Program-made: the position numbers and the translations under genes
Shown: positions 1 to 64,000 of the stretch, one piece after another
Numbering within the stretch: position 1 is the stretch's first letter
Layout of the letters: each line of letters starts with the position of its first letter
Notes under the pieces: model-generated
Told to the model about the DNA's origin: nothing
Database searches by the model: none
The model's input: only the letters and a program-made list of their open reading frames with translations
Origin: Liolophura sinensis
Lineage: Eukaryota; Mollusca; Polyplacophora; Chitonida; Chitonidae
DNA: 64,000 nt
NCBI RefSeq assembly: GCF_032854445.1
Contig: NC_088302.1
Coordinates: forward strand, 44,366,645 to 44,430,644
Direction of reading: 5' to 3'

Positions 1-49
1 TTTTGTAACACACCAGTTTGAAGCCTTGAGCGACAGCCTTGGTTGATAG

Positions 50-339
50 CAAGAAAGAGTTATTTATTTATTTATTTATTTGATTGGTGTTTTACGCCGT
101 ACTCAAGAATATTTCACTTATACGACAGCGGCCAGCATTATGGCGGGAGGAAACCGGGCAGAGCCCGGGGGAAACCCACGACCATCCGCAGGTTGCTGTC
201 AGACCTTCCCACGTACGGCCGGAGAGGAAGCCAGCATGAACTAGACTCACAGCGGCCGCATTGGTGAGAGACTCCTGGGTCATTACGCTGCGCTAGCGTG
301 CTAACCGACTGAGCCACGGAGGCCCCCACAAGAAAGAGT
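50..339 (-). mobile_element. MetaSINE-type tRNA-derived SINE, full length, with target duplication
   Basis: Read on the minus strand, the body (61-328) starts with a tRNA-like head. It has a box A region (GGCTCAGTCGGTTAGC) and a degraded box B. A conserved central domain follows, then a tail of TAAA/TAAATAAA type. It is flanked by the direct repeat CAAGAAAGAGT at 50-60 and 329-339, which fits target-primed insertion. Naming it MetaSINE rests on recall of that superfamily's central domain. Confidence 0.88.
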
Positions 340-423
340 GAAATCTAATACGCTGTAATATTATAATATTTTAATTAACAGAATTACCTTTGTTGGATAA
401 TACTGCTTAGGCCATGGAACAAG

Positions 424-506
424 GGGGGCTCTGAGTGAGTGAGTGAGTGAGTGTGCTTGAATAACGTTGTAATTAACAATTTTTCATTCATATGACGACG
501 AAGGTG
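424..506 (-). mobile_element. 3' fragment of second SINE family (CACT tail)
   Basis: The minus strand reads CGTTATTCAAGCACACTCACTCACTC. This matches the 3' end of the complete family-2 SINE at 46091-46438. Only the last 80 or so bases are present. Confidence 0.6.
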
Positions 507-1494
507 CTTACTAGTGAAGCATTATTTAAGAATAACTCAAGTAAATTTACAAGAGGCCGGATTTTGCCGTTTAATTGTGATCATTTGTCAGTTATCTCGC
601 AGTTATCGCTGTGTGCTCGTTTGTGGATTTTATTTCCAAACGTATAAAACACACATTATGCACATAGATGAGAACAGCCAGTCAGGAGACTGGTGAAGGT
701 AAACTGGACCTAACCCTTCACGTGTTATTACCTATTGTAGGGTAGAAGGATGCGAAGTACTGTTCAAAATCATGAAAGCGGTAAAATGAATGTTTTTAAG
801 CGCCAGGTCAGACATTCGTATACCATCCATGAGAGAGCTGTAAATCAAAATGTGCATTTTTTTTTTATCAAAATACTGACGGGGATGAAAACATCCCGAC
901 AATGGAATATCATGTACTGTGACTTGAATGAAGTGTAAGCCCCTCATAGTTTATGTTATTCCGGTTTGACGATGAGTGACTTCTAATAAATATTATACAT
1001 AAATTGCTGTCCAGTGATGTCCAATGAACTGCATAAATATATTCTAATGTACAAAGTTCTGTTATCTAAGGAAATGTATTTATTTATCTTTATGTAATAC
1101 AAAACATTGTATTTTCCATGCAAATAAACTTTCTCGTGATACATATCTACAATATACAATTTTAATGATACACAACCGAGACATTTCAGTAACTTTAGTA
1201 CAAATATTCTAATGTACATCATACACGTATAATACAGCACAGAGATGCAGCGCTATGTCGCATTACCAGGAAAACAAGAAGTTGTATACATTTTAGCTGC
1301 TAGATGTTTACGTTGTTTATACTATCCTGTCTTCTGGTGTCATTAAACCCCTAACAAATGATTCCATAAGTGCGGGGGAGGGGGGCGTATGCGAGTGTAT
1401 CCGAGTGGAGAGGATGCATGTCTTTGAGTTGCTGAGATAAACAGCAAACGGGTTTATCTCCGGCCCAGAATTTAGAGGAAATTTGTGAATTATT
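507..1494. other. AT-rich stretch without recognised gene
   Basis: Short unrelated open frames occur on both strands (for example 732-947 and 983-1240). None has recognisable domains or splice context. Nothing else was seen. Confidence 0.5.
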
Positions 1495-1645
1495 TGTGAA
1501 TTAACTTGCCAAAGGTCGGTGGTTTATACTCGGGCACTCTAGTTCCCTCTACATCTAGAGAAACTGACCGCCATTGTATTAAGTGATAAATACTGAATAT
1601 GGGGGGTATGATCAATCAATGAAATAAATAAATAAGTAAATTAAT
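1495..1645 (+). mobile_element. degenerate SINE remnant
   Basis: The run resembles the central part of the SINE at 8090-8310 (a ggtttac.ctcgggcactc-like stretch). It ends in a poly(AAAT) stretch after ATCAATCAATGAAATAAATA. The head is not recognisable. Confidence 0.4.
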
Positions 1646-2036
1646 ACCACAGGCCTAAGGAGATGGCTATTTCTCTTCAGCTCATTGAAAGTTTTTGAGG
1701 CCAATGTGCGGCTTCTTTCGGCCACAAAAAAGTAAGCTACTCAGGATGCGCAAACTCAACAGCTTCTGTGGAGACGATCAGTAGGAGCTTATTCACTGTG
1801 GTGTTCGTATATGTGAAATTCTGCAAGCTCTTTCTCGTTACAGGGAGCGTCGCCTGCGGGCTGTATGTCAGAGGGCAATGAACTCTGAATCTATGCCACG
1901 CCATTGTGTAATTAGGACACAAGTTCAGACTTAATTTGTTTTCTGTCTGATGAAAAAGAATAATATTATAGATACTATCATTCTGCACGAAAATATAATA
2001 ACTTATCTTAGGGCCCGACATTCTCTCTCTATCTTG

Positions 2037-2196
<160 letters not shown>

Positions 2197-2404
2197 GCAA
2201 ATTATGCACATTTTCAATCTTCGGTACCAAAGATAATTGTGCATTACGCGGAGTTACAACGATGCACACACTGGCACATTTTGTACAGAATTCTTTTAAA
2301 AAAACGTGCAAATGATTGCATGGGGTCACTCTGATGAGACAGAAAGTACATAATGTCAGAGAAATATAAAACTCTCAACTTTTAATTTTTTTGTTTTGGC
2401 ATGA

Positions 2405-2590
2405 TACATACAGGGGACAGAGATCTTCGCTGGTTAGCATGCCCGCGCGGCGCGATGACCCTGGAGCCTCTCCCCAATGTGGTCACACTGTGTCCAGATC
2501 ATGTTTTCTTCCTCTATGGCCGTACTTAGGAAAGTCTGGAAGCAACCTGTGGACGGAAGTGGGTTTCCTTCGGGCTCTAAGATTTGTTTG
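2405..2590 (+). mobile_element. MetaSINE-type SINE, 3'-truncated
   Basis: It has a degenerate tRNA-like head (GCTGGTTAGCATGCCCGCGC...) and the first half of the central domain (GGGTTTCCTTCGGGCTCT). It stops before the usual tail. Confidence 0.7.
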
Positions 2591-3061
2591 ACCTCTTTAT
2601 CTGTCGACTGACTGGAAATAGAATCTGATGCGCATGTGCGTGTGTCAAGTGCACAACAATGTCTTCTCCCATAATGAAGCATAGTTGAACTGACGCGTAA
2701 GAAGTCACGTGAAAAGCCAAAGATAAATAGCAAAGAAATCTTTACTATTGTCCCAAAATATACATTAAATTGAGTTCTGTGGCGTGTTCTTGCTTTAAAA
2801 ATAATGGTTATATACATGGTTTTGTTATTATAATGAACCCTGTCTTACCGAATACATCCAGAAGAACGGCCGTGTTGTGACAGCTAAAATACAATCAGAA
2901 AACCTTCAGGTATATTATAATTACTTTCCCAATAACATGTTGACATTCATGTCCATTTGCAAAACTGTATCGTAATTCTCGATTTGTCCCCAAAGTGCCC
3001 CAATGCGCTACGATTTCCATATTCTCCATATCTAAAGTATGCAACTCACGCCTAAATTATT
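2591..3061. other. no gene recognised
   Basis: A 127-codon minus-strand frame spans 2434-2817, but half of it is antisense to the SINE. Nothing else supports coding. Confidence 0.5.
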
Positions 3062-3256
3062 TATCTATTTGATTGGTGTTTTACGCCTTACTCAAAAAAC
3101 ATTTCACTTATACGACCACTGCTGGCAGACCTTCCCACGTACGGCGGGAGTGGAAGCTAGCATGAGCTGGATTTAAACTCACAGCAACCGCGTTGGTGAA
3201 ATGCTTCTAGATCATTGTGTTACGCCACCACGCTAACCACTAGACCACAGAGGACT
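3062..3256 (-). mobile_element. MetaSINE-type SINE with internal deletion
   Basis: The tail (TTATCTATTTGATTGGTGTT on +) and the tRNA head are present. Much of the central domain between TACGACC and GCTGGCAGACC is missing. Confidence 0.8.
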
Positions 3257-3452
3257 CCAAATTAACACCTGCAGCAGTTTTACTGATGAATACTGGCTAT
3301 ATAGGTCCTCGCCAGGACATGTGAAGAGGCTAATGTGAAGAGGCTTAGAACAGTCCGTGCGTTTGCGCGAAATCTAAAGGGCAAACTTGTGGTGTAAAGC
3401 CAAACCGCTGAGAAAAGTCATCTAACAAACTTAATACCAATTTCTGTTCTAT

Positions 3453-3664
3453 CTAACAATACCATAGCTCCCAGTTTTTGTTGGCTTTCAAGTTGTTGCG
3501 GACAAGAGACAATCCATGACACTGCTTACTGGACGAATTAAATGCGAGCTTTTCACAGCCTCGATATGACATACAATTTCGGACACACATTGTAAGAGTG
3601 AGTGCTTCACTCTCCCATAACGGCTTACCCTCTGGGTACAGAGACTTTACCTTACGCCGGAACA
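3453..3664 (-). CDS. terminal exon with PAN/Apple-like domain
   Basis: The exon follows a good acceptor (TGTATTTCAG) and is entered in phase 1. It encodes 69 residues and then a stop. The pattern is a PAN/Apple half-domain: CVRNCMSYRGCEKLAFN, then a further cysteine in SKQCHGLSL, ending in NWELWYC. Spaced cysteines with a C-terminal W.LWY are common in secreted lophotrochozoan PAN proteins. Such domains bind protein or carbohydrate outside the cell. Which upstream exons join it is not settled. It lies 2.8 kb downstream, on the same strand, of a C-type-lectin-like exon whose donor is also phase 1. A PAN+lectin protein is therefore possible, but the second half of the lectin fold would need exons not found here. 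Confidence 0.62.
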
Positions 3665-3801
3665 CTGAAATACAAAGAAAATCATGAGGTACAGATACAA
3701 CTGACCACAGTATGGAGAGTAACATGAGATCCCAGATGACAGTCTAATAGTTGACAAAACAATCACTGCGGTAAAATCTGGTCTTTTGTCAGTTCACCAC
3801 A

Positions 3802-4045
3802 GAGTTTTGTTCCAGAGACACTTCATCGTACCAACTTGTTACTCATTTAGTTTACGAAATCTTCTGTTAAATCATGACCAGGATTGAGTCGTGACACTTG
3901 ACACTGGGTGCCGTAAGAAGGCCGAGTTTTGTTTCAGAGACACTTCATCGTACTAACTTGTTACTCATTTAATTTACGAAATCTTCTGTTAAATCATTAC
4001 CAGGATTGAGTCGTGACACTTGGCACTGGGTGCCGTAAGAAGGGC
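3802..4045. repeat. tandem duplication, 122-bp period
   Basis: Two nearly identical copies each run from GAGTTTTGT..CAGAGACAC through CGTGACACTTG.CACTGGGTG. There are only a few substitutions between them. Confidence 0.85.
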
Positions 4046-4246
4046 GAACAGTGACCAAATTCACTGTTATGTATGTAATGCATTGCAACATTGGTAAATA
4101 GAGTTCCCAGAGAAGGCCGTATATCAGTGCATGATGCGCGCAGTTCACTACAAAGCTGTGGTACACTCTCTAGATGAATGTCCCGAGCAGGCCATGCAAT
4201 TCCTATTCTATATATCCAACGCACAGTTCAACTCTCTCGAACAGGA

Positions 4247-4510
4247 TGTCCTTAGAATGTATTTATTTTTTTGATTGATGTTTTACGCTGTACTCAAGAA
4301 TATTTCACTTATATGACGGCGGCCAGTATTATGGTGAGAGAAAACCACGAAGAGCCCAGGTAAACCCACGACTATCCGAGGGTAGCTGTCAGACCTTCCC
4401 ACGTAATGGACTTGAAAACAGCGACCGCATTGGTGGGAGACTTCTGGGTCATTGCGCCATGCTGACGTGCTAACCTCCTCGGCCCGGAGGCCTGGGGTAT
4501 CCTTAGAAGG
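4247..4510 (-). mobile_element. MetaSINE-type SINE with target duplication
   Basis: The body runs from about 4258 to 4495 with tRNA head at the right and ATAA-type tail at the left. It is flanked by TCCTTAGAA at both sides (left copy near 4249, right copy near 4500). Confidence 0.82.
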
Positions 4511-4544
4511 CCGTAGAGTACCTAATTTATAGATGTATATCTAT

Positions 4545-4820
4545 CGCACAGTTTATTTATTTATTTTAAATTTGATTGGTGTTTTACGTCATACTCAAGA
4601 GTATTTCACTTATAAGACGGCGGCCAGGATTATGGTGAGAGGAAACGGGGCAGAGCCCGGGGGAAATGCTTTAGTGATAGGAAACTTATCACTAAAACCC
4701 ACGGCCATCCCCAGGTTGTTGGCAGACCTACCCACGTAGGGTGGGTGAGGAAGCCAGCATGAGATGGACTCCTCACAGCGACTGTATTGGTGAGAGGTTC
4801 CTGGATAACGCACAGTTTAA
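4545..4820 (-). mobile_element. MetaSINE-type SINE, head truncated, with target duplication
   Basis: The tail is at the left and the central domain is present. The head is cut after GAGAGGTTCCTGG. It is flanked by CGCACAGTTTA on both sides. It contains a small internal duplication (TTAGTGATAGGAAACTTATCACTAA), which forms a hairpin. Confidence 0.82.
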
Positions 4821-5231
4821 TATTCTCTACGAAGACAGTACAGTGCCTAAATTATGTATCTATCTCAGTTCAGTATAAAACAGTGCAACATTGCAACAAG
4901 CTGAATGTCTTAAGAAGGCCGCACAGTACCTAATTTATATACCTGACGCAGTTCTGTACGAAACAGCGCAATGTTCACAAACAGTAGGTCCTAGAAGACG
5001 GTACGATACTTAAGCGAGGTAGCTAAGTAGGCTGCAATGTTAAAGCAGTGACGGTATATTGTGCTATATCTTGTTTATGCCCTCAGGCTATGTCGTACAT
5101 GTGCTGTGTTAATTACCTAACATCTTTGCACTTCGTCTGACATGTTTATTGCTTTTAGAGCAATTCCATCGCGGTTCACTTTACCGTGCCATTGGGATGA
5201 CAACTTCAAGCTTCGCTTGTTCGTGTCAAAG

Positions 5232-5360
5232 AGATGAGAGCTTCAGGCTGGGTCTTACTAACTAGTGAGATGAGGGCTTCAGGTTGTGTCTTACTAACTA
5301 GTGATATGAGAGCTTCAGACTGTGTCTTACCAACTAATAAGATGACACCTTCAGGCTTGT
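5232..5360. repeat. 36-bp minisatellite, about 3.5 copies
   Basis: The unit starts GATGAGAGCTTCAGGCTG and ends in TTACTAACTAGTGA. The unit length is a multiple of 3, so it stays open as a repeated 12-residue peptide in several frames. This is not taken as coding. Confidence 0.85.
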
Positions 5361-5365
5361 CAACT

Positions 5366-6491
5366 GCATTAAAACACTCACTGGTAATAATAAGACGTAA
5401 AATCATCCCCAGGTGAATTTTCAAAAGTACACCACATCTGGCTTTTGATCCTTATATCAGTGTAAAGAGTTAAAATTTACGTTGTGATGCCTTTACTTCC
5501 TTATTGTCATTAAACCCATGACTACGAGTCTCCAAAAGTAGTTAATACATGTTACTGTGTTCATTACATGACATGGCCATGGTACATCTAACATGGACAC
5601 TTACACCCATTTGCATCTATATTTTAGCTATTTACGCCTTTGCATCTATCAATGGACAAGCTCACATCGAATCGGCACGAGAACAGATTGTCTAGAATCT
5701 GTTGACTGATAATAATATTATCTCGCTGTTCCCGGGGTCATGAGACTCAAACCAAAATTTCAGCCATTAAAATTCGTATGTTCCTTTCATACATTTTGGC
5801 TGAAAGGTCTTGTAAAATACCTTTACGCTCTCAAGCAATATTTTGACTAATTTTAACTAATTTTAAAGTGATTTGAAATCTAAGGTTTAAGTCTATGATC
5901 TCCTCGTGGTCGCGGGGCATGAAATGTGCTTATTTTGATGGAGTATCATGGAAGCCGATAGAGGACATCTCACTGCCTTGACCTTTCTAATACAGGGCGA
6001 CTGAGCGAGGTAGCGAGATTAACACAATCCCCCTACCTCGCTGCCTCGTCTGCACAACGTCTTTCAGATGGTGTTAGATGGTGGCTTTTCGACGTGGTAC
6101 AAAATTCAGTACATATGACTTCGTTGAAAATGAAATACACCTTTTAAATAGAAATCTTATCATAATTAGAGACAATATCGAAAATGATGCGTTCTAATCG
6201 TGGACAACGCTGTCTGAATAAGAAGGAGATGTGGTTGGGCGGAATGGAAAGAAACCATTCACAAAATAATACTTCTTAAAGAAATTTGGTCCGCTCTTCG
6301 GTATAAACATCCTTGACATATTTCTTCAGTTAATCACAATTTACTACCCTTGACATTTACTTATTTCGTCTCCACTTTCTGACAAATATGAAAACAGATA
6401 TTGGTATATGTGCTTATAGCAACCATTGCTATGAGTTATAAAAGTTTTGAACAACACATGCTATCTAAATACATCGATTGAGAGTCCTTAC
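5366..6491. other. intergenic or intronic, no exon recognised
   Basis: This stretch lies downstream of the lectin-like exon. The remaining half of a C-type lectin fold was looked for here on the minus strand, using WND and closing-cysteine patterns. It was not found. Confidence 0.4.
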
Positions 6492-6748
6492 CATCAGTCC
6501 ACTTCCATTTCCCGGGGGTTTCTGAAGACAAACCTATCGAACCACACTGTTTGAGGAGTTTATCATACATGAATTTGCCGAAAACTCCCCCACTTTGTCC
6601 ACTGAACATGTCTTCTGTAATCTTAGCAAGTCGTGTCCCTTCCTGTTTACACTGGTCTTCGGCTCCTACCCAGGATATAAAATATCTTCTCACCCCATAA
6701 CACAGCCCCTTGTATTCAGTGTGCAGGGGTAATGCTTTGTGCGCGCAC
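6492..6748 (-). CDS. internal exon of a C-type-lectin-like domain protein
   Basis: The minus-strand exon follows an acceptor ending in CAG at 6749-6750. It ends at a strong donor (G|GTAAGG at 6492/6491), leaving phase 1. It encodes about 85 residues with the order of a C-type lectin fold: a first cysteine, GLCYGV, then SWVGAEDQCKQEG with the helix and second-strand cysteine, LAKI, and IGLSSETPGKWKWTDG. These match the family's C..CY, W.A...C...G..LA.I and IGL....G.W.WTDG motifs. The sugar-binding EPN/QPD and WND parts would lie in the next exon, so calcium and sugar binding cannot be judged. Proteins of this type are usually secreted or membrane-anchored and bind glycans. Frame and phase fit the candidate upstream exon near 7283. 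Confidence 0.78.
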
Positions 6749-7282
6749 CTGTCTGATAGGCTACCTATTCACATACAACATGATGACCTCTATAACGCTC
6801 ATTAAGCTCATTTCTTTAACGTGATGCATAAATATCTCAAAATTCCGACCAATGAAGAACATAACTATTTTATCACTGTTCGCATGAATACATATTTTAC
6901 AATATCATCATAGGGTTAATCGAAATCTGACGAAATTTTTCCCCGGCGTGTATTTATCGGTCTGTCTGTCCATCTATCTGTAAGAAACGTTATGGAAAAG
7001 TGTATGCACAAATTTGAATGATTTTCCTTTTTTGCGCAGGCTGGCCTTGTCCGGGCAAAGCTGTAATCTGTTACATGTTTGTGGTGTTCCGGATCTGGAA
7101 ACAGATTTAGGATTTTAAAAAAATGTACTTCAATAGTGACAGATCGGGTGCAAATAGGGATTCCTCCTCACAGTTTCTGATGGAACTTCTCAATACATTT
7201 AGCTCCGGCGGATGTAATGGACATAAACTTGCCAGTCCGATACAATTAAATAGAAATGTTTTGCTTAATCTCAGTCACTTAC

Positions 7283-7330
7283 CGTTGACATAACTCCAGT
7301 GGAAGATAGGCCAGCATAAAACAGTCACAA
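7283..7330 (-). CDS. candidate first exon of the lectin-like gene
   Basis: A near-perfect donor (ACG|GTAAGT) ends a short minus-strand open stretch, MLAYLPLELCQ followed by two bases of a codon. This matches the phase needed by the lectin-like exon, which completes the codon as R and continues CAH. The peptide is hydrophobic at its start but short for a signal peptide. A stretch of open frame upstream of the ATG suggests the true start may lie further out. The support is donor quality and frame match only. Confidence 0.3.
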
Positions 7331-7699
7331 CTGAGTATCCATGTTTATAGCTCGTGCACGTTTTCAACTTGGTCCAAGTAGTAAGGGCACTTTAATAAGA
7401 CCTCTGTACACATGGTTCATCGATAAGTGGCAATTTGCCACAAAGTCACTCCTACAACCACACCAATCTCAATAATTCATTGACAGCTCTTGGTCATACT
7501 CACTCAATGGATTCCTCCCTATGAATAACGTGGAAGAAAAGAAAACATTCATAAGTCGTGCTGCCAAATATCCCTGTCAAGTATGCTTGTTGTTGTTTTC
7601 AGAGGACCATTCACTGGAATATTCATGAATTATGCTTATGACCTTGGCCTGTCACAGATCTGAGATAGGTGAATTCTCTGATTAGACAAGAGTCACCTA

Positions 7700-7935
7700 A
7701 ACGTTACCTGACTGCTACAGCTTTGCTCGTCTTACCAGTGTGCTACGGTTTCACTTAAGTCACCCGTGTGTTATGGCTCGACCTGCGTCAACCATGTGAT
7801 GAGGCCACGCTTGTGTCATCCATGTACTGAGGCTTCACTTGTGTCACCTATGTGCTACGACTTGATTTGTGTCACCCATGTGCTTTAGCTTTCATCGTGT
7901 CACTCAGATATTATAACTACGTAGACACCCATGTC
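7700..7935. repeat. degenerate minisatellite, about 34-bp unit
   Basis: The motif GTGTCACCCATGTGCTA..GCTTCACTT recurs about six times with many substitutions. Confidence 0.7.
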
Positions 7936-8089
7936 GTACTGCTTCACGTACCATCATTTTTCAAGTTATCTGTCCCTTGAGAGGCCTGTCACTACTCGTG
8001 GACACGTGTCCGATATGAATTGCCCAAATATCTTTCCAGTTTGATCTTACCGACGTCTGTATTTATAATGCTTTAGAGGAGGGGGAGGG

Positions 8090-8312
8090 GGTTGAGATAG
8101 TTAAAGCGCTGGCTCGTTGCGACAATAAGGCCTTGAGCTCATCGGGTCACAGGCCCGAATCCAACTGTTGTTACAAGTAAGTAGGTTTGTCACTTTAGTA
8201 GCGAAGCTCAGCGGTTTACTCCGGGTACTCCGGTTTCCTCTTCTCCTAAACCTGACAGCTGTCGTTTAAGTGAACAGTTCATGAATAAAACGTTAAACAT
8301 GGAGCAAATAAA
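8090..8312 (+). mobile_element. tRNA-derived SINE, diverged third type
   Basis: It begins GTTGAGATAGTTAAAGCGCT with a tRNA-like head and box-B-like CCCGAATCCAA. GGTTTACTCCGGGTACTCCG and a degraded tail (AATAAATAC) follow. The central part resembles the MetaSINE core but differs in sequence. Confidence 0.6.
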
Positions 8313-8584
8313 TACACAGATTAATAAACGTAATGTCATCCACCGCCCTTCGCCAGGCGCGAAGTTACAGCTGATTTACAGCTACAGCTGGACCACCCCG
8401 ATCTTGATATACCTCACTGAGGTCAGCTGAAGGAGCCCTTTAGACTTTTGACTTTAGAGCAAGCAAGTGATCCGTAACGGCCTTGTAAAAACTATTTTTG
8501 AAATAAGTGCGAAGGTTGAAATCAACTTTGGCCAGTTTTGGAAAAAAAGAGATGAAGTTTTATAAAATGTAGTCAAAAGAATTT

Positions 8585-8765
8585 TGATCGCTTCGGTGGT
8601 CTAATGCTTAGAGCGTTCGCCTTGAAGTTGGGAGACCCGGGATCAAACCCCAGGTCGGGTCATGCCAAAGACTTTGATAATGGTATTTGTTGATTCATCG
8701 CTTGACACTCAGCACTGAGTGGCTAAAGCAAGGAAACAGGACTGGTTGGCGGCACAGCTCCAAAT
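8585..8765 (+). mobile_element. family-2 SINE, 5' half
   Basis: The tRNA-like head has box A (TGGTCTAATGCTTAGAGC) and box B (GGGATCAAACCCC). The family body follows (GCCAAAGACTTTGATAATGG, CACTCAGCACTGAG, GAAACAGGACTGGTTGG). It ends abruptly at an AAT repeat. Confidence 0.75.
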
Positions 8766-9019
8766 AATATTATTATTTGTGTGCAAGAATTATTACTATC
8801 AGCTTTTTGTGGATAGGCTTAATATCAGAAGGACTACCGTCACAACGTCAACGTATTCCGTAACGACCTATCAACGAAAGTACTACAAGAAATACACATA
8901 ATATGTAGAATTTCATCAGTAATTGTTTCGGCGTTTAATAAACTCGGTCACCGTTCTATTTACGCCAGAGCCTTCAACGCAAAGGCAAAGAAGCCTTTTT
9001 AAGTTCCACTACATAACAT

Positions 9020-9665
9020 ATATTCAATGAAACCATACATCAACAGTTTATAGGTATTCGGATGGGCTCAAATTGTGCCTCCCTTCCCCTTTGGCAGACT
9101 TGTACCTGGTCTCATATGAATACGACTACATGCAGAAACTATTAAGGAGTAATCCTCAGCAGGACAGATCTTTTTGGTTCAACTAAGGGGTATATTGATG
9201 GTCTGCTGCCTTTGAACAATCCATATATAGCAAAGGCTGTGAAAGATATTTAGCTACCTTCTCTAAAGGAGTTAAAGGAAACCACAGACACTCCAGTTGG
9301 TACATTTAGTCTGGACCTATATTTGTACAAAGACCAATATGGTTTTCTCTCCCGCAGACTTTATGACAAGAGGAATAGTTTCAATTTTGACATTGTATAT
9401 TATCCTTATTTGGACAGCAATATCCGGAGTGTCCTGCAAATGGGGTTTACATACATGTATCTTGCCTTATTGCATTTGCTAGATCCTGCATGTTGTGTGA
9501 CGATTTCAATCAACGTTACAAGTTATTACTACAAAAACCAGTGTGTCAAGGTTATTCCATCAAACGCCTTCACTCCAAGTTTTTTAAGTTTTACAATGAG
9601 TATAATTGTCTTGTAAGTAAATATGGACAGATCGTTCAGAATCTCTGGCGCTCTGCTTCATGATG
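9020..9665 (+). pseudogene. decayed reverse transcriptase (Penelope-like or related)
   Basis: Pieces in different frames together match an animal retroelement reverse transcriptase. They are HQQFIGIRMGSNCA, PLADLYLVSYEYDYMQKLL, YIDGLLPLNNP, LYDKRNSFNFDIVYYPYLDSN and RLHSKFFKFYNEYNCLVSKYG. The active-site box YIDD reads YIDG, so one catalytic aspartate is lost. Frameshifts separate the blocks (after GSNCA and near CCV), and in-frame stops occur. The upstream RT part and any endonuclease are absent. The class is uncertain: the motifs are those of a widespread animal RT type that I recall only approximately as Penelope-like. Confidence 0.75.
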
Positions 9666-9866
9666 GTGTCTAATTCTGCTTAACCCGGGGCTAGGGGCTC
9701 TGTATTGATCGTGTTGAATTAAATGGCCACGTTGGATATATGAACAGGTGCAATCAAAGCGCAACTGTGACACATATTTTGTTATTGGAAACTGATATTC
9801 TAGCATGGTATATGAATTGAATACCGATTTTACTCAGTCCCTAGAACAGAAAATTGCGTCTTTCTA

Positions 9867-10026
9867 ACATCATTGAAAACTGTTGACTGCTTCTCCTTTC
9901 ATGATTCCGTCCTATTTTCGTGCTTTATATTCTTATTTGTTTGGTGGTTTGTCTTATGCGTGGTTTTGGGGAACTGGAAATTCCTTACTAGTTGACGGCT
10001 GGCATACGAATGTCTGTCTCGAAGCA
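9867..10026 (+). repeat. copy 1 of an unclassified dispersed repeat
   Basis: It begins CATCATTGAAAACTGTTGAC and ends GGCATACGAATGTCTGTCTC. Related copies lie at 34545-34700 (-) and 38335-38500 (+), with a 3' part at 53095-53165 (+). No terminal repeats or known domain were recognised. Confidence 0.6.
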
Positions 10027-10200
10027 TACATTCAGTATAATGTGACTGGGTGGGGTGTCATGTCTGGTGTCTTCGGCATGATGCTTCAGTGCCGGCACAC
10101 TTTGTGGGCATCGACTCGCCCTGCCACAAGAAGACACAGTATATGTACACACGCATAATGGCTCCTTTTGGTCATATGATTGAAAAATGAATGCTTGGAG
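10027..10200 (+). mobile_element. family-2 SINE, 3' half
   Basis: It runs CAGTATAATGTGACTGGGTG through GGTCATATGATTGAAAAATG to GAGTTTAACGCC. It meets another copy tail to tail at about 10200. Confidence 0.72.
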
Positions 10201-10462
10201 TTTAACGCCATAGTTACGCCAAGTTTTCAGTCATATGACGATGAGGAGTCATTAGTGTGTGTACAACTACAGTGTTTTCTTGTTGCAGGGCGAGTCCATA
10301 CCGCCAAAGTGCTGCAGCCACCGAAGTATCATGATGAAGACACACGACGTGACACCCGATCTGGTCACGTTATACTGACACCAGGCCAACTAGTCATGTT
10401 TCCTAGGTGTAACCTTTCAGTGCTGCGCGCCATGCGAGGCAGCAACAAGTTTAAAATTTGAA
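10201..10462 (-). mobile_element. family-2 SINE, inverted tail-to-tail with its neighbour
   Basis: The minus strand carries the family body: the block ending near 10440 (GAGGCAGCAACAAG on +), the GACACCAGGCCAACTAGTC block and the GCAGGGCGAGTCCAT block. The tail end lies near 10201-10215. Together with 10027-10200 it forms an imperfect inverted repeat with arms over 150 bp. Confidence 0.72.
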
Positions 10463-10849
10463 GCCACTAACCAGTGGAAAATGTCCGACATGCTTCATAG
10501 CTCCTCTTGGAGATGACATGAACAGAACTTGACAAAACACTCTATCTTTTCCTAAATAAAATGTACTTTATGTACTTTTTATCCTGTGTTGCTTACATCA
10601 TACACGTGCTACAATTTGATCGATTTCTAGGTGTACCCTTGTATGGACCTTGTAAGTGGGTCGTCCGTAATAACACCATACATCTACATGGTGGTGAGAA
10701 CTGCGAACGCTGGAAGTAAAAATCAACAAGTGACAACAGTCACGCAACAGCTGACAAATGGCTGTGAGAGCTGTGCGGGAAATAAAGGAGTAGCAGTAAG
10801 AGGGAGCTGTGAATATCAAACAGAGCGGCAAAGTGGCCATAGCAAAGAC

Positions 10850-11108
10850 AGCAACAAATTGAGAATAGCAAAGACAGGGACAAAGTGAGAATAGCAAAGA
10901 GAGCAGCAAAGTGAGAATAACAGAGAGCAGCAAAGTGAAAATAACAGACAGAGCAGCAAAGTGAGAATAGCAAATAGAGCGGCAAAGTGAGAATAGGAAA
11001 GAGAGCGGCAAAGTGAGAATAGGAAAGAGAGCAGCAAAGTGAGAATAGGAAAGAGAGCAGCAAAGTGAGAATAGACCAGAGAGCGGCGAAGTGAGAATAG
11101 CAGACAGC
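10850..11108. repeat. 26-bp minisatellite, about 9 copies
   Basis: The unit is AAAGAGAGCGGCAAAGTGAG plus AATAGG. Some units are short and others are near perfect. The minus-strand 188-, 132- and 109-codon frames here are translations of it, rich in repeated YSHFAAL peptides. Confidence 0.9.
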
Positions 11109-11637
11109 ACCAACTTTTGTCGAGATTGCTCTGGGCAACCTTCACAAATATCAGGTATTGTCATGGTTTAGTTGCAAATTAACTTAAAACATTTAAGAAA
11201 ACAATCTGGAAATGGGTATTTCATCTTAACAAACGAAGCTCGAAACGCAGTCTTAAGATCTAAAATCATCCCAAGGCATGGAGAGATATTTCCCATAACC
11301 GATATTTTCCCATAAATTGAAAAAGTTTGCCAGCTAAAACGGCAGAGAAGAAACGCACGAAATCCAGGTTCGTAGTAGAACTTTAGCGAGTAAAAATGTT
11401 GGAGTCCCGAGCCACGTGACTTGGGGAGGGGAGCAATCCTAACTAGCAATCCCTTGAAGCTATATGGTATGCAGTGTGTATGCAACTCAGGTTCTAGCTC
11501 ATACAGCGAGTGCAGCGTCGTCTGAAAATGGAAAACTTGATTATGAAGATTCTGAACCTGTCACCTGAGATTTTTAAAAAAAAAAATTCAATTTAATGAA
11601 TTCAAATGAATTCTTTGACGGACTTGTGACTTATGTC

Positions 11638-11945
11638 ACGCGAACATTCTGACCGGTGTTTAAGTACTCTGATGTCATAGGAACATTCTGACCGGTGTTT
11701 AAGTACTCTGATGTCATAGGAACATTCTGACCGGTGTATAAGTACTCTGATGTCATAGGAACATTCTGACCGGTGTTTAAGTACTCTGATGTCATAGGAA
11801 CATTCTGACCGGTCTTTAAGTACTCTGATGTCATAGGAACATTCTGACCGGTCTTTAAGTACTCTGATGTCATAGGAACATTCTGACCGGTGTTTAAGTA
11901 CTCTGATGTCTCGAGAGCTTTCTGACCGGTGTTATGTACTGTGAT
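11638..11945. repeat. 39-bp minisatellite, about 7.5 copies
   Basis: The unit contains GGAACATTCTGACCGGTGTT and TAAGTACTCTGATGTCATA. Units are nearly identical, which implies recent expansion. There is no unique spacer between units. Confidence 0.93.
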
Positions 11946-12939
11946 CTCACTGGAATTTTTCTCGCTCTAAACACGGCTTAAATGTTGGAATAGCTACTAT
12001 CAGCCACCGGTAAACATTACTTAAACAGCGTTCACGAAAGTTTTAGCTGTAGGTAAATATGAAGAAATAAAGTGATGGGACACCAGAGTAACTAACACAA
12101 GTAACGTATGGTTCATCAAACCCATCTGAGATATCAACTAGCTTAATGCGGTTGATTCCATTTTAAATGTTTAAAAATATAAGTAAAAGTTCACCGAGAT
12201 GCTTAGTTCAATTTTGAGAAGTCTCTTTCTTTAAGAGGTCAAGGAGAACCTTTGAGAATACCTTAGAGTATCAACGTTTGACAAAGCCAGTGCGCAACAT
12301 GTGCAGAGACTTGGCTCTATCGGCTCAATATTACATGAGTGACGCAACGCATTAGGGTATGACTCATGCAGTGTTACATTGTTGTCCTCAACAATTGCAT
12401 TTTCTTACACAGAAGGCTTATTCACATTTCCAGTAAATGTCTAATTGATTTATATAGATAGTCCAAAGTTTGACAAAGTTCAAACGCACGTTTGCAATCG
12501 AAGATGACACGAAACACCTGTTTCATGGACATATTATTACGTCTTCAAGCGTGAACCTGTTCAAATATTCATCTATGTTATACTAATGACTTGTGCGTTG
12601 TATAAGTACAAAACTTGTAATATAGCTGGAACCTTAATGACGCGTTATGTCGTATACATAGGATAAGGATAGGGATGCGTTTATAGCTTCACCGTATTAC
12701 CCAGGTTACCCACACATGTTGTGGTCAAGTTAAACTGTTTGAGAAATCAAATCAGTTTATTCATTAACACACAACACTCTTTTGGAATAAATCTGTTCTG
12801 GTGGTAGGGTTATTTTTTCTGGTCTGTACTTAAGTGAAACACGATATAGTGAGGGCGATGGCGCATTATACCTAGTGCGATGAATAAAGACTTTAGGAAG
12901 TATAAAATATATGTGAGCAATGATTTATTTGAAAAAAAG
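11946..12939. other. no gene recognised; may hold the first exon of CD225-A
   Basis: AT-rich single-copy DNA lies here, upstream of the first recognised CD225-A exon. A short start exon ending in phase 1 is expected somewhere upstream of 13393. It could not be singled out. Confidence 0.35.
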
Positions 12940-13050
12940 ATTTATTTTATTTATTTAATTGGTGTTTAAGGCCGAACTCAAAAATTTTTCATTTATACGG
13001 CGACCAGATTTTTATGGTTTGAGGAAACCGGGCAAAGCCTGGAGGATTTG
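12940..13050 (-). mobile_element. MetaSINE-type SINE fragment
   Basis: Only the tail and the 3' half of the central domain are present, up to GAGGAAACCGGGCAAAGCC on +. Confidence 0.7.
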
Positions 13051-13392
13051 ATAGAAAGAACATTATTAACTACATCTGACCCTAATTTTCGCTGAATTAA
13101 ACTCAGACAAAATGTTTGGCTTTGTAAGGTGGTCTGTATAAACCATATTGATAAAGTATATCGCTGATGACGTCACATCGACTTTTTCTGGCACTGAATC
13201 ATGTATTCAAATAATTTAAGATTTGCTTTTTCGAGTGGTCACCCTTAGGGAAAGACCAATAAGCCAGACTTGATTTCTTGTTCATGTGACATTGTCTTGT
13301 ATTCAACAGACCTCACTTATTCAGCAAAACTATTCTGTTTAAAACGTTTTTGGTATGTCTTTACAAGTTTCCGTTTCGTTATTGTATTTCAG

Positions 13393-13532
13393 AATACTGC
13401 GAAGAGCTTCTTACTGATAACCCCAAGCCAAACATGTGTTCTGTGTCAACTGTACAAACTTCTTCATCTACGTTATCACCCTATATCCAGCCTGTTGCTC
13501 CTCCTCAAGTCGTCAATAACACGACTGTTGTG
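13393..13532 (+). CDS. CD225-A, variable N-terminal exon
   Basis: This exon follows acceptor TATTTCAG, is entered in phase 1, and ends in phase 0 at GTTGTG|GTAGGT. It encodes 46 residues, hydrophilic and proline/serine-rich (for example SPYIQPVAPPQVVNNTTVV), which form the cytosolic N-terminal segment. The end NNTTVV is nearly the same as the end of the matching CD225-B exon (SNTTVV), which strengthens the call. CD225 proteins (the IFITM, PRRT and SynDIG/dispanin group) have such a proline-rich tail before the membrane domain. A further start exon is expected upstream but was not identified. The next exon starts at 14802 after a 1269-bp intron. Confidence 0.8.
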
Positions 13533-13724
13533 GTAGGTTTGTGTACCAAATACATCGTACAACGTCATTCAACAGCAGCCATTTTTGTACGGGTAGTTCT
13601 CAGCAAGACACTCAACGCGAGGGAACAGCTCAGATGCAGGGCCCGTATTTATCAAGCAACTCCATAAAATGTCAAAAAACAAATTGTTATTAGCACATAG
13701 TTCTGCATTAAAGAATCAGTGTAT

Positions 13725-13945
13725 GAATTTCTAGAGCGAAACATTCTAGAGTAAAACATCTGAGAGCAAAACAGTCTAGAGCGAATCATTCCAGAGCGAA
13801 TCATTCCAGAGCGAATCATTCCGGAGCGAATCATTCTGGAGCGAATCATTCCAGAGCGAATCATTCTAGAGCCAAGCATTCTAAAGCGAAGCATTCCAGA
13901 GCGAATCATTCTATAGCGAAGCATTCTAAAGCGAAGCATTTTAGT
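13725..13945. repeat. 15-bp minisatellite inside CD225-A intron
   Basis: The unit GAGCGAATCATTCCA, with variants, is repeated about 14 times. The 95-codon minus-strand frame here is its translation (MIRSG/MIRSR repeats). Confidence 0.9.
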
Positions 13946-13969
13946 TGTAGCTGTGCCTGAAGTCTTAAG

Positions 13970-14035
13970 GCGTTTGGGAAATATTCTTGAGTACGGCGTA
14001 AAACCGTAACCACATAAATAAAAAAAATAAATAAC
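13970..14035 (+). mobile_element. MetaSINE tail fragment
   Basis: It reads GGAAATATTCTTGAGTACGG through CGTAAAACCGTAACC to an AAATAA tail. Only the last 60 or so bases are present. Confidence 0.7.
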
Positions 14036-14429
14036 TGTATTGGCTTTTTAATTTGGCTTAAATCTTAAATATAAAATATGACCTACCAGTATCAGTTAAT
14101 ACTTTCGAACAACTGGGCCCTGTACTCGAATTACCAACCAAAGATACTCATTCGCCATGAAGGTATGGAAAGATGACTATGGTAGTAGCGAGAATGAACA
14201 TACCAGACAAGAATCAAGTTGAAATCAGGCATCCAGTCAGAGATGGTCAATAATAATTCCCTTATTCTGAACGTTCTGTGAGAAAGATCCTAGATCGACC
14301 ATTTTAAAGTTTCAGATCTTAGTCTAAGGTACCTTAGATTCCAGCTTGCAAGGGTACGTTTTGACTTCTAACTTAATAACGCAGGAATGTTTTAGAAAAG
14401 ATGATTTTAATCGAGACATGGTCTCCGTG

Positions 14430-14668
14430 TCATAGAAGTTAGTGTGATAGCCACGCATGTGACACAGGAGTCTCTCACCACTGAGGTCCCTCTGGATTCA
14501 TTTTCCAGCTCATGCTTGCTTCCGCTCCGGTTGTACATGGGAAGCCTTCAATCTACCTGCAAGTGGTTGTGGGTTTCCTCCGGGATCTGCCTGGTTTTCC
14601 CCCACCATAGAATAACTGAAATATTCTTGAGTACAACCTAAAACACCAATGAAATAAATAAATAAACA
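14430..14668 (+). mobile_element. MetaSINE-type SINE in CD225-A intron
   Basis: It has a degraded tRNA-like head, GGTTGTGGGTTTCCTCCGGG and CCCCCACCATAGAATAACTG, then an AAATAAATAAATAA tail. It lies about 130 bp before the next exon. Confidence 0.8.
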
Positions 14669-14801
14669 AAATTTAATGGAAGTGTTTAAATGTGCGCATG
14701 ATATTATATGCATAGATTTCAAGTTTCCGAAAAGCATTGTCCGTCATCATCCGATGTTCGACAAAGAAGTACAATCTGTCCCGTTCTGCTTTATTTCTCA
14801 G

Positions 14802-14930
14802 AGCACCCAGCCAGCCATGACGCTGGTCTGCCAACAACCTCCCCCCGACAGTCACCTGGTTCTGGCATTGTTCACCACTTTTTGCTGTTTCTTCCCCGTA
14901 GGAGTTGTCGCGATTTTTTTCTCCGTCTTG
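14802..14930 (+). CDS. CD225-A, first hydrophobic (intramembrane) exon
   Basis: The exon has acceptor TTTCTCAG and donor TTG|GTAAGG, and is phase 0 at both ends. It gives 43 residues. A short polar lead (STQPAMTLVCQQPPPDSH) is followed by a hydrophobic segment with CC and FPVGVVAIFFS. This is the CD225 signature: cysteines, then P-x-G-x-V-A-I-x-x-S. In the family this segment enters the membrane as a hairpin, and the cysteines are often palmitoylated. Length and boundaries equal those of the CD225-C exon at 49109 (43 codons), and are one codon shorter than in CD225-B. FPVG replaces the commoner PLG. Compared with vertebrate IFITM, whether it has antiviral, membrane-fusion or trafficking function cannot be told from sequence. 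Confidence 0.9.
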
Positions 14931-15249
14931 GTAAGGTATACTCATAATCTTAATCTTAACCCTCTTAGTCTTAACACCGATCTTATATCATCATAATATG
15001 AATAGAGTCCCATCTTATCTTATCAGGTTGACCGAATCCAGCTATAATAGTCTATAGCTAGAACTCCAGTCTCACAGACGTTATGTGAGAAAATCACGAT
15101 TGGCTTGCTACTATCTTATTAAATCTGGATCTCAAACAGCCAAATCCGATCGTCGCAGGTTCAAATCCAATTCTGGATTATTCGGTTGCGTCTTACTATC
15201 TTATTAAAATTGGATCTCACAGTACCAAATCTGATTCCAAATTCAGATC

Positions 15250-15440
15250 CAGCGCCATTCGACCGCGGTTTAGAGTTAGGCGCCCTTACGTGTGAAGGTC
15301 TTGCAGCAACCTGCCGATGGTCGTTGGTTCTCCCGGTTTTCTCCCACCATACTGCTGGCCACTGTCGTATAGGTGAAATATTTTTTTAGTACGGCATACA
15401 ACACTAATCAAATGAACAAATCAATATATCAATAAATCAA
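15250..15440 (+). mobile_element. MetaSINE-type SINE, partial
   Basis: The central domain is diverged (CAGCAACCTGCCGATGGTCG, TCTCCCACCATACTGCTGGC). A long ATCAAT-rich tail follows. The head is missing. Confidence 0.7.
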
Positions 15441-15747
15441 ATCTGTTTCTGATGTGGCTTCAGGTGAGGCATTTTGTCAGGTACGAATGTTATGATTAAT
15501 TATTAGTTTACTTTGTTTTTTTTTTCAAATTGATGCCGAATTAAGTTGTCGCATGATTAGCTATAAATCAACGCCTGGCTTTAGTCTGATTAACCGAAAA
15601 GACCATATTTCGTCTAAAACGGCATTTCGGGCTGATTCCAGATATGGTTCTCATGCTTACAACACTTTATTTACAGGAAATAAAACGCAAATACAGGTTA
15701 CGGTTTTATGGTAGTATTTTTGAACTGCATTGAACAAAGTACAGCAC

Positions 15748-16520
15748 AGTGTGTTACGACCCAAACTGTCTATATTATAAAGAGATGGCTTGTTCGAAAT
15801 ACACGACAGTTTAGCCGCACAAAAAAGTAACCAAAACCAGAGGATTTTATTTTACAACAATTTATTAGCTTAACAAGAACAGATAATAAGACTTATACAA
15901 ATACTAAAGTACGTAAGTTTAACAAGAAAGGATAGCAGTATCTATACAAATACTAAAGTACTTACGGTGTCAAGTCCAAACGGACGCATATATTCCACAA
16001 TATATATACCACACAGGCATAAATGCTCAGAGGCAAATTCACAAGAGGGAAAATCCACAGTATAACTGAGTGTATGACGAAATATACACAAAATTCCACA
16101 GACAGGGTCCGTGTACTAATAAGCATTGTGTATACAAGAGCACAAATTAAACATACAAGTTCAGACTGAACAAGTGCTCGGTGGAGATAGGATATAACAA
16201 AGCCAGAGGCTATAAAGACACCAAAATTCAGCACAAAAGGCCTACTAAAGTAATACACAGCGAAAGCATCCAAAACTCTCAATAATTCTCCGTTCTCTGT
16301 TCTCTCCGTTCTCTCCCTGCTTTCGTAGGTCTTATATAGCCTGGTGAAGTTGTCTAGAATAAGAAAATTCCTGAACACTTGATGTAAACAAACAGGCACC
16401 GAACTGAGCGTATTCTGGAACATTCTAAGGTAGAGGCAGACAGCACTCCCTGAACGTAGCATGTGTAAACAGTGGTAAGCTATATTTAGAAACTGACGGC
16501 AGTCGTGCACATAACAAGTG
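15748..16520 (-). mobile_element. solo LTR, copy 1, in CD225-A intron
   Basis: The body (15752-16516) reads TGTTATGTGCACGAC ... GGTCGTAACA on the minus strand, so it starts TG and ends CA. The 4-bp duplication AGTG flanks it at 15748-15751 and 16517-16520. It is about 96% identical to the LTR at 41822-42556. A poly(A) signal (AATAAA-like, CTAATAAATTG) lies near its 3' end. No internal retroelement region adjoins it, so it is a solo LTR left by recombination. A 4-bp duplication fits Gypsy-type elements, but no coding part is present to prove the class. Confidence 0.85.
15962..16510 (-). other. long open frame inside the LTR (copy 1)
   Basis: About 182 codons run from near the LTR start to LDLTP-stop. 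The product would be very hydrophobic, with several predicted membrane-spanning stretches (such as FVLNFGVFIASGFVISYL and YFVIHSVILWIFPLV). A matching frame is open in the second LTR copy despite about 4% divergence and a length change of two codons. By hand I count about 12 replacement and 9 silent differences between copies, which is not clear purifying selection. No homology was recognised. Confidence 0.35.
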
Positions 16521-17084
16521 ACGTCACACATTCGTCGCCTAACATCTTCTGAGTACTGTATATCTACGCTTAATATACATATGCATGTAGTGATGCATCT
16601 TTTGTGTATTTAATATGGAAATAAAAGAGTTAGAGAGTCTGTTTGCAGCAAGAAAAGTAAGGTCGCCGTCGTTTTGTCTTTTAATATGGCCCAAAAAGTA
16701 TTACAGGTAGAACCTCAATGTTTTATTCACCTGTAAAACATTTAAAAAATAATCGTATATGGAGTCTCTATGAAATGGTCTTTCAGATGACTTTATGATG
16801 CTTCCTGTGTTTCCTAGACCATAGTAGTGATAACCGATAAGTAGCAATAAAGGGCCATTTTTGGCGTGTGGCCAAAAATCGTTGAGATCACTTACGATTC
16901 ACCAGTAAAAAAGATTCTAAACATTGTTGAAAAATTCGTTATTTGCATGATTACATGTTAATATGTATTTTTTATGTTCAATGTTTTTCACTATCAGACA
17001 CTGTGAATGGAACGAACTCAAACGTAGTTGATCTTTTTGATTGACAAAGAAGAAAGAATTAAAGCAGCTCACATGAAGCATCTC

Positions 17085-17292
17085 TTTAAGGGGCTGCGTG
17101 GCGTAGTACTTAGCGTGCTAGCACAGCACAATGACCCACGACCCCTCACCGCTGTTAGTTCAACAATAACTCATATTGGCTTCCTCTACAACTCTATCCG
17201 GTTTCCCCCAATCAAAATAATGACCTTTTTCGTATAAGTGAAAAATTTTTGAGCACGGCGAAAAAATGTAATCAAATAATAAATAAATAGAA
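17085..17292 (+). mobile_element. degenerate MetaSINE-type SINE in CD225-A intron
   Basis: The head GGGGCTGCGTGGCGTAGTAC resembles the family consensus, as do CGTATAAGTGAAAAATTTTT and a TAATAAATAAAT tail. It ends about 40 bp before the last exon. Confidence 0.7.
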
Positions 17293-17331
17293 TAGTTCTT
17301 CATTTTCATAATTTGAATATTCTTATTTCAG

Positions 17332-17493
17332 TCATCCAATTCGGTTCGAGCTGGAGATAACAATTCTGCCAGGCGTAATGGACAAGTTTCGTTTGCTTTG
17401 TCTGTCACCAGTATTGTGTTGGGCATAACCACAATGTCCATTGTCATGGTATATTTCTTCATCGAGGTCCTACCCAATTCCAAAGCCCGATAG
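17332..17493 (+). CDS. CD225-A, last exon (loop and membrane span)
   Basis: Acceptor TTATTTCAG opens a phase-0 exon of 53 codons plus TAG. It holds the conserved cytosolic loop SVRAGDNNSARRNGQ, which fits the CD225 pattern (AGD..GA...S). A hydrophobic span of about 25 residues follows (VSFALSVTSIVLGITTMSIV), then a short polar tail ending KAR. The span sequence SITSIVLG/SVTSIVLG is shared with CD225-B. With the two upstream exons the protein is at least 142 residues. It is convergent with CD225-B. The 54-bp array at 17700-18560 lies directly downstream, in the likely 3' region. Confidence 0.9.
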   Translation, partial: SSNSVRAGDNNSARRNGQVSFALSVTSIVLGITTMSIVMVYFFIEVLPNSKAR

Positions 17494-17699
17494 CATGTAC
17501 TACCACAACGTACATTGAGTTGCAAGACCAATTCTGCCGTGGTAATGAAACTTCAGGCATAAATTTCTATTTACTATTTAATGATCCTCCATTAACGTTA
17601 TCTAAACATGCCATTCACCTCACGATTACCACAAATTTCGTCAATGAAAACAAAGATGTTCCCGATTTCTTCCCGAGCCTTTGTCTCATCACCAAGCTG

Positions 17700-18560
17700 A
17701 TGGTTAGACAAGCCATCACGGCAACAATGTCAACTACAATGAGAACACATACTTACACCAGACTGCTCACCACGGCAACACTATCAACTACAATGAGAAT
17801 ACCTACTTACACCAGACAGGCCCTCACGGCAATGATTTCGACTACAATGGGAATACTTACTTACACCAGACAGGCCCTCACGGCACAATTTCGACTACAA
17901 TGAGAACACACACTTACGCCAGACAGCTCATCATGGCAACACTATCAACTACAATGAGAATACCTACTTACACCAGACAGGCCATCACGGCAACAATGTC
18001 AGCTACAATGAGAACACATACTTACACCAGACAGCTCACCACGGCAACACTATCAACTACAATGAGAAGACCTACTTACACCAGACAGGCCCCCACCACA
18101 ACGATTTCGACTACAATGAGAACACATGCTTACACCAGACATCTCATCACGGCAGGGCTTTCAACTTCAGTGAGAACACATGCTTACACCAGGCATCTCA
18201 CCACGGCAACGCTTTCAACTACAATGAGAACACATGCTTTCACCAGGCATCTCACCACGGCAACGCTTTCAGCTACAATGCAAACACATGCTTACACCAG
18301 ACGGCAACGATTTCGACAGTAATGAGAACACATACCACACCGAGCAAGCCATCACGGCAACGATTTTGACTATAATAAGAACGTATACCACAGCGAGCAA
18401 GCCATCACGGCAACGATTTCGACTGTAATGAGAATACATGCCACACCGGACAAGCCATCACGGCAACGATTTCGACTATGATGAGAACGCATACTACACT
18501 GGGCAAGCCACCACGGCAACGATTTCGACTGTGATGAGAACAAAAGCTTATACCAGACAG
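17700..18560. repeat. 54-bp (later 53-bp) minisatellite, about 16 copies
   Basis: The unit is ACAATGAGAACACATACTTA / CACCAGACAGCTCACCACGG / CAACACTATCAACT with variants. Two + frames stay open across many units: one reads TMRTHTYTRQLTTATLST, the other HHGNTINYNENTYLHQT. The second frame is kept from 17708 to about 18300 except for a one-base loss near 17885. After 18300 the unit is 53 bp and the frame is lost. It lies between the convergent 3' ends of CD225-A and CD225-B. Confidence 0.88.
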
Positions 18561-19770
18561 ACCAACAAGGCTACGCCTTGACTATAGCGAGACGTCTTGT
18601 TTCTCACACCTTAACTCTCCGATAATACTAAATACATCGTCGCCTGAGAACAGACATTTTTCTCAACAGCTGACTTTTGATATTAGTTTCTACAATTAAA
18701 CCATCAACTTTATTTTTCATGTGAATATCTCTGTGACCAGATACCGTCGGTTCTATGTAAGATGGTGCAAAACAAGTCTCATGGATTAACTTGCATTCAG
18801 CTTTAAGAAGTAACATGCGTTTGTGTATGAGTAATGAATTCAATCTCACTGCTTTTGTTTGTAATGCAGGGTGTTATTGGCAGTCTTTATTACCGCCACC
18901 AACCACCAGCCTCTTTTGATATTTAGTTGGACATACATTCAAACATACATGGGATAGATGTGGGATAAAACTAAGCTTATGGTGAGAAACAAGATGTCTT
19001 CATGGAACAAAACCTACTACTTTCAACACGTATACTGCATATTCTATCGCTTTGGAGTGGTACAGTACAAGGGTTTTAGATGAGGGCCAGTAACCCGCTT
19101 CACTGTACCGTGAGAATGAGTAATGTAATAAAACTTCCCATTTTCAGCTTTGGTATGTTTCCTTGTTTCATGTAAATCTATGTTTGTATTTATATCAAAG
19201 TAGTGTTTATTGTCAAATGAAGCGTGCAACATCAGGAGTTCTTACACAAAAAATTGACATTTCTCCATAAATTACATACGGCCTTGACATTTGGCGTGTT
19301 TGTATTCACATCGCTAGGACTTGCACTCCAGGTGAGGGTTCACACTTTTGGACCAAAAATGTGTAAATTTCCATGCTCTCACTGCTTATGGCAATGACGC
19401 ATGTGTGGCATGTGTGGCATATGTTTGCCGAAATTACTTGTCTTCCACCAATATATGGTGTGCATATTTCACATGCGTGAAACTTTGTCAGTAACTTGCC
19501 AAAGGTTTCCTCCATCCTTGAAACAGAGAAAAAAAAGTGCTACGAAGATCTTTATATTCCCCAAACATTAATAAAACATACCAGTCCTCTGTTTTCCAGG
19601 CTTAACGTTTGCAACTGACACTAATAAAACCCCTCAATTAGCTATAAAGCTCTGTTGTATTCTTCACGCCCAATTTCAATATCCACGGTCAGCACAAAGC
19701 CGCTTGATGTACATTTTTTAATCCCGCATCAGACAAAAACTCTTTACAGCATTAACGCCATTATGAATTT
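18561..19770. other. no gene recognised
   Basis: Single-copy AT-rich DNA between convergent genes. Open frames up to 73 codons lack domains and splice context. Confidence 0.5.
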
Positions 19771-19995
19771 CCGTATCCTGTAAATCGATTTAACATCTTG
19801 CCTAATATAAGGGTTACTGACACCGTATATATTTCCGTATCCTGTCAATGAGTAACGGCTTTAGGCTTGGCTAAGTATGAGGGTTACTGACACCGTATAC
19901 ATTTCCATATCATGTCAATGAGTAACCGCTTTACGTTTGGCTCAATATGAGGGTTACTGGCACCGTATATATTTCCGTATCCTGTCAATGAGTAT
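19771..19995. repeat. about 69-bp tandem repeat, 3 copies
   Basis: The unit carries TATTTCCGTATCCTGTCAAT, GAGTAACGGCTTTA and GAGGGTTACTGACACCGTA. Confidence 0.8.
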
Positions 19996-20497
19996 CCGTG
20001 TAACTGAGAATATCCAACCAGTGCTCCTCCAAGGAAATTACCCATTCCACACATCAAATGTGCACTTTCAAATCAAGCTTCCTGAACAATGGTATGAGTT
20101 TTCTCCGATCTTAAGGAATGCACTTCGTCTCGTTTTTCTTGTAGAGCATATCAGTGTGACCATATTCCGTTATAAAGGGATATCCCAACACCTTGTTAGT
20201 TTTTTCCTTTGATAATTGTCATATTATTATATGTTTTATTTCTTTATGTAATTACCGATATCTTGTTAGAGACTCTTTTGTTGTCTTTGCTGAAATAAAA
20301 AAAGAAACGAAACTGACCGTCATTGTATGAGTTGTTTAAATTCTTGTACAGGGAGTAAAGCAGCCACGAAATAAGTAATAAATATTGCACGGCTAACAAT
20401 ATTACATCATGAATAGCAAGTGCTACCTATAGTGTGATAATTGTGATAAACCATTTGATTTTTTTTTGTTGCGATGTATGCGATTTGCTGGATTGAG

Positions 20498-20745
20498 AAA
20501 ACTCATTTCTGTTGTTTATTGATTTATTTGACTGGTGTTTCACCCCATACTCAAGAGTATTTCACTTACACGGCAGCGGACAGCGTTATGGTGGGAGTAA
20601 ACCAGACAGAGCCTTAGGAAACCCATGAGCTGGTGGACCTTCCAAGGTACGACCGGAGAGGAAGGCAGTGTGACCCGGATTTGAACTCACAGCATTGGCA
20701 GGAGGCTCCTGTGTCATTGTATTGCGCTAACTCATTTCAGTTGTT
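20498..20745 (-). mobile_element. MetaSINE-type SINE with target duplication
   Basis: The tail lies at the left (TTTATTTGACTGGTGTTTCA on +) and the head at the right. The flanks share AACTCATTTC(T/A)GTTG. Confidence 0.8.
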
Positions 20746-21556
20746 TTGATCAATATCACTGTTTTACTGAAGTTATATGGAGCCTATGAAATATCTCCAT
20801 GCTTTATGGTTTGAACTGCATACTGGCTTGCGCAGCTAACCTATCCACATTATCACTATAGTATGATGTATTGGGCATTCGAATCGGAATTCACTCATAC
20901 CAAGTAAACTCGCTGTACAACGTTTAATCATTTCATACAGGCTGCTGTTTTCGTTGGTTAAAAACCAGAAGAACATAATTTCACATTTTAAGCGCTAATT
21001 TTTGGATCTTTTCTATTCTTTTTTTTTTCAGCCATTTTTCTGCCATATAGTGATTGTCGCTTTGTTGAAAAATTTTTTTTATGGCTGTAGGTCTGCAACA
21101 TACTGGCGTGTAAGAATTCATGCGGTGATGGGATTTTGGCTATATTGGCGGCCCACAGGCCTGAATTCGTAGGCTCGTCAGGTTAATTTCAATATTTTTT
21201 CTTCTGATATACAACATTAAGTTATGGTTTCACCGTAATTATTTTTACACTTTCTTTTAACAAGTCATAGAAGAATTCCACGCTTGAATTCTCCTTTAAA
21301 TTCAGGATGGCTCAATTTTGTTTTGTTTAAACACTTCACTGAATGAGACATAAAATTATAGCAAAATAGAAAACGGCTTTATTGATGAAATAATTTTTCA
21401 AGAAAACAAAATACTTACATCACATTCAGAAATAAGCGTACACTGAGGAATTTTAAAAGTGTGACAACTGTTTTAATGGTTAATCTTAATCGTTTAAGTG
21501 ATTCACGTCTACGTGAACCAACCCATATTCTGTGTCGAAGAGGCATCTGACGTCTC
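20746..21556. other. no gene recognised; 3' flank of CD225-B
   Basis: AT-rich DNA downstream of the CD225-B stop on the minus strand. The CD225-B 3' UTR is expected here. No clear poly(A) signal was assigned. Confidence 0.4.
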
Positions 21557-21721
21557 TCAACCGTAGTAGTAGCTGTATCCGAAGCCCACGGTGACGTATA
21601 CTACCAGAAGAATGATGTAGGTAAGTGATCCCAGGACGATACTGGTGATAGAAAACCCCAGTGATATTTTCCCCTTTGTGGCAGCATCTTCGTTGTTGCC
21701 GGCTCTAGCTGAGTCAGCCGA
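21557..21721 (-). CDS. CD225-B, last exon (loop and membrane span)
   Basis: The minus-strand exon follows acceptor ATTGTTTCAG and is phase 0, with 54 codons plus TGA. The loop is SADSARAGNNEDAATKGKIS. The usual acidic D after AGD-type glycine is N here. The membrane span LGFSITSIVLGSLTYIILLV follows, with a tyrosine-rich tail ending GYSYYYG. Tyrosine at the C terminus could be a sorting signal, but no standard motif is present. It aligns residue by residue with CD225-A and CD225-C over the loop and span. The full protein is at least 169 residues. Confidence 0.9.
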   Translation of the reverse strand, partial: SADSARAGNNEDAATKGKISLGFSITSIVLGSLTYIILLVVYVTVGFGYSYYYG

Positions 21722-22862
21722 CTGAAACAATGACAGAGAGAATGAAGGTAATAAACTATTACAAAAGAACATAAATAATGGGGAGAGATGTTCAAACAAA
21801 ATCGACAGCACAGCCTCTATTTAATTTCCTGAAAATAACATTTAATGCTGCAGCAATGCGAATGCGGGACGCTAGATGGTAAACAGAAAGCTTCTGAAGA
21901 CTGTATATCGTGATGCCATACAGCCGTGCTACTTTATGAACACAAAACCTCAGATATGTTACACGAAACAGTGTGTTTACAAGCTAGCTATGGAGGCTCA
22001 AGCTCAACGAAAAACTGGTCACTGTCAGTGAAAAGCAAGAGAGTTCTTCTACGTAACATGGTCCATATGTGATACAAGTTTGAATTGTTCGAAGGCTTCA
22101 AGGGATGTCAAATTTACAGATATAAATAACCCAAATGGCCTTGAAAGAATAGGCCATTATCATAAAAAGAAATAGTTTCTAAGTTTTAAGTGTAAAGTGA
22201 AGGTGAAGTAAATCTAACTACAAGCGTAGACAAGAGACAATGTGTTTTTATAAAGATTAAAAAAACGGAGGTCATTTTCAACAATAACCAATCTGTTTCT
22301 TTTTCCATGACTAGATGCACCTCTGGTACTAGTGTGAAGACAAGTTTCCGAAGAGTTCAAGAGTATTCGTGTTTACAAGTTTATCACAAATTTAATTGAA
22401 ATGACCTCAATGATCTTCGAAAAGAAAGATAGAACAAGGTCACCAAACACGATTACGGTTGTTCTTTCTTTCCAGTGCCTGTGGTATAAGTTTGGTAAAA
22501 CTTGTCACAGGCGTTCAAGACAACGATTCTTCGCAAGGATATGGACAAATGCACAGACGGACGGAGTGAGACTGCTACCACAATATATGTAGGCCAATAT
22601 TGCCCGAGAGGTAAAAACTATAAATATCTTTAGGTTGCATAATTTGTGTAACAGTTTTGTTTTTCAAGATCCTTTTCATCATTCATTAATACGTATAAAA
22701 GCTAATTATTTCATTATTCGAATTTTTATTCGGCAAAAAATTACACGTGAAATATTAAACAAATTTAAAACATAGAAAACAATGTGGCCATTATCGAGTA
22801 AGAAAACACTGCCTAGGGTGAAAAAGCACTTGAGGGAAGTTATTTGACTTGGGTCAGCTTAC

Positions 22863-22994
22863 CTGGCTGGAACAGATGATGGCCACAAGGCCTAGGGGCC
22901 AAACACATAACAGACAGCTGACAATGGCCAGTGCCATGTGGTTATTTGGCGGAGGTGCCGACGGCGGGACAATCAGTACATTCGGCTGTGTCGT
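22863..22994 (-). CDS. CD225-B, first hydrophobic (intramembrane) exon
   Basis: Acceptor TTGTTACAG and donor CAG|GTAAGC bound a 44-codon phase-0 exon. The lead TTQPNVLIVPPSAPPPNNH is close to CD225-C (TTQPNVTFVQP). The hydrophobic part ALAIVSCLLCVWPLGLVAII carries the CD225 signature, with two cysteines and W-P-L-G-L-V-A-I. The intron upstream (2866 bp) contains homopolymer runs and a SINE. Confidence 0.92.
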
Positions 22995-23137
22995 CTGTAA
23001 CAAAGGCAAAAGACATTTAGAAGTGCGCTCTAACAATGTATTTAATTAAAAGGGTCATCCGGAAATGTTTCTACCACTAACAAATAATGTCTGTAATGTG
23101 TTTGGCCCCTCACAAATATTAGGAACTGCAAAATCCC

Positions 23138-23161
23138 CCTCCCCCCCCCCCCACACACACA
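23138..23161. repeat. poly(C) / (CA)n run
   Basis: A C-tract interrupted once is followed by ACACACAC, in the CD225-B intron. Confidence 0.9.
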
Positions 23162-23455
23162 ATCACTCAATGTTTTCTTCACCTGACTGGTCATTCAGCG
23201 CACAAATCACAATTTTTGAATGAGAAAGTCACAGTATAAATGTAACTTGACCTTGGACTATTAAAGAGTGATCAGTTGTGCTTCACAGTCTGTAGCCATA
23301 ACGGCCAAGAAGTGATTTCCCTTTTGTCTTTCTGCCAGAGTGAAATCCTGACCTCTCTGAACACCCACATACCTGATATCTCACTGGACAAAACACAATT
23401 ATGTTTCGTCTAGATTTTTTGAAAACGAACAAAATTTTGGGTGACGTTGTGTTTA

Positions 23456-23490
23456 GTGTGTGTGTGTGTGTGGTGGGGGGGGGGGGGGGG
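23456..23490. repeat. (GT)n followed by a poly(G) run
   Basis: GTGTGTGTGTGTGTG runs into a G-tract of about 18. It lies in the CD225-B intron on the + strand, so the transcript carries poly(C). The 198-codon minus-strand frame crossing it is a low-complexity artefact. Confidence 0.9.
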
Positions 23491-23749
23491 TCTCGCTGAG
23501 CAGGCTTTTCAATACATCGGCGAGAGATTAGGTAACGTTGGAGCACTGTTTCAATGCAACAGACACTGAAATTCGATTTGCAGGCGGGTAATTGCTGTAT
23601 ATATACATATAGGCGTTTGTTTGATTTATTACATGAGGCTGTAAAGCTGATCGTGCTGTCTCGATCATGTAGTACAGGACATGACGCCAGTTTCATTGAA
23701 AATCCGGGTGGTTCTACCAAGTACTGTAAAAACGGTACTGGTTTTGCCA

Positions 23750-23972
23750 AAGAGCAATGAAACAGGATTGGTCGACCCGCTGTCTGTACAATGTGGTTGC
23801 GTGGGGTGTAATGCCTTGTGTCTTCGATACGATACTTCATTGGCGCCATCACTTTCGTGGCATGGACTCGCCCTGCCACAGGTATACACAGTATGTATGT
23901 ACATACACCTAATGACTCTTAGTCGCCATGTGACTGAAAAATTGTCAAGCACGACGTAAAACCCCATTTCAC
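23750..23972 (+). mobile_element. family-2 SINE, 3' two thirds
   Basis: It carries GAAACAGGATTGGTCGACCC, GTGGTTGCGTGGGGTGTAAT and CATGTGACTGAAAAATTGTC, then CACGACGTAAAACCCC. The tRNA head is missing. Confidence 0.72.
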
Positions 23973-25860
23973 ACATATAAATATGTATAATTGCGCGGTA
24001 CACAGAAAAAGGGAGACTACTCCAGTTGTCAGCGGTTACGACGTTCTTTCTATTTATTTATTTTTTTCTAGGATCAGTATAAACACTAATGTTGGTCTTC
24101 TTTATTTTTTACCAGACGGTGGAGTTAATGCATTACATCATGTAATATAGTTAGCCTTAGTCTGCTCACTTCGACAGAACAATGACTTACGTGGTGATCT
24201 TCGATGTGCAGACCTAGGTATATAAACCGATGTGATTGCATAGCAGCAACGTATGCTGCACGTGAACTCGTGACTTACTTCATCTTGCTCATAACAGTGA
24301 TCATTATTAATAGACTAAGTCACTATATATGCAGAAGTGTGTTAGGTTAAAAAGGAAAAGATCAGTCAAAAAGACCACAGAAGTAAATGGGCCTATTTTA
24401 AGGACATTTGAAGTTTTATATCTTCTGTCTCTACTCCTACCTATAATTGAATATTTGTACTGTTAATGTCAATAAGTACTTCTAACTGCCATAGATTATT
24501 ATTGAAACATTGTATAGATATGCCAAGATAATTACAACAACGTTGCAAACACTAGCCTATGTTAATAGTTCACAATAATGATGGTTATACAACGTCCTGT
24601 AATCCAGACCACGTGGGTATTGTCAGGTCCTGTAAAACAGTGCTCATGAGCCGGGCTTAGGTCAACTCTCGATTGAGTACTTCACAACACTGCATGGAAG
24701 CGAACGGAGATGCATTGTTGTGTCGTCCGAGTCAACCATGGATCAAGCTAATAAGCACATCGCCTTTTCCCATCAAAAAAGTATCAAACTCACCAAGTCG
24801 TACTACAGAAAATAGAACTTCCATAGACCATGGGTACCATAAGGTAATTCTGTCCATTGATTTGTTGAGCGCGGGCGAGAAAAATAGACAGTACGTGTTA
24901 AAACAAACTGCTTGCTTGCCGTCACCCCGTGGATGAGATCATGTGGTCAGGACTTACTATAGTGACTTTTGTTGGTGTTATACTTGTACTCAATGTAAAC
25001 CGAAAACGCAAATACTGGAGACAAAAATATTTTGCTTTCATTTCTTGGATGCAGTTTTTCTGTAGCCTGGCTTCCGCTGTTGACAGAATAAACAAGCATC
25101 CATCTTAGGTCCATCCAGGGTGTTTGTTTGGATTCAGAGGTTGTGACTGTTTATTAAATATGACGACAGCACAGTTGTTTTGAGTATTTCTAACAAATTG
25201 CAGTTAACATCACTGCACTTTTTTAAAACGTACTTTACGTCATGGTGCAGTCGGGCATATATCAGTAGCTACTCCCAGTAAACAGACAAGGGGCCGGATT
25301 TCTCCTATTAACACACGATCATTTTGCTATCTACCACACGGGGTTCTGCCGGTGGACTATTATTTCCTGAGGTCTGGGCCGATTCCACAAAACCATTTCT
25401 AACCCGTCAAAATTTAAAACGCAGTCTTAAAGCCTGTTTTTCGCCTTTAGAAATTAATAATTTTGCCCATTCTAACAATGTTATCTCATGGCAAGTGTGT
25501 CTAAAGTCTAATTCCAGAACCAAAAACTCAGCATAATGTGGAGATTTTAAATTTTGACATTTGTCACAAACGGTTTGTGGAATCGAACCCTGGCCCATTT
25601 TCAGTCTTACCTCAAGATTATTTATTAAATGATAACACAGCGTTTTGAGTATTTCTTGACTGGTGGGGTCAAATAAAATGAACTTAACATGTGCTTTAAC
25701 ATAATTCTTCTTACAGCATAGTTGTACTATTTCAGCATTTACATGAACAGTCAGAATAAAAGAAGAGGTGGCATTTCACCGGTTAGGCTTACATATGACC
25801 ATTTGTAAACTATGATGCTATCGTGCTCTATTTAATACATTGGAAAACCGTAACACATAC

Positions 25861-26075
25861 CACAACAGTCGTGTTGGAGTTGAACTGTGCAGGCGGCTGC
25901 ACATATGGCTGTCCGTACTGCGGGCCCCCAGGCTGTGCATACTGCGGGCCCCCAGGCTGTCCATACTGCGGCCCCCCAGGCTGTCCATACTGCGGGCCCC
26001 CAGGCTGTCCATACTGCTGACCACCATAGTTGTCGTATCCGTCCTTACCATATGCAGGTGGCGACTGAGGATAGA
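25861..26075 (-). CDS. CD225-B, proline/glutamine repeat exon
   Basis: Acceptor TTTTTTGCAG opens this minus-strand exon in phase 1. Donor GTTGTG|GTATGT closes it in phase 0. It encodes 71 residues: YPQSPPAYGKDGYDNYGGQ, then about five copies of an eight-residue QYGQPGGP-type repeat (one copy QYAQPGGP), then QPPAQFNSNTTVV. The repeat is a 24-bp coding minisatellite at about 25906-26020. Proline/glycine/tyrosine-rich tails of this kind are typical of proline-rich dispanins and may bind WW or SH3 partners or self-associate. That is inference. The copy number should vary between individuals. The start exon upstream was not found. Confidence 0.87.
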
Positions 26076-28070
26076 CTGCAAAAAATCACACAGTTACAAT
26101 ATCTTGGTTTTTCGTTGTCATGGAAGATCAAACATACTATGCTGAGAATTGATGGGTACACAATGTGACCATTACTTTGTAAGTAGAAAGCATTCCGTCA
26201 ACCAAACGTTAACTATACAATTCGGCCATTTCACATTTTTAAAATGAAGGGGAAGATAATAATTGTTGACCGTTTACACCTCAATCCTTTGGTTTATGTT
26301 ATAATAAATGCCCATTTACGGCTAACAATGGGTAATACTGCAATTACCAGACTTGACAAGGATTTCAGAGTGAAAACACAGGGTGCTTGATACAGTCTGC
26401 CCTAAAATATACAACTGAACACTAACCCACATCAATACGGTGCCAAAAGATGCGGAATTAGGCCAGGCATCGGCATCATTCGATTTCTCATCACAAAATA
26501 CGTCGGATTAGCTTCTTTCCAAGAACATTGGAACAATTTTTCCACTTTTGGATTTTTGCCTTGCTTGTTGAAATCAGCTACACTGTAGTATGTGCCATTG
26601 CGACTGGTCATTACTATATTAAACTTTTGGCTATAAGTTATGTGCCGTTCGGAAGCCCACAACAGCATTGTTGAGAAAGAATTCTATAGACATTGCTGAA
26701 ACGCATGAAATACACAGCTTTTAATACTTATCGAATCATTATTTGGTGTTCATTGCAGCTTTCTGCTGGTGCTGCTTTTAGTCACATGATGAATTACATC
26801 AAATTATTGATTTGATTACGCTGAATGAGACCTTGTTGACAAAATAATGAAGGTAGCTATGTACCTTGTAGCGATTTTGGGGCCAGTGTTCAAAGCTTGA
26901 CACAAGCTGATGAAATAGAGCAAATGCCGATATGTGTTAAAGTAATAGGATTCAAGTTTCTGACTCGCCACGATATGGCTGAAATATTTTTGATGTGGCG
27001 TTAAGCCATAATCAGTCATTCATTCAATTTCTGACTTTCTAAACAATAACCACACGTGACATGGTCTACCACAAACTGTAAGTCACCGACTATAGGCCTA
27101 CAAGCATTCTGAATCGATTCACTGCATTTGGTTAAGCTGCTTTTGAGATGCCTCCTTCAGCTTAAACTTAATGTAATGTCCTCTAAGTCATGTGACTTGC
27201 TACACTGAACGTTTTAAATTTATTGAATTTGACCTAGGCTGTAGGTAACTATATTTCATAAATATAAGTGAAAGGGGTCTCCTTTCAGTCCAGAGTGATA
27301 AACATTAAAATAGATAAACAGATAAAATCCTTCAACGATTTTAATAGGTGTTTCAACCCAAAAAACCTGTGCCCCCAACAACAGTAAAGCAATGCACATA
27401 AATCAGAAGCAACACCCGTCATAGAAAAGTGTGAAGTCTGTGTCTCAGTACATGTTATCTCTGCAGTGTTAGCTGGTTTTGTAGACCGGTTTTCACGGAA
27501 TACCTAGCAGTCTTTCAGACTCTTTCCCTTTCTCTGTACGCCATGCGTGCCTGATGAAACGCTTTTCAGTCGAGCAGAAGGAAATTTGACACGTAAAACT
27601 CTGTCAGAACATTGCGTCTTAGCACATAAACACATCCAGGCCTTATTACGAATACATTTCTATTAGATACGTTGTCCTAAATAGTAATTCGCTGTGTGCT
27701 CTTTATCCTGAAGAGCGATGTCATGAACAAATGCATAATGTCAGGCTTTCAGGCACCCAGTAAAGACACCATAAAGAGGAGCACATAAGTGCGTTGATGC
27801 GTACATGTGTTTTGTGCATCAATGGCCATGCATCTGTTATATTTTAACACCAACTTCAGCCGTCTAAAGATCGCTTTCTTTCATTTTCCGGTTTCAGTTT
27901 AACATGGTAAATATATGTCTTTCTGCAAGTTATGGGCAAAACTTTTTCCACAGAGTTCTTAAGTACTCAATCCACTTTTCAATCCACTCAGTACAAAACA
28001 TATAGGCCACTGACAATGTCTAACTTCCCTGTGTGATACACATGGGGATCCCAGTAGCTCTGGTGAAAAT
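26076..28070. other. upstream of CD225-B; first exon not found
   Basis: No second exon of the gene could be fixed. A SINE-like tail lies at 26957-27022. Other sequence is AT-rich and single copy. Confidence 0.35.
26957..27022 (+). mobile_element. 3' end of a third dispersed SINE-like family
   Basis: CTCGCCACGATATGGCTGAA, then TGTGGCGTTAAGCCATAATC and CATTCATTCA. The inverse copy lies at 51395-51470. Only tails are present. Confidence 0.55.
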
Positions 28071-28985
28071 AGGTGATCTAACCCCACTGATTATGCCACC
28101 CGACATACCCTCTGATCTCACTCGGCCCTATAACCCCACCGGTTATACTGTCCAACATACACTCGGATCTCACTAGGTCCTATAGCTACACTTATTATGC
28201 TGTCCAACATACACTCGGATCTCACTCGGTCCTATAACCCCACTGATTATACTGTCCAGCATACACTCGGATCTCATTCGGTCCTACAACCCCACTGATT
28301 ATACTGTCCAACATACACTCGGATCTCAGTCATATAATAACCTCACTAATTATACTGTCCAACATACACTCGGGTCTCAATTGGTCCTATAACCTCACTG
28401 ATTATACTGTCCAACATACACTCGGATCTCATTCGGTCCTATAACCCCACTGATTATACTGTCCAGCATACACTCGGATCTCATTCGGTCCTACAACCCC
28501 ACTGATTATACTGTCCAACATACATTCGGATCTCAGTCATATAATAACCTCACTAATTATACTGTCCAACATACACTCGGGTCTCAGTTGGTCCTATAAC
28601 CCCACTGATTATACTGTCCAACATACACTCGGATCTCAGTCATATAATAACCTCACTAATTATACTGTCCAACATACACTCGGGTCTCAGTTGGCCCTAT
28701 AACCCCACTGATTATACTGTCCAACATACACTCGGATCTCAGTCATATAATAACCTCACTAATTATACTGTCCAACTTACACTCGGGTCTCAATTGGTCC
28801 TATAACCCCACTGATTATCCTGTCCAACATACACTCGGGTCTCACTCGGTCCTATAACCCCACTGATTATACTGTCCAACATACACTCGGGTCTCACTCG
28901 GTCCTATAACCCCACTGATTATGCTGTTCAACATACACTTGGATATCATTCGGCCCTGTAATAACCTCACTGATTATACTGTCTG
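28070..28985. repeat. 52-bp minisatellite, about 17 copies, with two alternating unit types
   Basis: The core is ACTGTCCAACATACACTCGG with flanking CCCCACTGATTAT and TCTCACTCGGTCCTATAA. A second unit type (AGTCATATAATAACCTCAC) recurs at intervals, so a higher-order pattern is present in the middle of the array. Confidence 0.93.
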
Positions 28986-30977
28986 TTTCAGTCTGTTTCG
29001 ACGCCTAGATTCACTGAAATTCACATAAATGTTACGCATCAGAAATATCAGCTATTCATCGAACGAAAGGAAGCATGTTGCCTTTGACGTTGTTAAAGAG
29101 ACCTGTTTCAATGAACACCAATATAAATAACCACAAAATGTAATCTTAATGAGAAGCGTAGTATAGGGACTAGGTGAATACATCCACGCGGATACGTCTT
29201 CATGTGGTATGTGATGTTCAGGATCCAGTTCTTCAGTGAGATGTTTTAAGTTTATATGCTTATGAAATAAACCGAACATTGCCTAGGGACGTGTGCATTT
29301 AAAGAATCCAATAAAAATGTGGTTTGTCATTTAACCATTAACTCCTTTTTATGAATTTGACTGCAACAGTTCTTGCAAAAAAGATGGCATTGAAGAACTT
29401 TGTTCGTTTGAATATTTGAACGCATTTTTGCTGAAGCTCAGCAAATACATGTACCTTTGGCATATTTGAATCGTTAAAACATATATGGTCTGAGGCAGAG
29501 TATTAATGTTCATATGATGGATTGCTAGGACAACCTTCTTTTTAATAATCTCCAGTCAATCGTCAAGCAGTAAAAAAAGTCTACTAGCTTCCACTCAGGC
29601 CATTATAGCAAAATCCTCAAGTGCTGAAAGGTTTTTGTTCGATCTTATATTTACTTTTCTGTGCTCTCTATACCTTAACTCCTAATGTTGAATAAGGTCA
29701 CTAGTCAGGGCATGTTTACATTTGTCGGGTGTAAAACAGATGATTCATAATCCAAACTCTAGCCACCGGAAGAATAAGTCAGCCAATCAAACGCCATCAT
29801 AGCATGAGGGTAAATGAAGAGATAAGCTTGGCATACTCATAGAGTATGCATAAGGGCTCTTGGATGTTGAAATAATTGGGCAAAAGCACTACGACCATCT
29901 GGATAATTAAAAATTCCTGGTATGGGTTAATAAAATGAAGGCCTCTGTTTAATACTTCAGCTTTAGAAAAAGTCAATCTTGTTTGGATAGACGCGGAAGT
30001 GGAAATTATTTTAAAATTTTGTAAGTTATTGGATAGCTCCGTAATTACTTTAGGATTTTCAAAGACAAGTGCACACAGTGCTATGCACACAGTGCTATGC
30101 ACAGAGCTTGTATGCTGTTGGTGGTGTGCGATTGTTGACAATGGATCATGGACCAAACCTTCCTTCCTCACTGACGAACCTCTGCAGTTCACTACGCCCT
30201 CCTACGTACCGAGTTTCAATCCATTCATAGAGTACACTCACAGAAAACAATAGGCAGAGTAATACTTTTAACGTGTAGTATAACTAATGCAATAATCATT
30301 GTTTCCCAATTTCTGATCAGCGCTCATTTCTAACGGTATAAAAAAAGATGAATGTTAACACTGTTAAACATGTCACCACTAATACCACCTAGTCGGCGTC
30401 AATAATAAGTATACCGCTCAGTAAGATAATATGCAAGGTCAAATACTTCTGTGATCACAAACCAGCAAATAGTTCATATGGTGTTTGTGATGAATATCAT
30501 CAAAGTCGATAATACAAAATGCGTGTACATAAGTGTGAATAGCTTTCAGTCTGAAAAAAATGTCTCAGTGTTTATTTCTGACTGACTAGGCTATTGTCTT
30601 TCTGTCCATCACTCTGAGAAGTCTGACCGTTTGGCTAACCTAACCTTTCCTTTAACGTCTTAAAAGTCTGATCGTGTGGCACCAACCATTCCTTCAGCCA
30701 CTGAGTATGGTGTGACTGTTTAGCTTCGATCTATGTCTCTCTGGTACAGGTACAAATATTTCAAAAATACATCAGTTTTTTAACTATAGAGGTGGTACAA
30801 CTCCAACAGACATTCGCAAAGCCTTCCTCGAAGGTGTAAGATACAAACATATCAAAACACACCGTTAAGTATATCGAGTCGCCTACCTGACATCTTGAAA
30901 TATTCTGCCTGTAGTCTCTGCGTTGGATGTTTAGTTTAGAAACACCGTCCTAAGTAACGTGAAATCAGACAAACTAC
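28986..30977. other. no gene recognised
   Basis: It contains a 75-codon minus frame (29052-29279) and a 131-codon minus frame (29797-30192). Neither has a known domain, and neither can be confirmed as coding. Confidence 0.35.
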
Positions 30978-31041
30978 TGAAACCATGACGGCGTCTGATT
31001 CGCTGCCACGTAGCACGTGATTTTCAGCTATGCGTCACACC
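30978..31041. repeat. duplicated block with E-box-like and CRE-like motifs, copy 1
   Basis: It holds ACCATGACGGCGTCTGA, TAGCACGTGA and CAGCTATGCGTCACAC. The second copy is at 31806-31881. CACGTG and TGCGTCAC resemble bHLH and bZIP sites, so a promoter origin is possible but not shown. Confidence 0.6.
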
Positions 31042-31409
31042 ACTGTGCAACACACAGAAAACGAACTAAAAGCGGATCGTTAAATGAAATAATTGGAGGC
31101 ATGACCGGCTTTGCTCTGTTCATTTTCTTTTGTTGCGAATGTAAGGGTGAAATATCAGTCACTCATGTATTTGAAGTACGCAGCAGTAGGCTAACATATG
31201 TACAGTTGCTCTACTGTGGGTGAAGGATTGATTACATGTAAACCTTAAATTTCACCGCTGTCTGTTCCATCTGGGTCATGTAAACAAAGCTTGATACATA
31301 AAGTCAATCCATTGCTTTCGGAAATAAAATGTCGTTTCGTCTTATTAAACTAATAGGATTCAAACTTGTTACATCTTGGTAGAGTTGCATCTGGGTTGTC
31401 AATGTTTCT

Positions 31410-31805
31410 TATATTTCTGGACAGGTATGAACATTTTTTGGATAGTAATGAAATTTTCTGGACAGGGATAAACATTTCTGGATACGAATGAACATTTCAG
31501 GATAGTAAAGAACATTTAAGGGTAGTAATGAACATTTCTGGATAGTAATGAACATTTCTGGACAGGAATAAACATTTCTTGATACGAATGAACATTTCTG
31601 GATACGAATGAACATTTCTGGATACTAATGAACATTTCTGGATACGAATGAACATTTCTGGATACTAATGAACATTTCTGAATACGAATGAACACTTCTG
31701 AATATGAATGAACATTTCTGGATACTAATGAACATTTTTGGATGTGAATGAACATTTCTGGACAGGTGTGAAAATTTCTGGATACGAATGAACATTTCGT
31801 CACAC
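31410..31805. repeat. 20-bp minisatellite, about 18 copies
   Basis: The unit is GAATGAACATTTCTGGATAC. Because 20 is not a multiple of 3, the open frame cycles through all three readings every 60 bp. A few more degenerate units follow the second flank at 31889-31950. Confidence 0.93.
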
Positions 31806-31881
31806 AAACCATGACGGCGTCTGACTTCCTGTTCTGTAGCACGTGATCGACCAGCACGTGCATTCAGCTATGCGTCACACA
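31806..31881. repeat. duplicated block with E-box-like and CRE-like motifs, copy 2
   Basis: It is the same block as 30978-31041, with an extra GATCGACCAGCACGTG insertion so that CACGTG occurs twice. Confidence 0.6.
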
Positions 31882-31949
31882 ATGGTGATGAACATGTCTG
31901 GACAGGAATGAACATTTGTGGATACGTATGAACATTTCTGGGCAAGAAT

Positions 31950-33716
31950 TAACTTACAGCACATACATAAACTAAAGCAGATATAACATTTTGTTCAAGT
32001 ACACCGCCAAATTGAAACAACAGCTGTGGATTTCTACCGGTCTGTACTGCCAAAATTCAAGATCACTTGCAAGCACCTGATTAAAGAGGACTTCGGTTTA
32101 ATTTTATATCTCCATGCAGCTCATCGACTTGAACTGCGTAAAGCGTGGCATCTTGTGTATCTCGATACGTAATAATATTAATAATTGTAATAATCTTTAT
32201 TTAAACTCGTTTGCCCGATAGGATCATTCTATTTTCATGGGGGTCGAGTTCTGAAACAATAAATATATATTAATAAAGTATACAGAGCATGCTTATATCC
32301 ATAAACAACAAGAAGTGCATGAACAATAAATACTTATGAGCAGTATAAAGTATGATTGAATACTTAGATAGATATGAATAGATATGAAAGTATATCTAAA
32401 ATTACTCTTTTAAAAAGTTATGCAAATAATGTTTTCTACGTGCATTTTTAACACACTGAACTGAATTTGCACACTGTAAAGTAAAACACAATCACTGTGT
32501 GTCAACAAGTGATCTCAACCACATTGTGGCAGCCTTGGCTGTGAGTTAACCATGTTGTGAGTTAACCACTACACCATGTTGTGCATCCCCTCCAAACCGC
32601 TGAGATCAACATAACTCATACTCAGTCACAAGCAATTTCACAGACTTCCCTTTACAATGTTAAATATGTTCATACCGGTTAACACATATGTGTATATGTA
32701 GGCACCACACTGTTTAAAAACAAATAGGTCAGTTTATCAAGAAACCCTGTACAGTCACAAGAGCACTTCAAATATTTATTATATGAAATCGATATCTACG
32801 TCGTCTCTACAAACATGGACATACAAGGTAATCACGGATAAGTTTGCGTGACTATCTTATGGCAGAGCTTTACTTAACGTAATCTAAGACATACATGCAC
32901 GATCTGTAAGCTGTATATAAGTGCTATAGGCATACTTGTATACTGGCTGCCCAGTAAACAATTCCAGAGTGTTTAAATGTGAGGTGTATTGTACACGTGG
33001 GGGGAGGAATGAATGCTCAGTGTGCAACGTTCCAGTGACCATGAAACTTGTCTTTCGTCGGCCCTTTCAGCGAGCAGTATTTACACGAAGCCACCCTTTG
33101 TATAGGTAACTTTATAGGTGAATGAGATGGCTCATAATATTAGCGGCTTATCTCGTCATGCTATACTCTACCGCCGATGAATTTAGCCAGATTCTCATAT
33201 ATAGACCTACACAGGGAATTCAATGCAATATGAATCTTGAACAGTTGTGTTAGTCAATGAACTGCAACTACACATCGATATACGCTGACTTTCCACTGTG
33301 AGAACATATACAAACCTATATTTTTTCATATCCTCCGTATTTACCTGAAGCGCTTTAGGAAATGCTTAATTTCAGTTCATTATTTAAATAAATAGAAATT
33401 TCCTTTTTCATCTCCTTCACACTTCTGTTGTCCGGTTCGCATGTGGAATCAGTAATGTTGTTATAGCTTTTACAGGATCACAAGGCCTAAACCTTACAAC
33501 AATGTTTTCTGTGTGGATTTTCCTGTCTCCTATGTATTTCCGCTATTTGTATTAGCTCTCTGATAACTGGGTCACGAAGCAAAGTGAATCCCCGATGTGC
33601 GTCAGTCTAACTAGGTCAAATAGTCTATACCGGATTAACGTCCGCTCAAAGTTTCCCTAGGTTCCAATGTTCACCTTATGGTTTGTGACAGTGTTTTCAG
33701 TTTGTGAGTGGTTTTT
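31950..33716. other. no gene recognised
   Basis: AT-rich, apparently single-copy DNA. No exon with recognised domain. Confidence 0.5.
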
Positions 33717-34350
33717 AAGCCAGGCGCACACGAGAGAATCTTGCTGAGCTATCGATCACGTTAGGCATGCAGCTGAGCTCTTTCCCATGTGTGCGGGGAA
33801 GTTTTAGTGAGATTTTCCGCACGAGAGGCAGTGAGGAAAGTATCTTTCGTGTTTGATATTTTGTGCCACGGAAGGTCAAATTCTCACCGTGTGCGACCAC
33901 TCTGCACCGACAGCTGAGCTGGAAAGCTCAGCCGGCCAATAAAAATGGCTTATCGTAGCACGTGACTGTTAGCAGCATGGCCACCATCGAAGACCTCGTG
34001 AATGAAGCACTTTTGAATGATAACTTCCTTGAGCTGTGGCAGGTCTACCATAGTTTGTATGCCGTGAACACGGCAGAATTTAAAAACAGAGATCTAGCCC
34101 AGTTTTTTTCGAAAAGATCGACCACGACGTAATAACAGCAGAAGTAAAAGCAACTCTTCTTCCTGCTTTTCGTCGTCCTCCATTGTGAGCACTCCCGTGG
34201 GATAGCTGTGGGTCACGTGGTATATTAGAGCGAAAATATGCTGAGGCGAATGCGCCCGTGTGCGGTGAAGCAAGTGTAGAATAACTTGCTGCGTTGACCA
34301 CCTCTCGTGATCGATATCTCAGCAAGTTCCCCTCGTGTGCGGCAGGCTTT
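33717..34350. mobile_element. inverted-repeat DNA element, PIF/Harbinger-like
   Basis: Terminal inverted repeats of about 44 bp begin AGCC.G.CGCACACGAG and run through CTTGCTGAG and TATCGATCACG, with about seven mismatches. The flanks can be read as a 3-bp TTA duplication, which suits PIF/Harbinger. No transposase is present. Confidence 0.75.
33977..34132 (+). CDS. 51-codon frame inside the inverted-repeat element
   Basis: It starts at ATG and reads MATIEDLVNEALLNDNFLEL, later FKNRDLAQFF, ending in TAA. The acidic helical start recalls N-terminal parts of transposase-associated proteins, but the match is not specific. It may be the remains of an element gene, or a host first exon captured by the element. 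Confidence 0.35.
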   Translation: MATIEDLVNEALLNDNFLELWQVYHSLYAVNTAEFKNRDLAQFFSKRSTTT

Positions 34351-34544
34351 TAGGAGGCTTTTCAATCACTTTTATGACCACCATCTAAAAAGTTTACGCC
34401 AGTCGTGTAAGTATGGCGGCCTAGAATGACCAGCGCTCCATCACCTAACCAAATAGACAAAGTAAAAGAATAAAGCTATGACGTTGCCCACATAAATATA
34501 AACATCATGTTCGACATTCATATACAATTCGTAGTCCGTAAAGG

Positions 34545-34700
34545 GCGTCCCAAGACGATAATCGCAAGACCCATTTCCAAAACAACGTTTGACACTAGCT
34601 ATAAACCACAAAGGTATGTGAGAAATTATACAAATAAGAAATAGAGCCGGTAACACACAAGCGAGAAGCGATCATCAGTTTTCAATGATGCCGGGCAGAC
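34545..34700 (-). repeat. copy 2 of the unclassified dispersed repeat
   Basis: The minus strand reads CGGCATCATTGAAAACTGAT, and further on GTTTTGGAAATGGGTCTTGC. It matches 38335-38500 in order. Confidence 0.55.
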
Positions 34701-34745
34701 AGTGGGTATTCCAGGCATGAATTCCATATTAAAGTTCAAATTCAT

Positions 34746-34880
34746 AAAGGCAGTTATAACAGACGTACAAAGAAGCGCAAAGGATATCGGTTAAGTATCT
34801 CAGTCGCGCTTTGGTTGCAACTGTTCATAAAGGCAGTTATAAAAGAGATACGAAGAAGCGCAAAGGATATCGGTTATTAT
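34746..34880. repeat. 80-bp tandem duplication
   Basis: AAAGGCAGTTATAA.AGA.TAC followed by AAGAAGCGCAAAGGATATCG occurs twice, about 80 bp apart. Confidence 0.85.
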
Positions 34881-35099
34881 AAAAGTGATCGCAAAAATAT
34901 TCAGGGCCAATTTGTATATTTTTGTTGATGTTATACACTGTACCCAGATTATTACTCCGACATGACATTTCTCCTGTATAATAATGGAAATTTCATACCC
35001 AGTTGCCAAGCAAGTAAAAAACATCTTGGCTTAAAGCCTAGCGATTAAGTGAAAGCACAACTCGTCGATCAAATCAGAACCTGTTGTCTAAAATGGAAC

Positions 35100-35755
35100 T
35101 CAGAATTCAACAGAACATCTTGCCTCAAGAGCAGAATCCTGTACATTGACCCAGAACATCTTGTCAAGAGTGCAACGCTTCAGCACATTAAGTCGGAACG
35201 CCTAGAGTTAATAAACATCTTGGCACATTCATCCAGAACATATTGTCTAGACTGCAGCATTCAGCACATTAAGTCGGAACGCCTAGAGTTAACAAACATC
35301 TTGGCACATTCATCCAGAACATATTGTCTAGACTGCAGCATTCAGCACATTAAGTCGGAACGCCTAGAGTTAACAAACATCTTGGCACATTCATCCAGAA
35401 CATCTAATACAGAGGGCAGCATTTCAGTACATTCAGTCGGGACGCCTAGAGTTAACAAACGTCTTGGAACATTCATCCAGAACATCTTGTCTAGAGGAGC
35501 AGCATTTCAGCACATTTAGTCGTAAAATGTTATTTTGAATGCAACAAGTACATTCATCTAGCACATCTTGTCTAGAGTGCGACATTTCAGCATACTGAGC
35601 TAGAACGTCTTGTCTAGAGTGCAACACTTCAGCACATGAAGACAGAATATCTTGTCTTGGGTGCAACATGCCAGCATAGTGAGCCAGAACATCTTCTCTA
35701 GAGTGCACCATGTCAATGTATCCAGATAGAAGATCTTATCCAGAGTAATATATAC
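35100..35755. repeat. 41/81-bp minisatellite, left part
   Basis: The unit is AGAACATCTTGTCTAGAGTG plus CAACATTTCAGCACATT-type sequence. Three units of 81 bp at 35195-35400 are nearly identical (CATCTTGGCACATTCATCC). The same repeat continues at 37320-37420, so the array was split by the Tc1 element. Confidence 0.88.
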
Positions 35756-37292
35756 TACCAGGCAAAAGAAAGGTTTCACCCACTTCTTGAGCCCATAAAA
35801 GAAAAACAAAGGCAGATATAAGAATTAAGAGGATTGGTTTATAAACAGGAATCATTGTGAAATATTCTCTGAAAAATGCTTTAAAATATTGGCATTCAAT
35901 TGGCCACAAAACACATTGAAAGAGACAAGGGGTCAGAAGAAAAAATTACACAAATGTAAAGTTAACTGGCAAGTGAATGTAAAGTCACAGTATCCACAGA
36001 AATGAAGGACTACAGTCATCAGTAGCGAGTGTGGCCACCCTGGGCATCAATGCAAGCAAGCACACGCCTCAGCATTGACGTCGTCAGTCGCCGGATGACG
36101 TCAACAGGGATAAGGTTCCATAGGTTTAACAGAGCTTGCTCAAGTTCCTGTTGGTTAGTTGGAGGAGGCACCAGCTGTCTCAAACGGCGGTCAAGGTGAT
36201 CCCAGAGATGCTCAATGGGGTTCATGTCTGGTGAGTTGGCTGGCCAGGGCAACACGATGACGTTTGCGGTCTCGAGGTAGTCTGTAACAATGCGGGCAGT
36301 GTGAGGTCTTGCGTTGTCGTGTTGCAAGATCGATCCTCTTGGCTGTCGTTGGAGGAATGGAACGACGACAGGTCTCAGTACCTCATCAACGTATCGCTGG
36401 CCAGTCAGATTACCTCACACAATAACCAGCTGCGTCTTCATTTGGTCATAAATCCCTCCCCAAACCATGACGCCTCCGCCACCAAACGGATAAACCTCTC
36501 TTACGCAGTTTGGCGCGAGACGCTCGCCTCTTCGTCGGAAAACTCGAACTCTGCCATCGTTCCTGAATAGACAGAACCTGCTCTCGTCTGTAAACAGCAC
36601 TCTTGCCCAGTCACGTCGCTGCCACCGACGTACAATACGTGCCCATCGCAATCTGCGTTGACGGTGTAAAAGGGTCAAGGCCATCCCACGGAAGGGGCGG
36701 TAAGGTCGTATACCAGCTGAACGCAATGTTGTTCTGGGGCTGATGACATGGCCTAGTGCCGTCGACGCTGTTGACGTCGCCGTGACGAATCGGTTTCGAA
36801 GGTGGATATGCCGGATGTAGCGATCTTCAGCCACAGTTGTTACCCTCGGTCTTCCCGATCTTGGTCTGTCTTGGGTCTCGCCTGTCTGCTGATAGCGTAT
36901 CAACAACCTCCTGATAGTGGTTTGGCTGCAGTTGAACGTTCTTGCAATGTGACGTTGCGAGACTCCCATGATGGACATACCGATGGCCTGGTCTCGTTGC
37001 GCTTGCGTAAGTCTTGGCATACTGTTGGTGTTTTTTCGGTCACTGAATGTCTGCTCTTTCGAGCAAGAGTATTTATGCAACATTACCGGACGTGCATCAC
37101 GAGCCATGCCTCAAAAGGACGTTTTGCATGTGGTGGCAATTTCACAATTCCAATTGCTGCGTTCGTGACGATGCGTTCTGGTAGAGGAAAGGATGCAGTC
37201 ATACACTAAGTCCTGCTTAGAATCAAACCCGGAACCGCGCTTTTACTTTTTTTATGACAAAAAATACGGTGAAACCTTTCTTTTGCCTGGTA
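35756..37292 (-). mobile_element. Tc1-type (DD34E) DNA transposon, nearly complete
   Basis: Perfect 23-bp terminal inverted repeats begin CCAGGCAAAAGAAAGG at 35758 and end CCTTTCTTTTGCCTGG at 37290. TA lies outside each end, as expected for Tc1/mariner. The minus-strand transposase gene lies inside. The insertion splits a minisatellite. Identical ends and one disabling change suggest a young copy. Confidence 0.93.
36019..37020 (-). pseudogene. Tc1 transposase, one in-frame stop
   Basis: Starting at the ATG at 37020 (MPRLTQAQRDQAIGM), the frame is 333 codons, the family's normal length. Order: a helix-turn-helix (GVSQRHIARTFNCSQTTIRR), a GRPR motif (RPRSGRPR), the first catalytic D in LFTDESRF, GGVMVWGG, the second D in QHDNARPHTA, and E in NPIEHLWDHL. 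Exactly 34 residues separate the last two. A TGA at 36415-36417, just after QLVIV, interrupts the frame between the first and second catalytic residues. Downstream codons stay in the same frame with no other break. The frame can also be read from an upstream ATG at 37107. As it stands the protein lacks two catalytic residues, so the copy is probably non-autonomous. Confidence 0.9.
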
Positions 37293-37319
37293 GTTTATTT
37301 CAGCATATCTAAATACAGC

Positions 37320-37420
37320 ATTTTGTTTAAGGTAAAATATTTTTGCGCATTCACCCAGTGCATCTTGTCTCAAGTACCATTCAGCCAGAATATCTTGCCT
37401 AGAGTGCAAAACTTCAGCAC
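37320..37420. repeat. 41-bp minisatellite, right part after the Tc1 insertion
   Basis: GCGCATTCACCCAGTGCATC, TTGTCTCAAG, and GCCAGAATATCTTGCCTAGA are diverged units of the left array. Confidence 0.75.
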
Positions 37421-37605
37421 TTGATTGAATCTCGCGTCCACGTTTGAATTTCGAGTCTTCGTTTGTTCCTCTGTTTGAATCCCCGTCCTCTTTTGAACCT
37501 CTTGTCCGCAACTGAATATAGTGTGTTCTTCGTTTGAGCTTTAAGTCTGCGTTTGAATCTCGCGTCTTCGTTTGAACTTCGTGCCCCCGTTGATTAATTC
37601 TAGAC
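37420..37605. repeat. degenerate repeat of about 20-24 bp
   Basis: GAATCTCGCGTC..CGTTT-type units recur about eight times (GAATTTCGAGTCTTCGTTTG and similar). Confidence 0.65.
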
Positions 37606-38334
37606 CAAATCTTGACCACATTTTTGCCTTAATGTTATCAGAATGTAGTCTGATTGGTCTGTCGCGGAATTTGATTTGTTTTTTGTTTGTTTGTTTGTTT
37701 GTTAGGGTAACACATGCAAATGGCTTCAGGGTCGACATTGTTTTCACAGCCGAAGAGAACTTATGACAGGAGTCAGAGTGTCAGTCACACGTAAACGTTA
37801 ATCACATGACGGACGCCGATAAACTATTTTTTTTTGTTTCACTGAATACAAACCCTGGCGAACTGTAGGCAAAAGCGCGGTATAATTCTTCAGAAGTATA
37901 CACTGTGTATCATCAAAGTGCCTGTGACAAACTACACACGAACAGATGTTTACAACTGAAGAACGTAAGAATGTAGGTTTAACACAGCTTTCCACCTGTC
38001 CTGGATTCATCCTATAATTGAAACAGTTTGTTTGATAGTTCATGTTTTTCTGACATCCACCATGCAAGGAACTGTTTAAGGGAAGTCAGTTCATCCCTAG
38101 AATTTATGCAGGATTCAAACTCTTTCTCAAAGTCACACCTGTTCTGCACAGTGACTTCGTTAATCCACTGTACTATACGAAGGCTGCCTGAAGAAACAGG
38201 GATTTTAAACTTCCCAAAATAGACAAAACTGCTTTGAGAGCACTCAGAAATACATGCGCAAAAGTTCAGTAAAAATATGTTCCTCGTTATAGTAGGTGTT
38301 TATAGAGTAAATTAAAAACACAGATGTCGTGCCT
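37606..38334. other. no gene recognised
   Basis: It holds a (GTTT)n run near 37680-37700 and otherwise single-copy sequence. Confidence 0.5.
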
Positions 38335-38500
38335 AGAATAATGACTGTCTTCCATGCATCATTGAAAACTGATGGCAGTTTCTCTCTTACATTTTACCAG
38401 CGTTTTCAATTTATATATTATTATTTCGTACATATTCCTTTGGGAAATGGCGTTTTGAGTTACTTTGGAAATGGATCATCACAGTTTAGGAGTAGTACAC
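38335..38500 (+). repeat. copy 3 of the unclassified dispersed repeat
   Basis: It reads GCATCATTGAAAACTGATGG, then TTACATTTTACCAGCG and TTTGGAAATGGATCATC. The longest open frame is 73 codons. Confidence 0.55.
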
Positions 38501-39219
38501 GATGTTGGATTCAGCGCAATGGTTTAACTGAACATCGTTTTGATTCTTAATTATAATGCCATCAAGTTTTCTCATTTGAGAAATTTTACCGGAAGAGGGT
38601 ATCAAGACCCGTGACAAGAGGGCTATGCAAACAGCCTGTGTGGAGGATGGTCGTCATTCGCGCGCGTGAAAACAGCGCGGGACGAGATCTGTAACTTTTA
38701 TTACACAATGTCTTATGAGAGCACATGAACAACACAATGTGAATATTCTGGTTGCCTTATTCATATTATTCATTCATCTGTACAATTTTCGAGAACTAAC
38801 AACACAATCTGGTATTTCTCTTCCTTTTGAATAGCGCTATTGACTTGTCAATGGTCTCCCTAATACGGTGAAGCCTAACCCAGAAGGAGAGAGGTTTGTT
38901 GCGTCAATTTTGCAGTTTAAAAGCTCTCCGTTTTACAAAAGTGTAAGCCTAAGCTTAGAATACTAATATCCGGCTAACAATGTTCTCGAGCCGGTTTCAT
39001 AAGAAAATATTTGTCTTGAATATGCCAAAATGCGTCTTGAATCTGGTATGCATGTGTTATCATCATTTATCCCAAGGATTCTATACTGTCCGAACCAAGA
39101 ATCTAAAGGCGCTGTTAACCAAGATGACCTCAATAAACGCAGAACAAGGTAACATTTTGTCTTTAGCTTATGCAGCCAAAAAATTGTTGCTAACACTAAA
39201 ATTTAATGTAGGTGGCAGT
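38501..39219. other. no gene recognised
   Basis: Single-copy AT-rich DNA before the 39-kb array. Confidence 0.5.
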
Positions 39220-40205
39220 CCTACTAATTTGTGGTGTGGTGAAGTGGTGTCGGAAGATGTTGACACTGCAATTGTAGTGAAAGGGGAAGCCCTATAAATT
39301 TGTGGTGTTTTTAGAGACCTGGTGTAGGCAGATGTTGATACTCAAATGTAGTGTAAACTGCAGTGTTATCATTTACACCTATACTTTTGGTATAAAGACG
39401 TGGTGTAGGCAGACGTTGATATCCATATGTAGTGTAAACTGTAGTCCTATAACTTTGCAATGTTGTGGTGTAGTGTAGGCAGATGTTGACACTCACATGT
39501 AGTGTAAGCTGCAGTGTTACTATTTACACCTATACTTTTGGTATAAAGACGTGGTGTAGGCAGATGTTGATATCCTTATGTAGTGTAAACGGTAGTCCTA
39601 TAACTTTGCAATGTTGTGGTGTAGTGTAGGCAGATGTTGACACTCACATGTAGTGTAAGCTGCAGTGTTACTATATATTTACACCTATACTTTTGGTATA
39701 AAGACGTGGTGTAGGCAGATGTTGATATCCATATATAGTGTAAGCGGTAGTTCTACTACTTTGTGGTGTAGTGGTGTCGTGTAGGTAGATGTTGACACTG
39801 ACATATAGTGTAAGCTGCAGTGTTACTATTTACACCTATACTTTTGGTATACAGACGTGGTGTAGGCAGATGTTGATGTGCATATGTAGTGTAAGCGGTA
39901 GTCCTATAACTTTGTGGTGTAGTGGTGTCGTGTGGGCAGATGTTGACACTCATTGTAGTGTGGGCGGCAGTGTTACCATTTACACCTATAATTTTGGCGC
40001 AGAGACGCGGTGTTGGCAGATGTTCACTCCTCATATGTAATGTAAGCAGCAATCCTACTGCTTTGTGGTGTAGGCAGATGCTGACACTCGTATGTTGTGT
40101 AAGCGGCAGTCCTACACTGTCTTGTGGTAGTGTAGGCAGATGCCTACATTCAAATATAGTGTAAACTGGAGTCTTGCATTATTCTGAGGTGTAGAGAAGT
40201 TGTGT
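39220..40205. repeat. higher-order tandem repeat (alternating A and B units, about 80 bp each)
   Basis: The shared start is GTGTAGGCAGATGTTGA. Unit A continues to TTTACACCTATACTTTTGGT. Unit B continues to AGTCCTATAACTTTG(C/T). The A-B pair repeats at least five times before decaying near 40100. Confidence 0.9.
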
Positions 40206-40839
40206 AGTGAGCTGTTTACACCAACCTATTATGTAGACATTAGAACAGGTCTTACATCGTGAAATTACACCAAAATTTCCACGTCATGTCTGCCCTAACC
40301 ATCACATTTGTGCTTCACGATGTAACACATGTCCATCTTGAGTTCATCTCTGTCAGTTGTTTATTATAAAATGATCTACGTATCATAGTATGTATAAGCA
40401 AAATACAACTAGAAAACAACGCGATTGTATGGCACGGTGAGGAGAAATCAATTAAAATTTATTTGTAACTTATATTTGAGTCTCCCCTGCCGAACTTTGT
40501 CCTAAATGCAACTCGATGAGTAACGGGAAATACAGCTGTAACTTTTCATGATAACAATAGACGATATAACATGATCAGACAGTGTACATGGTGGCGACGC
40601 ACATTTGTCCTCGATGATTCAGATGATGTCACCTCAACAAGATGGCCAAGATTTTTTTTTCTTTCAGTTACATAAACAAAAATGAATAAATATCTCTGTG
40701 CCCAGAACTCAAACTGAAATTGAACGTTTTTTTTCTTCGAGGGGAGGCGGTGGGGAGTCTTCTTTGTTAGTACAAAGACGCATGTATATTGATAAACACA
40801 TATGCCGCGTCTCGAACAATGTGTGTACCTGACGTCACG

Positions 40840-41015
40840 TGTGGGTGAGCTCCATATTGTGCCAAAACGACAGCTTGTAAAGTTGGGTTGAGCAGCTCCT
40901 TCAGCTCCATTTCGCGCCAAAACTGACCAATAGGTGAGCTCCATTTCGTGCCAAAACTGACCAATGGTTGAGCTCCATTCGTGCCAAAACTGACCAGTGG
41001 GTGACCGCGCGGTTT
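40840..41015. repeat. 40-bp minisatellite (GCTCCATTTCG-type)
   Basis: The unit is GTGAGCTCCATTTCGTGCCA plus AAACTGACCAATGG. The same unit recurs at 43740-44110, about 3 kb away, on the same strand. Confidence 0.85.
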
Positions 41016-41306
41016 TGGCGCATGAATTTTGTCGATGTCTGCGTTGACGGGATAAAAAGAAAAAAGTCAATTATCCTACCTGCGTAGACAACACCAGACC
41101 ACGTTCATCCAGAGAGACGCCACGCTGACACCATGACTAACGGAAGAGGTGGAGGAGGTGGAGGAGGGTGAAAATGCGAGGGGTGTCACAAGACCTTTTA
41201 CAGGTTATGGGATTGGCGAGTGCATCGACGTGCTGAACACGGAAAGGTTAGTCACACACCCACCCACACACTGTTTGGTAAAAACCAAACGGTTGTTACC
41301 ACTCGC

Positions 41307-41536
41307 CTACGCGAAAGGCATTATTTATTTATTTATTTGATTGGTGTTTTACGCCGCACTCAAGAATATTTCACTTATACGACGGCGGCCAGCATTATGG
41401 TGGGAGGAAACCGGGCAGAGCCCGGGGGAAACCCACGACCATCCGCAGGTATGCTGCCAGACCTTCCCACATACGGCCGGAGAGGAAGCCAGCATAACCA
41501 ACTGAGCCACGGAGGCCCCGGCTACGCGATAGGATC
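41307..41536 (-). mobile_element. MetaSINE-type SINE with target duplication
   Basis: The body is 41321-41520. It is close to consensus but the tRNA head lacks its middle (jump from GCCAGCATAAC to CAACTGAGCC). The flanks share CTACGCGA(A/T)AGG. Confidence 0.88.
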
Positions 41537-41817
41537 ATGCAGTATAAACACATGCGGTATTTCGTACTATGAATGGTCAAATTTTCGGTACTTAAGATTT
41601 ACTGGTGAACTACTTTCGAAGTGACACAGCGAGTGTTACATAACCGTATGCTTCCAAGTTATAATCTTATTTTGTACCTGTATGTTGCATAACACGTTTC
41701 TGTGGTCATATTCTCTGGATTTGGTGCCTTTTTATGTGAAAATGAATAAAACAATAATTATTGGCATAGATGGCGCCGTAGGGCTAATCTATGCCCACTT
41801 GCCATAATGCTTGCTAG

Positions 41818-42560
41818 GTAATGTTATGTGCACGACTGCCGTCAGTTTCTAAATTTAGCTTGCCATTGTTTACATATGCTAAGTTCAGGGAGTGCTGTCT
41901 GCCTCTACCTTAGAATATTTCAGAATGCGCTCAGTTCGGTTCCTGTTTGTTTACATCAAGTGTTCAGGAATTTTCTTATTCTGGACAATTCCACCAGGCT
42001 ATACAAGCAGGGGAAGAACAGAGAACGGAGAACGGAGAACGGAGAATTATTGAGAGTTTTGGATGCTTTCGTTGTGTATTATTTTAGTAGGCCTTTTGCG
42101 CTGAATTTTGGTGTCTTTATAGCCTCTGGCTTTGTTATATCCTATCTCCACCGAGCACTTGTTCAGTCTGAACTTGTATGTTTAACTTGTGCTCTTGTAT
42201 ACACAGTGCTTATTAGTACACGGACCCTGTCTGTGGAATTTTGTGTATATTTCGTCATACACTCAGTTATACTGTGGATTTTCCCTCTTGTGAATTTGCC
42301 TCTGAGCATTTATGCCTGTGTGGTATATATATTGTGGAATATAAGCGTCCGTTTGGACTTGACACCGTAATTACTTTAGTATTTGTATAGATACTACTAT
42401 CCTTTCTTGTTACACTTAAATACCTTAGTATTTGTATAAGTCTTATTATCTGTTCTTGTTAAGCTAATAAATTGTTGTAAAATAAAATCTGCTGGTTTTG
42501 GTTACTTTTTTGTGCGGCTAAACTGTCGTGTATTTACGACAGTTTGGGTCGTAACAGTAA
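41818..42560 (+). mobile_element. solo LTR, copy 2
   Basis: The body 41822-42556 starts TGTTATGTGCACGAC and ends GGTCGTAACA. It is flanked by GTAA at 41818-41821 and 42557-42560. It is about 96% identical to 15752-16516 and 30 bp shorter. The uninterrupted neighbouring repeat unit near 43080 is the empty-site equivalent. Confidence 0.88.
41828..42370 (+). other. long open frame inside the LTR (copy 2)
   Basis: The 180-codon frame, read from a non-ATG codon at 41828 through HDCRQFLN, ends LDLTP. It has the same hydrophobic pattern as copy 1. The one length difference lies in a GAGAACG micro-repeat and keeps the frame. Whether it is made is unknown. Confidence 0.35.
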
Positions 42561-43739
42561 TCACCCACCGCTATTCGCTTCTGCATACAGGTATGACAGC
42601 CGATACCAACAGATAATTATGTGACATGACAAGCTATTCTATAAGACAATCCAGAAGCTAGAGACCACATGAAGAAATTCGTCTCGCAAAAATATTACAC
42701 AGGAATATGCCTGTCAAATCGATGTCAGCGATAGTGTATTCGTTGGATTTGTGTAATTTTCAGCTTTCCAGATAGCCTCATGTGATGGTCTTTGTACACC
42801 ATAACGCTAGACCTGAAGGCCGTCGACTAAAACTGACATTTTTATCATACGATCAGGCAGTATAAATACATGCCGTATTTCGTACAGGGTTTCCAAGGGA
42901 ATAACTCTGGGCCGCTTGTTGACACGGCGATAGGCGGGGAACAGCCTTTGGCTCTGTATGGCTAATCAAAGCCCACCTGTATAGACGGATTTATGTAAAA
43001 CTGAATAAAATAATAATTATTGGGTCATCACTGATAGCGCTTTATGGATAATCTGAGTCCACTTGTCATAATGCTCGCTAGGTCATCGCCCGCGGCCATT
43101 CACTTCTGCACATACATGAACAGGTGTGACGGCCGACACCAACAGATAATTGTGTGATGTGATAAGCTATTCTATAAGACAATCCAGAAGCTAGAGACCA
43201 CGTGATTTCCCTGAGCCTCTCGGGCGGGTGAAGAAATTCGTCCAGCAAAAAATATTGCGTAGGAAAATGACTGTTGTCAAATTGATGTCAGCGATTCTGT
43301 ATTCGTTGGATTTGTGTCATTTTTAGCAGCCCAGTTTTGTACTATAAATGGTCCAATGTTCGATGCTTGAGATTTACTGGTGAACCGCTTGAGCAGTGGC
43401 ACAGCGAATGTTACATAATCGTGTGCTTCCAAGTTATAAGCTTATTTTTTACCTATATGTTCCCTAATACGTGTCTGTGGTCATATTCTCTGGATTTGGT
43501 GCCTTTTTATGTAAAATTGAATAAAATAATAATTATTGGGCATCACAGATGGCGCTGTGTGGCTCCTCTATTTATCATACGATGCCGTATTTCCTACATC
43601 AGAATCAGCAATAACATTTGCGAGAGAATTTCAGGCGGGAATAACTCTGGGTCGCTTGTTGACACGGCTGTAGACGGGGAACAGCGTTTGACCCTACATG
43701 GCCCACTTTGTAAAACGCATTTATGTCAAATTGATGTGA

Positions 43740-44112
43740 CCTCCATTCCGTTCGCGCCAAAACTGATCAATGAGTGAACTCCATGCGTGCCACGCGCGAG
43801 AGCAGCTCCTTCAGCTCTATGTCACCCCAAATCTGACCCATGGGTGAGCTCCATTTCGCGCCAAAACTGATGGCACGTGTAAGAGCAGTCACGCGCGAAA
43901 GCAGCTCCTTCAGCTCCATTTCGCGTCCAAACTAACCAATGGGTGAGCACCATTTCGTTCCCGCCAAAACTGGCCAATGGGTGAACTCCATTCGAACCAC
44001 GCGCGAGAGCAGCCCCTTCAGCTCCATTTCGCGCCAAAACTGACCCATGTGTGAGCTCCATTTTGGGCCAAAACTGATGCCTCGCGCATGCAGGAGCACG
44101 AACTCAGCGACA
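43740..44112. repeat. about 45-60-bp minisatellite, second array
   Basis: The units contain CTCCTTCAGCTCCATTTCGC, GCCAAAACTGACC.ATGGGTG and CCACGCGCGAGAGCAG. The minus-strand frames read MELTHGSVLARNGAEG repeatedly and are not taken as coding. Confidence 0.88.
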
Positions 44113-46090
44113 CACTCCCTCCACAAATGCCTCCATTCTCTACTACTTACGCCGGTTGCAAACTCTTTTAAGTGAGGCATATTTCCTACCCGTCACAATA
44201 CCTCCATGTTCTCACTTATATGCCCCAAACTCTAAAGACACCCACGTTTACAGGGTCAGGGCCCCATTCTTCTCGAAGCCTGTTTGATAACGCGACACCA
44301 GTGTAAAGGTTACAGTGTTTGGGCTCCAATCTCCATATCCGGGATCCAGAAGTCAACGAATTGAGCTAAAGGGATGTCCCTATATTAACAGCCTTTCTTG
44401 ATGACACGTATTGCAACTAAGAGTAAACAGAGTTGTGTTGCAGGTATATGCAAATACTTCTATGACAATGGTGTACTCATAGTGTAAAAAGATAAGAATT
44501 TATATAAGAGTTGCAAAATAAGGCAGTTGACATTTCATTTATACGAAATATAAAAGGCTATTCAAAATTCATACAATATGACCAGAAGATGGCAGTAAAC
44601 TTTATTGATAAATGCGCGTGTTAAAAGCTTTATCTCAGTGTTAAGGTCAACCAGTTATGTGACGATCTGCTCTGGGCATTATTCGCCACTTAGTCACAAA
44701 AATGACAGACAAAACCTCACCATGGCTACCGTATAAAACGGGTCAAATATGTAAGTTTCGCCAGATAAATCTTTTTGGCGCTCCTAACTGAGACTTGCAA
44801 GACATTGACAACGAGATACGCCTCTGGAGACTCCAGCACAAAGGGCAAAACTTTCATCAAGTTTTTTATTTTTTATTTTATACCACACCTTAGAAATCTC
44901 TAACCTACAAATTGGGCCCGTTTAAGTCGAACGACTTCTCGGGCTCTCGACAGTGTCTCCAAAGGTCGATGTTCATGATCAACTCGGGTTTCTGAGCTTA
45001 AGACCATGTCGGGTGAGTTTCTGAGTTTAAGACCATGTCAAGTACTTTTTAACTCCCATGTATTTTTGGCTGTTAGTTGCTATTAAGGCGGCTTATTAAG
45101 CTGTTTATCAGTAAAGTTAGTTGACCGGTTTACACAAAAAACCCAACTTTTTCGCAAAGAAAGTTTTTTTCCGAATCGTAATCATTTTTTTTTCACATAG
45201 GAATTAATTATATCTTATTAAAAATATTTGCACTCCGGTTGAAATTTTTGTACCGCAGTGGAAATCCACGTTATGTTGGAAGCCTTCCTTTTGTTCAATA
45301 TTGCCATTTTCCTGTCAAGAAACATTTTATGTAAGTTCATAGAGCCTAAACATATTATGCTTTCTTATCACATCGGCATATTATGTGAACAGGGTTTCTT
45401 TTTAAACTGGGCAGCTGTGATCATATTTCTGCTTTCGATGGTAAGAGAGTGAAAATAGCCGTTTTTACTCTCGTAAACAATAAAATTGATGTTGTTTCGC
45501 AACAGAGATGCCATTTTTGGTAGCAAGTGTGTGCCTATTTCTGCAGAAACAATGAATAAACTGTGCATGAATGATTCATTCGGTTTATGGTGCATCAGGT
45601 CAGAAAGGAGAAACGTTGCAAGTCTCTCTGCCAACGTCCAAAAAGATTAGTATTCTAAAATTATTGAGTTTATGAATTTATAACTATGGACAGAGATGCC
45701 TGTCGTGAAAATAATAAGTATAATTTGGAAAATATGTGCGAACCAAGCACTTTGTTAGTAAAGTCGTTTTGGGGACGTGGAAGCGGAGTGGACAGAGTCC
45801 AATGGCGGGATTTCTGAGGAGGTGAAAATTGTCACCGATTTCCCGAAGTAGTTCCAGTTAAAGAGCGTACTGTGGCGGTGTGTTTTGAGATCTCCGTAAG
45901 ATTTTCTACTATTTATCAATTTTTTTTGTAATTTTATGTAAAATAAACATCTTTTGCACAAATGTTAATAAAACAAAAATTTGTAATTTGTGTTACACAT
46001 ATACAAAATATTTCTGTGCATATGTACCTCTACAATGGAAACGATAGCAATATGGGGAAAATCTTTTGTAAATTTATTCTTAACAAAGTG
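44113..46090. other. no gene recognised
   Basis: Open frames at 45258-45452 (+) and 45368-45634 (-, 88 codons, starting MAERLATFLLSDLMHHK) overlap on opposite strands. The minus frame has balanced composition and could be an exon, but no domain was recognised. Confidence 0.35.
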
Positions 46091-46450
46091 TTACCGGCCC
46101 GGATAGCACAGTTGGTAGAGCGTCCAGGATCAATCCTTGATCGAGTCACATTTAAGACTTTAAAAGAGGAAGTTGTAACGTCCTCGCTTGGCGTTCAGCA
46201 TCAAGGGGATAGTGCAACGACTGGTTGACCCGTATCAGTATAATGGCTCGGGCGGGGCGACTTACTTGCCTTCGGTAAGCCGTCTCAGTGAAGCAGCACT
46301 AAATAAAAGAGCGGTGGAAATCCATCCTGGAACAAGGAGGCACATTACACGTACATGCACCCTAAGGATTCCTTCGTTGTCATATGACTGGAAAATTGTT
46401 GAGTACGACGTTAAACCCCAAGCACTCACTCACTCACTCTTAAGAAAGTG
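46079..46450 (+). mobile_element. family-2 SINE, full length, with target duplication
   Basis: The 348-bp body (46091-46438) has a tRNA-like head (GGATAGCACAGTTGGTAGAG, GATCGAGTCAC) and a family body (GGTTGACCCGTATCAGTATA). A core GACTGGAAAATTGTTGAGTA and a CACTCACTCACTCACTC tail follow. The flanks are CTTAACAAAGTG and CTTAAGAAAGTG, one mismatch. Confidence 0.9.
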
Positions 46451-47390
46451 GATTTGTTGCTCAACATTTCATTGATTCCTCACTCCAATGAAATCAAAGC
46501 GGTTTACAGAGAAGAGTTTTCAAGACAAGTATATAGATTTTGATGTAAGAACGCGAAACCCACAACTGGAAATTTGGGTTTCGTCTGGGGAATCCCCTTA
46601 AACTCGCAGCGCGTGACCTGAAAGTTTTATATCTCTTCATATATGTCACTTCTTGCATTTTAGAGCTACATTAAAAAGCCCATGGGGAAGGGACAGAGCT
46701 AGAGATAGAGATTATTCTTTTTGTTTTCACGGTGTCCGTCATATATTTCTGGTTCACTCTACAATCAGCTGCTGTCCCGGATTAGAGGCATGATTTTTCT
46801 GAAGTTCTCTACAAAACACAACGCTCACGCTTCACAAATTTTATTAGCTATCAATAAAATTTGTGAACTAAAACTACAAACAATATTAAAACCCCGGCGC
46901 GTAGACAGGGCTCGAGACATAGCCAGAGATATGTCTCTAAGCGCGCTTGTTAGTGTAATCCGCTTGCCTACAGGTAAGACACCGAAGGTAGATTCCACAG
47001 TAGCTGGTGTCAGTAATTTTACGCTCCGCGCCGTTTCAAAGCCATTGTCCTATGACAGCCCTTGTAGCCATTTAATAACATACTCCTGAGGTCGGTCGTC
47101 CGAAGCAATAAAAAAAAAAGCCACTAGCCAAAATGGTATCATCCCGTTTTAAAGACGTGACTATTTACAGCGTCCTCTACAACACGCACCGCCTAATGAT
47201 GTATATCCGTGGCCCCAATAAGCAATGCATACACTGCATGTGTCGGCTTACTAGCATCTTACACGGCTTACACTCTTGAGCTGTTGTATAACCATGACAC
47301 TCATAAGCAATACAAGCACCGTGCATGTCCGCGCACATGGAGCTCACACTCTTGTGTTGTGTTTTAATCAGACTTTAAAGAAATCTCAAC
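46451..47390. other. no gene confirmed; upstream of CD225-C
   Basis: A 122-codon frame runs 46721-47089 (+). It has no recognised domain. The expected first exon of CD225-C should lie upstream of 48462 and was not identified. Confidence 0.35.
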
Positions 47391-47790
47391 CAACTGATTG
47401 CTTTCCTTATGTCCATTAGAACCATGTTTTCCTGGATCCCTCTTCAATCAGTTGTTTTTCCGGTGTTCAGTAGAACCATATTTTCCTGGTTCCCTCTGCA
47501 ATCAGTTGTTTTTTTCCGGTGTCCAGTAGAACCATGTTTTCTGGTTCAGTTGGGAATCTGTTGTTCACCCGTGGTCCACCAGAATCATGTTTTCCAAGTT
47601 CACTCTGCCATCGGGTTTTTCTTCAGTGTCCATTAGAGCCTAGCAATCCTTTTGTTTTGGTGGTCACCACTATAATCCGTAGTTTTCCTGATGCCTACAT
47701 GGCTGTTTTCCTGTTCTAAGCCGGAGTCAGTTGTATTCCTGATTTCCGACACCCCAGTAGCTGTTGTTTCCTGGTAATTATTAATACAGC
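47390..47790. repeat. about 55-bp repeat of GTTTTCCTGGT..AATC type
   Basis: The unit is TCCAGTAGAACCATGTTTTC plus CTGGTTCCCTCTGCAATCAG and TTGTTTTTCCGGTG. Six or so diverged copies. A related motif forms the array at 60540-61170 upstream of CD225-D. Confidence 0.8.
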
Positions 47791-47806
47791 TTTATTTTCT
47801 TTTTTT

Positions 47807-48057
47807 AATGCCCACTTTGGGGTCTTCGTGGTTCATGTGGTTAGCACGCTAGCGCAGCGTAATGACCAAGGAGCTTCTCACAAATGCGGTCGCTGTGCGT
47901 GGGAGGGTCTTGCAGCAACCTGCGGATGTTCGTTGGTTTCCCCCAGGCTTTGCCCGGTTTACTCCCACCCTAATGCTGGGTGCCGTCGTATAAGTGAAAT
48001 ATTCTTTAGCACGGCGTAAAACACCAAATAAATAAATAAATAAATAATGCCCACTTT
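47807..48057 (+). mobile_element. MetaSINE-type SINE with target duplication
   Basis: The body is 47819-48045. It has the head GTCTTCGTGGTTCATGTGGT, the central domain, and an AAATAAATAAATAAATAA tail. A 12-bp AATGCCCACTTT lies on both sides. Confidence 0.92.
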
Positions 48058-48461
48058 CAAGAATCATTTATTTTCCTAATACCGGTTAAAACCAGCTGCC
48101 CACTCACCAAAGCATTTATTTTCCTAGTCACCACGACAAGCTATTGTTTTTTCCAATGACAACAATTGCTTCTGCTTTTCCGTTTTGCTATTTTGTGGTA
48201 AAATCGCCTCGATCCAATAGTTCAGAAGTGTATTATCGTTTAATACATGTGTTAACTTGAGTTCTGACTCAAATTTCATTGGTTTAAAAAAGGTGAGGCT
48301 GGAATTAAAAATAATTCTGACTTAATTTCAATACACAGTTCTGAACAACTGACTTTTAAATGAGCCAAGTTGACATACTATTTAACTCACATCTGTTTAG
48401 GCAGCTGTTGGCTTTCAAAGAAAGGTGTCACACGTGCCTTAAACGTTTGCATTTTCCCCAG

Positions 48462-48778
48462 ATTTATCCCCGGAAAACCATTATCCTCCCAGTGAGGCGG
48501 AGTGTGTTGAGTCTTCTCAGCCGAGCAACCAAAGTCAGCGAGAACACATGCCCTTTAGGGAGTTGTATATACAAGTCTCCAACCTGCTGCATGAACAAAG
48601 TTCCAATCATCTGAATGAGAAAAGTTCAAATCAGCCGTGTGGACAAGCCTCCAATCAGGCGCGGTATGGACGAAGCTCTAAAAAGAAACACAGACAACAT
48701 CCAGGTGAACAGTATTCTCAGTCAGCGAGGCATAAACAGCGGTACAGGCAGCAAGAGACCAACCACCCTACCCCTGTC
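48462..48778 (+). CDS. CD225-C, long hydrophilic N-terminal exon
   Basis: Acceptor CATTTTCCCCAG opens the exon in phase 1 and donor GTC|GTACGT closes it in phase 0, as in CD225-A and -B. It encodes 105 residues: LSPENHYPPSEAECVESSQ, then a glutamine/asparagine/serine-rich middle, then a very basic stretch (GRSSKKKHRQHPGEQYSQ, HKQRYRQQ), ending NHPTPV. It is much longer and far more basic than the matching CD225-A (46) and -B (71) exons. The family's intracellular tail is thus variable while the membrane exons are fixed. Function of the basic tail is unknown. It could bind acidic lipids or nucleic acid. An alternative in-frame ATG lies at 48548, but the phase match favours the upstream acceptor. 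Confidence 0.78.
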
Positions 48779-49048
48779 GTACGTGAAATTCCTTCTTATG
48801 TAAATTTAGAAGAATGTCTCATTTTTAAAAGAGTAATTGAAGAATTCAGCACCTATATGCACTGTACCAAATACATGCAGATGTGACTAAACTTAATATG
48901 TTAGCAAAACTCTGTGCTCCCTTTTGTATGTTACAACCTACTTACGAACTGCCATAATACATTGTTCTCCATGTTTCATGTTACTGAGCTTAAACACAGT
49001 TTTTTCTTCAATGGGAAGATAAAAATGTAAAATACAAGACTTGTCCTG

Positions 49049-49072
49049 TAGAATCTCTCTCTCTCTCTCTGC
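49049..49072. repeat. (CT)n tract just before CD225-C exon
   Basis: TCTCTCTCTCTCTCTG lies in the intron about 35 bp upstream of the acceptor. An equivalent tract precedes the CD225-D exon at 63820-63839. Confidence 0.9.
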
Positions 49073-49108
49073 AAGCGTTCTTTATTTTATTTTTACATTA
49101 CTTTGCAG

Positions 49109-49237
49109 ACAACGCAACCAAATGTGACATTTGTTCAACCATATGAGACTCCGGAAAGTCACATGGCATTCGCAATATGCACTTGCTTTTTCTGCTGCTG
49201 TCCTCTTGGACTAGTTGCCATAATTCTGTCTAGTATG
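49109..49237 (+). CDS. CD225-C, first hydrophobic (intramembrane) exon
   Basis: Acceptor TACTTTGCAG and donor ATG|GTAAGT bound 43 codons, phase 0 both ends. The lead TTQPNVTFVQPYETPESH is followed by AFAICTCFFCCCPLGLVAII and LSSM. This is the most canonical CD225 signature in the window: four cysteines directly before P-L-G-L-V-A-I. The cysteine cluster is the usual palmitoylation site in IFITM-type proteins. Strong donor and acceptor support the boundaries. Confidence 0.93.
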
Positions 49238-49964
49238 GTAAGTTGTATCAACATACTGTTAAGTGATCTTTAAACAAAATGTAAAAACTTGTTAGTAGAT
49301 AGAATAAAAGTCTACAGCACTGAAGTAAAATCAGGGCAAAGACAACAGTGTGATATTTGGCAAACCGTCACATTTAACTGGTGAAAACAGGCCTCTTATC
49401 AGTTAACCTCAGTCAGGGTTTAGACAGAAGCATTACATGTTGCCATATATTATAATGTAAGTTAACCTCATATTTAAACCTATTCCAAAGCGCCACATAG
49501 TCACGACTGCGCAGAGCCATACACTGAGGATGACTGTCATTGTTCTTAGCTCATCTACCGCATTAAGCGCCCTAAATGGTTAGGTTTATTAACCTGGAAC
49601 TCGGTCCTGTCATCATAGCTGTCCTCAACGTATCAAAACTGTACCCGACGAAATCTGGATTCCGGTGATCTAAATGTAATTCTGAATCGACGCATATCAC
49701 ATAATTCTGCGGGAATAATAAAGGTGTTATCCTCACGTCTTACCACCTTAAACGGTAAAAAACAGTGCACATGTTTACAAAATCATTTGTAGGTTGACTT
49801 TAACAGTGTTGATAAATTAGGTTTGTCTGGTGTTGCTCTTGTATAGATTTGTGTACCGTGATCATTCACTGTGTCACCAAAAGAATATGTGCATATATGC
49901 ATGTCTCCATGTATGCTTGGGTTTTAACTTAAAGAAGGAGTTATACAATCTTTTTACATATATT

Positions 49965-50160
49965 GTGTCTTCTTGTGCCAAGGCATGACGCCACTATAAC
50001 ATCATGCCGAAGACATCAGATATGACACCCTACCCAGTCACATTGTACTGACACCGGGCCAACCAGTCCTGTTTCCTTTGCTCTAACACCTCAGTGCTGA
50101 GGCCAAACGAGGCAGCAACAAACATCATTTTTAACGTCCTTATTCCCGGTCTCCAAACTT
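49965..50160 (-). mobile_element. family-2 SINE, partial, in CD225-C intron
   Basis: It carries GACACCGGGCCAACCAGTCC, CTCAGTGCTGAGGC and GAGGCAGCAACAAAC on +. This is the complement of the family body. Confidence 0.75.
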
Positions 50161-51394
50161 GGAGGCGAACGAAAAAAAAAAATAACAAGAATACAATAAA
50201 AATTGAATTCATCAATACCACGTCTTCAAAGTATCGTATCTGTTTCTATTGTACTCATTACCTGCGGTAGTTTGTAGGATACGTATCCTGAAGATGACAA
50301 GACATTTTTTTCGAAATATTGAAACATCAAATATGTGACTTCTCAGTTTTTTCGGTGTATCTATGCTTTTGCATTATGATAAGCCTATTGGTGGATCAAA
50401 ATGCCTTTGCAATCACTACACTGAACAAATCAGGTATATTGTACACACTGCAGAGCGCTAAGCCTCTAGTGTGGAATTTCTGTTGTGATTGACCTCGTCA
50501 AAAACTCACATTGCTTTCTGGGAAAACGTGTATACATGTACTCTTACCCCAATACCCACAGCTTATAGACATTCTATAGGCCAACTACTTAGATCCGTTC
50601 CCCATCGCGATGTTTTGGACGCCAAGAATTGGAGAGACATCGACTTAAAATGTTGACGATGACCCACCAGAAGATTGCAAGATACATAGTACATAACATG
50701 CCTCTGTGGCTGACAATACGCAGTTTGTTAACCACTCTGACACTAATGACAAAAATCTTGAATAAATCAACAATGTTCCTATTAGACCTAGTTTGTTTTC
50801 TCCTACAGCGCTGGTCCCTAAAAATGGACACGCACACATAAACTTCTCTACAGAAATGGAATGCAAAATTTTCTGAAAAACTTCTTTTACGCATCTAATG
50901 CGTCAACAAATGTGGCCTCATCCCAAAAAAGTACGGGCATGAGCTGAACTTGGACTCACAGCGACAGCATCTTTATTAGAAACTAAGATAATATGTAGGA
51001 AAATTATCTCTACGCTAAGAGCTGACTTTAAATGTCGAAACTAAGTTTTCTGGTTTTCTTTACAAGCTTAATCAGTGGATTTAGTGAAGAATTCATCACT
51101 TAAAACGGATTTAGTTCATGAAGGAACCCATATTAGAGAACTGGACATCGCGTTTACAAACATAACACGTTTTTGAAATCCAGAAACGTTGTAGAACCAT
51201 AGTTTCTACATCGCCTGCTTAAATATCCTGCATGCTTTTTGTATTTTCGGCAATTGTCGATACATAAAAGTACTTCCCTGTATTATCTGGTCAAACTATT
51301 TTTTCATTCCACTCACATCTGCTGATTTTTCATTGCACTCACATCTCTTTGATTCTTTACCAACGTCTGGAATACTCGGGAAACATTCACAAAG

Positions 51395-51470
51395 GAATGA
51401 TTGAATGATAATGGCTTAACGCCTCATTGGCAATATTTCAGCCATGTCGTGGCGAGTAAACGTTCGTACA
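51395..51470 (-). mobile_element. 3' end of the third dispersed SINE-like family
   Basis: GATAATGGCTTAACGCCTCA, then TTTCAGCCATGTCGTGGCGA on + is the reverse of the 26957-27022 tail. Confidence 0.55.
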
Positions 51471-51755
51471 ATACGGTCGCAAATCAGATAGTTTGGCATA
51501 TTGGTTACACTGTAACTTATTCACATAACGTGGCCCAGGGACACGGCGAGGTCCTTTGAGAAGGTATATGGAGAGCGTATGCCCTTCGAATGTCTCTCTT
51601 CGATTTGGCGAAGATTATTCTTGGTCATAAGGAGACACCGTCGTGTTATGACCGAAATAACGCTGAACGCGACTTTAAACCCCAATCAAACTAACAAAAC
51701 ATTATGTACACATAAGAAATGGTCAACCACTACACATTTAAACTGCTTGTTTCAG

Positions 51756-51902
51756 TCAGAAGAAGCTCTGGCAGAAGGGGATTACGAAAATGCAGCCTTT
51801 ACCGGTAAAGTTTCAATAGGATTCTCTTTTGCTGCTTTCACTTGCGGAATGGTCATTCTTTGTTTGGCTACTTTTATACAAATTGAAATTTCTTTAAAAT
51901 GA
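51756..51902 (+). CDS. CD225-C, last exon (loop and membrane span)
   Basis: Acceptor CTTGTTTCAG opens a phase-0 exon of 48 codons plus TGA. The loop SEEALAEGDYENAAFTGKVS matches the CD225 consensus GD...A closely. The membrane span IGFSFAAFTCGMVILCLATF follows, and a short tail ends ISLK. The full protein is at least 196 residues. A possible poly(A) signal is AAATAAAG at about 52059. Confidence 0.92.
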   Translation, partial: SEEALAEGDYENAAFTGKVSIGFSFAAFTCGMVILCLATFIQIEISLK

Positions 51903-53274
51903 TAACAATTGGAAAAGAAAACGTCAAAAATGTCATTCCCTGTACAAATATTGTGGTATTTCCAAAAGGACAACTTGTGCTCTGATATATTTAAGATTAT
52001 AAACATCCTGTTATAAACATATGTTGCTCCAGTAATTTTCTTTCTAAATATTCCATGAAATAAAGTTCTAATCTTAAAATAATTATGGAAATTTTATGAT
52101 CATTTAAAAAGTGAGGAGTGTAAGTGTCTTTTTGATAGAAAGTTTTTATTATGAAATTCTGTTAATTTGTTATAAAATCTTTATTTTTATTGTTCTGTTA
52201 GGTAACTGTTGTACGTTTATTTTGAGCAGAAAATTATGTTTTGACATTTTTATTTTTGCAATTTGTTTTAAATTTGTGGTTATGTTAATTAGTTTTGAAA
52301 CTTCACTTGCTATTCTATAGCCCTCGACCGTTTTCGTATTACATATAAACAAGACGATTATTACGTCATCGAAACATGCACATGTGCATGTGTGAGGCAG
52401 ACGATATACAAACAACACTTGGCAGCAGTATTTATTTCCCGGTCAGAAATGTGTTATTGTCGAAAATTACAAGCAGGCGAGGCTACGTCTCGACCTAAAA
52501 TTATAACCTCGTCCACTTTATTGACTATAAAATTGCCGCTAAACACCCATAGAAGGAACATTATTTCTTAAATAGAAAGCTGTGTATATATCTTGTATTT
52601 TGCTTCGGGTATAAAGTTGTGCTAATTGGCTTAAAAAGTTGCATTCTGTGACTTTTCTTTGACTAGGAAATTGTGTTCAACATCTTTTAATTTTGTCTTA
52701 TTCCAATGCTATCAATAGGAAACTATCTTCATCATTTTGAATTAGCTTTTTGTTCTAACGTTTTGAAGACAAAATTCTCTTCACAAGTTTGGAACGATTC
52801 ATGTAATGATTTTGCTTTGAATAAACTTGTTTTCATAAAGCTTGATCATCTTTTCTGTTTGGTTTTCTTTTCAGTTAGACGTTGTGTTTATAAAAACTTT
52901 CACTTCGTTACACAGGTTCTATCCTATTTTATGGTATAAAACCACATTACAAAAGAGAAGAGTTTGGAATAGATTTATTTCCACAAAAGTGTCTTCGTCT
53001 GACACTGCCAAAGCCTAAATCCTGCAGAAATTATTTTGGGGCGTTCAACCAGATCGATTCACCTTTGTGTCAGTCTGTGATATCTATGATGGCCTTGCGA
53101 TTATTAACCTGGAAACGTCTTTATTGATTGACGTCTGGTATACGAATGTCTGTTTCGACGCATAGATTTGTAATGAGCGTTATTCGAGAAGAGCTCTTCA
53201 CTGGCGTACTTATCTATAAGCCGCACGTAAGAATCCAATCCCAATTCAGGACTTCAAAGGTAAAATATACCCCA
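51903..53274. other. 3' region of CD225-C, no further gene recognised
   Basis: AT-rich. A 3' part of the unclassified dispersed repeat lies at about 53095-53165 (GGTATACGAATGTCTGTTTC). Confidence 0.5.
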
Positions 53275-54420
53275 TGACACCATCAGGAAGCATGTCAAGA
53301 TGGGAAGGGCAGTGGTTACCACTAGGCTCTGTCCGTCTCCACCACCCATAACGACCACCATCAGGAGTCAGCAAGTATGCCAAAATGAGAGCCACAGTGG
53401 TTACCACTGGGCTCTGTCCGTCTCCACCACCCATAACCGAACCACCATCAGGAGTCAGGAAGTATGCCAGGATGGGAGCCACAGTGGTTACCACTAGGCT
53501 CGGTCCGTCTTCACCAATCATAACCTAACCACCATCAGGAGTCAGGAAGTATGTCAGAATGAGAACGACAGTGGTTACCACTAGGCTCTGTCCGTCTCCA
53601 CCACTCATAACGACCACTATCAGGAGTCAGCAAGTATGCCAAGATGAGAGCCACAGTGGTTACCACTGGGCTCTGTCCGTCTTCACCACCCATAACCTGA
53701 CCACCATCAGGAGTCAGTAAGTATGTCAGGATGAGAACGACAATGGTTACCGCTGGGCTCTGTCCGTCTCCACCACCACTATCAGGAGTCAGGAAGTATG
53801 TCAGGATGAGAACAACAGTGGTTACTACTGGGCACTGTCCGTCTCCACCACCCATAATCTGACCGCCATAAGGAGTCAGGAAGTATGTCAGGTTGAGAAC
53901 AACAGTGGTTACCACTGGGCTCTGACCGTCTCCACCACCCATAACCTGACCACAATCAAGAGTCAGCAAGTATGCCAGGATGAGAGCCACAGTGATTACC
54001 ACTGGGCTCTGTCCGTCTCCACCACCCATAGCCTGACCACCATCAGGGGTCAGGAAGTATGCCAGGATGAGAGCCACAGTGGTTACCACTGGGCTCTGTC
54101 CGTCTCCACCACCCATAACCTGACCACTATCAGGAGTCAGGAAGTATGTCAGGATGAGAACGACAGTGGTAACCACTAGGCTCCATCCGTCTCCACCACC
54201 CATAACCTGACCACCATCAGGAGTCAGGAAGTATGCCAGGATGAGAACCACAGTGGTTACCACTGGGCTCTGTCCTTCTGCACCACCCATAACCTGACCA
54301 CTATCAGGAGTCAGGAAGTATGTCAGGTTGAGGAGAACCGTGGTTACGACTAGGCTCTGTCCGTCTCCACCACCCATAACCTGACCACCATCAGGAAGTA
54401 TGTCAGGATGAGAACGGCAC
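53275..54420. repeat. 87-bp minisatellite, about 13 copies
   Basis: The unit is CCACCATCAGGAGTCAGGAA, GTATGTCAGGATGAGAAC, GACAGTGGTTACCACTGGGC, TCTGTCCGTCTCCACCACCC and ATAACCTGA. 87 is a multiple of 3, so the minus strand stays open for 280 codons (54377-53535) as a 29-residue repeat containing MGGGDGQSPVVTTV and LTYFLTPDSGQ. Confidence 0.95.
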
Positions 54421-54429
54421 TATATTTCA

Positions 54430-54487
54430 TGATGAGTGAAATATTCTCGTGAATGGCGTATAATACCAATGAAATAAATAAATAAAA
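54430..54487 (+). mobile_element. MetaSINE tail fragment
   Basis: GTGAAATATTCTCGTGAATG, CGTATAATACCAATG, then an AAATAAATAAATAA tail. It lies at the edge of the 87-bp array. Confidence 0.7.
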
Positions 54488-55016
54488 TAAGAATTCTAAC
54501 CGCTGACATTCAATAGTGTGTGATAATGATCTGACTTTTCAAAGTCAGCAAAAGTGAAGTGTTTACAGATGAATGTTGATACATTGATACGTTGATAAGC
54601 GTGGGGTATAATAACCGGTTTTATCCAGTTCTTCATAATATATACTTCCAGTCACACACGCACACATACACAAGTTAGCATGTTATGCACTAGTGTTTGA
54701 AAATCACCATAATACAAAGATACCTGACAAATACAAGATTTGTCAGGTACGTTTGCACACACATATATTTCGTTTCGATGGCTTATTATATACATTGTTT
54801 TGCGAATTATAGCAATTAAAGCGAATTACTTAACGAATCATCAATCCGTTAAAGCGATTTGCTAGTATATTACATTATATCCACCTCACCCCACTCCACC
54901 CCCGCCCCCACCTTTTTTAGCGCGACACTTTTAGTTCACCATCATATTACAATGAGCTGGTACAGAAAATAATTTCAATTCCCACATACTAAAATACAGT
55001 ATAAACAAAATGTAAT

Positions 55017-55202
55017 TTAAAGGGATTCTGAATCGACGCTGGTTGGCTGACAATGGAGATAGGGTTTCTCGGGGTTAAACTCTAAAAACTTGGTCACGCT
55101 TGAATAAATCGGCTGTACCTAACATTCAGCTTGGGCTAGGCATGGCCTTGACATTCCTACTTCTCACAACAGCCTATCAAAATCGATTCTGCATCCCTTT
55201 AA
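55017..55202. mobile_element. 178-bp MITE with TTAA target duplication
   Basis: Inverted ends AGGGATTCTGAATCGA and TCGATTCTGCATCCCT (two mismatches) lie inside TTAA at 55017-55020 and 55199-55202. There is no coding capacity. The TTAA duplication suggests mobilisation by a piggyBac-type transposase, although the terminal bases are not the usual CCC. Confidence 0.8.
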
Positions 55203-56399
55203 GCTTACACTATCTTTAATTAAATACGATTACCATGTCCAACATCAACTTCAATTAATCAAGCTATATTAACCTTGTTGGCAGGTGGATGGTATAAAGA
55301 CAAGTGATCTGTTTCCTTCTGCACATAAAAATCAGTGTTAAGTGAATTCCAAGATAGATGGCAGTCACCTGAAATAAGGCTTGTTTATTTGATTGAGTAA
55401 GCTTGTATCAATGTTGCTTAAACTGCACAAGGTTGTGGATCTGAAAGTACATTTTTACAGGTCAAACTGTACATTCTATTTAATGCATGTTTGGTGGGGT
55501 GGGGTGGGGGTGTTAATAAAAGGTCCTCATAAAGTATTGCTTTTGGGGTTGAAACTTGTGTTTTTCATTACGATGTCATCCTACCAAGCAAACCCAAAAC
55601 ACGTCAAATTAATGTAATACTCATAAGCAATATTGAGTAACTTAATTATGGATGAAAGATTAGATCAAAACGATAAATGCACTTTGTATATAATGGTACC
55701 CAATGATGATTAGCAATAATATAGAATCTAGCACTACAAATTATGTCAGCACAAAGTACATGGATAGTCGCATAACAAAATTTGCACAGCTGACAAACAA
55801 CTAACACCCTACATGATCATGACTAACAAAGATAATATCAACAGATACTAAAGTTTCATTTTTATTGTCGCATAAGCAATTGAGTTACATGAGCTACAAC
55901 ACATCATCACAAAAAAGTAAATAAATCATTTCGGGTTGTACTAAGTATACCAACAAGGAACAAAACGATATATTAGATGATATTATTGTTGGTCGAGGGC
56001 AGAGGACAATGTTGTTGTGGTATCTAAATTCTGACAACTTCGTCCAGAAAAGGCTGGCGGACTGGGTAGATTCTATCCAGCTGTTCTCAATCTATAGACT
56101 CGTCTGCCGTCTTCCGTGCATCTTAGCTTGGGTAATTCACACATTGTAATGACACTGGTCCTGGTCATTTACATGATAATAGCGGGGCAGACACGGTTTA
56201 GTGACTCCCACACACAAATGGAAGCGTTGCCTATCCCCCTGTTAAATAAACCCCAGGTTTAGTTCATACCGTTGCGATCTGAATTACGTGCACTAAGGCA
56301 CGTATACCGCCAAACCACATACAACTACGCACACTGATTCCTTCACGTTATATACAAACCCGTATGGCAAGCCGTTTTACGTTTAAATCCAAATTTTGT
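55203..56399. other. no gene recognised
   Basis: Single-copy AT-rich DNA with a G-rich stretch (GGTGGGGTGGGGTGGGGG) at 55493-55512. Confidence 0.5.
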
Positions 56400-57280
56400 G
56401 ATATGTTAAAATAATTTAAGATATTAGTTAAAGATATCAGAAATGATTTAATGATATCAAGAATGAATTAATGATATCTTATGATATGGCAGTCACCCCA
56501 ATTTATTTATTTATTTATTTATTTATTTGGTGTTTTACGCCGTACTCAAGAATATTTCACTCATACGACGGTGGCCAGCATTATGGTGGGAGGAAACCGC
56601 GCAGAGCCCGGGGGAAACCCACGACCATCAGCACGTTGCTTGCAGACAGTCACCCCAAACAAAAAGAATTAAAAGACATGACGAGCATAATTAAAGATAT
56701 CAATAAATGTAGTCTGTTTCTTGATATCTTCAAATCATTTCCAGATATCACGAATTCATGCCAACATATCACAATTTCAATTCATGATATCACGAATTTA
56801 TTTTAAGATATCATTAAATATAGTGGCTAGAAGGACATCAACTTCCCATTATTCCTAGTAAAAATATCCTTAGGTCTTTTATACTATAAAGTTCAATATT
56901 ATAACTTGTATGTTATTTGGCAAGAACATGAAACTGGGAAGTGCAAAAAAATCTGTAAAATTTCACTTTCAAGTCACGAGGCATAAAAATTACCAAGGGA
57001 CTTACTAATAGGGTTCACGGACATGCGTATTTCGCCCAATACTCCAGGCAAATGGCGGCAAGCACAACTTCGTCGGGCGCTCGTGCATGTCCACCATTTT
57101 TGGTTAGATCGCACGTGCGGCCTACGCAATGAAGCCTGGGATAGATTGGCCATTTTTACTGATATCATGAAAAGAATTCAAGATATCATTAATTAAATTT
57201 ATGGTATAATCTACTGAATTCGAGATATCAAGAAATGATTAGTATCCCTCATATCATAAAATGAATAGATGATATCTTAA
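56400..57280. repeat. GATATC-rich degenerate palindromic repeats
   Basis: The 6-mer palindrome GATATC, or close variants in ATGATATC/AGATATCA context, occurs about 18 times. It forms two blocks (56400-56820 and 57155-57275), spaced 15-35 bp, separated by a SINE and about 330 bp of other DNA. Confidence 0.75.
56489..56660 (-). mobile_element. 5'-truncated MetaSINE-type SINE with target duplication
   Basis: The body runs from about 56501 to 56644. The tRNA head is absent. The flanks share CAGTCACCCCAA. The truncation on the head side with a duplication intact indicates incomplete reverse transcription at insertion. Confidence 0.88.
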
Positions 57281-58261
57281 ATCCAATTCATGATTAAAGC
57301 TTCTCCTAATGTCCTAATATCTACGTTTATACCTCAACAGACCTAAAACTATTTTTGAAATATCGCATTTTATACCACTGAGCTAAGACCATTATTTATT
57401 TGACACTGCTGTTGCCAGAAAATTCCAAAATGTTGGCCTAAGGATACACATGTCGTTAGGCAGACAATTTAAAAAGTTCTTTGTTTTCTAGCCCTTGTGA
57501 TTGTCTTACAGAATAATAAGATAGAATGAGAAAGGAATAAATAAGTTTATAATGTTGGTATGTTCTGAACAAAATAAGTTTATAATGTTGACATGTTCTC
57601 TGAGGGCTATAATGGGTTGGCTGTCATGCTGTGCAAAAGAGGCACAAACATAAGAGTTAGGTCAAGATTTGCACATTATCTGACAAATGTCACATTTAAA
57701 TACTCTTGAGCATACTTTCAGTTTATCATTGGACCCGATATAAACATTTAGATTTGGAGTCCGTGGTCTTTCCGAGAATGGATTATCGAAGTTTCCATTT
57801 ATGTACCCTGATAAAAATGTTTTTAATTTAGTATCGCGTTACATGAATCATTGCGGTACAGGTCGAACAAAGCCAAACTGTCTATGCTTCTATACTAAAA
57901 AAAATGGCCTTTATTTCTCATGCTAATACATGTCCTAAAAACGGTCCTTCGAAACGGGGCAAAATACAAAATAAAACACTCGCGGGCGAACAATAGCGTC
58001 ATTATGTAAGTAATATACTCTCGTAAGCGGTGGTAGAAGAGACATCAGGGCCTACACCCCTCAGTTTATTATGTAACCGCTTACCAGGTGTATAATCTGC
58101 CATCAAATACCTCTCTCGGGCAATAACCCTTACTTACACTTCGATCTGTTGTAGGCCTCTACGTTATCTTTACGTTATATGTATATGTAAATAACTCATT
58201 TTGAACTTGGTGTAGCATGAAGTTCTAATTAATATAGAATAAGACTACAGTAGGTCTATAA
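57281..58261. other. no gene recognised
   Basis: AT-rich single-copy DNA; a short internal duplication AAATAAGTTTATAATGTTG lies at about 57538-57590. Confidence 0.5.
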
Positions 58262-58315
58262 ATCTTCAAAACCAGGAGAGTACGGCGTAAAACAGCAATG
58301 AAATAAAGAAATAAA
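58262..58315 (+). mobile_element. MetaSINE tail fragment
   Basis: GAGTACGGCGTAAAACAGCA followed by ATGAAATAAAGAAATAAAT. Confidence 0.6.
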
Positions 58316-58487
58316 TCCATCCACCGGTTTAATTTAACAATGCTGGGTTGGGTACATTTACACAGGTGTATAGGTGAATTTAATCATGGGCTATAACTTT
58401 AACACAGAACAAAGCTTACTCAAAATTCTAACACACGTTTAGCAGTTTGCACCCTTTTGAATAACCGAGTTCACTGATAATCTTATT

Positions 58488-58695
58488 CCTTGGAGCAATG
58501 ATTTATTTATTTATTTATTTGATTGGTGTTTTACGCCGTACTCAAGAATATTTCACTTGTACGACGGCGGCCAGCAGTATGGTGGGTGGAAACCGGGCAC
58601 AGCCCGGGGGAAACCCACGACCATCCGCAGGTTTTCTGACAGACCTTCCCACGTACGGTCGGAGAGGAAGCCATGAGCTTTGGGGCAATAATAAC
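58488..58695 (-). mobile_element. MetaSINE-type SINE, head truncated
   Basis: The tail lies at left (58498) and the central domain is close to consensus. It ends at GAAGCCATGAGC. The flanks GGAGCAATGAT and GGGGCAATAAT are a likely target duplication with two mismatches. Confidence 0.85.
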
Positions 58696-58726
58696 ATTTT
58701 TGATATTCAATGTTGCTAAATACCAT

Positions 58727-59479
58727 GGAGCCATAAAAGTGACATGGTGAAAATAAAATTTTTGGGAATGAAAAAAAAAAATGACATGGGGATTTTGGGG
58801 GAAAAGAATTTTTTTACAATCTGTTTAAAAAACACATATTCTCAGTTCCTGCGCTCAGTGCTTGTGAACTTCATGTGCACGTACGACTGAAACTAAAATA
58901 CAAATACAGCGTGCAGCCTTACCCTTATACAGCCTAGTTGAGCTCTGTCAATCTCAACTGCAACAGCCGTATGTGAGACACTATTCGAATGCATGTACTT
59001 GATCCAGCCAGGGTGGAACTAAGGCAACCTTTGGGATCAAAGGCCTTAACTTTATGTTACATATATGTCTGAGGATGGCTGTGATAAGTTTTAAACTTAT
59101 TGTTTTATTTGGTTGAGTGTTTACTTTATTAATAATAACCTCAGATTGTTGAAGGTTATACTATAAATCGTGTTGGCTTTCCCTGTCGTCTAAAAGAACA
59201 TTTTGGGACTGAGGAAGTATAATTTGTCAGCAACGAAAGTTAATTTGCAACAGCATAATGACACTGACGATCAGGCAACAGCCCCCTATATACAGATGAG
59301 ATCACAGCGTAATCTTTAATCGTGATGGGTCAGTTATGTCGGAGCCCCGACTTGTAAACTCGTGGCCCCGACTTTCAAAGTCGGGGGTTAAAAAAAACTC
59401 TCTTCCAAAACAAATTTTTTTCACCTTGTAATTTTTTCCTCTTCCAATTTTTTTTTCACCATGTCACTTTTACGGCTCC
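58727..59479. mobile_element. 753-bp inverted-repeat element (class unknown)
   Basis: The ends GGAGCC(A/G)TAAAAGTGACA and TGGTGAAAA.AAAATT are inverted copies of about 36 bp at 58727 and 59479. AT-rich sub-terminal blocks repeat the GGTGAAAA motif. No open frame of note and no clear target duplication. Confidence 0.75.
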
Positions 59480-60539
59480 GTAAATTACAGAACCTGGTAG
59501 AAAAGTTTGACGTGTTTCTCCTTCAGGAAAGTAACGTGCAGTCTCCATGAATGGACGACTTTACGTCACAACCTCGAAAGGCATGTTTACACTTCATCTT
59601 GCTGTGAGCTAAAGCGTTAACTCTCTGTCCCGACGTTTTGTTTTATTTTGGTATCCTTGTAATCATCACTGGACCTCTTGTATAAAAGATGATAATAATA
59701 GTATAGAAATTAATCTTTCCGAAAAATCGTCGTCGGAACATTCAGCCATTTTGAATGATATTTAACACCGCCAAAGTCTAGGAAATTGGCCAGAGAAATA
59801 GTCTCGATGCATCCACCTTCACATGATGGGCCCAGCTGGAGCGCAGAAACATTCCGTAGTTTTAAATGAGAGACAGGATGATCGGAGGTATTAGTTTAAT
59901 TCCACCGTCGCGGATGTTAAACCGGGAAAGCTGGGTTTCGTCGGGGGATTCCCCTTTCACATTTGTATGTGTAATTTCAGTAGCTGGAGAAAAACACGGA
60001 AGACATAACATCCTCAATGGTTCGCTGGGCACGTAACTTTTCCTGCTCCACTAAAGGCTACACGAGCGCATTGATTTTGCTTACTATTTATGTTGTTCGT
60101 TTGTCAACTTCAAAAATATATATAGCCTAATTTTTGCGTTGTGTCATGACATACTAGCACATGTAGGTTGAGCTTTTCTCTTCAACACATCAGAAATCAA
60201 CACAGCTTGAGCACTAATTCTTTGAGCTGTTGATGTTGAAAGTGAAGTCATAGTATTTGCGTGGGTGGTAACACCGGAGAAAGTTTTCAGTTCTATCCAG
60301 AACACACAAATTCTGATATATTTTAACTAGGTTCAAAGTAGCAGTGCAAAATTTATAGTGCATCAACAACCGATGACGTATGTGTGGCTGTATAATCCTT
60401 CATTCTTATGTTCGGAGGCAGGTATTGTACCCAACTGCACGAATTTGCGCACGTGTAACCTAAAGTAAGCGTAGACGGCCATACCCTAGACAAAAAGAAA
60501 TATAACAACTAAACGATGCTCAGATGAGGCCGTTTTCTC
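59480..60539. other. no gene recognised
   Basis: It includes a short block (CTGGGTTTCGTCGGGGGATT) near 59930 that also occurs near 46580, so a minor dispersed repeat may be present. Confidence 0.45.
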
Positions 60540-61170
60540 GATTCAGTGTCCATTACAACAATATTTTTAAGGCTCACTACTGAGGTCTACTGGAAATTAT
60601 TCTGTTGTTTTCCCGGCCCCATTTGAACAATGTTTTGTGAGGCTCACTACTGAAGTCTACTGGAAATTATTCTGTTGTTTTCCCGGCTCCATTTGAACAA
60701 TGTTTTGTGAGGCTCACTACTTTGTTTTCCCTGACCTAGTAGACGTAATTATTTTAAGCCTCAGCCAATTGAAGAATCACCTATTTTTAAACCGCATGCA
60801 CTCTGTGCACTCAGTTTGCTTTTACTCACGAAATCACGTGGCTGTCAATTGTCCAACTGGACGCAGTTACTTTCCCGGTGAACACAGCAACCAGTTATTT
60901 TCCTTGTCCGAATAGACCTAGTTATTTTCCTGGTGCACGCCACAACCTGTTGTTTTCCCTGCCCTAGTAGATCCAATTACTTTCCTGGAGCACCACAAAA
61001 CCATTTATTCTTCCTGTCCAACTAGATCCATTTATTTTAAAGGTGCACGTCATGAGCAATTATTTTTCCTGTCCTAGTAGGTGCAATTGTTTTCCTGGTG
61101 AACGCCACAACCAGTTATTTTCCTTTCTCAACTAGACCCAATTACTTCCTTGGTTCACGCCACAACCACT
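60540..61170. repeat. about 60-bp degenerate tandem repeat
   Basis: Units are GGCTCACTACTGAGGTCTAC then TGGAAATTATTCTGTTGTTT TCCC, grading to TAGTAGATCCAATTACTTTC CTGGTGCACGCC. It is related in motif to 47390-47790. Confidence 0.8.
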
Positions 61171-61179
61171 TGTGGATGG

Positions 61180-62830
61180 TCCTGAAGGAGGTCAAATAGA
61201 TGATCATATAGGGGTGGCCCTTGTTGTGATTATAGTGTGGTTGTAGAGGCGGCCATAGTCCGGACGGTGGTCATATAGAATTGTCCTGGATGGTGTCACA
61301 AAGTATATGTGGAGGTGGACATGTAGGATAGTTCTGTGGTGGTCATAGAGTACCCCTGGAGGTGTTCATCTAGGATAGCCGTGGAGGTGGTCATATAAGA
61401 TACCATACCATAAGATAACCCCATACAGAATAACTCTTGAGGACGTAGGATAGTCCTAGATATTCATATAGGATAATCCCGAATGTTGTCAGAATGCGCC
61501 TGGAAGTGTTCATATAAGATAGCCCTGAAAGTTACAACGCTGGGACTAACCCATGACCGCCTCCAGGATTATACCATGGCTGCCCCCAACACTATCCCAT
61601 GCCCGTCTCCACGACTATCCAATGGCCGCTTGCACGACCACTCAACCTGCACTACCTGCAGCACCCCCACCCTGAACGTCTCTTGGACTATCCCATGAAC
61701 GCCTCCAGAGGCAGCAGATGGCCACCTCAGGATTATCCCATGACCACCTCCAGGGCTACCCTATATGATCACCTCCAGGGCTATCCTATATGGCCACCTC
61801 CAGGGGTAACCCATATGATACCTTCAGGATTATCATATATGAAGACATTCGGGGCTATCATATATGACCACCTCCCGTGCTATTCTGTATAACCACCTCC
61901 AGGACTGTCATATGTGGGACTAACCTACATGACCATGTGCAGGGCTATCCTGTATGACCACTTCAAATGCTATCCTGTATGACCGCCTTCCGGGCTAACC
62001 ACATCCAGGGCTATCTTATATAACCACTTCCAGGGGTGTTCTGACGACATTCGGGATTATCCTATATGAAAAACCTCCAGGGCTATCCTATATAACCACC
62101 TCCAGGGCTATCCTATATAACAACTTTCAGGGTTATCTTATATGACCACTTCCAGGCGCATTCTGACAACATTCGGGATTATCCTATATGAATACCTCCA
62201 GGGCTATCCTATATAACCACCTTCAGGGCTATCCTATATAACAAGTTATAAGTCATGGGGTGGTCATGGGGTGGCCCAGGAGGAGGTCATCAGAAAGTCC
62301 TGGGGTGCCTCTGGAGGTGGTTATGGGATAGTCATGGAGGTGGTCATGGGATAGTCATGGAGGTGGTCATGGGGTAGTCATGGAGGTGGTCATGGGGTGG
62401 CCCTGAAGGCGGTCATGGGGTAGTCATGGAGGTGGTCATGGGGTGGCCCTGAAAGCCATCATAAGGTAGTCATGGAGGAGGTCATGAGTTAGCCCTGGAA
62501 GTTGTCATCGGGTGGTCCTGGAGGCGGTCAGCGGTTGATCTCGGAGGAGGTCATGGGATACTCATGGAGGTGGTCATAGGGTGGCCCCTGTGGTGATTAA
62601 ACTGTGGTTGTAGACGCGGTCACTGTTTGGCCCAGCGCGTGGTCATGAGGTGGTCGTGGAGGCGATCATGTTTTGGTCCTGAATGTGTTCATGAGGTAGT
62701 CCTGGAGGTGGTCATGAGGTGGTCAAGAGGTGGTACTGGATGTGGTGAGGAGGTGGCCTTAGAAGTTGTCTCAGGGTGGTCCTGAAGGTAGTCACAGGCT
62801 GGTCCTGGAAATAGTCATTGGTTATATCAT
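61180..62830. repeat. short-unit array in three alternating orientations
   Basis: Block 1 (about 61180-61545) carries GGTGGTCATATAGGATA and TCCTGGAGG-type units. Block 2 (about 61550-62245) carries the complement, TATCCTATATGACCACCTCC and AGGGC. Block 3 (about 62255-62830) returns to GGTCATGGGGTAGTCATGGA. Units are about 21-30 bp. Confidence 0.88.
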
Positions 62831-62860
62831 GGGAATGTAACATTTATATCTGTTCTACAG

Positions 62861-62904
62861 ATTTGTCTCCGGAAACCTGTTCCCAATCGGCTGATTCCCC
62901 CAGT
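62861..62904 (+). CDS. CD225-D, probable start of hydrophilic exon (possibly disrupted)
   Basis: Acceptor ATCTGTTCTACAG is followed by AT TTG TCT CCG GAA, which aligns base for base with the first codons of the CD225-C exon at 48462 (LSPE in both) in the same phase. The similarity continues to CCCAGT. Read on, the frame stops at TGA 62938-62940. The true end is therefore unclear: a short exon, a decayed exon, or a changed splice. A separate candidate lies at 63095-63186, entered in phase 1 and ending CTT|GTAGAC in phase 0, with basic composition (SKGSNKKSSKNP). Confidence 0.4.
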
Positions 62905-63013
62905 GTGATTCTTGTTATGTTATTGACAACACAAGAGTGATGAAATGTAGGCTCAAATGTTAATGTATTTGCACGTGGACAACTTACGTGTTCTTGGCTG
63001 TTTTTATGGCAAC

Positions 63014-63048
63014 ATTCGAGAGCCCCGATACAAGAGGGGCTCTCGAAT
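63014..63048. other. 13-bp perfect hairpin
   Basis: The arms ATTCGAGAGCCCC and GGGGCTCTCGAAT have a 9-base loop. With small bulges the stem extends to about 17 bp. It lies between the two candidate CD225-D exons. Confidence 0.85.
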
Positions 63049-63819
63049 TGTTGGACAACTTTCTGGTCAACAGTATGAGCAAACGTCTGTTCAGGCAGGC
63101 AACCAAGCTCAACTCACCAATCTGACGAAAAGGCATCTGCACGTTCCAAGGGGTCAAATAAGAAAAGCTCCAAAAATCCTATCGGTCTTGTAGACAAAGC
63201 CGTCTTCCGTCCCATGAGCAGCGATACGGGTTACAAGAAATCGACAATGCGGAGAGTGAATTCCTTTCTCGTTTCCTATATTCAAAATGTAATAAAAATA
63301 TATGCGCACTCTTTACATTTTTATAGAAGTGACTAAAGTTTGAAGGATACATGAAAAGAAGGCTCAAAGTTTTAAGGGGAATTAAAAAATGTATGCTAAA
63401 AAATTTAAATATTTTCACTATTGATCCACATTTTATATCTCTTAATTATCTCTCTACTTTATAAATACTTTCCAATAATGGTCGGAAATTTTCGAATATG
63501 ACGTCAACGTTGAACTTACTGGCTTTATAGCGGGACCAGTTCAGCGGTAAACCAGGCCACCTAATTTCAGCATTGGCCAGTGGAACCTGAGAAAAACTGT
63601 AGTTTCAAGCCATTTTTACGCCCTAAGCAGAAAGCCGAGAATCTTTTTTTGTTACTTTACATCTTGGGAGACATCATAAACTACATATTAAAAAAAAAGA
63701 AACTTTTCGTCTTTCCTTTAACATCTGGACGTAAGAACATCTCATTAAATTCCATTTCTCCTCTTAAGCTATATTTCATTTACGAGCATTCACGATTGTT
63801 AAAGCAATATCGTTTTTTT

Positions 63820-63839
63820 CTCTCTCTCTCTCTCTCTCC
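63820..63839. repeat. (CT)n tract before CD225-D exon
   Basis: TCTCTCTCTCTCTCTCTC about 50 bp before the acceptor; its position matches the tract before the CD225-C exon. Confidence 0.9.
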
Positions 63840-63887
63840 GCACCGGCATTTGAAGAACATGTATTTTGTTTTTCTGATACTTTATAG

Positions 63888-64000
63888 ATGTCGGAACGAT
63901 ATGTGACCCTTGTTCAACCGGATGGCACTCACTACGATAACACAGCTCTGGCAATATTCACTTGTTTTTGCTGGTACCTCCCTCTTGGACTAGCCGCCAT
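63888..64000 (+). CDS. CD225-D, first hydrophobic exon, cut by window end
   Basis: Acceptor GATACTTTATAG opens the exon in phase 0. The 37 full codons read MSERYVTLVQPDGTHYDN, then TALAIFTCFCWYLPLGLAA and part of an I codon. This matches the CD225 signature (cysteines then P-L-G-L-x-A-I). The lead YVTLVQP resembles CD225-C (NVTFVQP). The exon begins with ATG exactly at the splice site, so translation could start here if the upstream exon is dead. The last exon lies beyond the window. Confidence 0.88.
   Translation, partial: MSERYVTLVQPDGTHYDNTALAIFTCFCWYLPLGLAA

Follow-up and report, generated by a model that had tools for sequence, protein, structure and literature searches.

The CD225 family includes antiviral and nerve-cell proteins, and a stretch of chiton DNA that carries several CD225 loci close together raises the question of how many of these loci are genes and to which side of the family they belong. 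The window analyzed here is the whole stretch of 64,000 nucleotides from Liolophura sinensis (C8:44366645-44430644). It holds three CD225 domains that are complete and a fourth copy that is broken, and it lies inside a larger local cluster; the CD225/dispanin family is known, and what is added here is a local cluster of further members. Coordinates follow the numbering of the window, and negative values and values above 64000 lie outside it. The six-frame search with exon profiles covered 264 kb, i.e., the window and 100 kb on each side, and the whole-genome searches covered 609 Mb in 632 contigs. The CD225 loci of the window are made up of the following exons.

13393..13532, plus strand: gene A exon 1, N-terminal part ending in ...VVNNTTVV, with a phase-1 acceptor and a phase-0 donor (sequence reading)
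14802..14930, plus strand: gene A exon 2, first CD225 half, with GT donor and AG acceptor (genome-wide Pfam match, exon profile)
17332..17493, plus strand: gene A exon 3, second CD225 half and stop (profile made from exon 3 of B and C only, E 1.2e-8)
25861..26075, minus strand: gene B exon 1, 24-bp tandem repeat with QPGGPQYG-type units, ending in NSNTTVV
22863..22994, minus strand: gene B exon 2, first CD225 half (genome-wide Pfam match, exon profile)
21557..21721, minus strand: gene B exon 3, second CD225 half and stop (exon profile)
48462..48778, plus strand: gene C exon 1, polar, Q/S-rich N-terminal part, an open frame with splice-like borders and a copy on the other arm of a duplication
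49109..49237, plus strand: gene C exon 2, first CD225 half (genome-wide Pfam match, exon profile)
51756..51902, plus strand: gene C exon 3, second CD225 half and stop (exon profile)
63888..64000, continuing to 64016 outside the window, plus strand: D, a broken first-half CD225 exon (profile, Pfam and DNA search)

The joined exons of A, B, and C match the Pfam domain PF04505 (68 model positions, cut-off 27.1 bits) over nearly its full length, with 67.8 bits for A (9e-19, positions 1-66), 64.0 bits for B (1.4e-17, positions 1-67), and 57.2 bits for C (1.9e-15, positions 2-67). Together with the genome-wide Pfam listing, this match forms the independent evidence for the three genes. The local exon profiles were built from the cluster exons themselves, and their E values of 4e-21 or better against their own sources arise by construction; in reversed-region controls, the best E values of these profiles were 0.043 for exon 2, 0.23 for exon 3, and 0.031 for a wider exon 3 profile.

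In all three genes, the introns between the exons are of the GT...AG type and of phase 0 by direct reading of the predicted models, and a phase-0 intron divides the CD225 domain at the loop between its two hydrophobic segments. A splice site in this loop is described as a feature of nearly all eukaryotic dispanins examined (PMC3282796). The PF04505 match and this family splice site bear out the CD225/dispanin membership that the first-pass annotation had given to A, B, and C. Exon 1 of each gene is entered by a phase-1 acceptor, which calls for at least one further 5' exon and therefore at least four exons in all. An exon with an ATG was found for none of the cluster genes, and for B, where the search ran up to position 36000 only, there were 16 candidates, none of them convincing.

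As read from the sequence, the products of A, B, and C have an N-terminal part that is polar or rich in proline and tyrosine, followed by two hydrophobic segments with a short loop between them, in which a glycine is conserved. Each of the three has two Kyte-Doolittle maxima of 2.1-2.6, and two hydrophobic maxima are present in all six complete domains of the wider cluster. The features ascribed to the dispanin family are two helices, the loop splice site, a G-D in the loop, and an A-x6-A motif (PMC3282796). The loop motif reads G-D in A and C and G-N in B, while the A-x6-A motif has its first alanine in A, B, and C and a serine at the second position in all three. Over 19 residues, gene A exon 1 has a weak alignment with the last part of B exon 1 (E 0.056).

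The wider cluster spans ~171 kb, from exon 3 of a gene Z (-55592) to exon 2 of a gene G (115483). Six of its loci (Z, A, B, C, F, and G) have a complete CD225 domain, and three copies of the D type are incomplete. The parts that lie outside the window or reach beyond it are given below.

Exon 3 at -55592, minus strand: gene Z, 78.9 bits for the joined exons
Outside the window, plus strand: gene F, 48.1 bits
Exon 2 at 115483, minus strand: gene G, 56.6 bits, two exons 14 kb apart
81756-81884, plus strand: E, first-half exon copy of D, an open exon for which no second half was found
44198..64000 in the window and on to ~71.5 kb, then tandem repeats, no strand assigned: duplicated block, with its inverted match at -47.5 to -19.1 kb

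The genome-wide Pfam search returned at least 14 CD225 matches, five of them in the cluster region (Z, A, B, C, and E), and this count is a lower bound because D, F, and G escaped it. Amino-acid identity is 42% between A and B, 35% between A and C, and 45% between B and C, and on these values a single recent duplication was rejected as the origin of the whole cluster. The first-pass annotation had said as much, and its statement holds for A, B, and C but has to be narrowed for D, which has copies at 92-93% DNA identity. The recent copies observed are D with E and an inverted D, and C with an inverted copy devoid of CD225. Eight pairs were tried by the NG86 method; both values were obtained for four (Z-B, B-A, D-E, and C-E), and Z-A gave no silent value. 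The Z-B pair, of which Z lies outside the window, has a dN of 0.27 and a dS of 1.30, and the B-A pair has 0.54 and 1.74, the latter silent value being near saturation. As estimated from these sequence counts, the Z-B and A-B pairs differ less at replacement than at silent sites.

The fourth locus, D, reaches 27.6 bits against PF04505 for the piece scored, barely above the cut-off, and matches the first half of the domain only. Its final codon, just beyond the window end, is an in-frame TAA stop. The second-half exons found within the 264 kb are those of Z, A, B, C, F, and G, and none was found for D. A putative exon upstream of it, suggested by a 23-base likeness to C only, runs into a stop. 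Upstream of exon 2, C and D have only likenesses of 13-36 bases besides the exon 2 match itself. For want of a second half and because of the in-frame stop, D was rejected as a fourth gene. The earlier count of at least four CD225 genes thus comes down to four CD225-bearing loci with splice-site-like borders, one of them a half; their strands (A, C, and D plus, B minus) are all as claimed, by sequence reading and profiles. Likewise, the PF04505 search of spliced models, which the first-pass annotation had proposed, recovers A, B, and C but only half of the domain in D.

A genome-wide DNA search with 201 bases of D gave four matches, namely D itself, two copies (E and an inverted one) at 92 and 93%, and C at 69%. 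The inverted D copy near -37 kb carries a frameshift. Between D and E, dN is 0.032 and dS 0.034 over 126 bases (NG86), and the four differences behind these values are too few to prove that constraint is absent. Downstream of all three D-type copies lies matching sequence (D, 64.3-65.0 kb; E, 82.6-83.3 kb; inverted copy, -37.4 to -37.8 kb), with open frames which we take to resemble a retroelement gag. Matching gag-like frames behind each incomplete D-type exon suggest that exon 3 was lost before the copying.

Both C and D are contained in an inverted duplication of ~27 kb (L009-L028 region), whose main pieces are ~74 to 98% identical and whose arms flank A and B. The far arm has no match to 49054-50033 and 51368-51885, which hold C exon 2 and most of C exon 3, and a CD225 profile search of the far-arm counterparts to these two exons gave no match. 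The CD225 exons of C were probably lost in the far arm and not gained by C, because they are present in A, B, and Z. A copy of C exon 1 lies in the far arm at about -22.5 to -24.4 kb on the minus strand; it carries a very long 24-bp repeat array of QPYEQSSI-like units, and no CD225 exon was found beside it.

Whether the cluster belongs to the antiviral subfamily can be judged from residues on which IFITM3 depends. The activity of IFITM3 needs R85 and F75/F78 (PMC11730294), and it needs G95 of the GxxxG (G91/G95) oligomerisation motif (PMC7665892). The corresponding positions were found by gap-free counting from the loop glycine, with residue numbers taken from the literature and an alignment free of IFITM sequences, and the placement of F75/F78 presumes a gap-free spacing from helix 1 to the loop. 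The loop arginine equivalent to R85 is absent in all six complete cluster domains and present in PRRT1 and in a gene on C6. Of the GxxxG motif, the first glycine is kept and the second is absent in the same six domains, a test that is not sharp because the G95 glycine is likewise missing from PRRT1 and the C6 gene. The arginine is reported to be missing from some human CD225 proteins too (PMC11730294).

IFITM1-3 (dispanin A) share with the cluster the CD225 domain, two hydrophobic segments, the loop intron, and the genomic clustering, but in the cluster the R85, G95, and F75/F78 positions are occupied by different residues, as counted without gaps and without a direct IFITM alignment. Furthermore, vertebrate DSPA genes are described with two coding exons only, (PMC3282796), whereas a third coding exon lies upstream in the predicted models of A, B, and C. 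On loop residues and exon count, A-D were rejected as members of the IFITM subfamily. The term IFITM-like, where it stands for that antiviral subfamily, does not survive the difference at the R85, G95, and F75/F78 positions, which by the gap-free count extends to six of six complete domains. The central-layer arginine of R-SNARE-like CD225 proteins is also missing, its place being taken by A, S, A, E, Q, and M in Z, A, B, C, F, and G, respectively, and this absence counts against a SNARE-mimic mechanism.

PRRT1/SynDIG4 is a trafficking partner of AMPA receptors, and among the six entries listed by a PDB search with the cluster profile, it was the sole significant one (9zks, E 5.2e-15, 80 chain residues), a result that tells only which relatives have solved structures. 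Like the cluster genes, PRRT1/SynDIG4 (dispanin D1) has the CD225 domain and lacks the second GxxxG glycine, and an extra N-terminal coding exon, as in the cluster models, is described for DSPC and DSPD1 (PMC3282796). It differs from the six complete cluster domains in that local identity is 22-33%, and it has a loop arginine six residues before the glycine, which the cluster lacks. The C6 gene is a nearer PRRT1 relative, with 43% identity to PRRT1. This PRRT1-like gene (C6:56707577, L006, and L037) has retained the loop arginine, and its exon 1 and that of B have similar starts (VYPxxPPxYG, by eye).

In a tree of 14 rows, which has no IFITM, PRRT2, or SynDIG1 row and leaves seven of its 11 inner branches open, PRRT1 stands with the C6 gene and the divergent L033 and L034 (split 99/99), and the cluster, three C4 genes, and L036 stand opposite. 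Long branches lead to F and G of the cluster and to L007 and L036. The cluster genes are not plain PRRT1 orthologues, because they lack the loop arginine and because the tree places PRRT1 beside the C6 gene and not beside them. Invertebrate dispanins are said to resemble subfamilies C and D (PMC3282796), and we infer, more tentatively, that the cluster genes fall on the C/D-type side of the dispanins and not within the IFITM subfamily. An NCBIfam search with four proteins gave no match above the cut-off.

The same genome has further CD225 genes, in which the CD225 domain is without an intron.

C4:4596845 (L003): CD225 gene without domain intron
C4:22084955 (L001): CD225 gene without domain intron
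C4:10543775 (L007): CD225 gene without domain intron
C1:63645314 (L034): CD225 gene without domain intron
C8:38598693 (L033, at 38.6 Mb): CD225 gene without domain intron

These single-exon-domain genes share the CD225 domain with the cluster, the three on C4 being on its side of the tree, and they differ from it in the undivided domain. Such intron-free domains contrast with the loop splice site of nearly all eukaryotic dispanins examined in PMC3282796. Several CD225 genes in one mollusc are also reported from Aplysia, with an IFITML set of 10 genes (IPR007593; PMC9334734). Among the open-licence papers listed by searches on dispanins, CD225, and IFITM in molluscs and invertebrates, no title or abstract opening describes a mollusc CD225 cluster.

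With a probability of roughly 0.64, A, B, and C are working genes of a tandem, non-IFITM dispanin family that has expanded locally, and they would serve as small trafficking adaptors of endosomes and the Golgi. The solved topology of SynDIG4 is a re-entrant helix and a transmembrane helix (PMC13262616), and the A-C proteins would take this topology, with a re-entrant pair of helices before a single transmembrane helix. They would sit as adaptors in endosomal, Golgi, or plasma membranes, where the variable N-terminal parts may set the partners and the CD225 hairpin may act on membrane or cargo.

Another reading sees in the cluster an antiviral restriction array, the counterpart of the vertebrate IFITM cluster, which stiffens or reroutes endosomal membranes and blocks virus entry. 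Arms-race families often show tandem, divergent, and partly broken copies, and the cluster copies are all of these. The 10 Aplysia IFITML genes have been filed as antiviral candidates by their domain (PMC9334734). We consider this reading unlikely, since R85, G95, and F75/F78 (PMC11730294; PMC7665892) are without counterpart in the six complete domains and the Z-B pair is under overall constraint. Expression reports from other invertebrates point both ways: a PRRT1-type CD225 gene of Hydra is up ~6-fold in the symbiotic state, with the algal symbiont (PMC6019070), which speaks for such an array, and a bryozoan CD225 gene is down 2.18-fold upon parasite infection (PMC7460649), which speaks against it. 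Clustering and turnover favour a defence role, and the absent IFITM residues oppose it. Slightly more doubtful is a defence role independent of the IFITM subfamily, in which clustered, fast-turnover CD225 genes with differing N-terminal exons would act against pathogens at the membrane without the R85/GxxxG chemistry; if true, the IFITM arrangement would have been reached by a different route.

The cluster genes could also be neuronal receptor-trafficking partners like SynDIG1 and SynDIG4, as the closest solved relative, PRRT1/SynDIG4, is proposed to hold receptors in mammalian endosomes (PMC13262616). The C6 gene is a better candidate for this part, with its loop arginine kept and its grouping with PRRT1. 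According to PMC7653359, moreover, the receptor-partner role of SynDIG1 (dispanin C) cannot be dated, and molluscs have few dispanin C genes (0-2 in three species), and a neuronal role appears less probable than either form of defence. Least probable, by a clear distance, is that the cluster is mostly decaying duplicated sequence with only one or two working genes; the D-type copies (D, E, and the inverted one) are all incomplete and C has an inverted copy without CD225 exons, but in A, B, and C the open frames and splice sites are intact over three exons. The reading of A, B, and C as working, non-IFITM trafficking adaptors is preferred. The cluster adds a well-delimited CD225 set in which complete, broken, and CD225-less copies stand side by side, and on it one can ask whether clustered non-IFITM dispanins work in defence or in membrane traffic, and whether the loop residues of IFITM proteins were present ancestrally or gained later.

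Apart from the CD225 loci, scanning the window against Rfam and for tRNA genes gave no hit in either case. Two very similar hydrophobic open frames, as judged by eye, lie at 15965-16609 on the minus strand and at 41822-42367 on the plus strand and are perhaps a dispersed repeat; the former has no Pfam match. Open frames at 3456-3743 and 6439-6768, on the minus strand, have PAN and C-type lectin matches below the cut-off and possibly belong to one gene. At 36022-37110 on the minus strand, a transposase is present in two adjacent frames, with HTH_29 and DDE_3 above the cut-off, and is read as being of the Tc1/mariner type.
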